Source: Sipunculus nudus (lineage: Eukaryota > Annelida > Sipuncula > Golfingiida > Sipunculidae). From it: a DNA stretch of 64,000 bases. The stretch is from positions 53,784,019 to 53,848,018 of the forward strand of contig CM049306.1 in the NCBI GenBank assembly GCA_026874595.1. The letters run 5' to 3'. The notes below the pieces were generated by a model. That model was not told the DNA's origin and did no database searches. It saw only the letters and a program-made list of their open reading frames with translations. How positions within the stretch are numbered: position 1 is the stretch's first letter; every line of letters starts with the position of its first letter. The translations under genes were made by a program, and so were the position numbers. Positions 1 to 64,000 of the stretch are shown here, in pieces.

Positions 1-480
1 GTGTAGCTTGGCGAAATCTGCAGTCCAGGAGCCGGTCAGCTTGCATTAGAGTTGAGACAGATGAGAGATTATGTCTATAAGGGTAGATTGTCGGTGTCTT
101 AGAAAGGGCATAATGAATTCTCTGTAACGGACTTCAGAGCGAGATTCGCATTTTGGACTGGTTAACATGGCAATATAAACCTGTTGTGAGCGCTTCAAGG
201 AACAAACCGATGACATTAGTTAAACGAGTATCTGTGGAGGTTCAGGGTATCGCTGTGAGGAAGGATAATCGGTTACTTAGAGTTTGGTGATTCCAGGAGA
301 CATCCTCTGTGAAAAACATTGATTCTAAGCCAAGAAAAAATCGTATGTGCGCTAATTATTGAGTACTGATTGAACTGAGTCTCGAGACGCAAACCAGTAA
401 TCTATCCAGGCACAGTTGGTGGTCGGAGCCGTGTTTTTTAAAGATGACAGATTGTACTATGAACACAGCGCGAACAAACA
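1..480 (+). pseudogene. Decayed plus-strand copy of the X block (mate at 10500-11200, minus)
   Basis: Aligned by eye, this stretch matches the reverse complement of 10500-11200. It shares the words TGTAACGGACTTCAG and GATTCCAGGAGACAT and the spacing between them. In the mate a minus-strand frame is open and contains NLAIYTCCEHF and FKRVTVEVRDIAVW. Here the matching frame has lost about 4 bases and the Y of AIYTCC has become a stop, so this copy is broken. The stop codon before GATTCCAGG is kept in both. The copy may begin left of the window. Function is unknown. Confidence 0.45.
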
Positions 481-1437
481 ATGAGCTGGGCAACGCAACA
501 TCCCAATGCCACGGGTTATATGATAAGGAGAAGTGTAAACAAGGGACTACTCTGTGTACTGTGGTTGACAGACCTGGTGGTTGTTTCTGTGATTAATATC
601 GAACTTTTATTATCACCAGTTCTTACATATATTGAGAGAAACTTAAGTGTATGTTTTCTGTAATATATTGATTTGTTTTGTTAACTTGTGGCTGATTTAT
701 CTTTTAGAGTGTACTGATACATGAGTTTCAGCCAGTTGGCCTGACAGTTTAAAAAACCTGGTCTTTCACATCTCTAGTGGTGTGACGCTAGCAAATTAAT
801 ATGTCGTGAGCTTGACTCTGTCAAATCCATCGTTGATCATGCGGACGCCACATCCTCTAATTAGTAGACAGAGTCCTGCATGTTATATAAACAAAAATAA
901 TTAATTAAAAGTAAGACAAAATGGCGTCGGTAGTTTTTATACCCAGAAGGTATCAGAGAATGGTCATTGTTGGACGTCATACTGATGCCTATATTGACAT
1001 GCAAATGAGAGAAGTAATGTGACATGCATCTCAATGGTAACTTTTTTTTTAAAAGCACAGTTTATTGTATTTATAAAAAGCTTCCTTTGAAATATTCATG
1101 ACAATATATTCGATTTGAGTGCTTCATGAATAAATAGGTTTTGGCCCCAAGGCCCCATGTCTTATATAACTATAGATGTCGGCGACAGCAGCGACATGCT
1201 CGGAAGAAAAAACACGTCTCCTCTTGTATCTTCTCCTTGCCTATACACATACCTATCTTCTGCATTAGACAGACATGTACACAAAAAAGTAGAGATGTCC
1301 ACATACACACAAAAACAATTATTGTTCCACAGACTCGGGGGAACAAAATAAAATATAATTTAAAGATCAAGACGATACATGGAGTTTGCCCTTGGAAATA
1401 CAAAAAATGCACTTCAGTACTTGAATGGTGCATGAGC
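481..1437. other. No gene seen
   Basis: AT-rich sequence. Short open frames on both strands show no recognisable motif, no splice-site pairing and no second copy in the window. A small cluster of CA-rich text at about 1270-1320 is the only simple-sequence feature noted. Confidence 0.5.
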
Positions 1438-1990
1438 TCAACAATAGTCCATTTTCCATTCCTTTGAAAAATCATTAAGTGAATTTATGCCATAGCACAG
1501 ATTAGCAACGGTACCAAGTAACTGGTATTCATTTGCAAAAACAAAAGATCTATACAAAACAAGAAGCCCAGACTTTTCACCATAAGAGCTTGATCTATTT
1601 CTGCCATTTTCTGAGTCCATGGACGATTGGTTAGATTCATTACGTAAAAACTGATATTTGCCAAAATGCATCTGTGAACATACTTGCTTTGCAGGTTGCG
1701 CTTCCTCATAAATGCCGAAAAGGAAATATTTACTTTCGCTTTTGTGTTAAATCAGTATGACTGAAAAACTAATCAAACCCCTGTTCTTGTTACGGAACTT
1801 TCTTGGAAAAATTTAGTAATTCTTCAATACCATTCGGTGTCTCTGTTTTCTACTCAACGCAGTTTTATGGTTACAGCTGTCGGTCTATTTTTGTCTGTCT
1901 TTGCACAGCATATTCCAGCAGTTAACAATGTGTTGTTGGAAAAAATTCATTTTATCGGTGTATGCACTCCATGAGAACAGTCTATACTCT
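1438..1990 (-). pseudogene. Decayed copy of the P block
   Basis: Collinear with 12655-13170 on the same strand. Shared landmarks include TGCTGTGCAAAGACA, CTGATTTAAC and AAAGTCTGGGC. Read on the minus strand, both copies give related peptides: LTAGICCAKTDKNR here and LPADICCAKTNNNQ in the mate. A TGA interrupts this copy soon after. A later frame reads MDSENGRNRSSSYGEKSG, whose mate carries stops and an extra base. Amino-acid-like conservation between old copies suggests part of this was coding. No domain is recognised. It could instead be conserved non-coding sequence of a duplicated unit. Confidence 0.4.
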
Positions 1991-2231
1991 TTTACCAAAT
2001 ATCTCTAAGGCCTTTGCTGCTTTCTTCACCACATTTCACAGACAGACATGCAAAGAATATTACCCGCATGAAATTGAACCAGGTGGCGCCGCCCTTATCT
2101 CTGCTTATAGACCTGCGGTCCAAAATGTTTTATTTTTCCCTTGCAGGGAAATTATCTGAAAACTAAATTAAATCGGATTATTTTCAAACTGAGGTTTCCA
2201 CAAGACTTCGATTTTCAGATTTCCCATGTTT

Positions 2232-2281
2232 TCACACACACACACACACACACACACCCTCACAAACACACACACATATAA
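2232..2281. repeat. (CA)n microsatellite
   Basis: Nearly pure CA repeat with two short interruptions, directly before an AGGGCTGG element-like end at 2281. Confidence 0.95.
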
Positions 2282-2410
2282 GGGCTGGGTATCGGTCCGC
2301 CACATCCAGTACAATACGTATCGCGATACAGTTAATTCGATACCGATACGTATTGACGATACGTTTCATTTCTCTTTGTTTATCATTTCTTAATAAAAGC
2401 TCTGTTTCTT
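2281..2410. mobile_element. Remnant of an AGGGCTG-ended element
   Basis: The stretch starts AGGGCTGGGTATCGG and is full of ATACGTATCG/CGATACG near-palindromes, then runs into a (TA)n tract. The AGGGCTG start followed by GTATC and GATACG words resembles the ends at 4797 and 37084. Such ends are typical of hAT-type non-autonomous elements. The other end and a target duplication were not identified. Confidence 0.35.

Positions 2411-2413
<3 letters not shown>

Positions 2414-2463
<50 letters not shown>
2414..2463. repeat. (TA)n microsatellite
   Basis: About 25 TA units without interruption. Confidence 0.97.
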
Positions 2464-2468
<5 letters not shown>

Positions 2469-2690
2469 AATATACCCAAGTTGAGCAGGTTAAGCTTTAT
2501 TTTAAAGAAATAAACAGACTAGTTGATTGTAATTATCTTATTAAAACTACCAAAATCTCGATCTTCGTTGAGCCCTTTGCAGGATTCCCCCCCCCCCTCC
2601 CCCGCACAAACAGTTTTATTACTTTTGATGGGAAAGATCATAGGCTTTATTTTTTACACAGTTTTGTATATTTCTGTGAATATGAATCCA

Positions 2691-3247
2691 TTAAGCCTCG
2701 GTCACAACCGGGATACGGTCGCCGTACGGAGAGTGTTTTGGGCTATTCCTTGCGGTAGTCGCACGGCAACCGTGCGTTTTTCAAAGGCCGCAGGGACTCC
2801 GCAACGACCGTAACTGACATTAGCGCAACGCTTAAGTTGTTGCGGCGGCCATGCGTCAGCCAGCCACCTGCGGGCTCCGTACAGTAGACGTACGGAGGTC
2901 GTAAGATGCCCGCGCGATTTTTATCGCCAACTCGGCTACTCGAGAGACGTACGGCGTACCTGCGGCTGTCGAAAGGGGTCTTTGCTGCTTCCGCAAGGTC
3001 AGCTTGGGGCGTCCGCAGGGTCAGCTTTCTTTACCGTGCGAGAACCGTTAGAATGAGAAAGACACCGTGCCGTTCCCGCACGTCGGCCGCATGAGTATTC
3101 CTGGGGTTTCAAAAAGCGAACGGTGATCTACGGTGTGCGAAAGCCGCAGCGGGTTGTGACCGAGGCTTAAGTATTCCTGCGGTCCCAAAAAACCGTGCGG
3201 TACTCTACGGTGTGCGGTGACCGCAGCGGGTTGTGACCGAGGCTTAA
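2691..3247. mobile_element. GC-rich MITE with perfect 19-bp TIRs at TTAA
   Basis: The left end TTAAGCCTCGGTCACAACC is the exact reverse complement of the right end GGTTGTGACCGAGGCTTAA. The body is much richer in GC than its flanks and is packed with GTACGG/CCGTAC words in both directions. The right terminal segment is duplicated in tandem (inner copy ends at about 3171). TTAA at both borders fits target-site use by piggyBac or Kolobok families; which one is not decidable here. Open frames inside are by-products of GC content. No transposase is present, so the element is non-autonomous. Confidence 0.8.
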
Positions 3248-3248
3248 G

Positions 3249-3281
<33 letters not shown>
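3248..3281. repeat. (GT)(GA)n microsatellite
   Basis: Short GT run followed by about 14 GA units, immediately outside the TTAA MITE. Confidence 0.95.
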
Positions 3282-3710
3282 ATATTTTATTCGACATAAA
3301 AGTAAAGCATCCATACAAAATATATTCAGTATGTTAGTCAATATTTTTGTTTTTATTAGGTCTAGGGACTGTTGTTAAGGATTTTAATCCGCCGACACAA
3401 CAACCCCCGGTGCATGAAACATGGAGAGAGAGAAATTGTACATAAATATGGAGGTTAAATGATTATGCATACTTAATATTTGAGACTATATGATTTAATG
3501 AGGAAATTTGTAAAAAAAACTGTAAAGATTTACAACTTGAATTACTGAAATTATAGTTTGTTATTGATTAAACAAATTTTTTATGGCTTAGGCTAATTTT
3601 TGTTACAGATGTAGCAGTTTATCTGAAGGCATTTGTCTTTATAATAATTTATAAAATGTTGTTTGATGTAGCAATTCAAACCTTGAAGATTATGAGTGAA
3701 CAAAGCTGAA
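3282..3710. other. No gene seen
   Basis: AT-rich sequence with no second copy in the window and no coding signal on either strand. Confidence 0.5.
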
Positions 3711-3711
3711 A

Positions 3712-3813
3712 AAAGTTCAACTTTCTCTGCTTTGCAGCGCAGCAAAAATGCTCAGCCGTTTATTTGCAGCGCTTTGCAGCGCAGCGCAGCGTTCGGTGTG
3801 GCCGGGCCTTAAT
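3712..3813. mobile_element. One end of a GCAGCG-rich MITE
   Basis: The text runs through repeated GCAGCG/GCGCTTTGCAGCGC words and ends GTTCGGTGTGGCCGGGCC followed by TTAA. Its reverse complement matches the left end at 60744 (GGCCCGTCCATACCGAACG). Both ends sit beside TTAA. Only one end is seen here, so this is a truncated copy or the partner end has decayed. Confidence 0.55.
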
Positions 3814-4385
3814 GGGGTTTAAAAAGTAGAAAAAACGCTCCGTCTGCCCAAAAAGTGTCCGTTAGGCGGGGTGTCCGCTAACTGCATGTTATTATGCGGC
3901 GTATGTAATCATTCCATGGATACCCGCCGCATATGAAGCTTCAAGTAAACTGGCGAACGTAAATCCTGTACTGGGCAAAAATTCCTGTAAAATCAAATAT
4001 TGTGTTTGTAACAGGGAAACTTACGCCTGTGGGAGCAAAATATGTTAATGTGTTCGCCTGAACAATGAAATCCCCTCCAGACATGCTTGTTTTTACCGCT
4101 TGAAATCAAGACCTACCTGATTCAACTGTTTAATGGACATGCCGATTTTAAAGTGGTATGTTATGTTACCATATGATACAAATATGTTTATATCCTTATA
4201 TATGACACATTTTAGCTGGGAGATTATTGTTTTGTTGTCCAGTGGAATGTCTCCAGTTTTCAAATGCCTCCTACTAGGGCTCTCTCAGCGGAGGGAACCG
4301 AAGCGTAAGGAGAGAGCACGAAAGCTATGGGCCAGGTGTCCGTCTGCTGCCCGAGGTTTCACTGTATGATAAAGCGAATAAGTGT
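3814..4385. other. No gene seen
   Basis: Mixed sequence. The frame at 4133-4369 starts hydrophobic and ends arginine-rich but shows no splice context, homologue or domain. Confidence 0.45.
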
Positions 4386-4400
4386 CACACACACACACTA

Positions 4401-4441
<41 letters not shown>
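4386..4441. repeat. (CA)n and (TA)n microsatellite
   Basis: Short CA run, a spacer, then about 19 TA units. Confidence 0.95.
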
Positions 4442-4444
<3 letters not shown>

Positions 4445-4479
4445 GATATAGACGTGAATGTACCTTGTTCCTAGTAGCA

Positions 4480-4797
4480 ATATGTGATGTGAATATCGAT
4501 TTCATTAATAAAGAGGAAAGTCAGTATCATTTTCCTATTATCGCTTACATGCACCTGCTTTTCATGAAAGTACTGACGTGCATGCGTATAAACATTTCGA
4601 ATCAAGTAGTTAAAGGCAAAACAACAAATATATAGAGCATTAAGTTTTAAAAATCGTCAAGGTTATATTTAAACTTTGAGTCATATCCCTATTCGTTAGC
4701 AATCAATGTTTTACATGATACGACCGATACAGCATGCAACGCATTTCGTGAATCGATTCGTATCGATATATCGATATATTGATACAGCCCTAATATA
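4480..4797 (-). mobile_element. K repeat, minus copy (hAT-like end AGGGCTGTATC)
   Basis: The reverse complement begins AGGGCTGTATCAATATATCG and follows 37084-37395 almost base for base for about 310 bp, through GCATGCACGTCA and TTCCTCTTTATTA. Both copies end where a microsatellite starts. The AGGGCTG start is typical of hAT termini, but no paired TIR or 8-bp target duplication was confirmed. Confidence 0.6.
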
Positions 4798-4829
4798 TAT
4801 ATACATGTATATATCTATATATATTAGAG

Positions 4830-7198
4830 ACGAGATTGAAATCCAGGTGGGTTAAAATTCGCCTGGACGAAATTACGATTGTGATCTCGCCTAGACGAGA
4901 TTGTGATTGTGATCTCGCCTAGACGAATTTTAAACTCGCCTAGACGAGATCACAACCGCAATCTCGCGAGATTAAAATCCATCACTGAGCAGGCCAGGAT
5001 TTTAATCTCGCCTAGGCGAGTTTAAATCCGTCTGAATCCATCTGATATCAGTTTAAATCTGATCACAAGTTCACAAGTAATATATATATTAACAGTTACA
5101 GAATGTTATAAGATTAACATTTTTACAGTAATGCAATAATTAATAATGTAATAACAAACAATAATTTTGGAAATGGAATGATGAAATATGTATTTGATAA
5201 TTACTTCCATCATTGATGTGTCACATGTGGTTTACAGCATCCATATCATACTGGTCAATTATTTGCTGAAATTAACTTTACTTTTCCCCTAGTTTTCTTA
5301 ACAACTTTTGTATTATTCATTTTACTCATAATGTGTGTCATGGTAGAGACTGCGATCTGGTAGAAACTTTGATCAGAGCCTCTACTGGTAGAAACTTTAA
5401 TCAGAGTCTCTGCTAGTAGAAACCATGATCGGAGTCTCTACCAGTAGATATTCCGATTCTACTGGTAGAGACTCCAATCACAGTTCCTACCAGTAGAAAC
5501 TGCGATCGATACAGGATCATCCATCAAGCATACCTTTTATCAACCAGATCGCAGTCTCTACATTGACATAGATCGGAATCTTCCAATGGAAACTTTAATC
5601 TTACTGGTAGAGACTCAAATCACAGTTCGAACCATTAGAAACTGCGATTGGTCAAGGATCACCAAATTAGCACACCTTTATCTAAACCTTTCAGATGTGG
5701 CATCTATCAATGAAAAAAAAGTGAAAACCTAATTAATGCCTTACCTGTAATATCTTTTCCACCTATTCAGTGGTTTTATTAGAAGGACAGACATCAAGGG
5801 TAATAATGTTTTACAACACAATGGTTCCTTGCCTCTGATATGCTTCACTACCATTGAGTAGTAAGTAACAAGGACTTACAGGTAGGTTTTTGAAGGGGAA
5901 AAAAGTCACAAGAAATGAAGTCACAATTTTAGATTTAAAAAAAAGTCACATATTCAATTTTTAAATATACCCCTTGAACAATATTTTTGTCCCTTTTCCT
6001 ACGCAAAGTTATGACTTATCTTCCTGTGACCTTTTTTCTTACAACCATAGAATCTTATTTTGGCATGACACCAGCAGAATTAGAGTTTCTATCAGTAAAA
6101 GTGAAATTCCTACCAGTAGGATTGCAGTTTCTACCGGTAGGAACAGTGATTGAGTCTCAACTAGTAGAATCAGAGTTTCTACTGTTTGAGATTCAGATCG
6201 TGGTTACTACCGGCAGAGACTCCGATCGTAGTTTTTACCAGCGGAAACTCTGATTCTATCAGATCACAGTCTCTACCTTGACATATATAATATTTTTCTG
6301 ATTTTTTTATAATATAGGGTTTTGTGAGGGACTTTGTGAAGATTTAATATTTATTTAGACTGTGGTACAAGATAACTGCCTTTTTTGTAGAGTATTATAT
6401 CATATCACAATAAGTATGATTTCTAGATCCATAGATTAATAGATCACTTATGCATGTGACCATGCATTGAACTATATTGATAACTAATAAGTACGTTATA
6501 TTTGTCTTCTAAAAAACACTACATAAATAATACTACTAATACCAGTTCCACTTCAAATTAATAATGACAACAAAATTATTATGTAAATAATCAGAAGATG
6601 CCCACATCATTTATCATTTAAATATGCCATATACAATTCCCATGTAAGTTTCTTATTACTGAGTTTATAAATAAAAAAATAATAATAAAAAATCCATTTC
6701 CAAAATTAATGTTTATTTATACATTTATAATACAATATTTTGTAAATATTAATAAATTTATTACTTGTGAACGATACATAACCAAATTAATAAAAATATA
6801 TGATAAAAAGAATCCTTTTCAAAAATTTATATTAATCATTAAATTGATAAATAATATTCTGTAAATATTATATATGTGAAATACATAACCAATCAGTGTT
6901 GAAATATTGAAAGTCATCTTTCATATGTCAATTACAAGGCATAATATATTAGGAAATTAGTGATCTTATCACTATTTTAATCTCGCCTAGGCAGATTTTA
7001 AATTTGCCTAAGTGATATCAGGCAAATTTTAAACTCGCGTGGATGATACAAGGCGGATTTATAACCTGCTCCATGCATGATGGATTTCAATCTCGCCTAG
7101 GAGAGTTTAAAATACGTCTAGGCGAGATCACAATCGCGATCTCGCCTAAGCGAGATCACAATCGCAATCTCGTCTAGGCAAATTTAAAATCCTCCTGA

Positions 7199-7203
<5 letters not shown>
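4830..7203. mobile_element. Foldback element of about 2.4 kb with long inverted arms
   Basis: The reverse complement of the right part repeats the left part in the same order. First come clusters of CTCGCCTAGRCGAGAT palindromes with TTTTAAA spacers (4850-5060 and 6970-7200). Next is an AT-rich stretch sharing TTCACAAGTAATA and AATTTTGGAAATGGA. Innermost are clusters of CTACCAGTAGAAACTG-type palindromes (5340-5660 and 6080-6280). Arms are about 0.8-1.1 kb around an unpaired centre near 5.7-6.0 kb. (TA)n tracts abut both ends. No transposase frame is present. This architecture matches foldback-type elements, but assignment to a named family is not possible here. Confidence 0.75.

Positions 7204-7259
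<56 letters not shown>
7204..7259. repeat. (TA)n microsatellite
   Basis: About 28 TA units at the right edge of the foldback element. Confidence 0.97.
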
Positions 7260-7262
<3 letters not shown>

Positions 7263-7370
7263 CATGTAATGCTTGGAGTAAAATAACTAATATGTTGAAG
7301 TCTTATGTTAAACTTTGCATTTTACCGGGGTCCGTGGTTTCGACAGCACACAGGATCGTTCACGATCGAC

Positions 7371-7433
7371 CGCAACCAGGTCCTTGTGCTCTATAGTTGT
7401 TCTTTAGCCGTTCATAAATATCCTGATCCTCAG
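7371..7433 (-). CDS. Candidate terminal exon with YERL motif
   Basis: On the minus strand an acceptor-like ...TTATTAG is followed by an open frame reading EDQDIYERLKNNYRAQGPG and then a stop. The frame is acidic then basic and looks like a cytoplasmic tail; YERL fits the YxxL class of sorting or ITAM-half motifs. Only one copy was found. It lies downstream of the A module exons on the same strand. The frame is short, so it could be chance; the acceptor and composition are the only support. Confidence 0.3.
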
Positions 7434-7443
7434 CTAATAACTT

Positions 7444-7790
7444 TGAAAGCAAATAAATGCAGATAACTTAAATAAAATCTAATTGCTTAGAAAATATGAA
7501 ATTATGAAATATAAAAAGTGAAAATTAATCATGAAAATTGGGAAATTAATTTAAATTTGAGATATTGCAGTTCAACGGTGTCATTGTGTATGACAATGCA
7601 ATTCCTCATTCGCCATACTCTTGGATCGCTCTTATTAATTATATTATATTATTTATATTTTGAAACTGTATTCCTCCCACTTGAATCTAATTTGACATCA
7701 CTATAACGTTTATTGTCATATATACCCTTTCCTTCACTGTCTGAATTATGCCTGATCATTACGCCCGGTAATTATGCAAGATCACAAAGA
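7444..7790. other. No gene seen
   Basis: AT-rich stretch. The last 60 bases begin the Q block shared with 13365 onward (TTACTGTCTTAATTATGCC-like text). Confidence 0.45.
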
Positions 7791-7812
7791 GTAGCGACCC
7801 ACGCTTCCATAC

Positions 7813-7872
7813 CTGCAGTAATTACAGTGAACTGATCCCTGCATTGCCAGTCGAATGAGATCAGCACAAAAC
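7813..7872 (-). pseudogene. Q exon, copy A
   Basis: Minus-strand text shared with 13418-13490 and 26352-26472. It reads DLIRLAMQGSVHCNYC before a CAG|GTATGG donor-like site; the copy at 26.4 kb reads DFIRLALQDVIHPAP before GCCG|GTAAC. Distance from the shared GAT codon to the donor differs by 5 bases between the two, so at least one copy is out of phase. The pearl-like element is inserted at its upstream edge. Confidence 0.3.
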
Positions 7873-8092
7873 TAGATGTGGTCGGACAATGGTCCTCAGA
7901 GGGCCCGGCGTTTCTGCTGGTGCTGGACTAGTTTACATATGTGTGAAAAATTAAGTTAAATTTGAAAAATATCACAAACAGAAACAGGTTTTTATCAATA
8001 TACATGAGGGAAAAAATCAAACTAAAAAAATCATACAAGAAGATATGTCTGAAAAAATGTGTGCAATAGAAAATCACCGAATGTTGTCTGTT

Positions 8093-8820
8093 AGCCATAT
8101 TTAATTTTGAGCAAGTCTGTAATTTAATAGGCCTGGAACCCTCATAAGGACCAATGATCCCTGTAAATTTGGAAAAACTGATGTATGTTGTTGTTTAGTT
8201 ACCACGCATGAAAGATAATCAGCAATTAGACAGTGGTAGCCATATTGAAATTCCAACAGGTCTGTAATTCAAAAGGTCTGGAGCCCTTATAGGCACCAAT
8301 CATCCCTGTGAATCTGGGAAAGCTGCAGTAGGTTGTTGTTGAATTATCGCGATTGAAAGAAAATCAGCGATCGGGCTGTTGCGGCCATATTTGAATTCCG
8401 ACAGGTCTGTAAATCAATAGGTCTGGAGCCCTCATAGGTACCAAACATCTCTGTGAATTTTGGAAAGCTGCAGTATGTTGTTGTTGAGTTATCGCGTGCG
8501 AAAGAAAAATCTGCGATTGGGCTGTGGCGGCCATATTTGAATTCCGACAAGTCTGTAATTCGATAGGTCTGGAGCCCTCATAGGTACCAATCATCCCTGT
8601 GAATTTGGGAAAGCTGCAGTATGTTGTTGTTGAGTTATTGCGTGCAAAAGAAAATCAGCGATTATGCTGTGGCGGCCATATTTGATAACCGACAAGTCTG
8701 TAATTCGATAAGTCTGGAGACAACATAGGTACCAATCATCCCTGGGAATTTGGGAAAGCTGCAGTATGTTGTTGTTGAGTTATCGCAGGCGAAATAAAGT
8801 GTCACTGACGGAAGGACGGA
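8093..8820 (+). repeat. Tandem array, five units of 145-146 bp
   Basis: The word GCCATAT recurs at about 8093, 8239, 8384, 8530 and 8675, giving periods of 146, 145, 146 and 145. Units share GGTCTGGAGCCCTCATAGG and GCTGCAGTATGTTGTTGTTG. The first unit is the most diverged and the middle ones the most alike. Open frames on the minus strand across the array are repeats of one another, not a gene. Confidence 0.9.
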
Positions 8821-8866
8821 AGTACGGAAGGACGGATGGACGGAATGACGGAAGGACGGACTGACA
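8806..8866 (+). repeat. ACGG-type microsatellite
   Basis: Degenerate GACGGAAG/GACGGATG run between the tandem array and the 3' end of the pearl-like element. Confidence 0.9.
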
Positions 8867-8885
8867 CGGTGATCACTATAGGGCA

Positions 8886-8900
8886 CCGCTTGTCAAGCGG
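8886..8900 (+). other. 3' terminal hairpin of the pearl-like element
   Basis: CCGCTT-GTC-AAGCGG forms a perfect 6-bp stem just inside the right border, in the position where Helitron-like elements carry their terminal stem-loop. Confidence 0.6.
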
Positions 8901-9009
8901 GGCCGTTAAAATCTTGGTTTAGTTAACATGGGATTGTTGTTACACAAAATATAGGTTTATGTACACTGTATATAACTTTACAATACACACTTTGTAATAC
9001 AGCCCCTTT

Positions 9010-9077
9010 TTATTCGTCAACAGGTGCAACATTCTTATAAAATACGCCATTTCCCGATGTTTCTTCATCATCTGCAT
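9010..9077 (-). CDS. Tail exon, copy A, with ITIM-like VFYKNV
   Basis: Minus-strand acceptor ...ACTGTTTCAG is followed by a phase 1 frame beginning DADDEETSGNGV and ending VFYKNVAPVDE before TAA. The tail is acidic and ends in V-x-Y-x-x-V, which fits the ITIM consensus [ILVS]xYxx[ILV]. Copies at 19001-19020 and 26530-26549 share the acceptor and first residues (DEDVVN and DADVEN) but stop early. The copy near 13570-13632 keeps VFYE and PVDE but has lost the AG acceptor and a base. The upstream exon of this copy (9260-9412) is broken, so this exon may be part of a pseudogene. Confidence 0.5.
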
Positions 9078-9259
9078 CTGAAACAGTACATGTGAAAACA
9101 ACACATGAACACCTGAAAATATTAAATATCACATATTAGTAAAATTTCAGTTTTTTTCATAGAAACTAATGTTGGTGTATTATATCCAGGAATCCTATCA
9201 CACTGAACAATTCCATACACAAAGAAATCCATCGGCAACTTCCCCAACCCTATGAAAAA

Positions 9260-9412
9260 GTTCTTTCAGTTTTTGCGAATTTTTTCCATCACACATAAAA
9301 CTAAGAATATTGACCGCATATACACCAAAGTTTACCTATATTCGTATACTAAGGAATACTCGCTCTTTTCAAAAATTTACCATGCATATTAAAACAAATT
9401 GAGATCTAATTT
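9260..9412 (-). pseudogene. R exon, copy A (broken)
   Basis: Minus-strand text aligns with the R exon at 13876-14095. The peptide MHGKFLKRASIP here matches LTGKSLPRASN there. Two in-frame stops and a third further on break this copy. Confidence 0.4.
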
Positions 9413-9574
9413 CACCAACATGGTATGTACTAAACTTTTTACACGCAACTGTGTGTCTGCTGCACGGCAGAACCAGAAGAATTCTCATTATATATTTAAT
9501 TAATAATGTGATATTTGCCGACTAAGGAAGTATAAGTTTTATTTCTGATATTTTTGTTATTTCCGTTTCTTTTA

Positions 9575-9682
9575 CTAATTAGGGCTGGTGAATATTGTTC
9601 TCACAAGGACTTCGCTCATATGAACCCAATCTTTCTCCTGTCGTCCCATCAGGTCAACTTTCCCATTGTGTATTGAAGACAC
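9575..9682 (-). pseudogene. T exon, copy A
   Basis: Minus-strand acceptor-like TTTATCTATAG precedes a frame reading VSSIHNGKVDLMGRQ then EKDWVHMSEVL, followed by CTT|GTGAGA (donor-like) or by read-through to a stop after TSPN. Four other copies (12053, 14370, 22660 and 34702) keep the same block; all except the 14370 copy read it in one frame over most of its length. Substitutions are often conservative (N/D/E, K/R). Either it is an internal exon ending at GTGAGA or a terminal exon ending SPN. This copy is intact but its neighbours are not. No protein family recognised. Confidence 0.45.
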
Positions 9683-9689
9683 CTATAGA

Positions 9690-10085
9690 TAAATAGAGGC
9701 GAAGAATCCGCAAATGTTAATTGACGACGGTGCCAGTCTAGCTCTGTCAGGACCACCAATCTATTCTGGCTCCTGTAGACGGTAGTTGGACGAAGAGATA
9801 AACTAGATATTTGATCAATTTCATAGATAAAAAAAGAAGTAAAAATATTTTAGTTATTTTTTAGAATATTTGACTTTCAGATTATATATTGACATTCCCT
9901 GTGAAAAGGTTCACTATGAACAATAAAAAAAATATGAGACCTTTACATCATTTTCATTTAAAGGAGAAATTTTGGCATAATAAAAAAAGAAGATGTTTAT
10001 CAAAGGCTTATACATAAAAGAGTATGTGTGGAACGGAATAACGTAGCTCATTCAACAAATCCTGAAGTGGTTCAATAACGAGCGA
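9690..10085. other. No gene seen; edge of the module
   Basis: The first 100 bases continue the shared module upstream of T (CTCCTGTAGACGG-like text also at 12240 and 22850). The rest is AT-rich with no second copy noted. Confidence 0.4.
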
Positions 10086-10089
10086 GTAA

Positions 10090-10310
10090 CTAAGGTCAAA
10101 GTGGTGGTACCATATATATATTAAGGTTGAACTTCAACACATTACCAGCACATTTTTCATTGTAAATCCATCCGTTTAATACACATTCTGGGCGTTGAAA
10201 TGGCCCATGTGGCAATTTTTAAGTTATAACGGATTAATTTTCCATATAGTAGATGTTATTAAAAAGTATTTTCACTGTAAACATACTCATTAAAGCCTCA
10301 TGGTTCTTTT
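10090..10310. repeat. U block, copy A (mate 19580-19800)
   Basis: Shares CCATCCGTT, GTGGCAATTT, TATAACGGAT and TTTTCATATGGTAG-like text in the same order as 19580-19800. No coding signal. It behaves as flanking sequence of the duplicated unit. Confidence 0.5.
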
Positions 10311-10771
10311 AAAAGTCAAACCAACTGGCTGAACCTTACATACTTACACTCATAAAAGACGAATAAAAAAATGGATTAACAAAAACAAAATATTCAATAA
10401 AGAAGTTACATTCTCTGGAGAGGGGCTCCATATGTTCAAACAATGACGATAAACACACAAATAAGCAAATAAGCACAGAGTCGATTAATCAAACTGCAAA
10501 GAGAAGATTTTGTTTGCACAGTTCCTGATCATATGACCATCGCGCACACGTGACACCGGGACTTTGCACCGGTCGTCTCCCTCGGTGGCTGGCGCTGCGT
10601 ATACAGTACACTTAGTCCTCCTGAGTCCTATAGATACACGGAGCTCCTATAAACAACAGTTCACCGCTGGAGTGTACTTGTTTGCCATTCGTGACACAGT
10701 TCACGGAACACGCACAGACTATTCTTTCTGGGCGTAGAATCAATATCTTTCACAGCTGATGTCTCCTGGAA

Positions 10772-10951
10772 TCATCCAGTTGTAGGTAGCAGGATATGCT
10801 TCCACACAGCAATATCCCGTACCTCTACAGTTACACGTTTAAACAAGTCCTCTGTCTCTTCCTGGAAGTGCTCACAACAGGTATAAATCGCCAGATTAAC
10901 CAGTCCGTTGGGAAAAATTCGATACTCGCTCTGAAGTCCGTTACATAGAAA
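10772..10951 (-). CDS. X block open frame, minus strand
   Basis: In a GC-richer island a stop-to-stop minus frame of about 60 codons reads through EYRIFPNGLVNL, then CCEHFQEETEDLFKRVTVEV, and ends in a stop shared with the copy at 1-480. The copy at 1-480 has decayed in this frame, which supports earlier constraint. No methionine lies in frame, so an upstream exon would be needed, but the nearest AG (ACTTCAG) has a weak pyrimidine tract. The opposite strand also has a conserved-looking frame (10957-11199), so the true coding strand is unsettled. No known family recognised. Confidence 0.35.
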   Translation of the reverse strand, partial: FLCNGLQSEYRIFPNGLVNLAIYTCCEHFQEETEDLFKRVTVEVRDIAVWKHILLPTTG

Positions 10952-10956
10952 TCACC

Positions 10957-11199
10957 ATGGCCTTCCTCAGACACCAACTGTCTACGCTTTTAGACACCAT
11001 CTCTCATGTGTCTGGACTGATACACGCAGACCTACCCCTTGACTGCAGATATCGCCATGCTCTACTTAACTGGAACGCTGGTCGGGCACTTCTCTCGAAT
11101 CTCGTCCCACTCACGACCTATGTTTGCTTGCTGACGTCACAACTCCCGCTTGTCTCCTGGCCAATCACCACTCCCATTTATGCCGACCGTCAATTATAG
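10957..11199 (+). CDS. X block alternative frame, plus strand
   Basis: Starts at ACCATGG and reads MAFLRH, then STLLDTISHVSG and LDCRYRHALLNW. The reverse complement of 1-160 gives the related MPFLRH, STLIDIISH and LDCRFRQA after one frameshift, so the peptide-level pattern also persists in this direction. The frame ends in a stop at TATAG. No domain is recognised. It overlaps no other candidate but lies head-to-head with the minus frame at 10772-10951; at most one of the two is likely to be real. Confidence 0.3.
   Translation: MAFLRHQLSTLLDTISHVSGLIHADLPLDCRYRHALLNWNAGRALLSNLVPLTTYVCLLTSQLPLVSWPITTPIYADRQL
11132..11165. promoter_or_regulatory. CRE palindrome and CCAAT box
   Basis: TGACGTCA (11132-11139) and GCCAATCA (centred about 11163) lie 25 bases apart in the GC-rich X island. 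They could form a promoter for either X frame; no TATA box or transcript evidence is available. Confidence 0.3.
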
Positions 11200-11209
11200 C
11201 ATGAATGAT

Positions 11210-11825
11210 AATATGGATACGCCACCAGAGACAAAAATCCTGGGAAAACTAAACTAAACAGGTGCACTTCCTTTGAAATCTAAAACAAACACTCGTTACT
11301 ATAATAGAGACCGCCAAACAGAGACGGCTCAGACGGATTAAACTGTACTGCAGTTAACATCAAACAAGACACGTGTGCCCTCTAAGGCTCTCACGCAAAT
11401 ATCTTAACATGATACTCCATATAAATGCATAATAAATTATCAAAACAATCATGTTCCCTACTAGTTATATATCCTATTAGAGCATGCAATACAATAACTG
11501 AGTCACAGTTCTCTGTTGACAATGGTGAGTTCCTTGTTCATATAATATCTCAAATCTTCTCAATTGTTTCTAATGACATATTGTGGCAAAGTTGTAAATA
11601 GAACAAGTAAGAAGTTGTAAAGTTTATATTTAGGGATGTTGCACGGAAAAACAAACGAGTCAACAATTGCAATATCGTTCTGATTATATTAATAACATAC
11701 TGATCCCTTTAATTTGTTTTGATTTCATTTGTAATAGAGATATATAATTGAAACAATAAACGCTTATAGTTCTCATTGCTTTCTTTCGGAAAACACATGA
11801 ATAACTGAAATATAATCATGATTAC
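11210..11825. other. No gene seen
   Basis: AT-rich sequence with no convincing frame, repeat partner or splice pairing. Confidence 0.45.
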
Positions 11826-11829
11826 ATAC

Positions 11830-11990
11830 GGCGTATAAACTTTTTATGTATTGTAATAGGTCTCTAATACAATTTATAATTCACAATTGTAGAGGTACTA
11901 CCAATAGTAATATCCCTTTTTAACACAGCTGTGTGACTGAAGGCAGAAATCGGATGGCTTCTCATTATGTATATTTAATTATGTAATATT
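11830..11990. repeat. W block, copy B (mate 20700-20845 plus 22540-22600)
   Basis: TGTATTGTAATAGGTCTCTA and CACAATTGTAGAGG lead into CTTCTCATTATG. The mate carries the same text but is split by a 1.66-kb insertion at the ACTACC position, so this copy serves as an empty-site reference. Confidence 0.55.
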
Positions 11991-12052
11991 TGCCAACGTA
12001 GGAAGTAGTTTTCATAACTGACACGGTGTTTTGTTAGTTCCGTTTACTCTTA

Positions 12053-12160
12053 CTAATTGGGCCTAGTTAATACACCACTCACAAGGACTTCGCTTAATTG
12101 ATCTCGAACTTTCTCCAGTCCTACAATCAGGTCCACCTTCCCGTCGTGTATGAAGGACAC
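12053..12160 (-). pseudogene. T exon, copy B1
   Basis: Reads VSFIHDGKVDLIVG then DQLSEVLVSG, with a perfect donor-like CTT|GTGAGT and acceptor-like CCGAG. The middle has diverged (LEKVRDQL against REKDWVQM), but the frame stays open to the shared stop after RPN. It lies downstream of the P block on the same strand. Confidence 0.4.
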
Positions 12161-12249
12161 CTCGGACAAATGCAGATGAAACGGCCATTTATTTTTTTTT
12201 GTCGGATCCAGTCTAGCTGTCTCAGTACAACCATTCTATCCCGACGTAA

Positions 12250-12420
12250 GTAGAAGGGACAAGGAACAGGTGTGTTTATAACATAATACGACGATCCTTC
12301 CGAGATCTCGGCCTCTTATTTTCTCTCCGTCTTCTATTTAGTAAATCTTATATCCCTGATAGGTACATTACAAGCCATTCAATACTCTGTTTTCTTACAT
12401 TTCTTTCCTCAAATATTATC
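12250..12420 (-). pseudogene. Upstream block of T, copy B1
   Basis: Minus-strand text shares CTAAATAGAAGACGG and AATAAGAGGCC with 22920-22990. Both read LNRRR then NKRPR, but here a stop precedes it. The match supports a longer duplicated unit rather than a lone exon. Confidence 0.35.
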
Positions 12421-12439
12421 ATAAGAATTCAAAAAGCTT

Positions 12440-13200
12440 TTGTAATATATGTCAACCAGAGCTTTGGAAGTTTACCAGTCATTATGCACGATACATCTCA
12501 GTATGATTTGATTACCATGGTAAACGAACATAATTGTATATGCATGCATATTTGTGCCATGTAGTTTCCATACCTTTAAGCATTTACTATAGGGAATTTG
12601 TAGCAACATTACCATAGACCTGGTTTTAATTAAAAAAAAAATAATAATAAATCCATCAACAAAGGAGCCCAGACTTTGCACCATTTGAACTTGATCCATT
12701 TACGGTCATTATCTGAGCTCATGCTTTAATTGGTCAGGTGGACTTCATAAAAACGTAAATTTTGCCAAAACGTATCTCTGAAACAAACTAGCATTGTAGG
12801 TTGCGATTCCAAAGCCATACCAAAAGGAAAAATTTACGTTTGTTAAATCAGTGCATTTAAAACGTAATTAACTTCTGTTCTTGTACGGAACTTCCGCAGA
12901 CAAAGTCTGAAACTCTTTAACATTGTTTTTGCAGTCCGGGTTGTTCTGAACTTTACGGTGTAGAACAGGCGTTTTATAGTGCTGTTGTTACCCTGTTGAT
13001 TGTTATTTGTCTTTGCACAGCATATGTCAGCAGGTAACGAATAGGTTGTATGAAAATTAATGGAGAAATAAGTCTTTGGGTAAAAAATGTCAAAGGTGTT
13101 TTGTTTTTATCATTTGTCATACTTTGGTTTGATTTTATCGGAGATATGCGGTCAATTAGAACAGTCTATGATTTATACCGTTGCATCGTCCACCTCCCTC
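12440..13200 (-). pseudogene. P block, copy B
   Basis: Collinear with 1438-1990. A minus frame reads LPADICCAKTNNNQQG and continues past RLFYTVKFRTTRT to ALI and a stop, a longer frame than in the mate. Splice sites are not clear. A second part (SSDNDRKW) aligns with MDSENGRN of the mate but has a one-base insertion after it. Function unknown. Confidence 0.35.
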
Positions 13201-13318
13201 TGTCATAACACAGGCAGATCAACAGACGTAAAAAACGTGAATCTCTTTTAATAATTATATAAGTATTATTTTATTCCCCTGTTATCTAATTGGACATGTG
13301 ATTATTACATTTACTGTA

Positions 13319-13319
<1 letters not shown>

Positions 13320-13354
<35 letters not shown>
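13320..13354. repeat. (TA)n microsatellite
   Basis: About 17 TA units inside the Q block spacer. Confidence 0.97.
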
Positions 13355-13356
<2 letters not shown>

Positions 13357-13364
13357 TATTTTAC

Positions 13365-13660
13365 TGTCTTAATTATGCCTGATCAATACGCTTTGCAGTT
13401 ATATAAAATCATAAAGGGTAGCGACCCACGCTTCCAACGCAAGTAATACACTGAATTGTTCCTGCTTTGCCAGTCGAATGCGATCAGAACAAAATAAATC
13501 TGGAGTATGTTGTTACACGAAATGTAAGTTTATGTACACTAGAATACACAGACTGTTATACAACAACTTTTATTCGTCAACAGGTGAAGCCTTCATAAAA
13601 TACTCCAAGTTCTGATTACTTTTCATTTACGTTTGAAGCAGTATCTACGAAAAAACACCT
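13365..13660 (-). pseudogene. Q and tail exons, copy B; empty site for the pearl-like element
   Basis: Runs parallel to 7730-7870 joined directly to 8935-9080, without the pearl-like insert. The tail-exon remnant keeps VFYE and PVDE but has a one-base loss and GCTTCA in place of the TTTCAG acceptor. The Q remnant reads DRIRLAKQEQ. Both are therefore broken. Confidence 0.55.
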
Positions 13661-13875
13661 GAACACCTGAATATATTAAATATCACATTTGGTTAAAGTA
13701 AAATGTCGATTATTGTTCGAATAACAATTCTTGGTGTATAATGAATCCAAGGGTATTATAACACTGAACACGTCCGGACAAAAAAAATATCCATCGACAA
13801 AAATGTTTCTATCACGTTGTTGATTAAAAAACGGGGTCCTGGATATTCAGATAACAATCACGACAAAACAATTGA

Positions 13876-14095
13876 TTACTCTGACAACACACTTGGACTA
13901 CCCAATAAAAAGATCCCGCATCATTTTTTTTCGCGATTTCAATAAAATAATCAGTAAACTTTAACTTCAAAATTCCAAGTTGCCCGTTGTTATGAAAACC
14001 TGACTCAAACGAACTTTTATTTAACTTGTTATGTGCAGCATTACTGGCTCTTGGCAAACTTTTGCCCGTTAAAAAGGAAAGAGGAAAAAGTAATA
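13876..14095 (-). pseudogene. R exon, copy B, signal-like leader
   Basis: Minus-strand acceptor TTCTTCTGCAG is followed by KSSLLLFPLSFLTGKSLPRA, a hydrophobic leader, then GQLGILKLKFTDYF and NDAGSFYWVVQ before CAGA|GTAATC (donor decayed at base 6). DAGSFYW resembles the DxGxYxC signature before strand F of Ig domains, with W in place of C; this is suggestive only. One A fewer than in copies C and D after the acceptor puts the frame out of register with them, so this copy is probably broken. Confidence 0.4.
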
Positions 14096-14369
14096 AAGAA
14101 CTTTTCTGCAGAAGAAGTTCAGGATACAGGAACCAATTTCCGCTTAACAGGGCTCATCCAGCATGCTTGTATGCGATCATTATTTCCATACTTATGAACA
14201 CAGATTACGTTCTAATGGAATACCAACCACACGGTAGGTAAACCCTTTTTACAGGCAGCTGTTGTATTGCAAAACCAGATGATATAATCAATAATGTATT
14301 TTCTTGCCAACTAAGGAAGTATTGGTTTTATTACTGATACTTTTGTTATTTCCGTTCCTTGCACTGATG

Positions 14370-14460
14370 AGGTCTGGTGAAGTCGACAGAACTTTGAACT
14401 TTTGAAGTCTTTCTCCTGTCGTCAGATCAGATCAACCTCCCGCCGTTAATTGAAGACATA
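14370..14460 (-). pseudogene. T exon, copy B2 (frameshifted)
   Basis: Reads SSINGG and then loses one A relative to the other copies, giving an early stop. The donor-like GTGAG is also lost. Confidence 0.4.
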
Positions 14461-14479
14461 GCTAGTACATGCGGTTGTG

Positions 14480-16420
14480 TCATAGATTCTGCCGAATTTT
14501 AATATAGATTTTTGCTTACATAATCTTTTCATAATTTTGGATCATAATATAACTAAAATCGATAACTGTTTTTTTTTCTTCCGTATTCTTTGATTTATGG
14601 CGGCCATATTAAAAACAGGATTATATATCTCTCGAAAACTGCCATTATAGACAGTGGTTTCCCCAGAACAATTTGGCAATCCTCAATAGACAACTTTTCT
14701 TAGTGGATTATAGGATAATTCTTTCGATTTCTTAAACCAAAAAGTTGTATTATACAAGTTTAATACGATACGATAACGATTGCATAAATCTGCATATCTG
14801 AATTAATTGGGGAAATTTATTCTATAATAAATAAATATATTATTTATTGTATTTCTGATACAATATTTTCAAATTTGACAAGATGCAACATATGTCTATA
14901 TAAACTCTCATATCTGTTAATTAATTAAGCCCAGTAAAAGAATGATAATTAAATAAATTATTGAGATTAATGGTACTGGTTTTTCATCAGAAAATCATTA
15001 CTTTAATATATTACCTAATATTTCACATTACGGCTATTTGAATAGTTGCTTATCATTTTACTTATTAGCCGTAATATGTATTGTTTTTCCTTTTTAAGGG
15101 TAGTTTACATAAATACATTTTTAAACTAATTTGTCTATATATAAATATGTATATGCCAAATGGGAATATCGATACTAAATGGGGTTTTTAAAAAAAATGT
15201 ACAATTTTACTAATTTGCATTTGCAATGAGCAGCTTGATTAATCATAATCGCTCGTTGGTTGTTTGGTGAAAAATAACACATGCATTGGTTATTAATGCC
15301 AAGGTGTGAGAGGCTAAAATCAGACATGTACTTAATTAATAATTTAACTTGATGTTACAGAGGATGTCAAACTCACGCGTATGTTTGTTATTTGGCTGGA
15401 AGTGAATGAATTTGTTGTTCCTACCAGGTGTATTGACGTTTGCAGTATTGATATAGGGCATACTTAGAGGGTTCGTTTGGGAAAAGGCAAAGGCAATTTT
15501 AACGAAACGAGGGTTTGAATTAAATTAAATACACAGCGTTCAATTGATCACTACGGATGTTGTCTATACAGGAAAACACTTGTTACGTACCTAAGTAATA
15601 AGCCAATATGGTCAAAGAATGATGAAAATGTCAACCATCTGACCAAGAACAGTTATAATACGTCATTCTTTAACCGTGCAAAGTGTTTGTGTAAACGTCA
15701 TTGACAAAGGGTGATAAATGGTTCATGATATTGACTTTTATAAAATAACGACACTTAGAGACATATTCGTAAATATAAGGGTGTTTTAGGATAAACAGTC
15801 TGTTACATGTTAATATAAGAGACTATACATTTTAACAGGTCAGAAATTATGCACTGAAATGACATTTAAATTATCCCATGTTATAGAAATATAAACTTTC
15901 AGTTTACAGTATGCTGTACATGTTGTAGCAAATGCATTAAATGTATATCCTACATATCATACTTGAATTTTATCATACCGTCTTTGCGAGTACATATTAT
16001 TTTATTTTTTTTTCGTCATATAAAAGTCCATTACGTTAAATGTATATAAGGTATTGATAAGGTCAAAGGAGGCACTTATATAATGGGCTCTTATATACAG
16101 GTTAACATATTGCATTTGCTGTTTTCTATTGGTCTTAGTTAAATTTCTTATATATGCCACGTATAACACAGGGAAGTTGATAAAAAAAATTAATGTAAAA
16201 CTATTTTGTACAGTTTTATAATGGGTGTCGAGCTCCTTGTTATTAGGAACATATGACATAAGTAATTCAAGCAATATTATAATAATATTGATTAAAATGT
16301 AAAAGTAACCGTTAATGTGATCACAACATGTATCAGCAGGCTGCAAAAAAATAGTCATGAAATTGATGCGTAAATATTACTTATGGATACAGATGGAAAT
16401 GGTATACACATAAAAGTCGG
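14480..16420. other. No gene seen
   Basis: Long AT-rich stretch. The 118-codon minus frame at 16002-16358 is rich in I, L, Y and F as expected from base composition, and no motif or second copy was found. Confidence 0.45.
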
Positions 16421-16423
16421 TTC

Positions 16424-16475
16424 ACTGAAGGTGGGAACCGAACCCACAATCTTCCGATTTCCGGTATAGGTTGCC
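16424..16475 (-). mobile_element. tRNA-derived SINE-like fragment
   Basis: The reverse complement reads GATTGTGGGTTCGGTTCCCA, a good tRNA T-arm with box B (GGTTCGGTTCC), preceded by a short CCG/CGG anticodon-stem-like hairpin. No convincing D-arm or box A and no CCA end, so a functional tRNA is unlikely. Confidence 0.45.
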
Positions 16476-16499
16476 CTATGGATACAGAAATACACTTAA

Positions 16500-17330
16500 T
16501 AAATAACAGAAAGCTGTTAACTTTGACAAACTGGATATGTATTTAACCAGTAATCAAGAACAGTTCAGTTTCCGCAGATAAACCAAGGATGTACACAGTT
16601 CATACTCTCTTGCACATTCAATATAATCATTTTAATAAGGATTTGAAATAGGGTAAAAGAGTCAGGGTAAGGAAAAAACATTAAAAAGTATTTATCCGCA
16701 AATTATATTAAACATTTTGTGCCTTTTAAATATATATTTCAACACTGAAACATGTCTAGAGTAGTTTTCTTGTTATAATAGAATTCATATGCTAGTTTTT
16801 GTCACATTATTTAAAAATGACACTCTAGCAGATTGAAACGTAATAATTTTTACATGATATCATGCATGTATGATTCATACACATGGATGGATATTAGTGC
16901 TAGCATGATACATAGTCCAGACATATCAATCGATGCAAGAGGACACACATAATAAGCCATAGCTTTGACAATACGATTATTGATATTTGGTATTATTATC
17001 AATTGCCTTAAGAGGAACAGAAATAAAATAACAGAACATGACCAGAACATGACCAAAGGCATAAAATCAGGCCGAAGGCTGCAGTTTTTGGCTTCAGAAC
17101 AAACCAGTATTCCAATGCATTTGTACCGAAGGCGATTAGATTGTTTAATGCATAGCTAATTCAAAATATATTATTACTACTTCTTTTTTTTACTATACTA
17201 CTATGTCTTTGTTTTTCACCCAGCACTATGTCTCACATATGATATCACCCTCAAAGCAAGTTCATGTGTTCGTATGGAATAAAACTTGTATCTTTTTGTT
17301 GTCCCCCATAAATTCTTATTAGTAGATCGT
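16500..17330. other. No gene seen
   Basis: AT-rich sequence with no repeat partner and no splice-bounded open frame. Confidence 0.45.
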
Positions 17331-17334
17331 GAGT

Positions 17335-17960
17335 TCACCAGCATTCAAACAGTTCAGTCTGTCATTCCTTATTTGATCCTACTTCTACCTGGTTCTAAGC
17401 GATTACTTAACAAGTAAACTAGCCCTTTTATAGTTTTGAGTATACAATTGGAATGTATGGCGAATACTTGCTGAGGATATATAAACGTACATTTCGGTTA
17501 AGAAATAATCTTTGCAGTAAGCGTGAATGATAAAGCTCTCCTACTTCCTTCAGTATATGGATAATGTTGGTAATATAGCTTGACCGTTAAGCTTATGGCA
17601 TTAATGCAAATTTAATAAGATTTTATATGCTAAACATATGTGGTTTGATTTTCTCTGAATATGCATATCCAAGAAATACCCCTTATCCATCCATAATGAA
17701 ATTTAGATGAAAGGGTGTATGAAGCATGCAAGACGGCTATTAAGCCAAAATATGTAAAAACAAATTAAATTACGAACGCCCCCTGCGCCCCTCTGGATCC
17801 GCCTATGCAAAAAAGGTTGACTTTGTTAACCTTCGAAAGAGATAATACGATTTTATATTCCCGTTATATCATATACTTTTCTAATGCTAAAAAATTATGT
17901 TTTGATTTTCTTTGAACTAGCATATCCAAGAAATATCACTTATCAATGGAACTGAACGGA
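17335..17960. repeat. V block, with an internal duplicate; mate 35080-35545
   Basis: GTATGGCGAATACTTG-like text also occurs at 35150. A segment with TTTTGATTTTCT and CATATCCAAGAAATA occurs at 17640-17690 and again at 17900-17940, with a third relative at 35430-35470. This extends the duplicated unit beyond its exons. No coding signal. Confidence 0.4.
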
Positions 17961-18990
17961 TAAGGACACCTTTAATATTTACAATCACAAAACAACATGT
18001 TAATCATCAGTGCGGTTTTATTTTTGCAGTTTTCTCATTAAAGTTTGCCAGTATTAATATGACACGCAGTATCTTTCGATCAATCATTGCCAGAAAATAT
18101 AATGGATTATGGATGCAACAAGATATAAGATGAAATATTCATGACTGGAATAAAATATGTAAAAAAAAGAGCTGCATTCCTGAAAGAAAGGATGCTGTTT
18201 ATTTTCCGCAGAGAATATCAACCCTTACTGTTTTCTTGAAACATTGGTAAAAATCAGTTTTAATTTTGAATATATGACGCTAGGTGTGCAAGCTCGGCTC
18301 TGTCCTGTCAATTTACCTGTTCACCAAAGCCCAAATGCTCCGCCCTTTTTAACTTATTATTATAATGAGCCCCTAAAACGCTCCTACACAGAAGGTTTCC
18401 ATGCCCCTGGTAGCGAGAGCTTCTTACAACATAATAATGACGTCACTAAGGTCGATGACGCAAGACATCGTATTGACTGACCTCATCAACTGATATCACT
18501 TGACCATTGTTTACTATACTGTATGGCAGTCATTATGAGTTTTGTCTTGCAGTATTGTGGATTATTTGTCTCAAACGAATTACGTGCTAGGTAAGACATT
18601 ATTAATTCACTCAGTAGTCGGAGGAATGGCTCCTGCTACCTATGACCTATAGCCAATAACTTTTTATACTGTCTTCTTTGTATAAAAAAATATCCCGGAA
18701 AACATGCCGACATTGGTACTGGCAGTATATATAGACTACACGTGTTTTGTTTGACAGAGCTCTGTCAAATTATGTAAAATTTTTTTTTTTTTTTGTCAGA
18801 TGACTGACGCTTTACAATTTTTATGGGCACCTGATTGGCTGCTCGTTAGTCCAATCCTTATGATTATTCATTGAATGAATATGCGATTAAGGTCACATAG
18901 AGTTCATGGATAGGTCAATTGCTGATCATGTTGCCGCAACAGGAAATTTCATCTTCTAACCAGTTTTTTCTTATTATAAAAAAAGTACTT
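17961..18990. other. No confident gene; GC-richer patch at 18290-18480
   Basis: The frame at 18244-18480 covers a patch with lower AT and a TGACGTCA palindrome near 18438. The peptide has no recognised domain and no second copy. It may be a promoter-like patch rather than coding. Confidence 0.3.
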
Positions 18991-19000
18991 CATTTTCTTA

Positions 19001-19020
19001 TTAATTTACAACATCTTCGT
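19001..19020 (-). CDS. Tail exon, copy C (short)
   Basis: Acceptor CTTTCTCTGTTTCAG is excellent and is followed by phase 1 codons for DEDVVN and TAA. Matches 26530-26549 (DADVEN). The upstream R copy (19190-19390) has in-frame stops, so the gene copy as a whole looks dead. Confidence 0.4.
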
Positions 19021-19189
19021 CTGAAACAGAGAAAGAACACAACACCGTCTGATAAGTGATGGTATACCATCATAATATTGAAAATACATATTTTCATCAG
19101 AAAAAAACTTGATAATATATATCAAGTAATTCCGTGATCAGTATGATACAACAAGTAGGTACTCTGGGGAATTACTTTCCAGAACTATT

Positions 19190-19390
19190 CTTTCGCTCAA
19201 GTCAAGTTCCAAACCTACAGACAAACTTAAGATGAAGAAAATCCATGTACGCGTTAATGCATTAAAATTTACTTCAAACATTTTTAACCTTTATGCAAAT
19301 ACTCAGCAATTATTCGTCTTGGCAAAATTTTTCCAATTAAAATGTGTAAAGAGTAAGTACTTTTTCTTAACAGAAAACAGGACTCGCGTT
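19190..19390 (-). pseudogene. R exon, copy C
   Basis: Minus strand reads KSTYSLHILIGKILPRRIIAE then reaches stops; it aligns with KSSLLLFPLSFLTGKSLPRA of copy B. The acceptor has become TTAAG with the same extra A as copy D. Broken. Confidence 0.4.
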
Positions 19391-19579
19391 CCTTATACTG
19401 TTTGCTGCGCTCTCAAGGACTTTCTTCAGTTACACAAGGTTCTTGTATTCCTTCCATGTGCTGTTATATTTGATCAGATTTTATATAAACACGTACTGAT
19501 AAACCTCTCAAGTATTCAACTTAAACACCACAGCAAGTCATATTAAAAGAAAGCTGCCTGGCAAATATAGAGTCGTTAT

Positions 19580-19800
19580 ATAGCAAGGTGGTGTAGCTTC
19601 TCTAAAAGTACGCTTGGCCTAGGGCATTTTTCCATCCGTTAAATAATATTCTGTCAATGGAAATGGCAGTGTGGCAATTTAAATGGTATAACGGATAATA
19701 TTTTCATATGGTAGGTGTTGTTAGAACGCATCGGTTGGTGAAATGTTTTTTTTTACTGACAACGTACTAAAATAGGCCTTGTGGCCTAAATTATGAAATT
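19580..19800. repeat. U block, copy C
   Basis: Matches 10090-10310 in order and orientation. Confidence 0.5.
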
Positions 19801-20224
19801 ATGAAATCATTCATGTGTTGTTCATGAACAAGTCAGGTTAAATTCTGTTTTGTTCACGAATATTCACACATACGCAAATACACACACATGGAAACATACC
19901 TAAAGGCTCATTACTCCATTGCTTATTTAGATATTTAAATTTAATTTATTACACTGATGAACAGTGAAAGTACCCAGCAGCTATTAAAACTTTCCCCATA
20001 TCTTATACCTATCACAGCTATCAGAATTTTCCCCATATTTTAATTTCTAGGCCAGGAATAAGCACTTAACAAACATATTTTGTACAGATCCCTACTTAGC
20101 ACACGGAAAAGTTTTTGGATAATTCTCACAACCACCACCCACCCAATTTTCTTCATATTTCAAATATGTGTTATGGGGGGGGGGGGGGGGGGGGGTTGAG
20201 GAATCCCCCCTGATGATTTAGGGA
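19801..20224. other. No gene seen; pure G21 run at 20175-20195
   Basis: Contains two near-copies of a CTATCARA..TTTTCCCCATAT motif and a 21-base uninterrupted G run. Confidence 0.6.
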
Positions 20225-20640
20225 TCCAAAGGTCATGAAAACATTAGGTAAAATTCTTTTTATTTAGGCCCTTTGCTTCATTGCTAATGGAGATATTTCT
20301 CCACACATATTTAATGTGATCAGAATTCACTAACCTATACTATTGTGTCGGTTTCATAACCGTCGGTGTAATGGATTTTGATGAAACTTAACAGCAATAT
20401 TAACCATTATAATATCACGCTTAAATCTGATTTCCGGCAAAATCAAAATATAAGGAATGAGGTCAGAGGTCACCACCCTACTTTATGGTGTCGCTGTTAT
20501 CACTTAGCAGGAATATAATGGATTTTCATTAAACTAAACAGAAATATTAACCAATATTATATCTCAATTAAGTTTGTTTCCCTTCGAAATCGATACATAT
20601 ATAATTAGGTCAGATATGATGAAATATGATTGGTATATTA
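20225..20640. repeat. Degenerate tandem repeat, period about 145 bp
   Basis: AATGGATTTTGATGAAACTT at 20373 recurs as AATGGATTTTCATTAAACTA at 20518, with AATATTAACCAT-like text after each. The 145-bp period matches that of the 8.1-8.8 kb array, although the sequences differ. Confidence 0.5.
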
Positions 20641-20845
20641 CGCACACCTGTAGTGCTCTGTGTTTGCTGAATGCCCCGTACCGGCGAGGTTTTTTTTTTG
20701 TCCTCAGACGATTTAATTATGTATTGTAATACGTCTCTATTATAATTTAAAATTCACAGTTGTACGGTTGTTCATTCCATATACCTTGTACTAATAATTT
20801 ATGCTTATCTTTTTGATATCACCTTGAAGAGGAACTACCGATAAG

Positions 20846-22510
20846 GCAAAAAATAAGGTTTGATTCTCGGACCCTTTTTTTCAGAAATCAATCCTTTTTT
20901 GTATGATTCGAAAAAAATGTCATATGTTCAGGGAAAAGCATGATAATAACAGAATTTTTCGCTAAACAGGTAAAAGAACTACAAAACAAAGGAATTTTTA
21001 TCCGAATTGTATCATTTTATCGCCTTGAAAAAATGTCCGAGCGGCTGGAGCTCAAACTTGTAAATTTTTTTATTAAAAATCAAAATAATTTTTAGAACCT
21101 GACTTCTAACCTGATATCCAGGAAGGTCCGTAAAAATCTCCCTGGAAACCTGAAATTAGGTCTCTGGTAGCTAATACCTTTAAGCAATGGGGCTCCGAAG
21201 TACCCCCCAGAACAATTGAAAATTTGTTACAAAAGCTCAAGTATCTGAACAACTATTGCATTGATTACCATGATTCTTTTTCTTTGCATGGGCATTGATC
21301 ATGGAATCTTTCATCAGTTTCTGCAGTCGGGTGGCGCAACCTAAATTGCTTTTATTTTTACTATTTTTCCCTCTATGTTTAGACTTCTTAAGATGCATTC
21401 ATCTATTAACAGGGCTGGACCTAGAAACTTTTCTCCTAACGTCCGGGGAGGGCCATGATAAATCTCCATGGAACCTGAATTAAGGTCTCTGTTACTCATA
21501 TCCTCTGAGCAATGGGGCTCAAAGTATTATACTAGCTCCAGTATTTGATCAACTTATGCATTGATCTCCGTGATTCTTTGCATGCATATTGATCATGGAT
21601 TGTTTCATTCATTCCTGCAGACTGGAGGCGCCACCTGAATTTTTTTCGAATTTTCTATATATTTTTGAATTTAAAAGAGATGTTGGTCTGTTTACAGGAC
21701 ACAAATGAAAAAAATGGACATAGAATCTTCATACTGGACATGCAAGGAGGAGGTCCATGAAGCTTGAAATTAGGTCTTTGCTAATTATGTCCTCTGAGCT
21801 AAGGAGCTCAGAATTACCCCCCCCCCAAATATGTTTCATCAGTTCCTGCAGACTGGTGATGCCACCTGGATTATTTTTCTCGATTTTTTAATGCATTTTT
21901 TCTCTATTTTTGAGACCTTCAAAGATGTAGTCGTCTGTTAAGATGGTACAAATTGTAACAAAGCACCTAGAATCTTCTTATCTTAATATGCAGAGACGTC
22001 TATGAAAAAATCTCCTATGAAATCTGAAATTAGGTCTCTGTAGCCCATATCCTTTGAGCTACTGGGTTTGTAAGAAACCGTCAAAATAATTAATCATTTG
22101 ATATAAAAACTCCAGTTTCTGATCAACTAATGAATTAATCACCATGATTTTTTGCATGCATATTCATCATGGAGTGTTTTATCAAATCCTGCAGACTGGT
22201 GGCACCACCTGGATTTTTTTTTCGAATTTTTCGCATTATCTGCAGACCTTCGGAGATGGAGTTGTCTGTTACAGTTACTAATTGTAACCATTGCACAAAG
22301 AATTTTCTTAATTGACATCCAGGGAGGTCCATGAAAAATCTCCTTGGAAACCTGAAATTAGGTCTCTGTTACCCATATCTACAAAATTTGGCATCGATAA
22401 ATTTCTTTTTGTGAATGTTTTCCTAGTCAGCTGAGCGTCATGACCCCTGGGTCACCTGTTGATGCGGGGGATTAAATTGACGCGGGCGGTGCCTGGGAAC
22501 CATACCTTAT
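20846..22510 (+). mobile_element. TIR element E1, 1.66 kb, inserted in the duplicated module
   Basis: Left end ATAAGGTTTGATTCTCGG and right end, reverse complemented, ATAAGGTATGGTTCCCAGG form imperfect TIRs. The flanks (20700-20845 and 22511 on) rejoin to match the uninterrupted W block at 11830-11990, which proves insertion. A 330-bp relative with the same ends is at 63118-63440, and an inverted partial copy is at 41060-41640. No transposase frame. Confidence 0.7.
21100..22380 (+). repeat. Four tandem units of about 300 bp inside E1
   Basis: Units share CTGAAATTAGGTCTCTG, GAGCAATGGGGCTC, TGCATGCATATTGATCATGG, TCCTGCAGACTGG and GGGAGGTCCATGA in order. Divergence between units is considerable. 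Confidence 0.75.
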
Positions 22511-22659
22511 ATTTTTTGTTGGCCTTTGTTATCCTTTTTGAGCTCAATTGTGTATCAAAACTGGTGATTTCTCATTATGTAAATTTAATACCGTACTATT
22601 CGGTAATAACTAACAATACTAAAAAACTTACGCAGAGTATTGTATTTTCCGATTACTTG

Positions 22660-22764
22660 TACTAGTAAGGCCTAGGTAACTATAAAAACGACTTCGCTCA
22701 TTTGAACCCAATCTTTCTCCCTTCTTCCAATCAGGTCATCCTTCCCGTCGTGTATTGAGGACAC
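22660..22764 (-). pseudogene. T exon, copy C (frameshifted end)
   Basis: Reads YVSSIHDGKDDLIGRR then EKDWVQMSEVV, then shifts and stops at T. Acceptor and donor sites are degraded (TACG and GTTTTTA). Confidence 0.45.
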
Positions 22765-22861
22765 GTATTTACAAACGAAGGTTAATCACTCATTTATATT
22801 CGGCGACGGATAAATCCTAGTTCTCAGTTCAACCAATCCATTCAGGCTCATTTAGACGGGG

Positions 22862-23134
22862 CTAGGAATAGATATGTATAAACAAAAAACGGCGATTATT
22901 CCGGGATCCCGGGTTATAATGTACCAGTCTAGGCCTCTTATTGTCACCCCGTCTTCTATTTAGTGGATCGTACCTCGCTAGATAGGTATAAAGCATCGGT
23001 GGAGCTGTCACCCTCTTCCCCGATATCATGTGGACACCGTAAGGAAAAGACCATTTAACTAATAGATCAGAATATCCAGAGCTGTATACTTTCGGTATTA
23101 AAATAAACACTAGCTGCTCCCGAGGAAAATCCAC
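22862..23134 (-). CDS. Open frame upstream of T, copy C
   Basis: A 90-codon minus frame includes KVYSSGYSDLLVKW, GVHMISGKRVTAPP and LARYDPLNRRRGDNKRPR. The last part is shared with the block at 12250-12420, where a stop breaks it, and more weakly with 34950-35020. The frame continues to a stop without a clear donor. It could be an exon of the duplicated unit or conserved 5' sequence. No domain recognised. Confidence 0.3.
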   Translation of the reverse strand: MDFPREQLVFILIPKVYSSGYSDLLVKWSFPYGVHMISGKRVTAPPMLYTYLARYDPLNRRRGDNKRPRLVHYNPGSRNNRRFLFIHIYS

Positions 23135-23149
23135 GGCTCTATCAGATGC

Positions 23150-24009
23150 ATAATTTTTGTAATCAGCCGATAGGAACTAAAAGACGCATATTTTAATCCT
23201 AAGGTTTTTGCAGCACCTTTTGTCGTGTGTTTCACTTACATGATATTAAGATTACTTCTGCTAGAATTCTCCAGGAACACTCTCCCCCAAAATATCAACA
23301 TAGAAAGAAAAATTATTCTATTTCAGAAATCACAAAAAAATAACTTTTTAAAGGGACGTGAGCCATATACAGGGTGTACGAATTTTTAAGGTGAGAAGGT
23401 TTTTTTCCTGATAAACAACATAGGTCTGACAGTTTCTTTGCTTGGGAAATATCGAAGATATAACGATTGTATAAAGAAGCATTCTACCGTAAAATTATAT
23501 GAAAGCTGCTTTGTATTAGTTGAAGCTCAGGCGATATTGTGAATCACGATGTTTATTCAGTTTAGTCAGTTGAGGGTATAGTCTAAGGCATGTTAACAGA
23601 CACATGCATAATTTATATACACATGCATATGTCGTTGAAGTCTCTTGTACGCGAAACGTATAGCTGTCAATGTGAAAAAGGCCCAGAAAAATATATTTCA
23701 ACAATATTAAATTTTTTGTTTAAAGTACTGTAATTGTCATGGAATAAGGAGGTCTGACAACTCTTCCAGAAAAAAAGAAAGCAGGTTGATATATTTTGAT
23801 GAAACAATGTAGCAAAGAAACCACTTCAGCTTTGGTTCGTAGCATTGTCTTTCAGGAAATTAACGGAAATGTGATATACATATTTTGCTGAAACTTTATA
23901 GAAGGGTAAAGTAAAACTGGATCCGTAATCCATTACATTTAGGGAGGTAATCGAAATCACCATAAATATTTTTGCTTAAGTGCCATAATCACATTTCCAC
24001 AAAGGAATA
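23150..24009. other. No gene seen
   Basis: AT-rich. Near 23630-23660 the text GAAGTCTCTTGTACGCGAAACG has the GAAAC look of Penelope-like element ends but lacks a CTGATGA box, so it was not annotated. Confidence 0.4.
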
Positions 24010-24032
24010 ATTATAAAAGGCTATTCCTTTGT

Positions 24033-24110
24033 CCCTATGTAGAATCCGCCCATTCGCATGCAGTTGTTCTGCCACTCGCCTGGTGAACTCGTGTTTCTGA
24101 ACCATGACAA
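24033..24110 (-). pseudogene. Possible downstream exon of the duplicated unit
   Basis: In both copies the minus-strand text after CATGGTTCAG stays open and similar: EFTRRVAEQLHANG and HRDKGI here, EFTLRVAEQMNTN and HRDKGM at 24690-24770. An overlapping frame gives VHQASGRTTACEW against VHLASGRTNEYE, so the true frame is unclear. Confidence 0.25.
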
Positions 24111-24214
24111 TGTTTTACATGAAACATGCACGTATGAACGAACGACTGATTAGTAGATTCTGGTGGGGGTTTCAAAGTCCCAAACAAAATGAGGACCCTT
24201 AGAAGTGTGAGCAA

Positions 24215-24231
24215 CCCCCCCCCCCCCCCCC
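24215..24231. repeat. C17 homopolymer
   Basis: Uninterrupted run of 17 C in the intron-like part of the duplication. Confidence 0.9.
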
Positions 24232-24340
24232 GAGGACTTCCTTTTGAAAAAAAAATCAAACAACCCATAAATCGGCCGAACTATTAAAACAATGGGTATC
24301 ATTGAAAGATACTTCAGAATGTAAAAAAAAGTCAACATAC

Positions 24341-24541
24341 CTGTAAAGCTATAAAACGGTGATCGTGTTAAGGGTCTCAGCTCTTCGTGTCCATTCAACG
24401 GAAAAATGCTCCCTTTTAAAAGGTTCATGTGAAAATGTGTTCCGCGCTTGAATTTATAATCTTTACTTCCTTTGACAGAGTAAAATTCCTTAACAGGTGA
24501 CATAATGGAAATGGGATTCAGTGGGGATTCCAGTTCGCCTC
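24341..24541 (-). CDS. Candidate symmetric phase 1 exon, 201 bp
   Basis: Acceptor CACGCTTTTTCAG and donor TTTACAG|GTATGT bound a frame of 67 codons with phase 1 at both ends. The peptide includes PLNPISIMSPVKEFYSVKG and ends RSPFYSFT. Symmetric phase 1 exons are typical of extracellular domain-shuffled genes. The tandem copy (25018-25297) keeps both splice sites but has stops and frameshifts inside, as expected of a once-coding exon. No domain is recognised; two cysteines of a disulphide module are not seen. Confidence 0.45.
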
Positions 24542-25017
24542 CTGAAAAAGCGTGACGGGCGAAAAATAATGTATTGCTGAACATTTGTAGATGGTTAGGG
24601 TAAAGGCATATCAAAAGTCCATTTCATTTCATTTCCATGTAATAAGAATCACCATAATATATATTTTCTTATAAACCATTATGACAAAGGACCATTCCTT
24701 TGTCCCTGTGTGGAAGCCATCTATTCGTATTCATTTGTTCTGCCACTCGCAAGGTGAACTCCTGTTACTGAACCATGACAGTGTTCACGCATACACGTGA
24801 ACACGACTGATATTTAAGGAAATTCTGGTGGAGGTGTGTACGCCCTGACTACAAATTCTAGTTCGTTATCAATTTAAAGATGTACTTGTGATATTTTTTT
24901 CATGTTTCACCGTCCCTACAAACAAAAAAAAACTTCATAAAACAGATGACTTGCCCGAACTTTTGAAACCATGGTTATCATTGAAAGATATTTTTGAATG
25001 TATGAAAATCAACATAC

Positions 25018-25297
25018 CTGTAAGCCATAAAAAAATTCGTCAAACTGGACTCAGTGCCCAGTGTTGACCAAACTGAAAAGCCCTCGCATTGAATGCCGAG
25101 TCATGTGGGTTTGTGATTAAAAACCTCTATTTCCTTTTGAGAGAGAATTCCTTTATAGGCGTTACAATGGATATGGGGGATCAATGGGGATTATATGGTG
25201 GACCCGCGTGACCGCGTATTGCACGGAAATGCCTTTTGGGCAGGACATGCGCTCTGGCCACGGTCTTAACAGGCTAGTGAAAATCCCGAGGCGCCTC
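25018..25297 (-). pseudogene. Decayed tandem copy of the 24341-24541 exon
   Basis: Same acceptor (GACGCTTTTTCAG|GAGGCG) and donor (GCTTACAG|GTATGT), but the frame has stops soon after the acceptor and an inserted GC-richer segment. Confidence 0.45.
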
Positions 25298-25587
25298 CTG
25301 AAAAAGCGTCACAGGCGTGGAGGACCTTGCATCACAAAAGAAATAGGGGCACCTAATCGGGGATATATTAAAATTATTAATTATTCAGCTTAATAGTGCA
25401 AACCACGAAAAATAAACAAACTTGTCCAAGAAGAGCACACCACCGATACGTCTGCCTAATTTGGACAGTCAAATCAGAACGGAAGCAGGTAAACCGTGGT
25501 CTAGATAAAAACCCAACTCAGTATTAATGATATATAAGATAAAAGATAAAAAAATGATATTGTAACTGTATGATTTCCATTTGTCCG

Positions 25588-25590
<3 letters not shown>
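25298..25590. other. No gene seen
   Basis: Unremarkable sequence leading to a long TA tract. Confidence 0.4.
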
Positions 25591-25684
<94 letters not shown>

Positions 25685-25690
25685 TTATAT
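25591..25690. repeat. (TA)n microsatellite, interrupted
   Basis: About 100 bp of TA with a few TG interruptions. Open frames made of YIYI are artefacts. Confidence 0.97.
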
Positions 25691-25699
25691 ATGTGAAGC

Positions 25700-26290
25700 C
25701 ACAAGCTTACCTTAACGACAATCAAGCATGTGTTTTGGTAGCGCTGCTTGTTCCACTGTAACATCACATACCTCTCTGTCAGTCCACGCCTATACACACC
25801 CATGGAAGCAGAGTTTATCTATATTAAGGGACAAATCTCAGCATAACATTTTTATAAAGACAATCATAAATGTTCCTGGTGTCGGAATGTGGTATTGTTG
25901 ATCTAGGAAGATAAAGAAACTGGGTTTCATGAACGATATATAACGAAGCAATATAACACGTATCCTACGGGACATTCTTTATCATACAGTATGCGTTGTG
26001 ATAAAATTAAGTGAAGAATACCCTTCAGTAATTAGTAAATATCATACAAGATTTTGGTCTATTCGCAGGTATGGCCTCTTTTAGATGCGTCGATAGCTAA
26101 ATCATATGTCTCGCCAAACGTGCAGATCCACAGACGCCAAACAGGTGTCTCATTTAATGAAAGGACCAAATATATTAATTATATTTTGACACTGTTTAAT
26201 ATTGCCCTCGAGTCCATATTCTACTTTATTAAAAAAGTAAAATAATTAAGTTAAGTTACAATTACATTTTCTATTATATTAAATGCATTC
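25700..26290. other. No gene seen
   Basis: AT-rich, no repeat partner noted. Confidence 0.4.
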
Positions 26291-26351
26291 TTTTATTGTC
26301 TTAATTATGTTATATGAAAGATGACCAGAGGTAACTAGCCAGGCTTGTTAC

Positions 26352-26472
26352 CGGCAATGATTGGAGCCGGGTGGATTACGTCCTGTAATGCTAAACGAAT
26401 GAAATCTACATAGGATGGTTGTAACACAATCTGTAGGTAGATGCACACCAGCCATATAACTTCATCATTGGC
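26352..26472 (-). pseudogene. Q exon, copy D
   Basis: Minus frame with LQPSYVDFIRLALQDVIHPAP up to GCCG|GTAAC. It lies downstream of the tail exon stop, so it belongs to another transcript form or is a remnant. See the copy at 7813. Confidence 0.3.
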
Positions 26473-26529
26473 AGACTACGTTAGACAAGCACTTTTTTCC
26501 GTCTCATAAACGACGCTGCATGTACTTAC

Positions 26530-26549
26530 TTAATTTTCAACATCTGCGT
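26530..26549 (-). CDS. Gene D, last exon (short tail)
   Basis: Follows TGCGGTTTCAG. Its first two bases complete a codon with the last G of the 26757-26930 exon to give DADVEN and TAA. The intron between is 207 bp, starts GTAAAT and ends TTTCAG. Compared with copy A the tail is cut short before the ITIM-like motif. Confidence 0.45.
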
Positions 26550-26756
26550 CTGAAACCGCATTTGAGAAACAACACCAGGGCGTCTGAGAAGTGACGGCAT
26601 CTACAATATTAAATATACATATGGTATCTTTTTCTTTTCGCCAGAGGAAGATTTCTTTATATGATACATCTCTGGGGTTCCATCACAGTGTACACAACCA
26701 GACACAGACATCCATCAGTAAGTTATAATAGCATTGATTCCACCTTGTATATTTAC

Positions 26757-26930
26757 CATCGGGGTCCAGAACATAGAGTACGATCTCGATTTGACTGTCG
26801 AGCGATTTCAGTAGGGCTACGACAGTTGGAAGCGTTGTAGGTTTGGTGTTTTTTCTCATGATTTCGTGGAAGCGTTCACATATAAAATAAATGTTTGCAC
26901 GACGGTCGTAAGAAAATTGCTCAAGGCTGT
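26757..26930 (-). CDS. Gene D, exon S, 174 bp, phase 1-1
   Basis: The frame is open from AC|AGC (after TGAG) to GATG|GTAAAT and reads SLEQFSYDRRANIYF, then VVALLKSLDSQIEIVLYVLD. Its end joins in phase to the tail exon. Its start is compatible in phase with the R exon (A + AC), but the acceptor has a poor pyrimidine tract. The last part survives in copy B as IQDPVF near 13820. The peptide looks globular, with a hydrophobic strand (IEIVLYVL). No family recognised. Confidence 0.45.
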
Positions 26931-27068
26931 CTCAGTCTTATCGTACGCGTCTCCTACGGGAGTCGTATAAGGTCCCTACGATGGTCGTAATATAAAGGAA
27001 ACAGTTCCCCATTTTTTTTCGTAGACCTGTCGATTATGTGTTGTGCGATGTATGTGACTTAAACTTAC

Positions 27069-27265
27069 TCTGACCAAACACTTTCCGAAACAAATCTTTA
27101 GCTTTCACGGGAGATCCAATTCCATGAAACATAAAATATGCTGTTAGAGCGTTAATACGTAAAAATGGCTTCAAATAATGTTTACCGATATGCATTTTCG
27201 CAGGCAAATACTCTGACAAATATTTGCCCGTTAAAAAGGAAAGAACCAAGAGTAGAAAAATTTTT
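27069..27265 (-). CDS. Gene D, exon R, signal-like leader
   Basis: Acceptor CTACTTCTACAG and strong donor CAGA|GTAAGT bound an open frame. It begins KIFLLLVLSFLTGKYL, a hydrophobic segment suiting a signal peptide or membrane anchor, and continues PAKMHIGKHYLKPFLR to KAKDLFRKVFGQ. Paralogues at 9260, 13876 and 19190 share the leader and LTGK but are broken. The frame also stays open upstream of the acceptor to 27327, so the leader could be internal. An upstream exon with the start codon was not found. Confidence 0.45.
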
Positions 27266-27351
27266 CTGTAGAAGTAGTTTAGGAAACAGATACTGATATT
27301 CAGCGGATCTAAAAAAACCTCTCGTCCATTCTGCTTTTGCTACACACTCTT

Positions 27352-27576
27352 TCAGACCTTCTTAGTTTCACGACTTACACGTTTCTCCCCTAAGGCTCGA
27401 AAAATTCTCAGGTCTGAAAATTTAAACACATCAGCCAGTCGCGGTTGAGAGAAAGTTGGCAACGGTGGCAGATCCAAGTTTTCAATCGATGGGGTGAGGC
27501 GCCAACCAAGGATGACAAATGTGAAAACCAAGTCCAAATTAGTCTCAAATTCTAATATGAAGATGACCTGTGTCAA
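27352..27576 (-). CDS. Open frame upstream of gene D
   Basis: Frame includes LTPSIENLDLPPLPTFSQPR and FSDLRIFRALGEKRV. Within it lies AATTTTCAG and, 38 bases on, CGT|GTAAGT, which could bound a mini-exon. The phase does not fit the next exon (R). No second copy is known in the window. Confidence 0.25.
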   Translation of the reverse strand: MTQVIFILEFETNLDLVFTFVILGWRLTPSIENLDLPPLPTFSQPRLADVFKFSDLRIFRALGEKRVSRETKKV

Positions 27577-27785
27577 TTGTCGAAATCCTCATATTTAATA
27601 TTCATACTACTCATTACGGGCTGTCATCCGACCGTACCAAAAAGTAGGACAAAAGTAGAACTGGACCTACCGGAAATATAAAAAAATGGAAAATAAAAGG
27701 AAAAAGTAGTACTTAAGTTATTACATTATCAATTCATGCATCATATTAATCTTGATGAACGAATGTGATAGTTAAAAATATAGTT

Positions 27786-28440
27786 CGGTCGCCACTGGAC
27801 TCAACCTTTTTTCTTTGTGGATTTTGTTTACCAACATATCAGGTGTGAAAAATATGTAGGTTGGCCCGCTGTCAGACTTTAGCATTTTTTCTAATTAGCA
27901 TAAAACAAAATGGCCGGCAAATTTTGCGAAAATAACAAAAATGCCAAATATAATCATTTGACATAGAGGGTCATCCAGTACATGGTTTTTGGGGTATTAT
28001 GACCCAGAGAAATCATTTTTGGTATTGTTTTAAACATCATGACCATTATTTTAAATATATTGTTGTACTCCATTTGAAAAATAAACTGTTAATATTCTGA
28101 ACCCAGGATTTGGTTTGTATGTATGATCCAACACAATCTGCAGATCGACGGTAAAAAATTAAACTAAGTAAACACTTAAGTATAGATAACGATGTTCAAA
28201 GTTCTGGAAAACAGCTGTTATACATTATAAAAATAATATCTTTTTAACTACCAGTATGACCTTCAAAATGAAACAATAAGAGCGAAACTGCCGTTATCAA
28301 AACATTTTTATTTTTACCATTGTGTCACGACGAGGCCAAATATTTACAACTTAAACAAAATTTTATTTAGTTGGAGGGGGAATAAGTTATAGTTCAATTA
28401 AATCAAAATGGCACCTTTATTGAAATTCAACTTTGTTCGT
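27786..28440 (+). repeat. Inverted repeat I1 (mate 33185-33800)
   Basis: Shares with the reverse complement of the mate: CATATCAGGTGTGAAAA, CTAATTAGCATAAAACAAAA, GTAGAGGGTCATCCA-type text, TTAAACTAAGTAAACAC and CAAAATGAAACAATAAGAG. About three quarters of positions agree by eye. Confidence 0.7.
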
Positions 28441-28519
28441 TCGGAAATGTAAATATGTGTTTGCATATAATATGTCAAGTCTTATCACAGATTTTGCAAC
28501 ATATCTCAGGTATACTGGT

Positions 28520-28790
28520 GCAAGCTTCCATCAGCATCATTCTCGAACAGTCTAAGGAATTCAACACAACACACAGTAAACACGCGTTACAGGAATCAGC
28601 TAGAAAACCATCGCTGTGTCTCTACATATTTATAGGGTTCACACGTGAGCTCGGCCAGGCGAGAAAGCCCCAAGCTAGCATGACAACGAGAGTTCAACCA
28701 GTACAGATTAAACTGAGAATGCAACAAGCAGCCCGGCGAGGGCACTACAACACGAGTTACGCCCGTGTCACACAATAAACAAGGCCTAAA
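28520..28790 (-). mobile_element. LTR-like fragment (mate 57487-57760)
   Basis: The reverse complement follows 57500-57700: TTATTGTGTGACACGGGC, GCATTCTCAGTTTAATC, GTACTGGTTGAACTCTCG and GCCTGGCCGAGC. The match stops at GTTCGAGAA, so only the first 270 bp of the LTR are here. The plus frame through it is not a gene. Confidence 0.5.
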
Positions 28791-28968
28791 AGCCTAGTGC
28801 GAACCTGTGCAATAAGGTTACACCAGGTATAATGCTTCAATGCTGGACCATTATTTTTCAAGAACATGTGTAACAGGTATATGAACAATGAAGGTACTAA
28901 ACACTTAGAACAAGAAACAATTAAACAAACATAACTGCTGAAATTCTAGCATGGATGCACACAACACA

Positions 28969-30145
28969 AAAACTAGAATACGGGTAGTCAACAAGCGACT
29001 ACATGTATCCGCTAAAATCAGAGTGGGACGGGTGAAGTGAGGCACGCTGTGCAAAAATGGTGGCAGGTGGCGCAACCACTTTTGTGTTTGATTAAGAGCT
29101 ATGTGATATCTATACACATGCAAAATTTCAGGGGGATATGTCAAACAAGTCCTGAAATATAAGCCTTAATGTCTGCAGCGTATACATAAATGTAGGTGGC
29201 GCCACCTGCCACAAAATCAAGAAAGCTATCCAGGATGTATTAACATGCTAAATTTTAGGCAGATAAGTCAAACCACTACTGAGATATGAGTAATTTTAGC
29301 TCAGGGCAGACAAACATACGGACGCTGTGCAAAAATGGTGGCAGGTGGCGCCATCAATTTTGTGTATGATTAAGAGCTATGTGAGATCTATGCACATGCA
29401 AATTTTCAGGGGAATATGTCAAACCAGTCCTGAGATATAAGCCTGAATATTTGCAGCGTATACTAAAATGTAGGTGGCGCCACCTGCCACAAAATCGAGA
29501 GAGCTATCCAAGATGTATAAACCTGCAAAATTTTAGGCGGATATGTCAAACCACTGCCGAGATATGAGTGATTTTATCCCACGGCAAACAAACAGACGGA
29601 CACAGTGCAAAAATGATTGCAAGTGGCGCCACCAGTTTTGCGCATGATAAAGAGCTATGTGAGATCTATAAACATGCAAAATGTTTGCCCAATCAGTCAA
29701 ATAGTTCCAGAGATATGAGCTTGGATGTCTGCAGCGTAGATTTTAATGTAGGTGGCGCCAACTGCCATAAAATCAAGAAAGCTGTCAAGGATGTATAAAC
29801 CTGCAAAATTTCGGGAGGATAAACCAAACCACTGCCGAGATATGAGTGATTTTTTCCCCATGCAGATTAACAGAAGGACGATGTGCAAAAATTGTTGCAG
29901 GTGGCGCCACCAGTTTTGCGTATGATAAAGAGGTATTGGAGATCTATACACATGCAAAATTTTCGCCCAACTGGTCAAACGGTTCCCGTAATATGAGCTT
30001 GGATGTCTGCAGCTTTAACGTGATGTAGGTGGCGCCACCTGTCATAAAATCAAGAAAGCTGTCCAAGATGTATACACATGCAACATTTCAGGTCGATAAG
30101 TCCAACCAATGCAGAGATATGAGTGTTTTTATCCAAAGGCAGATG
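28969..30145 (+). mobile_element. Hairpin-started tandem-repeat element F1 (mate 59590-60732)
   Basis: Starts AAACTAGAATACGGGTAGTC with an adjoining GTAGTC/GACTAC hairpin, exactly as the mate. Then come about four units of roughly 280 bp, each with GTGGCGCCACC palindromes, GAGATATGAG, CATGCAAAATTT and GACGGAC text. Open frames of up to 93 codons recur in both elements because the repeats are shared, not because they code. Belongs with the pearl/Helitron-like non-autonomous class by structure. Confidence 0.65.
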
Positions 30146-31405
30146 AACAGATGGAAGCTGTGCAAAAATCTAAGAAAATGCAATTAGAAAAAAATAAACA
30201 AATGAAGACTGATGACTGATTATTCACAGAAAATTTGTTGATGCTAGCTCCTGCCTTTTTTGAGATAGGTATGGTTAACTAGAGACGACGCACTGACGCA
30301 CGATGCAGCAATATTGCATAAGCTCACAGGTTCGCTAAAATCCGATGTTTTAGATGACAAATCTTTTGCAAAAAATTGGTGATGTTAGCTCCTGGCCTTT
30401 TTGAGATAGCTATGACGCACGACGGAAGACGGACGACGCCACACCATTGCATAAGCTCACAGATTTGCTAAAAATGCAAACGAAGTTTTTTTTCAAACAG
30501 CTGAAAGATATAGTTCAAATAATCTGGGAATTCTGTGTCTAGGCATTGTGTCTAGACTTCTAGATGCTGTGTCTAGACACATTGTCTAGACACCCCGCAG
30601 AGCCAGGTCAGTCGCCATGGTGATGTCTGGACCCCACCTGGTTGTACTGAGTGACCTCTTGACTTGGCTGCTGAAACTCAGCATGTTATCAAATCAGTTT
30701 TCAAACACAGAAAGCCTATTTCAATTGGCTACAAGCTGTATACCCAATCTAGTCTTATAAAACTGGCAGAACCCTACCATAGAATAATTCTTGTAAAGTT
30801 TAAACCAATCAGCTTAACAGTTTCACCATAAATCATTGTATAAGATAGAAGGGTTTAAAATTACATTTTCGCTTGTAAAAAACAGATCAATGTAGGTCGC
30901 GCCACCAATACCTCAATTTCAGATATGACATATGTGACAAACATTGGTAAAACATTTGGTGATTATCGCTCTAGCCGTTCGTGAGATTTTACTTTTAGTG
31001 TTTATTTCGACAGATGACTAAGTTCAACCTCCTGTAACTCGGCCAAAAATCTCCGAACTGGAACCGTTCTAACAAACTTGAGAGAGATTGTTCCAGGAAT
31101 CATTTCTGTGAAATATTGGACAATTTGGCTGGACATTTTCGGAAAAGAAGATTTTTAAAGCTTTTATAGCTTTTCCCGTATAAAATCTAAGAAAATGCAG
31201 TTTGAAAAAAAAATAAACAAAATCCGATAGAGTTTTCCAGATGACTGATTATTTGCAAAAAAATTTGGTGATGCTAACTCATGCCTTTTTTTAGATAGCT
31301 ATGGTTAACGTACAGACGACGCACAACGTACGACGCACGATGCACGACGTACGACGGACGACGCCGCACCATCGAATAAGCTCACAGGTTCGCTAAAAAG
31401 CACCG
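30146..31405 (+). mobile_element. Nested repeat with duplicated GACGACGC..AAGCTCACAG ends
   Basis: ATAAGCTCACAGGTTCGCTAA occurs at about 30318, 30460 (variant) and 31375, each preceded by an ACGACGCACGACG run. ATCTAAGAAAATGCA and TTGGTGATG..CTC words recur between. This looks like several 3' ends of one pearl-like family stacked together. Confidence 0.5.
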
Positions 31406-32135
31406 GTAACAGTGCATATTAATAAAAACACGTAACAATAAAAGTAATGTCAATTTTTCTTCTGTGAGATGATATCGCAAATTAAGGGATTAACATGTAT
31501 CTAAGAGTCCTTATTGAAAGATAAATTTCAAATGCAGACACCAAAATGATTGCCGTGAACAGCCTATGGCTAATGTATCGCTTATTAATAACTCATATGC
31601 CATAAATAATCCATCAATTAATGCACGAGGATGACTAAGCTACATTTCCCAAGAAAATACAAAAAAGAGGATGACCTTGGACTGTAGCAGGTACCTGTTC
31701 ATACAAATATACATATGAGGGGATGGGGCTCTAATCACAAGGACTAGTTTGCTATCGGTTGCGACACTGATAGTAAGAATATCTCAGTTAAGCCCATGCT
31801 TCGTTAAAGTCAACAATAAAGATAAACGTATAGCCGAGGCTGCGGGTCGCATGCGTAAATAAAAAAATGGAATTTCCCATTCACATTCTTTTCCTTATTG
31901 CTATATGAAACGAAATTAAAGTGTAATGTAGTACTTCCTTATTGAAAAATGACCCCAAACTAATACGTCAGCTGTACAATATTATTTCAATAAACAAGGT
32001 TTTTGTGATAATATCCTTTTTTTCAGTATTCCTCTTTGATTGCATTTCCAGTTCTGAATTTGATAAGGAACCTGCATATTAGGGTGCAAGTTCAAGATTT
32101 CATATACCTTAAAGGACTAATATGTTTTATGCATG
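31406..32135. other. No gene seen
   Basis: AT-rich, no repeat partner noted. Confidence 0.4.
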
Positions 32136-32139
32136 AAAT

Positions 32140-32310
32140 TTACGGCACTAAAACGGTGCTTATCGCAGCAGGTCTTGGGCTTGGAACCTCTAGTCTATCC
32201 TGCTGTCGATTCTTGACTTGGTCAAGAAATAATTTCTCACAAAAATTGTCGTCAGGAAGTCCGCAGAAGATCATACACGCTTCAGCTAAATCTTGGAGGG
32301 GCGAGTGCAT
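32140..32310 (-). CDS. Short coding-like frame, 56 codons
   Basis: Minus frame starting MHSPLQDLAEACMIFCGLP, with DDNFCEKLFLDQVKNRQQD and ending TVLVP before TAA. The region is GC-richer than its flanks and the composition is protein-like (acidic, helical, three cysteines). The frame stays open upstream for six codons (YTLNPND) to a TAG that could be an acceptor. It may be a terminal exon or a short intronless gene. The two larger plus-strand frames over it are judged shadows. No family recognised. Confidence 0.4.
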   Translation of the reverse strand: MHSPLQDLAEACMIFCGLPDDNFCEKLFLDQVKNRQQDRLEVPSPRPAAISTVLVP

Positions 32311-32319
32311 GTCATTCGG

Positions 32320-33180
32320 GTTGAGAGTATACTAGTTGATTCCGAGATCCACCTGTCTGAGCTGTGTGGCCGTGTTCCTACCTGGTATATACCCACAGGC
32401 ATTTTTCCACTTACTGAGAGAGGCTTGTGTCTCAAAATATATTTATCGATGTATTGGTGGCACAGTGCCCCTTTACTTTTACAAAAGTCTTTGAAGAGGT
32501 TGAAACATATTTATGATCTGAGCCGGATAGATACATTACCAGGGTATCATAAAAAAAACTAGAAAATAGACGAATACCACTGCTTCCGAGAGGATTTTCA
32601 TCAAACTGTACTCTTTTTTTTCACAGAAAATGTGTTTCATGGTATACCAACACCATGGCTTGATCTCAGATCAGCTTTAAAATAAAGCCGCCGACAATAC
32701 ATAACCATTGGTCTCGGTTGGGATAGAGAAATCTCATGGTGGTGATCAGGATCGTCTTCAAAATTTAAATGACTGTTTCTTTTGTATCACCCTATTCCTC
32801 TACAAAACTGTACTGAAGATGCTGATTTAGACAGAGCAAACGAATAAAAAACCGGGGAAGTAAAACATAAAATATACATCCTAAGTCTGTGAATGCTAGC
32901 GGCCACATTTGCAAGTCCCCAGTTAGATGACCTTTGACAAAATATGTAAACACTGCATGAAAGGTCAATGAGAGAGGGAAGGGGTGGGGTTCAAGTATAT
33001 ATGACCCGACAATGCTTTTCGACCCCGCTATAATCATATATAAATATTTTTGAAAGATGAATTAGTTTTCCATGTTACAGCTTTGTCCGATAGTATCTAC
33101 ACCCTTCAAAATACACTTTACAAAGAAACTTGCACAATCTTTCATCATGCAAGTCCCTTAAATATTATATGCAAAAACAT
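32320..33180. other. No confident gene
   Basis: The 81-codon minus frame at 32792-33037 is hydrophobic and lacks splice context or a second copy. The rest is unremarkable. Confidence 0.35.
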
Positions 33181-33184
33181 ACAA

Positions 33185-33800
33185 CTGTTTCATTGGCGAT
33201 CGAACAAAGATGAATTTCCGGAAAGGTGCCATTTTGATTTAATTAGACTCAAGTTATGCTCATTTAATCCCCTCAAACTAAATTAAATCTCGTTTAAGTT
33301 GTAAATATCGAGCCTCGAGGGTGAAAATCAAAAGTGTTGATAACGGCACTTTTCCTCTTATTGTTTCATTTTGAAGGTCATACAAAGGTACTAAAAAGGA
33401 TATTATTCTTATAATATATAACAGCTGTTTTCCAGAACGTTTGATCGTCTTTCCCTAAACGATGTGTTTACTTAGTTTAATTTTTTTACCCTCGTTCTGC
33501 AGAATGAGTACAGCTCAAATGGGAGTACAGCTATATTGAAAACGGTGGTCATGATGTCTAAATCAATATCAAAAATGAATTTTCTGGGTCATTATACCCG
33601 AGAAACCATGTAATGGATGACCCTCTACGTCAAATGTCAAGGTAACTATGGCATTTTTGCTATTTTCGCATTATTTCGGCGGCCATTTTGTTTTATGCTA
33701 ATTAGCAAAATTGCCCAAACCTGACAGCGGGTCCACCAACACAATTTTCACACCTGATATGTCGGCAAACAAAACCTACAAAGAAAAAACTTGAGACCAT
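33185..33800 (-). repeat. Inverted repeat I2 (mate 27786-28440)
   Basis: See I1. Together they could be long TIRs of a 6-kb element, or two independent copies facing each other. Confidence 0.7.
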
Positions 33801-34124
33801 AAAATAAGGTTAGCAAAAAATGACCTTTGAATGCTGGACTAAAAAGAGATACTTTGAGTAAACATTTCAACTAATTTGGTTGCGCTATGTTTGTACCAGT
33901 CTTGAGGCCACATGGTGCTCATTGTTGCCACATTATCTAACTAATGATAGCACAACGGAACTTTCATAGTAATACATGGCATTTTGACACCACATGTTAA
34001 AATGGAAAACAAATTATAAGAAAACGTAGGAATAAATAAATATCCCGCCAATCATCTGACAAACAATGGTAAATATATATCTTTTGCTAACTTTGCTCGC
34101 AGAGATAAGGGAATAGTCTCCGGT
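33801..34124. other. No gene seen
   Basis: Unremarkable AT-rich sequence. Confidence 0.4.
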
Positions 34125-34395
34125 GAGTGCCTTCTGTGTCTACCGGTTTTTACATTTGAGGTCAATTCTGTGTCTTCCGTTTAACATTTGAGATCACTTC
34201 TGTGTCTGTCGTTTGACATTTGAGGTCACTTCTGTGTCTACTGTTTGACATTTGAGATAACTTCTGTTTCTACCGTTTTTACATTTGAGGTCAATTCTGT
34301 GTCTACCGTTTAACATTTGAGATCACTTCTGTGTCTACCGTTTTACATCTGAGATCTCTTCTATGTCTACCGATTGATATTTGAGGTCACTTCGG
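34125..34395. repeat. Minisatellite, about 32-bp unit, eight copies
   Basis: Units read TTCTGTGTCTACCGTTT plus ACATTTGAGGTCAC with point changes. Confidence 0.9.
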
Positions 34396-34701
34396 ATAAC
34401 TTTGACATTTATAATCAGGAGAATTTTAATAAACAAGTGTAATGTATGAGGAATCATGTAGACAAACCCAACTAAATAACCCAGATGTATTTTAATTAAA
34501 GATATAGTTCGATTAGTGAACATCTTTTCTTACATCCCTTATACAGTAATATATGTACCTTTTTAAAATCAGCTGTGAGGCTGTTCGACTGCTTGTATCG
34601 AAACCAGATGCCTTTTCATTATGTATATTTAATATTGTAACATTGGGCAAATTAGGAACTAGTATTTTGTTACTGGTGTTTGGTTGGTTCCGTGTATTTT
34701 C

Positions 34702-34808
34702 TTAATCAGGAAAGGAGAATACATTTCTCAAAAGGACTTCGCCTATTTGAACCCAATCCTTCTTCCGTTCTGCAATCAGATCAACCTTACCCTCGTGTAT
34801 TGAGAACA
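34702..34808 (-). pseudogene. T exon, copy E
   Basis: Reads YVFSIHEGKVDLIAER then KKDWVQIGEVLLRN and stops after FPD. The frame is intact, but the donor-like GTGAG has become TTGAG and the acceptor is TACG. Flanking text to 35050 matches the upstream blocks of other copies but carries stops. Confidence 0.4.
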
Positions 34809-35169
34809 CGTATAGACCATTGGAGACCATTCATTTATCTACATGGCTATTCTAGATCTGTGAGTTCAACCAATCCATCCTTAATAATGTAGGGAGGACA
34901 AGGAACAGATCTTGCTCAAGCGACGATATACCCGAAACTCCAGGTAATAATAAACCACTTCAGTCCTCTTGCTGTCACTTTATCTTCTAGAAGCAGCAGC
35001 TCGTACGTACGTTAACCAGACACATTTTCCTGGACAGGTACATTAAACCTGCAAAGCTAGTCATTCTCTGTGCCGTTCTTGAATCTAATTCTACCGGGTT
35101 TTTATCAGGGAATCTTAACCTTATATATTGTTATAAATACACAATTTGAATGTTTGGCGAATAATTGTT

Positions 35170-35959
35170 TGGGAAATAATATAAATATACAATATAAATG
35201 TGTACAATAAATTTCGAAGATGATTTAGTATTACGTAAGAATGGTCAAACGTTTATTTCCCATACAGTACATAGCTATTAAGGGTCCCACTACGTTTCTC
35301 TATTCTATGACCTTATTAAGGAATTTATTGACTGAAAATGTATGATTTGTGTCAACTGATAGTATTATCAGTTAACCATTGAAGTAGAGGATACGATTTT
35401 ATTTTCAAATTTCCAATGTTTAAATTTCGTGCTTTGATTTCCTCAGAATGAGCATACATATTAAAGAGCCGTTATTATTGGTAGTGAACGGGCAGTGGTA
35501 ATATGCAAGTTTTCATTATTCGCAATTTTCTCAGGCATACACTGATGTGAAGATGCGAACTTAAATTATTTTTAAATGTTGTGAAAAAAACCATGAGCAT
35601 GGATATTTGAACAGAGATCGCCTTATACGAAACACTGGATATTTTATCAATGAATATAAAGTTAACATATTGGCATAACTATAATTAATGAGCAGGGCCT
35701 CCGAAAGAAATTTTTCGAGGCAGTGCAAAAGGGTTTCCGTGCCCTCCCCTTTCCTCGTTATCAGAACCATCAGGTTTACGGATTTAATAAACTCTGTATT
35801 CGGTTAAAGGTCGAAGCTATTAAGTGATTAAAGCGGTACAAATGAATGGACTGTAAGAGAGGGATGTTCTGTTTTTTTATCTCCGTAAAATTCTACGTAT
35901 ATTCTATATGTATACACTGAATCCACTATTATAAACTGAATAAGTCATATGGAGGTCTT
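35170..35959. other. No gene seen; V-block relic at 35390-35545
   Basis: Part of the duplicated unit (see 17335-17960); otherwise AT-rich. Confidence 0.4.
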
Positions 35960-36830
35960 AGCAGGCATCCGTAAAACCTCTCATGCTATATATTTATATA
36001 TGAAATATCAAAAATAACGACAAAATCTATTGAAACTTAAGTAAGAAGAATATAATAAGCGATTAAAATAATTAGCAAATCACAACGTGTCACTTCAGCC
36101 AATTTAAGGCGAGTGCAGATGCGTCAGATTGTCACATATTTACAAGCACCCCTGTCGAGGGGTACATATGAGGTACACTCTTTACACAGCGCTTTTTCCC
36201 ATGGGCCAACTACCTATATCGTAAGCGCTGTTTGTTATGACTTTGTATCCTGAATCTCTACACCAGAGGGACTGTATTTTGGTCCAATCAGATGAGACCC
36301 TGTGCTGGAAGCAAAACGGTTTACCAGCCAAGCGAGGAATACACGAAAGCCAATGTTGTTCATTTCGTTTTGAGTGACAGCTCATCGCCCCGGAGCCGTT
36401 TGAACAGGCCACAGGCTCAGAGAGAATTGCCACACACGTGGTTTCTGGGCGGAGCCTGATGCCTGTCGAGGATTTGTTGACTTGCATTTGGTTGGCTGAT
36501 AGACACATCAGCAGTTTTTTTAAGCGGACAGGCCCATGTGCACAATCTGGTGTTTTAATGCATCATAAACGGTCGAAGCAGGCAGCGGGAAAATCAGTAG
36601 CTTCTTTAGAAGCGCAAGATTTCCGCTGCCACGGGAGCGTACATATGAGGCGGTTACGATAGTAACGTCTCATGCTATTTGTACTATCAATAATACAAGT
36701 TTTCACAATCACGACAAAACTAATTTAAACCTAAGTGAGAGAAATATAACAAGAAATTAAAATAGTAGATCACCACGTGCGTCACATATTTGCAATCAAC
36801 TTCTGCATAGATACTTTCCTAAGTGACATA
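35960..36830. repeat. GC-richer insert between direct repeats
   Basis: CTCATGCTAT..ACGACAAAA..TTAAAATA..TCACATATTT text occurs at about 35975-36145 and again at 36665-36795. Between them lies a 480-bp GC-richer block with no decisive gene. The frame 36182-36508 (minus) covers most of it but has no recognised domain. Both copies follow a TACATATGAGG word. Confidence 0.45.
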
Positions 36831-37083
36831 TGTTAGATCGGCAATGGAAGCTGCATTCTATGCAAAATCTGTTTTCTTTTGACATACAGTAGCTGATGAT
36901 TTACAAATATCAGCTTGCATCTTGTTCCACCATACAAATCGAAGAAACTGTCAAGGTTTTGCTTACATTCTAATGACATTCGCCATGTGTGATAAAAATG
37001 TTTAATACTAAACAATGCCAGCCTGTATTTGCTTGTATAAATTTGACTATTTGACATTTGGAATCTCAAACGCATTTATTATA

Positions 37084-37395
37084 GGGCTGTATCAATATAT
37101 CGATATATCGATACGAATCGATACACGACGTCGATACGATAACCGAAATACGTTGCATGCTGTATTGGTCGTATCGAACGTGCTAATGAATAGGGATATA
37201 ACTCTAATTTTAAATATAACCAAGACGATTTATAAATCTAAATGCAGTGTATATTTGTTGCTTTGGCTTTCAAAACTTGTTTATAAATGTATATATGCAT
37301 GCACGTCAATTCTTCCATGACAGGCAGGCGCATGTTAGCGAAAATAGGAGAATGATACTGACGTTCCTCTTTATTATTGAAATCGATATTCACAC
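37084..37395 (+). mobile_element. K repeat, plus copy
   Basis: Begins AGGGCTGTATCAATATATCG; see 4480-4797. Ends at a CA/TA microsatellite. Confidence 0.6.
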
Positions 37396-37409
37396 ACACA
37401 CACACACAC

Positions 37410-37462
<53 letters not shown>
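37391..37462. repeat. (CA)n and (TA)n microsatellite
   Basis: CA run followed by about 25 TA units. Confidence 0.95.
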
Positions 37463-37463
<1 letters not shown>

Positions 37464-37487
37464 CTCTGGAGAAAAACAACACTGTAA

Positions 37488-37560
37488 ATTCACTACAGTC
37501 TGTTTCACGGGATGCGACCCGATCATCAGGTGAATGTTGTTAGAATGAAGCTAACGGCGT
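37488..37560 (-). ncRNA. Hammerhead-like core motif, copy 1
   Basis: The reverse complement reads CTGATGA, a CGGG-TCGCAT-CCCG hairpin, then GAAAC: the two conserved boxes and stem II of a hammerhead ribozyme in the right order. A following ACTGT/ACAGT pair could form stem III. A UH cleavage site and stem I could not be fitted cleanly, and the closing U-U of stem II is poor. Penelope-like retroelements carry hammerheads of this kind, so this may be a relic of one. Confidence 0.35.
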
Positions 37561-37735
37561 GGTTTTATATATATATATATCAATCTGTGACCGGAGCAGG
37601 GCACTTATTCGCTTTATCATATATCATTTTATATCAATTTTTTTACGCAGCCGGTCATAGGTTACTCGGAACTCCCCCCCTCCCCGAGCCCCTAGAGGGC
37701 CTGGTAATGCTCCCCGACCACAGGGCCTGTTAAAG

Positions 37736-37843
37736 TAGACTACGGTTACGATTCCTTTTACGTGGTTGCGGTCGCGGATATAAATTATAAATTGTTTGTT
37801 TTGTAAGTGACATATATATAGTGATAAGATATTAAGGTATGAT

Positions 37844-37897
<54 letters not shown>

Positions 37898-38285
37898 GAT
37901 ACATGTATTGGACAGACCACTCACCAGTGAATGACAGGCAAATGTTTCCCAAATTTACAATGATTTAAATCGATGATTTCAGGCGGATGATTTTCCTCGT
38001 GGCATATACTGATAAACACGTTATAATAATGGGGAAACGCATATTTGACGTTTACAATTCAGCGGAATTCATTGGCCAACCCTATCCGTTTAAGCATGTC
38101 GGATCGGTTGCCACATGATCCCCCCCCCCCTCCCCCAAGAACTTGTCGGATGACGGGTCTGGTAAGTACCGGGACCGCTACCGCGTAAAAGGAATCGACC
38201 TTTCATAATATCATATGTTCGACTCTATCCGCAACCGCGACCGTACCGCGGTCGCTGCTGCAACTGCGTAAAATGAATCGTAGCT
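37736..38285. mobile_element. GC-rich element with imperfect inverted ends
   Basis: Left CTACGGTTACGATTCCTTTT plus ACGTGGTTGCGGTCGCGG is approximately inverted at the right as CCGCAACCGCGACC and CGTAAAATGAATCGTAG. A TA tract (37845-37893) sits inside. No transposase. Confidence 0.55.
37845..37893. repeat. (TA)n microsatellite
   Basis: About 24 TA units inside the GC-rich element. Confidence 0.97.
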
Positions 38286-38289
38286 TTTT

Positions 38290-39790
38290 TTTGTAAAACG
38301 TTAGTAAACACCCTACAGAAACGCAAGAGAATACTGCGTGATAGTTGAATTTCTATGCAAATTGCACTGTGATAGACGATGGTCATTTCGAGGCCTTATA
38401 TAAGGGGCTGATTGAGTCTGGCATTAGTCCGTTTTATTGAACTATTTACAAAATACAGAACTTGTGATAGAATGAGCCGTCCTTGACCTTATTGATATGA
38501 GAAAAGTTGTCAAAATGTTTAATGTCCCAAATAGATTAAACTGAATATTGGTGCAATTGGCATATTTATAACAAAGTTGATAGATATAGCCATAAATTTA
38601 TAGAGGACATATTATTGTAGCCAAATATTTTCATCAACTTTTAAATATTATTCATAAACAAAGATGTTTTGGAATGGATTCAATAAAAATTAATTAAGTA
38701 TTCTGATGCACCAAAGAGGTCAGGTCACAGGTCAGGTCACGGATGACCAGAGTTTATGCCTTAGAAATATGGCTGTGACAGTGATGGCGTTCTGCTTTTC
38801 ATGATAAAATGCTGTTATATCAGATATTACATAATCAGGACCCTCCACGTGTGTGGCATCTGGGTAATAAAGAACAGATATAGGTAGAGTGAACATAGTT
38901 AAGACTGAATCTTATCCTTGGTGATTTTTATTCATTCTTCCCGGTATACTAGAGTGACCAATACGCGTATTCAGTCAAATGAGGGGACTGCATTGATACA
39001 ATGATCTCATGGGCGCACATGTTGCAGCCAGCTACTTGTTTACGCACACTGGATAATATCCAGATCTCATATGACCTTAAAATGTGGTCATATAAATACC
39101 TCAGCCCATTTTATTACAACAGTTTGTGGAAAATGCTGTGCCTATGCTCAGGATATCCAATTATAGGTTTCCATGGACTAGTAATTAGTTCCGCAGGCGG
39201 AAATGCATTTCACTGCGGGCTAATTGGGGAATTTCATAACGATCGTTATTATTATTCATACATAATTGCTCTCTTGTGGAGAGAAATTACTCTTGCATAT
39301 TTTATCTACAATGGTATTGTAGTATTAAGTATAAGTATTTAGTATAAGTATTCAACATATTTATGTACAGACTCTAAAAGAACAAATACTTCTTTCAATA
39401 AAGATTCATACAATTCAATTCAACAACAATTAAAACAATTATTATATAGCCTTGTATAAACAAAACGCTGCATTAAACAGTTACCTGTAGTTCCCTTCGG
39501 CTTAAATATCCATTGAAATTGTACAAGAGACAAAATAGTAATTATCGGTATGCATTTTGTACTAGAAGACACCAAACATATGAAACAAGTATTAAATTTT
39601 GATTTACAGCGACAAGCTATTATTACTCTGCAAAAATGGATCAATGTCGCTGACGATGGCTGCGTCAAGAAAACGGTTAAAAAAGTAAGATTAGCAAGTT
39701 GTGGATTCAGCCATATTAGTAGGTCCAGATGGTTAAAATATAATAGATATTCTCTTTTCATCTCTTATCAGGTCTCCAGTATAAACTGAA
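38290..39790. other. No gene seen
   Basis: The 113-codon frames at 39001-39342 (plus) and 39420-39761 (minus) have no domain or paralogue. GGTCAGGTCAC is repeated at 38720-38745. Confidence 0.4.
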
Positions 39791-39794
39791 TGAA

Positions 39795-40035
39795 AAGTAC
39801 CCGTAGAAGGACGAAAAGTTCCAGCAGAAGGAAAAAAATCAACAGAATGACAAAAAAGTTTCAGCAGAAGATAAACAGTTCCTGCCAAAGACAAATAGTT
39901 CCAGCACAATAACAGGTCCAGCAAAGAGACAAAAGCTTCCAGCAGAAGGACAAACAGTACCAGCAGAAGACAAATAGTTCAAACAGAATGAAAACAGTAC
40001 CATCAGAAGACAAACAACTGAAGCAGAAAGACAAA
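39795..40035. repeat. Minisatellite, about 22-24 bp unit
   Basis: Units read GACAAACAGTTCCAGCAGAA with variation; about ten copies. Confidence 0.8.
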
Positions 40036-41059
40036 GGGAAGAAGATTATCGCAAAAGGCTAAAGCAAAAGGGATTGTTGGACTTGTTGTGTAAGCTCAGC
40101 CAACAGATTCGCAAGTTGAAACAAGTGGCCCATTGGGCTTGATGTTCAGCTGTACATACTTAATTTGGGGTGTCAAACACAATTTTACCTCAACCTATCT
40201 ACATGTAAAGTTAAACTGCCAAGGTCTGGTGGGGGTGCCCTGCTATAAGTCAAAATTCTGAGCTTTAGAGGTACTGTATCTTTGCCCCTAACACAGTAGA
40301 TATAGGCAACACCGATCAGCACTGCTGAGAATTCTTATCCTGTCCTGAAGTTAGAACATGTGCCTGATAGCTGGGATTTGTCCTACTGAAGAATAAACCT
40401 TCATCATTTAAAAAAAAACGCAATGAAAAGCATAAAACTTAAATGACTATATGTGGCAAGTCCTCTTTTTTTGCAGCTGTGTCAATTCTCCTGATCCAAT
40501 CAGCTCATCAAAGTTCCTCACAAACAGCCAAACTATTAATAAGAAATGATCTTTTGCATAATTGGCAAGTGCTTAAACCTACGGTTTTGTTTCATAACTC
40601 GTGTAAATAGGAGACAGTGACTTAATTTCTCTAGTACTTTTAGTTCCCGTCATGACTTGACAGTATGTCAAGTTTGAACTCTTTAGGTACTAAGGAAATG
40701 ATTTTCTTCCCCACTGAATATAGACCAATGGCTGTGATATGATCATCCTCAAACGTGCTGGTAAATTTCGTATAAAAGTGCCTTCCAGGCTTCTGCAGCA
40801 GTTAAAGTTCGTCAAGACCCATCAGAAGTAGAATTTTCTTGATAATCCATCCAGCTGTAACAAATTTGAGTCACAGTGATCTAATTTTTATATGAGCTAT
40901 CTGGACCCGTCAGCATGTAAAGTTGAAATTTCTGGATACAACAGACAGAATATGTGCAGGTGTTGAGTTTTCGACTAATGGCTATGATCTATCATAAAAA
41001 AAAATAATCTAAGAAAATTGCGTAAAAACAGTAACAAATTGCAGATGGCGTAACCAGTC
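40036..41059. other. Repeat-derived sequence, no gene
   Basis: CAGTATGTCAAGTTTGAAC and TTCTGCAGCAGTTAAAG..TC-type text resembles diverged core units of pearl-like families. No frame of interest. Confidence 0.35.
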
Positions 41060-41640
41060 TTCTGCAGCTGATGAAGATAGATGACTTTCATTCAGCTGAA
41101 TTAAAATGAGCAGGTTTGCTTCGGTAAAAGTTTATTAAACAAGTGACACAGGGGTCATGAAGCTCAGCTGAGTAGGAATACATTCACAAGTGGTATCCAA
41201 ATTTAATTGAAGCATCCCTCAGAGGATATGGTAACAGAAACCTAATTTCTGGTTTCCAAGGAGATTTTTAATGGCCCTCCCTGGATGTCAAGTCAGAAGA
41301 TTCTATATAACACTCTGATATAAACTGATAGAACACTCCATGATCAATATGCATGCAACGAATCATGGTTATCAACGCATTAGTTGTTCAGACAGTGAAG
41401 CTTTTGTTTCAACTTTTTAATTATTCTGGGGGTAATTCTCGAGCCCCATAACGAAGTGGATATGGGTAACAAGGACTTAATTTCAGGTTTCGCAGGAGAT
41501 TTTTTATGGACCTCCCTGGATGTAAAGTTAAAAGATTCTAGATCTAGTGGTTACAATTTGTGCCCTGTTAATGGACGGACAGACGGCACGACAGACAGGC
41601 GGACAGACAGACGGACGGGCGCTGGACAAAGTCTAATCGC
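41060..41640 (-). mobile_element. Inverted partial copy of the E1 family
   Basis: The reverse complement matches E1 core text (GAGGTCCATAAAAAATCTCC-type, GCATGCATATTGATCATGG, CAGGGGTCATGA). It ends in an ACGG/ACAG microsatellite (41574-41625), which the 20.8-kb copy lacks. Confidence 0.6.
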
Positions 41641-41694
41641 TATACCTCAGAAGACTTTCATTCAGCTAAGCTATAAAACCGCTTCTGTTGTTTG

Positions 41695-41900
41695 AGATTA
41701 GAACACAGGAATCTAATTCGGGAGGTTGTGCGTTCAAATCTCAGCCGAGGAGCGGTGAGATTTTCATGGTCATAATCAACCCAGGGTGAGCGCTCTTCAA
41801 GCCTAATAAGCAGGCTGTACCCCACAGCCGTGTATCACTCATTAACTAGTGCGTCTTTTGGAGTACCCTGAAATGCATGGAACTCTGCAGAAATACATAT
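41695..41900 (+). mobile_element. tRNA-derived SINE-like element
   Basis: GGAGGTTGTGCGTTCAAATC gives a T-arm with box B (GTTCAAATC at 41732-41740), followed by unrelated tail sequence. No full cloverleaf could be drawn. Confidence 0.4.
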
Positions 41901-43232
41901 TTGGCTTAAGAATGAGATATGTTTGGGCATCAAAAATGGAGGCGGTTACTTCCTTACAAAAGAATCTTTAGAAGAATTCTTTTTCTATAGGATTGTGATA
42001 TTGTCCAAGAATGGTTAAACATGAAGTTAAAAATAAAATAAGAATGAAACTCTGATATCAATCAGAACTGAAAATTAGATATTTTGGCAGAAACGCAACA
42101 GTTTTATAGACAATTCACCTGGCAGGGATTCAGGGGCACAGGAGGCGCGTGTTCCTTCTTTTTCAACTTAAATATCTAGGAAACGGAATAACACATAATT
42201 CTAAAAACAGCGCCGGAATATGCGGTTACTTCCCAAATTCTGCATGCGAGTTATGCATACAGTCATACTTGTACCCCTTATTCTTATTAATTCTAAAATT
42301 GTTTACCCTTCCCGGTTCACCTTTTGTCGTTCAAGCACCAACATTTATTCGCCCCCACCCCCGTCCTCAAATCAGTTAGTGCTTTGGAAACTGGCAGTCT
42401 ATCTGTGTACACATTTTCCGATATTTACTTCACTAGCCGAAAAGAGCAAATTGAACTTGGCCCAGAAAGCCAAGGAGAATGGGCATATATCATCACAAAC
42501 AAATTGCTAAATGGAATTAATGCGCGCCTTATCTGGGACATTTAACACACTAAATTGGACACTTTTTCCATTTAGCGATTGCTTACCGTTATCATGGGTC
42601 CCCATGCCGGGCTTACTGCGGGCAGCATCTAACTGATATTTTAACTTGGCCAGAGACCCTATGTTACCATTCAGCCAAATATACAGTCCCAGGAGAAAAA
42701 AGTGCCCCATGCTTTTATCTGTCGCCGATCCAGACATTTGAAAACGGGGGTTTGGGATTGACGGATATAATAAAAATAAGCTCAATTCCAATTCCGAGTC
42801 CCAGCCACTAAAGACGAAGTCCGAGTCAAAGTCACTCGAGTTTAAGTCCACTGTCTTCGAGTCTGAGTCTTTCAGAGTTCGAGTCCTAGTCCAATAAGTC
42901 CAAAAGAGGAACCATCTTTGAAGGGAAATGTGACCAGTGGACTGGGCTAGATTCTTATTTAAGGGCCTCCCAACTCTTCAGTGGTCCCGATAATGGACTA
43001 AGCCTTGACATGAAGTTCCATGTCTGTTCCCTGTCTGCTGTACGTTCTGTGAACTTCATCACTTCCAACAGTTCAAAGGTCAACATCAAAGGTCAACAGG
43101 GATAAGTATGGTTAGAACCATTGGAGTGAAGTGTCACTTTTTATGTAGATCTTATTACATCCCAAGCTCACATGTCTGCGTCAATTTCTGAACTTGCGTT
43201 TCATCGAACAGAAAGGCGTTAACGGTACACGC
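41901..43232. other. No confident gene; GAGTCC-rich patch at 42795-42895
   Basis: The minus frame at 42507-42851 has a Met-led hydrophobic part ending at AACG|GTAAGC. However, its start region reads GATCCAGACATTTGAAAACG, typical of a transposon end (compare 44200), so it was not called. Confidence 0.35.
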
Positions 43233-43493
43233 TCAGAACGTCCCAGTGGCGGGTTTGGTATGAGAGTCGGCCAGGTTTCCTTGACCCATCTTTACTTTGC
43301 AGAATGAAATATAGCAAATCTGATTTGCCCTAATGTGTTTTCCATTGGCATGGGTTTTTGCATATTTCGTTAGCTTCCATAGAGTTTGTCTACCACTCTT
43401 GGACGGATATCTTCCTAACAGCCAAACACACAACAACACCCCTAACAATTTACGAAACAGTATGTGTGGGCCTCTCCGATTCCAATTTTCCAA
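43233..43493 (-). CDS. Weak candidate: signal-peptide-like frame
   Basis: Reads MENWNRRGPHILFRKLLGVL then LCVWLLGRYPSKSG, fitting a signal peptide, and continues basic. An AAA|GTAAAG donor-like site lies inside near 43299. No paralogue, partner exon or known domain. The AT context makes chance plausible. Confidence 0.2.
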   Translation of the reverse strand: MENWNRRGPHILFRKLLGVLLCVWLLGRYPSKSGRQTLWKLTKYAKTHANGKHIRANQICYISFCKVKMGQGNLADSHTKPATGTF

Positions 43494-43549
43494 TTGTAAT
43501 TCTCACATTATTATGCATTTAAATGAAATGAGGTTTGTTTGTTAGTATC

Positions 43550-44195
43550 CTTAAAAAAGAATGAAGGATAAGAAAGTTTGAGTGCCTTCTTATTGCTCAT
43601 ATTAACATCCGAATGGAAATATATTATAATATATGATTACAGAAATTGAAATTCCCGTAGGCTTTACGGGTTCGGTCACGGTGTAAAGCAACAATTAACT
43701 GGGCGAGGCATGGAATGGCTCTGGTATTAATGTCTTATATTTCAGGCAATGAAACTGGTTTAGATCTGACGAACACCTTAGGGATACTCTTTCATTACCA
43801 TTAACTTCTCAAATTACAGGAGAAGTCAATAAATACAAGTATTACACATTGAAGTTGACGAAGCTAATGCAATCATACACATAATGACATTTATTTTGCA
43901 TTTCAATAATACCCATTCATCATTCACTTCTTATATTACAAGAGAACTCATAGAATTAAAACATTAAACTTGAGGATGTTTATTAACAGATTTACATGAT
44001 AAGATTTTATTTTAAATTTCATCCTTTAATTGAAGATATCATAAACGATTTAAAGGAGAGAGTTTATACCAGATGCCATTTAAAATTTAAGTACGAAGGT
44101 GATGACACACACATTTAAAAGCAATCAGTGAGCTCCAGGTTTCAAAAAGAACTTTAGTCCCTATGATATGTAATGCCTCCATTTGATGCAATTAA
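43550..44195. other. No gene seen
   Basis: AT-rich with two similar AGAACTCA../AGAAGTCAATAAATAC-type stretches (43810 and 43945) about 125 bp apart. Confidence 0.35.
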
Positions 44196-44199
44196 TAGT

Positions 44200-44412
44200 C
44201 AGGGGCGGATCCAGGATTTAGGAAAAGGAGGGGTACAACACAGGAGGGATGATGACAAAGCCTACAAAAAGGTCCCCGGGTCAGGAAAAGGTGGAGGGGG
44301 GTGGGGACAAGGCCGAAAAAATTGTCTGAAACCCTTAAAAAGGCTGCGGCAGCTGAACAAGGGGGGGGGGGGGGGTCCAGTCTCCTCGATCCGTTTCTGG
44401 ATACGTGACTGT
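44200..44412. mobile_element. Short MITE with GGGGCGGATCC-type ends
   Basis: Left AGTCAGGGGCGGATCCAGGA; the right end, reverse complemented, reads AGTCACGTATCCAGAAACGG. G-rich interior with a G14 run at 44361-44374. Frames inside are artefacts. Confidence 0.5.
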
Positions 44413-44474
44413 AATGGATGAATCAAGCGCAGATATGTGGGGGACGTGTAAGCCATAATGAACATGATCGGACA

Positions 44475-44785
44475 TACTATAAGCAATATGAATATATATA
44501 TGATACTTCCCGTGATGTCATTGCTTTTGCATACTGACACATGGAAGACATTTAAAGAGATTATCTTGCATGGCTGTTGATACATATATAAATTACCCCC
44601 GGTGATCTGAATGTGGTTTCAAATTAGCCCAGGTGAACTTAATGTGGTTTTAAATGAGCCCAGGTGAAACAACATTAAGATCACTTGGGCTAATCTGAAA
44701 TCATTCTGAGATCACTTGGGCTCAATTAAAAATACATTCAGATTACCGGGGGTAATTTGAAATTACATTCGGATTGCCGGGCATG
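44475..44785. mobile_element. Left part of a minisatellite/foldback element
   Basis: GTGATCTGAATGTGGTTTCA units run forward to about 44660, then the same units run in reverse (CATTCAGATTACCGGGGGTA) to 44770, making a local palindrome. The stretch 44495-44585 is an inverted copy of 45160-45250. Confidence 0.65.
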
Positions 44786-45106
44786 AGTGTTAAGATGATT
44801 GTTTGTAAACTGGAAGCTTTTAGTCATGGTGTAAAAGAATTTTAAGTTATTCATCAACTGATGGTGATTTTTAAAAATTTTTCTATATATTAATTTGAGC
44901 CCCTTCCTATATTTTACACCTATCACGCATTGAAGAATTTATTATTTAATTAAATGAGCGGCAGGCGGGGGGCAATCTAAATTAATTTCCGATAAACCGG
45001 GTAACCCTTGATGTAGCTTGACATCTTTACATGGAAACGGCTCGAATGATTGCCAAAGAAATTAAAGAGACCTGGTTCAGTCAACTGGTCATTACATCAG
45101 TTATAT

Positions 45107-45108
<2 letters not shown>

Positions 45109-45165
<57 letters not shown>
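45109..45165. repeat. (TA)n microsatellite
   Basis: About 28 TA units. Confidence 0.97.
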
Positions 45166-45167
<2 letters not shown>

Positions 45168-45240
45168 ACAGCCATGCAAGATTATCTCTTTAAATGGCTT
45201 CCATGTGTCAGTATGCAAAAGCAATGACATCACGCGAAGT

Positions 45241-45242
<2 letters not shown>

Positions 45243-45330
<88 letters not shown>
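45243..45330. repeat. (TA)n microsatellite
   Basis: About 43 TA units with one CA interruption. Confidence 0.97.
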
Positions 45331-45331
<1 letters not shown>

Positions 45332-45339
45332 GTATTGCT

Positions 45340-46900
45340 TATTGTGGTTTCAAATTAGCCCCAGTGATCTGAATGTGGTTTCAAATTAGCCCCAGTGATC
45401 TTAATGTGGTTTCAAATTAGCCCAGGTGATCTGAATGTGGTTTGAATTAAGTCCTGGTGAATAGTGATTTCATATTGTCCCTCGTCAATCTGAACGTGAT
45501 TTCAAATTATCCCGGTTTCTTAAATGTAATTTTAAATTACACACAGAAATCGAAATGTAATTTCAAATAAGCCCCGGTGATCTCAATGTGATTTCAATAT
45601 AGCCCTGTTGATCTTAATGTGGTTTCAAGTGATCCTGGAAATTCAGATTTCAAATTATCCCTCATAAATCGGAACGTGATTTCAAGTTACATTGGTAATC
45701 TGAATTTAACTTCAAATTAGCTCCAGTGATCTGAATATGATTTCAAATTAAATAAGGAAATTCAAATATGATTTTAAATTACCCGGTAAATCTAAATGTA
45801 ATTTTAAATTACATACAGATATCGGAATGTAATTTAAAATTAGTCCCGGTTATCTCAATATGATTTCAATATAGCCCTGGTGATCTTAATGTGGTGTCAA
45901 AGTGATCCTGGAAATTCAGATTTCAAATTATCCCTCATAAATCGGAACGTGATTTCAAGTTACATTGGTAATCTGAATGTAACTTCAAATTAGTTCCAGT
46001 GATCTGAATATGATTTCAAATTGAATTAGGAAATTTGAATACGATTTTAAATTACCCGGTAAATCTAAGGGTAAGTTTAAATTAAATACAGAAATCGGAA
46101 TGTAATTAAAAATTAGCCAAGGTTATCTCAATATGATTTCAATATAAACCTGGTGATCTTATTGTGGTTTCAAACTGATCCTGGAAATTCAGATTTCAAA
46201 TTATCCCTCATAAATCTGAACGTGATTTCGAGTTACATCGGTAATCTGAATGGAATTTCAAATAAGTTCCAGTGATCTGCATACGATTTCAAATTAGCCA
46301 TGCATGCATGTGGTTTTAAATTAATCCTGGTAATATCTGATTTCAAATTATCCCTCGAACATCTGAACCTGATTTCAAGGTAGCCCGACAATCTGAATTT
46401 AATTTTAAATTACCCCCGGTAATCTGAATGTGATTTCAAATTACATCCGGAAATCTGAATGTAATTTCAAATAACCCCCAGTATTCTGAATGTGATTTGA
46501 AATTAGCCCCGGTGATCTGAATGTGATTTCAAATGAGCCCTGGTAAACTGAATGTTTTGTCAAGTTAACCATGGCGATCTGAATGTAATTTAAAACTACC
46601 TCCATTAATCTGAACGTAAATTCAAGTTACTCCGGAAATCTGAATTTAATTTCAAATTACCCTTAGTATTCTGAATGTGATTTGAATTTAGCCTCGGTAA
46701 TCCGATGTGATTTCATTTACACCCAGTGATCTGAATGTGATTAGAAAATAGCCGCGGCAATCTGAATATGATTTCAAATTAGCTCCATTAACCTGAACGT
46801 GATTTTAAGTTTCCTCGGTAATCTGAACGTAGTTTTAAACTGTTATGGTAATCTGAAGCGGTTTCAAATCAAAGCATGTATTTTAAATGTGATTCAGGTT
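45340..46900. repeat. Minisatellite, about 31-bp unit, roughly 50 copies
   Basis: Degenerate units of ATCTGAATGTGATTTCAAATT plus AGCCCCGGTG. Higher-order repeats of about 280 bp are visible (ATCCTGGAAATTCAGATTTC at 45632, 45911 and 46180). The same unit forms the palindromic block at 44590-44770. Confidence 0.9.
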
Positions 46901-47700
46901 AACCCCGCCCCCCCCCCCCCCCAGCCAAGTAATCTGATGCGTTGTTAATCTGAAATCGCCACGTCTGTTGCCCAGTTATATCACCAGTGCTGGGTCTCTG
47001 ATTCAGATCAGTCACATTACGATATGGATCCACTTCGGTGCATATTGATTGTCGTAACACGATTCCAGCCACGTAACGGCGCAGTATGACACGAATTGAG
47101 TGACAGAATAGCCATAATTTGTCCAATTAGCAGACTCCCGCATGCTTACTTGGTGTGCGCATCGTTACTCAATTCTAATTAATTGTGACCTTATCGCTCT
47201 CTCATTTCCTATTTTCATGGAGACGGTTGATGCTGCACGAATCTTATTGCACGAGCGTACAACGCTCCTCAGAGAGGAGATCCTAGTTAATTCTAAGACA
47301 TACCTATAGAATTTAATTCTATATGAGTAAAGTCTGCTTCCATGAGCGATAATCTTGTTATGTTAGCATGAATTAACACTTTCACTGCCTATGACGTCAT
47401 ATGCCTATAACGCGTACGCATGTCGTTTATTTATCGGTCATTTTAAGCGCATTTTATCGTATATTTTTTACAACGGATTTGGAGATGCGTAGTTATACAT
47501 TTCATCGTTCATATCGCGTGATTTCACTGGGTGATTTGATAATTAAATATTTGTTGTTTGACCAGAAGAAATCGGTCAATAACTCAGTTAACTGGGTATA
47601 TTTTAACGTACAGTTGACTACTATTTGTGAAGTTGTAAGTGAAACTGCGCAGTTCTAACCTTTATGTTTTTGCTTCCCTCTGAAATAAACCATTTTATGC
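46901..47700. other. No confident gene
   Basis: The frame at 47401-47658 has no recognised motif. A C-rich run starts the stretch. Confidence 0.35.
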
Positions 47701-47710
47701 CTATGAATAA

Positions 47711-48134
47711 TGCCGCGTGTCCATTTTTTTAACGGATGCGGTGCGTGTGCGGTCCGGATACGTATGCGGAGATTTTGTGCGTGTGTGTCCATTAATCCGC
47801 GTGTCCACTTGTACGGATGCGGTGCGTGTGCGGTGCGGATACGTATGCGAATATTTTGTGCGTGTGTGTCCATTATATACGTTTTTCAGTGCGTTTTTAG
47901 GTCTTTCACCCTCTTTAACCTCTACAAAATGGCACTTTCTGCATGCGATCCGCATGCGTTTCCGTACCCGCGGCTACATGGTCCGGTTTACAAAAAAAAA
48001 CATATCCGTTTCCGCACGTCGCACGCACTCCGCACCGCATAAGTGGACACACTCCTCCTTCTTTATTCCATATGCGCAATTTAAAACGCATCCGCATCCG
48101 TATCCGTATCGCATATGTGGACACGCAGCTTAAG
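47711..48134. mobile_element. GC-rich MITE with GCGTGTCCA ends
   Basis: Left GCCGCGTGTCCATT and right ATGTGGACACGCAGC are inverted; the right end abuts TTAA. The left 85-90 bp are tandemly duplicated (GGATGCGGTGCGTGTGCGGT at about 47736 and 47815). Overlapping open frames on both strands are composition artefacts. Confidence 0.7.
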
Positions 48135-48344
48135 TCACTAAATTTCATCGTTCGTTCATACTAAGGTTAAACACCATTTAATTGGCCCTTGTATGAATTT
48201 GCGAACATATTGTTACATATACCTGTAATAATTTTGTCATTTTTTATTCATATTTCAGTCATGATATACATATTAGATATAAAGAAAGTTACATATTCAC
48301 TCATTTCAGATCACCTGGTAATGTTTCACCGTGAAAATTGAAAG

Positions 48345-48418
48345 TCCCCCCCCCCCTCTCTCTTTCTCTGTCTCTCTCTCTGTCTCTCTCTCTCTCTGTC
48401 TGTCTCTCCCTCTCATGA
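48345..48418. repeat. C-run and (TC)n microsatellite
   Basis: C9 followed by TC/TG-rich simple sequence. Confidence 0.95.
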
Positions 48419-49158
48419 CCCTTGTTTCTTTGATTTTATTTAGTTTGGTCCTATATTATGCATTATGTCGACGGTGAACACCTGATAAGAAGTTTGTGCA
48501 ATTCTAAAATTTCCTTAAGATAAACCCTGCTATTTAATTTTGAACTGAGACACATGAAGTGCATTTTCCGTACCCTCGATCTCTACAAACAGCGACCGAC
48601 ACAGATTGTTACTCGAGGTAAATGAATTGAGACACTTTAATAAAATTTCAATATATTTATATGTATGCATGCAAAATATGATCAATTTGAAGAAAGCCTG
48701 ATGGGATACAAAAAAATTGGATTTAACTTATCATTACTGACATCAAATATGGAGATCTGATATCATTATTGATAAATTATCATATATATTATTGATTTAC
48801 TACAGTATACGTCTTAAAAAGAAATTTTCTCGAATATCGCGAATTTGGAACCATCGCGAACATTAAACCACATCAGTATTAGAGTGGAAGAAACATAGGG
48901 CATCTAGGCTGGAAGTAAACCCAGTTGTGGCACCAAGTCTGATATGACTGGTGTCATAGGCCTCGAGCTACATCTCGGTTTCGGTGGGTTTAAAGTGTCA
49001 AGTGCAAATGCCCGCCAAGAGATTTCAATGCTAAATTGAACATTTCATCAATGGCTTAAAGTAAAACCATATTATACTCCATCTCGTTCATACGACATAA
49101 TTAGTCTTAGCTGTCTGATCCACAAACAAAACAACCAGCAAAACTGCTAAATGTACAA

Positions 49159-49159
<1 letters not shown>
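48419..49159. other. No gene seen
   Basis: AT-rich, no repeat partner noted. Confidence 0.4.

Positions 49160-49204
<45 letters not shown>
49160..49204. repeat. (TA)n microsatellite
   Basis: About 22 TA units. Confidence 0.97.
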
Positions 49205-49207
<3 letters not shown>

Positions 49208-49405
49208 GGCTTATTCCATATATCTAGTTCTAAGTCAGTTCAATTCTAATATTATAAACCTGCCCCAAGAATATTAAATTTCAAACATATGCCTTTACTT
49301 AAAGATCAGGGAATTAGGTAACTGTACCCCTATTAAGAATCCCCCCTCTCTCTTTCAAAATTAGTTCCGTTCCGCAATACTTTTTTTCTCATTTACGATA
49401 TATAA

Positions 49406-49582
49406 ATGAGAGGCTCAATTTTATATCATCATACGGAATCAAAATTCATAGAACCCTGTATACCGGCTGACGATTTGATTTATTTCGCTCCGCTGAAATA
49501 TTTCAGAATTCTTGACACACAAAACAATAATTTATCGTGGCTTAACCTTATCGATGTTCAAGGGGTTTATAAGCGTGAAGAG
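49406..49582 (+). CDS. Weak candidate first exon
   Basis: Met-led frame with FIEPCIPADDLIYFAPLKYF and SWLNLIDVQGVYKREE ending at GAAGAG|GTACGT, a good donor, in phase 0. No partner exon identified and no paralogue in the window; protein family unknown. Confidence 0.25.
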
Positions 49583-49901
49583 GTACGTTTAGATGAGACC
49601 ACGTATTATTCAACATATTTATTGCTTATTGATATATCAGTTTGGATGGTTGTGCAGTCTGTTGACAGGACCCTTTAAAGGACATAATCAGGAGAAATAT
49701 TATGCCTGTTCCTTCGCACTATCAGTTCATTTTTGCTTTATACAAAGGTTTACCATTCCAGGTAACGGTCTCAGAACACGGTTCATCTGTCTGTTAACAA
49801 TACCAAGGCCACGTGATCAGAAGTTTGACTTTGCGCATACGCGACAGATCCCAAACAATGAGTAGTCCATCCTTGTTCATACATGGACCGTTATGTCCTC
49901 T

Positions 49902-49902
49902 G

Positions 49903-49954
<52 letters not shown>
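49902..49954. repeat. (TA)n microsatellite
   Basis: About 26 TA units with one CA interruption. Confidence 0.97.
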
Positions 49955-49956
<2 letters not shown>

Positions 49957-50439
49957 GCTAGATGGACATAACGGCCTAATGGCCGAATGTAAATTCATTT
50001 TACAACACATTGTGCGATAAGTCCAGGGGCCTGAACTGAAATGACACAGGCGCACAGTGAGACCCGGTGTATCGGGTCCCTGAGTCACCGCAACCCATGA
50101 TCTTCAGGCAGCTGGAACATGTATTACATTTTTGGGGCAAATCAGTTACAGCATCTCTTGGTTTACTGGTGCTGTGGCCTGAACATGAACGTGCAATGTT
50201 TGAAATACCGGTTGTTAGCCTGAAAAGAAAACGGACAACGCAGGTGGCGTTCGCGCTATGTTAATGTTAACGCCTGTGATTGCACCAAGTACACCCGTGT
50301 ACAGGAGTTACCAAACGGTTTCAGAGCAATATTTGGCTTTATAATTTTAGTGTAGATAGGAGACGCTATTTTTCTTGTAAAATTCAACTTTATTTTTGCG
50401 GGGGGGGGGGGTGAATTGGTCTCTTTCAGATTAATTATA

Positions 50440-50590
50440 TCCTATGTACGAGCCTCATTTTATGTCTGTAACTTACTAAACATATTTCTTAAATACCAAT
50501 GTTTTGTTTGTCATAGATTTGTCAGCAACTGATACAACGCAGAAAAGCTTGTTATAAATCTGAATGAAAAAATAGGTGCTCACTTGGTAC
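50440..50590. repeat. Local duplicate (mate 51405-51545)
   Basis: GCCTCATTTT, ATACCAATGTTT, GATACAAC and TCTGAATGAAAAAATAGGTGCT match the mate in order, about 960 bp apart. Confidence 0.5.
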
Positions 50591-50609
50591 GGCCACGGTA
50601 ATGCAGCTC

Positions 50610-50766
50610 CCAGCATCCAGTATCTCGTACGTACGACATACTATCTGTACGTACGGGATACTATCTCTATGTACGACATTCTATCTCTGCGTACGACACA
50701 CTATCTATTAGTGCGAGTTAGTATGTCTTACGTACACAATAAGAGTCGTACGTACGAGATAGATAT
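50610..50766. repeat. GTACGTACG-rich tandem repeat
   Basis: Units of about 22-24 bp, CGTACGACATACTATCT, where TACGTACG is itself palindromic. The last unit is inverted (GTCGTACGTACGAGATAG). Confidence 0.8.
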
Positions 50767-50769
50767 ATA

Positions 50770-51404
50770 ATTTTTTTACCAAGTGCTGCAATACACGTCC
50801 ATACACTAATGCCGAGGGTGCCGCGGCAATCTCAGACAGGAAGGGTCTCAAAGGGCCCGCCGGCCGAGCCTTTTCATGTCGAAGGGTGTACTTGGATACA
50901 TTATTTGAATAGACAATGCCTATCGCTCTTTTCCTTGTTGGTGTAATTGAAACTTATCTTGTTCATTTCCCGAGGTAACGCATGGCGCCGTCTTCAACAG
51001 AACATGGCATACTTGCCAGGTACTGTTTCTCATTAAAATCACCATCGGTGGTACATTTCTGGTTACGATAGGCCTCGTGTACTTCCTGACAAAGCAAAAG
51101 ACTGGGGGCCTTGGGCTATAGAAGACCATCGGAGGCCTCGGTCTCTGCATTTCACAACAAATTAACACTGATAAAACAGTGATCATAAATGTATAACTAA
51201 CCTTTAGGAAATTACAAAATAAGGAAATCAAGAAAGTTTACTGGAACATTTGCTTTCGGTGTGACCAACTATAGATGCTATCTTCCTCATCTCAGTGCAG
51301 AGTATTTATTTTGTGAGCACAATTCATATGATCTCAAAAGATGGATGACGGGTCAGTCAAGAGCTTTCAATGTTTTCACAGATCCGTCATATAACTATGA
51401 TTCA
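50770..51404. other. No gene seen
   Basis: Includes a GC-richer patch at 50810-50885. The minus frame 50920-51231 has no domain. Confidence 0.4.
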
Positions 51405-51545
51405 TCTCTAGGCCTCATTTTCAAGCCTAATTCAATATAAACTCAATACCAATGTTTACCTTTCAATAGATTTTTCACCGAATGATACAACAAAGTAAAA
51501 TCATATGATTAATCTGCATTAAAAAGGTGCTGGATTTTAATATAT
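51405..51545. repeat. Local duplicate (mate 50440-50590)
   Basis: See mate. It leads directly into the 170-bp tandem array. Confidence 0.5.
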
Positions 51546-51561
51546 ATGGACCGGTGAAGCA

Positions 51562-52074
51562 CCTGCCTTGTACATGCTAACCCGACTATCTCTAACAAAT
51601 CTTTCAAGGAAACTGGTTCCGACGGCACAGCGCAGACTTGAAAGAAGACATATTCGTTTTGGCTGCTGTCAACTTTAGTTTCCCAGCTGACAGTTCCCGG
51701 TTTCAAAAACCGGCAACGACTCAAAGGCAAAATGCCTTGTACCTGCTAACCAGACTTTATCTCTAACCAATCTTTCATGGAAGCTTGTTCCGACGGCACA
51801 ACGCAGACTTGAAAGAAGACATACTCGTTTTGGTCGTTGTCCATTTCAGGTTCTCAACTGACAGTTCCCGGTTTTAAAACCGGCAGCGACTCCAAGACAA
51901 AATGCCTTGTACCTGCTAACCAGACTTTATCTCTAACCAATCTTTCACGGAAGCTGGTTCCGACGGCACAGCGCAGACCTAAAAGAAGACATAATCGTTT
52001 TGGCTGTTGTCAATTTTAGTTTCTTAACTGACAGTTCCCTGTTTTAAAACCGGCAGCGACTCAAAGGCAAAATG
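51562..52074. repeat. Tandem array, three units of about 170 bp, open on both strands
   Basis: TGCCTTGTACCTGCTAACC recurs at about 51733 and 51903, with a variant at 51564. In the plus direction units 2 and 3 read NQTLSLTNLSWKLVPTAQRR and NQTLSLTNLSRKLVPTAQRR. In the minus direction they read NEYVFFQVCAVPSEP-like text after a TCTTCTTTCAAG/TCTTCTTTTAG acceptor-like string. Either an exon array or a non-coding repeat whose unit length happens to preserve frames. Confidence 0.7.
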
Positions 52075-52218
52075 GGATATCTCGATAAAAAAATGTGTGA
52101 ACTAAAAATCATGATTTCAATTCATAATATTTTCCAGGCCTGTGTAAACATGCCACCCAGAAGGATTAATACGGAAAATCATTCCAAGCATATTGATCCC
52201 TTCTTTTTATTTTTATAG

Positions 52219-52375
52219 TCAATACATCCAACAGTCAGATGACGTATATTTAAAATGCCTTATTACAGGCAATTCCAATTTATATGGCTTTCACTTTCTG
52301 CACTCCAGGAAAGATAGGACAAAGGATGACGAAGAATTGGGTCATTTTCTCAAACCGTCTTCTAGTTTTATCTGA
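52219..52375 (+). CDS. Candidate terminal exon, Ig-like strand-B motif
   Basis: An excellent acceptor (CTTTTTATTTTTATAG) precedes a frame reading YIQQSDDVYLKCLITGN, then YGFHFLHSRKDRTKDDEE, to FLKPSSSFI and a stop. VYLKC followed by about ten residues and an aromatic resembles strands B and C of an Ig domain. The second cysteine would have to be absent or elsewhere. Upstream exons were not found, so the exon may be orphaned. Confidence 0.3.
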
Positions 52376-54596
52376 TTACGTTTAGTCTTTCAGTTAAATC
52401 TAATTGATACCGATAACCTTGTAATATGAACGATGTTGCATCTTTAAAATATCCAGACATATGCCACTTAATCATTTAATACGACTTAAATATCACAAAT
52501 AGAAACTAACAAGGCCGACACATCCAGGCATTACCTGGTGGTTACACTTCTTGCAGAAACGAACTTGATGTACTGTGAGGGACACTAAAAACAAATTATT
52601 AGTACTGCTGAAAATGATAAAGCACAATTTTTATTTTTTATCATTCTCATATACTTGCAGACCCTTTTGCTACAAAAGTATTCCTGCATGGAGCAATGTT
52701 TATTATTTTTAATAAGATTTATGTCTCCACGAAGAGGAATATAAAAGGTGAACTTTGCATCAATATGATTGTGAAACCAGTAGCTGAAAAAAAAGAAAAG
52801 TTATACGTCTAGACAATGCTTTGCTGTCTTACAGGATCACGTAACTCGATTCTTTCCTCAGTTGTATTAATTATACAAAGAATGAAATGGGTAGCGGGAA
52901 CAAAGCATACTTGTATTGGTTTTACATTACATATAGTGCAAGGACAACGACCTCATTGTAAACCTTCCATGATGTTCGAGATGAGAGATAAAAATACTTA
53001 AGACATTTTTCAGAAGATCCAAAATATGTTTTTTTTTAAAAGGATCTCTAAACCTGGAGACCAGGTAATAAGGTAACATCGATGTATACTTATGGGATTG
53101 CAAAGGAGTCGATTGCGCTTTTGCATAGAATGACAGTTTTTTTATAATATATTATGATCCTTAAATACTGGAGAACTGGTTCGAGACAGTTGATTTGAAC
53201 TTACACAAGAAAACCTAATTACAGAAAGTTTATTTAAACTAAACTTTCATTTCTAGCATTAGAAGATTATTTAATACAAGAGAGGAGAAAAAAGTCAACT
53301 ACAGACGGTAGACTGCAAAAGCTGCCGAAACAGCTTGGAAAGTGTGGGTTCATATGACTGCAGGAATGTATTGCTGAAACACAGGGCACGCCCTATTGAA
53401 GCAACTAGTATTTTTTGGTCGAGTAAATTGCAGTTAAGTTACATTAAGTACACAGTGGTCATATCAGAAGTCAATTGTGCAAATAAATTGGTTGACGGAA
53501 ATGAACCTTTTGGAACCATGGTTACAAAAGAAGGGTTGGATTTTTGCCTATATAACCTAATTTTCACAAAGCAAAAATAACTAGGTTTTTACCAGATCGT
53601 GATTACAGATTATGGTATCTCAAAGAACTATTTTATATAGCCAAATGCATTGGTTTTTCATTTTACCTCGCTACTGCAAAAAATTAATAAAAAGGACAAA
53701 ATATTCTGCTTCTAAAGGGATTGCCCATTTTGAGTTATCGTTAAAGCCCAGCCAACTGCATTACTAATAAAGTGTAGCAATGGTAATAGTTTAAATCACT
53801 TTGGCAAAGCAAAGAAACCTTGCGTTGTATTTTTTCTGTTGTTGAATCGCCCCTCCTGTTGATATATGCTCGAAAGCTGTTTTCCTTTATCAAGTGTTTA
53901 AACTGACTGTTTAGCAGAGGGTTAACTTATCTGGTGTGCGTGAAGCATGTTGGCCATTAGCAGATGGTAAAATTAGCAGACAGTTGAATATAACAGGGCC
54001 CTTTTAACAGTGGCTTTATGCTTGACGAGTGTTTAAATAAACAATTTCTTACTTTTAAAAAGGTTGAATGCTCGAAAGGAGTTCACTAATCAGCGATATC
54101 TAAATTTACATGTGTCAGTGTCTAACCTAAATCGATATGTTCGCAAGGTGTCTAACTCGAAACAGATGCTAATACGGCTTTAAACTGGTCAAAAGCTTAG
54201 AGGAGCTTCAGGTTAGATTTTAAAGCCTCTTACAATCGCGATACACATTTAAGTTATAACAGTGACTTGGTTGTACAATTTCTTTTAATAACTAAAAATA
54301 TATTTATTTTTGCTTAACAATTTACATCTAAATTTGAATGAGATAAGATCAACAAAGAAGGTACGCGCATATGTAAACTATAGAAAAATAAAAGAGTATA
54401 AGGCCAAAAAAACTAAAAGGTATGGTTCTCAAGCGCCGCCCGCGTCAATTTTAACCCCCCCCCCAATTAAAATTTTGATTTTGATTTTATCTTTCAAGAA
54501 TATAAATAATACAATTTATGTAGTGCTTTTTCCTGTTCAGCTAGAGAAAATGGTTATTTTTATGCTTTTCCCTGTCATATGACATTTTTATCAAAA
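52376..54596. other. No confident gene
   Basis: The frame at 53335-53580 has no domain. A C10 run sits at 54456. The rest is AT-rich. Confidence 0.4.
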
Positions 54597-55310
54597 CATA
54601 CAAAATAAACTTATAAACTTATAAACTTATAAACTTAATATAGCGCCTACCTATACGTTTCGGCGGCGCTGAACAAACTAATGGTAACACTGTTTAAATA
54701 AATACTTTTACACATGCCTTTAAACATATCAAAGTCAGAATGTTCCTTTACAAGGTCAGGAAGTTGATGTCACCAGTGTGGAACGATACAGCTGAAAGGA
54801 TCTTGCCGAAAATGTTTTTAATTTTGTGAATGGATATTTATATGGAATTTTATATTTATTAGATGAATGCAATCCAGCTCTTCTGACTGGAGCTGGTGTT
54901 AAAAGATTCTGCAAGTATGATGGACCTCTTCCAGTGAGTAAAACAAACACGAGACAAAGGACCTTATATTGTATCCTTTCACGATTTGGGAGCCATTGGA
55001 GGTCTTTGCGGCATCTGCTGGCGCTATCATACATGGTTGCTCCTCTTATCAACTTTGCGGCCATATTTTGCACATGCTGAAGCTTATCCAATTCAATATT
55101 TGGCAATCCTGCATAAACAGCGGTACAATAGTCAAGGTGACACAGGACCATTCCTCGAACCAAGGTATGACAAGCATCCTCAGTAAGCATATGTCTGATC
55201 CGTTTGATCCGAAATTGATTAAACATTGCAGTTAAAAAGTAAATTACCGCCCGCCCGCACTTATTTCTAAAAAAAATGCCTGAAACCATTCTTATTTGTC
55301 CTAAAAGGAC
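54597..55310 (-). pseudogene. CR1/L2-like LINE, 3' part of reverse transcriptase
   Basis: The minus frame shows the order expected at the C-terminal end of LINE reverse transcriptases: RIRHMLTEDACHTLVRGMV, HLDYCTAVYAGLP, KLQHVQNMAAKLIRG, LQWLPNRERIQYK, LTGRGPSYLQNLL. Near 54775 the frame must shift by one base to recover HQLPDLVKEHSDFDMFK, so it is broken. The catalytic FxDD part is missing; the copy is 5' truncated, as usual for LINEs. The 3' end has the GGCGCTATATTAA-type tail and four copies of AAGTTTATA-like repeat (54601-54640), as in CR1/L2-type tails. Confidence 0.85.
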
Positions 55311-57355
55311 AGTTTTTTTCTGGAGCTTTTTATGCTCTAAACCATTTTATCAAATATGTCTGAAATAGAAGATAAAGAACATGATTGAATGGCAACAAAA
55401 TGGTAATCAGTCTATTTTATGACAGACGAACTTACTCTAGGGGAAAGTAATTACATTATACGTCATCCTAATTATTCAAAAGAGGTACAGAAAGGTCAAA
55501 CTGAGATACGGCAGGGTACTCAAGGTAGCTTAAGGAGAACCGTGGAAGGTCAAATAAATATTCACTGCCGAGCCAAAAGGAAATGATTCATATATAGCAA
55601 TGATGCCACTCAGCTTAGAAAGGCGGAGAAAGTTCTTTTGAAGTCGGATATTACAGGAAACAAAGTCTGCTTAGGACTGAGTACATGTTTACATATTTGT
55701 TAAAAATAACTATTTATAATAAGTTAAAATGAACTGAAAGACATGGAAGAATATTAGTAAATATGCGAAATAAAAACGTAATGAACGTTTTGTAAATTAA
55801 GAATTAAATCAATACAAGGCAATCGAGATTTTAAAGATTTTACGACTATCCTAGCTAGCAACATTTAAATAAACTAGTTATGATAATCACGCTAGTATTA
55901 ACATACGAAATTCATCTTTTCATTCTGAAATATATTTCGCTTTTGAATTATTATTGAATTCTCTTCAACGGGCTGGATAAAGAAATATTAAGTCTCTTAT
56001 CGATTCTTATCTGATCTTATCGTATATTATCTATATATATTCTTAACTAATCTAATTTTATCTTTTCTATCTTTTCTATCTTTCCTATCTGTCTGTCTGT
56101 CTGTCTATCGGTCTATCTAGATAAATAAATAAATAACTCCGCTGTTGCGATGCAACATTCATTTTAAGATTTTCCCTCGCAAAGTATTGTAAGAACTTAT
56201 TGTTTACCTTATTACGGAATAGCAAAGGGAAACACGTGTAACCGCACTTTTGGTGCGAAAATTAACTAGGCATTCGGAAAAATCCAATAAATTGAAGTCG
56301 AGAAGTTTTCTGGTTAGCTGATTGGTCTGCCAGACAGCTATAACGGTTGTTTAATTCCTTTACATGATTTAGGACCTTCATTAGCTATATTTCGTAACCT
56401 GGATATCATAAAAAAATCAATATTCATCAATTTAGTATTCATTTAAAAATAATTTTCATATGATATTGTCCTGACAGACTTTTCACCCCCGTAATAGATG
56501 ATTACGTCATGGATCCAGTATCTCTTTACCATGTGTTTCCTGTTTAAAAAAAATAAATTAAAAAAAACATAAGAGAATAATGGTAGCAGAAGATTTTGCG
56601 ATATTGTCAATGTTCAGATTTCATATGAGATGAGTGATGAGCCAGTATCTGTTTACCATGCGTTTTCTGTTTAAAAAAAGCTTTTGGGTTGATTTTAAAT
56701 GAAGACATTGTTTTCACGAATGTTGCCATAAGATACATGACCCATACATTACAGAATGTCTGTAATGTTGAGGGTGTAAAATTAAATATTGAGACCATTT
56801 TAACCATTGACTTTCTATTAATTCAAAATTGTTCCGCGGATGAATGCATCATATAGAAACAAATCATAAAAAATAATGTAAATGTATGGCTCTGTAGAAT
56901 GCATTGTGAAATTTTATTTAACATTCAATCTTCTAGTTCTGGCAAAAAGGTCGAACGTCCGGTTGTTTCTCATGTTGTCCTTTTAGTGATTATATAGAAG
57001 AAAAAAAAATCCATTACTAAAATGACCCTTACATGATCCGTTATAAGTGCAATTATTCCATAGAAAACTTCACAATACTGAACAAAACGATGCCCCTGAA
57101 GGTTAATAGATATGTTATATGTTATATGAGTTGGATGGTTTTGTATTTCCTTTCACTAATGGTTGCACAGGTCAAACAGAGTGTTAAATTGTTGTTTAAT
57201 TCCTGTGAACCTTACTTTTCTGTCACCTTTTGCCAATTGCCGTGTAAGGGTACTTTCCAAGGTTCATTTGAAAAGAAAGAAAAAAAAAAAAACAAAGTTG
57301 ATGGAATTTTAAAGGAAGAATTAAAATATATAGGTTAGCGTCATTCTAACAACAA
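55311..57355. other. No gene seen
   Basis: AT-rich. TCTATC/TCTG simple sequence at 56054-56130. GCCAGTATCTGTTTACCATGCG at 56641 echoes CCAGTATCTCTTTACCATGTG at 56515, a 125-bp local duplication. Confidence 0.45.
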
Positions 57356-57424
57356 AATTCACCTGATGATCGGGTCGCATCCCGTGAAACAGACTGTTAT
57401 GAAATTACAGTGTTTTTTTCAGTG

Positions 57425-57425
<1 letters not shown>
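57356..57425 (+). ncRNA. Hammerhead-like core motif, copy 2
   Basis: CTGATGA (57363), CGGG-TCGCAT-CCCG, GAAAC (ends 57390), then ACTGT..ACAGT, identical in all these parts to the copy at 37502-37529. The flanks are also shared (CATTCTAACAACA..TTCAC). A TA tract follows at the same distance in both. See copy 1 for what does not fit. Confidence 0.35.

Positions 57426-57486
<61 letters not shown>
57426..57486. repeat. (TA)n microsatellite
   Basis: About 30 TA units between the hammerhead-like motif and the LTR. Confidence 0.97.
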
Positions 57487-57490
<4 letters not shown>

Positions 57491-58256
57491 ACAGATGTCT
57501 TTTTTATTGTGTGACACGGGCATAACTCGTGTTATATCGGCCTCGCCTGGCCGAGTATTGCATTCTCAGTTTAATCCGTACTGGTTGAACTCTCGCTGTC
57601 ATGCTAGTCTGTGGCTTTTTTGCCTGGCCGAGCCGGGCCGGCACACGTGTGAACTCTGGTATACAGAGACACAGCGATGTTGTTCTAGATGTTTCCTGTA
57701 CTGTGTATCATGTTAGATTCTTTGAATTGTTCGAGAAATGAAAAGTTCTCGGATTGAGAAGAGAAGCTATAAATAGGGGTTGTGTTTTAGAGCCGGGAGA
57801 GAGAGGTGAGAGAATATTCAAGCGAACATAGAAGAATGGGACCTTTTCCGATATATGCAGCAGTTAGAGATTTTCTTCAAATTTATGACGGATTTTATAT
57901 AGTCTTCAGTTTGCCTTTCGGATCACTGCCAGGATTTCAGTTTTGGATTACAGTAGACTGATGTTGTAATTACATTGGTCTGTTATTCTCTGAGAAGATT
58001 TGTATGAACTGTTCATCCGGCTTATACATTTTAAAGGACTTATCGCTGTGACAGTGGTGGTATCCAGGTACTCTGCACTTTTACTGTGTGATGGTATTGA
58101 TTTGCTGTTATACTGTTGTTATACTGTGAAATTGTATTGATTTAGTGTATTGTAATGTTAGGATTGTTTTAAGAATATATTATAGTTATTTGTTAACAAA
58201 AAAACACTGACTTCTTTATTCATTCCCCTAGACATTTCACGCTGCCTAGTGTTACA
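57487..58256 (+). mobile_element. Probable solo LTR
   Basis: Starts TGTTACAG and ends CTAGTGTTACA, a TG..CA unit of 770 bp. CTATAAATAGGGG at about 57768 is a TATA-box-like promoter. The first 270 bp recur at 28520-28790 in inverted orientation. No primer-binding site, polypurine tract or second LTR was seen nearby and no target duplication could be matched (TATAT against GAATT), which weakens the call. Confidence 0.45.
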
Positions 58257-59589
58257 GAATTTTTATTTATCTCCATTACAAAATTTATGTTCGTCACGCA
58301 TACGTGATTTGTTGATATTAGGTTCCGTAACAATATATAAATATATATAAATACTATTATTATATAGGTGCTGGACGAATCCAACAGTGCTCTATTAACC
58401 TGATGCTGAGCAGATACACAGAATTTACAGCGAATATGTTCAGTTACACATTAACACGAGCTTTCATGCTGCCGCAATCATCAGATGTGAAATGTTGAGG
58501 AACGGTTGGTGACATTATGTAATTACGTGCCGAAGCACTCAGCAATGGTAAGGTGGGAGAGTGTGGGGATTATGATTATGTCTGCGTTTGGAAATAAGCT
58601 CTGATATTTTGATGAGCCTTTTTGTCTTGGGGAGAGTTTTGATTTGGACCTTCACAACTTCAACTTGGGAGCGTTCTAGGTGGTGCACGCTTGAGGACCC
58701 GCAAGGTTATTGAAAATTTGGTGTTTGTTTTCCGACGGAGCCAAATAAACTTATAATAATGAGATTCGAGTCTTTTGCGTACTTAGGGTGGCTGAATGTT
58801 TTTTGTAGTTCCTGTAGCGGGATTTAAAGTCAGTTTTACATTACATTAGAGGAGGGGGGGGGGTTAAGAAAGTCCGCCCGCGAAAAAAAAAATATAATAT
58901 AACAATAGAAATAAACTAATAATCCCCCCCCCAAAAAAAAAACCCCTGCCCTTTCTACAGGGGGTTGGGTCTCAAAATCATTGTAAATTAAATTACGTGG
59001 GTACAAGTACGATAGAGGAGCCGACTTGAGGCTTGTAGTCAGGATACAGCTTAGATGGAAACAGCAGGTCAGCATAGATTCCTTACTATAAACTTGAGAC
59101 TTACGGATTTCCTACGTTTCCAAAGCGCAGGTATAGTAATGAGATCGCGGGAAGGGTTCTTGTGATCCAACCACCGGCCGTCGGAAGAAAATCTCATCTG
59201 TCTTATTGTAAAGACATCATGGGCTTGTGTAATTTATAACCAGGCGGATATGGTTTCCAATTATTTAAGCTAACAGGCCCCGTAAGTCCTATTCCATTAT
59301 TTTGTTTATTAATCTCCAAAGAAGATGCTTTTTGAACATGTGCAGAGTAGAAATGTACCCCACGTCCATGGAGACCAAACCACGCTCTAAAGCGGTTTCT
59401 ACTGCGTTCTTACTGCGTTGGTCAAGTTCTTACTGCGTTCAGTTAGTTTTTGGAGGAAGTATTGAGAACGTTGCTGATGTTAACGGGGTTTTACCTGTGG
59501 AGCAGAACATTTTATAGGTATAAAGGTATATTTTACCTTCTTGGGCATATTTTAAATAAAGACTCTTGGATTGCTTTCATAATGTTTAT
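58257..59589. other. No gene seen
   Basis: Contains G and C homopolymer patches at 58850-58960. The frame 58836-59075 is derived from them. Confidence 0.45.
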
Positions 59590-60732
59590 AAACTAGAATA
59601 CGGGTAGTCGACAAGCGACTACGTGTATCCGCCTAAATCAGAGTGGAACGGGTGAAGTGAGGCATGGATTGAGTGGCAAGGGGAAATAGAGTGTTGCATA
59701 TTAGCATGGATGTCTGCAGCCAAATTGTGTATGTAGGTTGCCCCCCCTACCACAAAATCCAGAAAGCCGTCCAAGTTGTATACATATGCAAAATTTAAGG
59801 CAGATAAGTCAAACCACTACATGTATATGAGTGATTTTAGCCCGTGGCAGACAAACAGATGGACGCTGAGCAAAAATAGTTGCAGGTGACCCCACCAGTT
59901 TTGCGTATGATAAAGAGCTATGTGAGAACTATACACATGCAAAACTTTGGCCCAATCGGTCAAACGGTTCCCAAGATATGAGCTTGGATGTCTGCTGCAT
60001 AAACTAGAATGCAGGTGGCGCCACCTGTCATAAAATCAAGATAGCTGTCGGGGATGTATAAACCTGCAAAATTTTAGGCAGATATGTCAAACCACTGCCG
60101 AGATATGAGTGATTTTATCCCATGGCAGACAAACAGACAGGAGCTGTGCAAAAATGGCTGCAGGTGGCGCCACCAGTTTTGCGTATGATAAAGAGCTATG
60201 TGAGATCTATACACATGCAAAATTTTGGCCCAGTCGGTCAAACGGTTCCCGAGATATGAGCTTGGATGTCTGCAGGGTAAACGTGAATGTAGGTGGCGCC
60301 ACCCGTCATAAAATCAGAAAAGCTATCCAGGATGTATACGCATGCCGAATTTCAGATTAATTAGTCAAGTCACTGCAGAGATGAGTGATTTTAACCCAAG
60401 GCAGACGAACAGATGGACACTGTGCAAACATGGTTGCAGGTGTATGTTATAAAGCTCTCCAAGGGCTACATTTGTGCAAAAAAAATTTCCGGATCGGTCA
60501 AACGGTTCCCGAGATATGTGGGTTTATGTGTGGAAACAGACGCACAAACGGACGCAGAGCGCAGAGGAAAGGTCAGAGGTCAAAACAAAATCGGGGCGCA
60601 GCAGTTCACATGTGACCCGGGTTTCGTAAAATTCGGCCCAGCGGTTACGGAGGAGTTTTCCGGACACCTACGCGGCGGCGGCGTGCAGCTGAAAACATAG
60701 TATCCGCAAAACTCTGTTTTGGCGGATACAAT
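59590..60732 (+). mobile_element. Hairpin-ended tandem-repeat element F2
   Basis: Start AAACTAGAATACGGGTAGTC with hairpin GTAGTCG-ACAAG-CGACTAC. The end GTATCCGCAAAAC-TCT-GTTTTGGCGGATAC folds into a 13-bp stem with one bulge. About four units of roughly 270 bp lie between, with GTGGCGCCACC and GGTCAAACGGTTCCCGAGAT in each. F1 (28969) has the same start. The open frames inside are shared repeat frames. Confidence 0.7.
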
Positions 60733-60743
60733 TTAAGTGTTTA

Positions 60744-61656
60744 AAGGCCCGTCCATACCGAACGCTGCGCTACAAACGCTATATTTTCTGGACATTCTGG
60801 TGCGCACATCCAAGCGTATTTGCATGCACTCATCATTTCTTGCAGCTCAACGTGGCGTTTCGTGTGGACACCGGAGAGTATTTGCATAAAACCAACGCGC
60901 GGCGTTTGAACTATACACACAAGGAAGCGCTGATCTGGTATGGCTTGTCTTGGGTTTTGATTTTGTCGGAGCTTATTTTTTACGTTTCGTCGTCGAGGTT
61001 CATGATGCAGGGTGGGGGTCTCCTGGAAGTGGAAGTTTTCTGATGCCTCAAGGCGGGTGAACATGTATATGTAATTACTATTTCTATACCATTCAACGTT
61101 ATTCAATACTATACAGATTTGAACCCGATTTTCATTTTGACTTTGATCTTATTTCCATGGCCGTTCCCTTATTATCGCTCGGTAGCGGGTAGCAGGAGAC
61201 CAGGGGTTAAGGGTTGAAGTCAGCTAAAACCCAAGCGTCAAGCGTGCGCCTCAAGAAAAAAATCAAAACACGTGCACACAAACGCGGCTACAACACACAC
61301 AACACGATACTATCAAATTGAATAGTATCAACACAAGCACCTGTTGCAAGTTTTGTTGCCATTGTAAGAATGATAATCTTGATAGTCAGCAATGATTGAA
61401 TTTATACAAATATGTTTCTGTTTGTGACCAATTTTAACAGAACTCCATCACTTTTCTTTATATTTACATATGTGTGTTGTCTTGTAGGACGTTTTCTATC
61501 CAGATTGGCGTGTTGACGCGCGTAGCATGAGTGACGCGTGCGTTAGTAAATTTTGCTAAAGATTATAGGCACAACAAACTTTTTTCCAGATTTGACGCTT
61601 GACGTGAGACGCGTGCGTAATGCGAGTTAATGTGTTTCGGACTTAATGGCTTCTTT
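60744..61656. mobile_element. GC-richer MITE, GGCCCGTCCATACCGAACG end at TTAA
   Basis: The left end matches the inverted end at 3813. The proposed right end (TTCGGACTTAATGG) is only weakly similar, so the right border is uncertain. ACGCGTGCGT words lie inside the right third. TTTAAA and TTAA border the two sides. Confidence 0.45.
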
Positions 61657-61814
61657 GCGATCGGTCGGCCATTACAGATACGAAATTGTAGTATACTTTT
61701 ATCAAGAATGGTTCAGCTATTGCTTCTTTGTGCTTATTGGGGCAGACCAAAGCATCACAAAAGATGACTTAGATGCATTATTGCAAGAAAACTACCCATA
61801 ATTTGGGTACACAT

Positions 61815-61873
<59 letters not shown>

Positions 61874-63110
61874 TAATTTCGCCTCGGGATCTGTTAATTT
61901 GAAGAATCGGTTCCGATGTTAAAAGTCATGAGTTCTCACATGTTTGGTGCCATGTGTTGTGCATGAGCCAAAATGAAAATATCTGAGTGGGTGACGTCGC
62001 AGACCAAGACTGATGGTGATACCACCAGATATTTATAACCGAATGCGAATCAACGTATATAATTTTAATTGATCACGAAATGTCGTTTTTTGCTATGTGT
62101 TATTACCCGCTTGTTATCTTACCAAACCTACTTACTTAACAAAATATACAGACATAATTGAACAATAACTCCGATTTAAAAATAAAATAATTAAAAATAG
62201 CGTTTTACGTGTCTGTCATGAGCAAAATTAGATCCTCTTCTGTCTAGACTTGAGAGTGGCGTAAGGTGCTTAAAATGAATAATTAAGTCATGGGACAAAG
62301 AATATATGTCTAGACAACGCCTTATTAACCTTATATCTCAAATATCCCTTCATGATTTCATGATTTCATGAAAGTTGTGTCACTCCAATGTCGTCACTGC
62401 AAGTTTACCTTTCCTAATGTTTTTTTTTTTTGGCTCTGGAGATTTAAATATAAAATCGTATTATTAATCATTAAACATTCTAATGCTGATGATTCTGAGC
62501 TTTCAATCATTAATTGATAGCAAATTATATATGCGATGATATATATTTGATTATTTGAGATACAAGATAAAAACGTTAAACAATACTGTTGTAATATATT
62601 TAATTCATTTCAATAATATAAAATATAACTATTGATAAAACCAGACCGTAAATGTAAAATCTCTTTATGTGTGTAGCAAAACTTACAGTATATATATGAA
62701 CAGAGCAAACGATACCCGACACTAATCAATGGGCAATTAAACAAATATCCAAATATGTACACAATTATTACACATTTCCCTTTGTCTGACAAGCCCATTG
62801 ATATGATCTAAAATTATCCAGTTAATTAGTGAGCGCTCCGAATGAGTCCCTGTTGTTTGCATTTGTCCCTACATGCTGCATGATAGTCAAACCTCAGGAA
62901 ATGCGTCGGGATACAGTTAATAGTTCGACAATGCTGATTAAACATATTAAAAGTCATACATTTCCCAACGGTTTCAACGTTTCCTAAATTTAAGGTATAG
63001 AACCACTGTGTGCCGTGGTTGCATAGTCACAAGGCCATGTTTTACTATTTCATTATGATGAAGGCTTCCTTGTCTATTGGGTTTTATGATTTGCAAACCC
63101 AAAGTCAACA
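61657..63110. other. No gene seen; (TA)n at 61817-61869
   Basis: AT-rich sequence with one TA tract of about 26 units. Confidence 0.5.
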
Positions 63111-63117
63111 TATAAAA

Positions 63118-63440
63118 GGAATAAGGCAAAAAAAAATAAGGTTTGGTTCTCAGGCATTTTTTTCAGAAATCAATTCGACCTTTTTTTTACCTTTTTTCGA
63201 ATGTTTCGATTTAAATGTCATATGACCAGGGAAAAGCATGATAATAACATATTTTTTTCTTAGCATGAAAAAGCACTACATAACAATGGACATTTATCAA
63301 AATTGTATTATTTTATCTCTTGAAAGAAATGTCCGAGAGGCTGGAGCTCAAAATTGGTAAGTTTCTATAAAAAATTAAAATAAAAAAAAAATTAATGCGG
63401 GGAACTAAATTTGACCCTGGCAATGCCTGGGAACCGTACT
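63118..63440 (+). mobile_element. TIR element E2, short form of the E1 family
   Basis: Left ATAAGGTTTGGTTCTCAGG and right, reverse complemented, AGTACGGTTCCCAGGCAT are the E1 ends. The left 250 bp match E1 (AGGGAAAAGCATGATAATAA, ATGTCCGAGAGGCTGGAGCT), and the right 45 bp match the E1 right end, but the tandem 300-bp core is absent. Confidence 0.7.
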
Positions 63441-64000
63441 TTTTTTTACCTAAATCGTATTTTTTTTATTCACATAGCTTGCAGCTTAAAAGGGAGTCAT
63501 TAGCGAAAACTGTGACGTCAGCACCAGAACATGAGCTGATGCATATGCAAATAGATAATTGATGTTATTTATTGCGCGATCAGTGTCCTCCTTGGTGTCT
63601 TATGTAAAACAATGAGGTAATGTTATGATGGGGATGGAATTATTATTACTTCCACTGACTTTTACTCATGGCATACATGCTATTTACAATATAAAGGATT
63701 TCCAAATCAGATAAATATTGGCCCCCTTTCCTAAGAAAATATGCGATACCAAACTCTGTTCAAATGTACGAATTTTTCAGATTAGTACGGAGTTTAAATT
63801 CCCAAGGCCCCATTAACACACAGACCTGATTAAAAATAATTTGGTTAATTAGTCCAAATAACTCCCTAGAAACTTTCCATCCACTAAGGCACTATATATG
63901 ATTTCTATAACAGTTAAATGTGGGTCTTGTTTTTCAGAAAATTTACGATACCTGACTCTAACCAACGGTCAAATAAACAAATGGTTAGATAAGTAGGAAA
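63441..64000. other. No gene seen
   Basis: AT-rich. TGACGTCA near 63511 is a lone palindrome without gene context. Confidence 0.4.

Follow-up and report, generated by a model that had tools for sequence, protein, structure and literature searches.

The repeated blocks in the 64-kb stretch of DNA analyzed here (the window, C1:53,784,019-53,848,018, in a genome of 1.43 Gb and 153 contigs) most likely go back to an ancient local tandem (segmental) duplication, in which a few kilobases of chromosomal DNA, mainly non-coding, were copied. The original prediction for this locus was an old, tandemly expanded and decayed gene family with several exons on the minus strand. The old, decayed and locus-specific tandem expansion is supported by the direct order of the copies, their locality and their divergence, but a multi-exon protein-coding gene family is not, as the homology is continuous, most indels are not of the triplet type, the codon z values lie around 0 and the Pfam search remained empty. 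In the history that we propose, the T block would have doubled internally into Ta and Tb, and the resulting units would then have multiplied head to tail, by unequal crossing-over or replication error. The unit copies, presumably without a selected function, would have decayed neutrally to the present gap-free identity of about 67-85%, parts of the units would have been lost by deletion, and transposable elements would have cut them into exon-like islands.

Organization of the tandem units

A self-comparison revealed many repeats within the window. For the mapping of the blocks, satellites were masked and a tile scan was performed with nhmmer, using queries from -8000 to 40000 (negative positions lie to the left of the window) and the window plus 40 kb on each side as target; the block names (tail, R, R2, T, P and W) follow the original prediction. 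The scan revealed a collinear block set on one strand that forms about four tandem units, and part of a fifth unit (unit 0) is located 4.5 kb to the left of the window. Within 7700-36000, after exclusion of hits inside declared insertions (inverted pairs among them), 90 tile hits were direct and none was inverted. This figure does not count independent events, because neighboring tiles overlap, each pair enters from both sides and a small, separate duplication at 23871-25250 contributes to it. Most of these direct hits (83/90) had E<=1e-3, and in a reversed-sequence control the same tiles yielded one match at E<=1e-2 but zero at E<=1e-3. With E-values of block pairs down to 1.1e-37 (nhmmer), the repeated blocks are real and beyond chance.

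All blocks of the four units are located on the minus strand. Unit 1 starts with a tail block at 7732-7880 (paired with 13359-13502, E 9e-21) and R at 8923-9241 (paired with 13503-13799 and 26405-26724), followed by the first T block, Ta, at 9377-9794, which was placed by nhmmer pairs and the T tree, P at 10166-10269 (paired with 19630-19731, E 3.1e-8), W at 11740-11894 (paired with 20622-20767) and the second T block, Tb, at 11907-12368 (paired with 22623-22991). Between this Tb and unit 2 lies a block at about 12566-13170 with a second copy at 1454-1985, which may belong to the unit to the left of the window. In unit 2, the tail at 13356-13503 directly abuts R at 13503-13875 (tile scan), and R2 at 13976-14168 (paired with 27141-27337) is followed by a frame-broken Ta at 14183-14503, which was identified by the tile scan and alignments. 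Tb proper was not found in unit 2, only pieces resembling the flank of the unit 4 Tb at 17342-18154 (17342-17493 similar to 35041-35193, and about 17825-18154 similar to 35371-35688). Unit 3 contains R, R2 and P at 18845-19731 (paired with 26471-26654, 27063-27500 and 10166-10269), W at 20622-20767 (paired with 11740-11894, E 2.9e-4) and, from the tile scan, Tb at 22534-22990; Ta was not found in this unit. For unit 4, the tile scan identified tail and R at 26258-26801 and R2 at 27063-27500, and together with alignments also Tb and its flank at 34545-35193 (Tb itself 34545-35103), beyond which a further block at 35369-35688 pairs with 17823-18154. The units have provisional limits, with a length of about 3.3 kb for unit 1 without insertions and about 5.4-5.5 kb for units 2-4 in the spans chosen by us.

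The predicted recurrence of T, at least five times on the minus strand, is confirmed by the five copies in the window, all on one strand (9427-9794, 11907-12368, 14183-14503, 22534-22990 and 34545-35103), and a sixth, partial copy, the Tb of unit 0, lies outside at -4714..-4401. R, R2, tail, P and W are likewise repeated with conserved order and orientation, as had been proposed, with some units lacking some of the blocks. Furthermore, different copies indeed carry different lesions: copy T3 shows gaps of 1, 4 and 7 bases within, or at the end of, the stretch that the other four copies keep open, and the T copy outside the window lacks about 54 columns in the span of the open T frame.

Insertions create exon-like boundaries

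Three inserted elements were identified in units 1 and 3. The clearest one, a dispersed element at 7882 to about 8928 in unit 1, carries a 145-bp tandem array and is absent from unit 2; its first 179 bases had 2067 first-look candidates genome-wide. Homologous edges are visible on both sides of this element and, read by eye, the empty site in unit 2 is sharp. In unit 2 the tail runs directly into R, and in unit 1 the element lies between the two. The second element in unit 1 (10300-11535), also dispersed, has an inverted copy at -452..760, and with the same search tool as for the core blocks its part from 10690 to 11520 had 1501 first-look candidates genome-wide. The element at 20772-22532 splits W from Tb in unit 3, has similar ends at 63121-63447, 98291-98638 and 54400-54605, and is crossed by the alignment once removed. 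Global alignments across the latter two elements were scattered, and therefore their edges are approximate; target-site duplications were not established for any of the insertions, and only the empty site of 7882-8928 is sharp.

After removal of the insertions, 9238-7733 of unit 1 could be aligned with 13800-13360 of unit 2 over 474 columns with 74% identity. The same holds for two comparisons of unit 1 with unit 3, of 12367-11844 with 22990-20717 (547 columns, 66%) and of 11742-10167 with 19969-19631 (351 columns, 60%); some stretches stay unaligned even then. The blocks had been interpreted as separate exons, but the presumed exons join into continuous homology, and what separates tail from R in the clearest case, unit 1, is an insertion. 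Where examined, the exon-like boundaries are edges of insertions, most clearly between tail and R of unit 1, which is evidence against exons. This also calls for caution, as later insertions that break up an uninterrupted duplication into islands of exon size can mimic the exons of an unknown gene family, and translated repeat blocks in transposon-rich DNA are the place where such mimicry arises.

Coding potential of the blocks

An alternative explanation is a tandemly expanded, lineage-specific family of protein genes, all of them pseudogenes now, in which T would be a single short coding exon. This would mean that a whole orphan gene family was born and lost in one lineage, and we regard it as unlikely. 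It is favored by the tandem arrangement, which is specific to this locus, and by some features of T described below. To be set against this are, besides the insertion edges, the results of the codon-level analyses. The score cut of the phase and gap test was passed by 14/15 pairs of T, 5/6 of R, 2/3 of R2 and 1/3 of the tail, and by none of one for W. Mismatches were evenly distributed over the three phases in 21 of these 22 pairs, which are not independent and in which the phase refers to just one of the two members; the exception is R of unit 3 versus unit 4 with 3, 5 and 15 mismatches (chi-square 10.8). Gaps with a length that is a multiple of three accounted for 15/160 in T, 11/74 in R, 7/42 in R2 and 0/6 in the tail.

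In addition, 16 gap-free runs of at least 60 bases were analyzed in all six frames. Only one of the 96 codon tests gave z>2 and none z>3, the mean z was -0.03 and no frame stands out. Simulated coding controls with a comparable divergence reached, in their true frame, a mean z of 3.69, 2.64, 1.82 and 1.25 at an omega of 0.1, 0.3, 0.6 and 1, respectively, which indicates that strong constraint would be visible, whereas weak constraint might escape the scan; at omega 0.6 only 21/40 simulations exceeded z>2, and the scan is thus weak against relaxed constraint. We could also not confirm that peptide similarity outlasts base similarity, as the T pairs are split: in one pair the plus strand is as good as the minus strand (54.8% vs 54.3%) and in another one the minus strand is better (76.9% vs 69.6%), and the mean z of the codon tests is close to 0. 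Taken together, there is no clear codon-level constraint in T, R, R2 and tail. Neutral evolution in all frames, which the original prediction had named as an argument against a gene family, holds as far as the alignments show, apart from weak contrary signs in T and a single pair of R blocks.

A Pfam search of all six frames of 7371-35370 revealed no family at E<=0.5, and the same procedure found the reverse transcriptase family RVT_1 in the left flank. The search with the T peptide led to three places, all of them local and all T copies; no relative was found elsewhere in the 1.43-Gb genome by this search, which also missed other local copies. An open reading frame of 104 amino acids at 22865-23176, which overlaps Tb of unit 3, was rejected as an intact exon, because more than half of its length is dispersed repeat: among the matches listed at E<=10, 149/150 lie elsewhere (8 of these with E<=1e-3), mostly to residues 1-69 and some with stops.

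The open frame in T

The features that favor a coding origin are concentrated in a frame of 28 codons in T, which is open in four of the five copies in the window; these four are gap-free over 91 columns. It is the best of the six frames in the BLOSUM comparison (p=0.018), with a pN of 0.213 versus a pS of 0.282, and variable sites are somewhat more frequent at third positions (16/30) than at the others (11/30 and 11/31). The frame is also poor in indels, as two 50-column windows that cover most of it had 0 and 1 gap events, compared with 2-6 in the ten others counted. No new stops were seen where 2.5 were expected (p=0.066), but a random redistribution of the substitutions over the 28 codons gave 26.7 nonsynonymous codons under neutrality versus the 27 observed (p=0.63), and no purifying selection is shown. 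The original prediction had placed splice sites at the same positions in the copies. At the edges of the T frame, which were chosen by us as none had been given, the donor GT is present in four of the five copies in the window and the acceptor AG in two of five, which does not confirm the prediction at this frame. The hints of coding constraint in the T frame and in the R pair were picked after looking and are weak; for T, they suggest at most that its ancestral sequence was an open frame. We consider it very unlikely that T derives from a short coding exon of an orphan gene, specific to this lineage, which was tandemly expanded and then became wholly extinct in this genome.

Non-coding function

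We also searched for signs of a functional non-coding array, consisting of RNA genes or regulatory repeats. The Rfam scan of the window gave no match and no tRNA genes were detected. Folding of the alignment of the five T copies with alifold resulted in z-scores of -0.30 and -0.46; no RNA structure in T exceeded that of shuffled alignments, and one of 20 predicted pairs was compensatory. An array of structured RNAs was rejected for the lack of an Rfam match and of a folding signal in T. The gap-free identity is broadly alike among the blocks, with 67-85%, and no strongly conserved core was seen. A function that requires neither codons nor RNA structure would be compatible with all tests that were run, but in view of these results we give a functional array very little credence.

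The core blocks are confined to one locus

DNA searches of the 1.43-Gb genome resulted in 3 places for the query 14000-14500 of the window, 5 for T1, 4 for the span from tail to R2 of unit 2 and 3 for Tb of unit 4. All 15 places are located in C1:53.779-53.819 Mb, and four of these are the queries themselves. The T1 query missed one of the six known local T copies (Tb of unit 4) and the unit 4 Tb query missed three of the six, and thus distant copies could be missed as well; had there been hundreds of dispersed copies of a comparably old family, these searches would still be expected to reveal it. As the DNA matches are local only, a dispersed repeat family was rejected as the identity of the core blocks. 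A repeat with hundreds of copies genome-wide, the other argument against a gene family raised by the original prediction, does not describe the core blocks (15/15 local), but it does describe two of the inserted elements (1501 and 2067 candidates). Another possible origin, an old transposable element of low copy number that inserted here repeatedly or was amplified together with the locus, would suit surroundings rich in repeated and dispersed elements, but it is highly improbable given the exclusively local DNA matches on one strand and the failure to find a transposase or reverse transcriptase in the six frames of 7371-35370 with Pfam. The search with the block at 12566-13170 returned, apart from the query, four pieces of 42-81 bp located on other contigs, and it missed the copy at 1454-1985; all four pieces fall in the first 86 bases of the block, and this end therefore holds some dispersed sequence.

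Relation to known systems and history of the locus

Local tandem segmental duplications and tandem arrays of unprocessed pseudogenes are the general classes closest to this locus, which shares features with both. Like arrays of unprocessed pseudogenes, it contains tandem copies with differing lesions; unlike in these, a parent gene was not found in this genome with the T peptide, and the codon signature is limited to weak hints in the 28-codon T frame and in one R pair. In animal genomes, local tandem segmental duplications are likewise head-to-tail, low in copy number and restricted to one locus, with collinear blocks broken by later insertions, and the copies described here have the same orientation and order, lie at one locus and show homology that extends beyond the presumed exons. 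The best reading is that the locus is a duplication of this type. It differs from typical cases in its strong divergence, with a pairwise K2P of 0.30-0.59 among the five T copies in the window, which is the reason that only parts of the copies align, and the locus is presumably older than most catalogued local tandem segmental duplications.

In the tree of the T copies, Ta (units 1 and 2) and Tb (units 0, 1, 3 and 4) form separate groups with a support of 89, and the support within Tb is 44-70. Judging from the support for this split, T had probably been doubled within the unit, giving Ta and Tb, before the larger unit itself was amplified. For dispersed elements of the region, five pairs gave a K2P of 0.15-0.30; compared with the T copies, this order gives no date, because element copies may have diverged before landing, and it fits weakly with insertions that came after the duplications.

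Repeated sequence within the units

The 104-aa open reading frame at 22865-23176, which lies partly in the second T block (Tb) of unit 3 (22534-22990, minus strand), looks like a chimera of a dispersed repeat and Tb. Residues ~1-62 fall outside Tb and are similar to the dispersed repeat, and the remaining residues lie within Tb. Among the matches listed at E ≤ 10, 149 are at other places in the genome, 8 of them at E ≤ 1e-3.

Between W and Tb of unit 3, an element was found at 20841-22527 that has its ends in common with sequences at 63121-63447, 54400-54605 and, in the right flank, 98291-98638. The unit 3 copy contains internal direct repeats, which recur in inverted orientation at 41138-41577 and in direct orientation in the left flank (~-35195 to -34188). 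A dispersed element with an internal tandem array of 145-bp repeats occupies 7877-8904 in unit 1 and is also present right of the window at 88399-89532. A genome search with 7882-8060 returned 2067 candidates, and identity was at least 89% in the 40 of these that were scored.

Unit 3 also carries a separate tandem duplication of ~690 bp (23871-25250, E = 8e-41), for which a tile scan found no partner in the other units. It contains a 157-aa open reading frame on the minus strand (24153-24623), and the matches of this region are alike on both strands. In unit 4, an inverted pair of ~0.7 kb (27796-28500 and 33130-33799) shows a K2P distance of 0.165 between its members.

Reverse transcriptase fragments and further tandem arrays

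Left of the window, in the flanking sequence L007, RVT_1 reverse transcriptase fragments were detected by Pfam on the minus strand in two frames (~1198-1738 of L007; E = 4.5e-13 and 1.4e-5, the second falling below the Pfam cut-off). Two arrays ~30 kb apart, at 29044-30169 and 59698-60442, have a 278-bp tandem unit in common and share a 75-bp flank at 93% identity. A further array of ~1.5 kb at 45343-46839 shows periods of 31, 92 and 273 bp.
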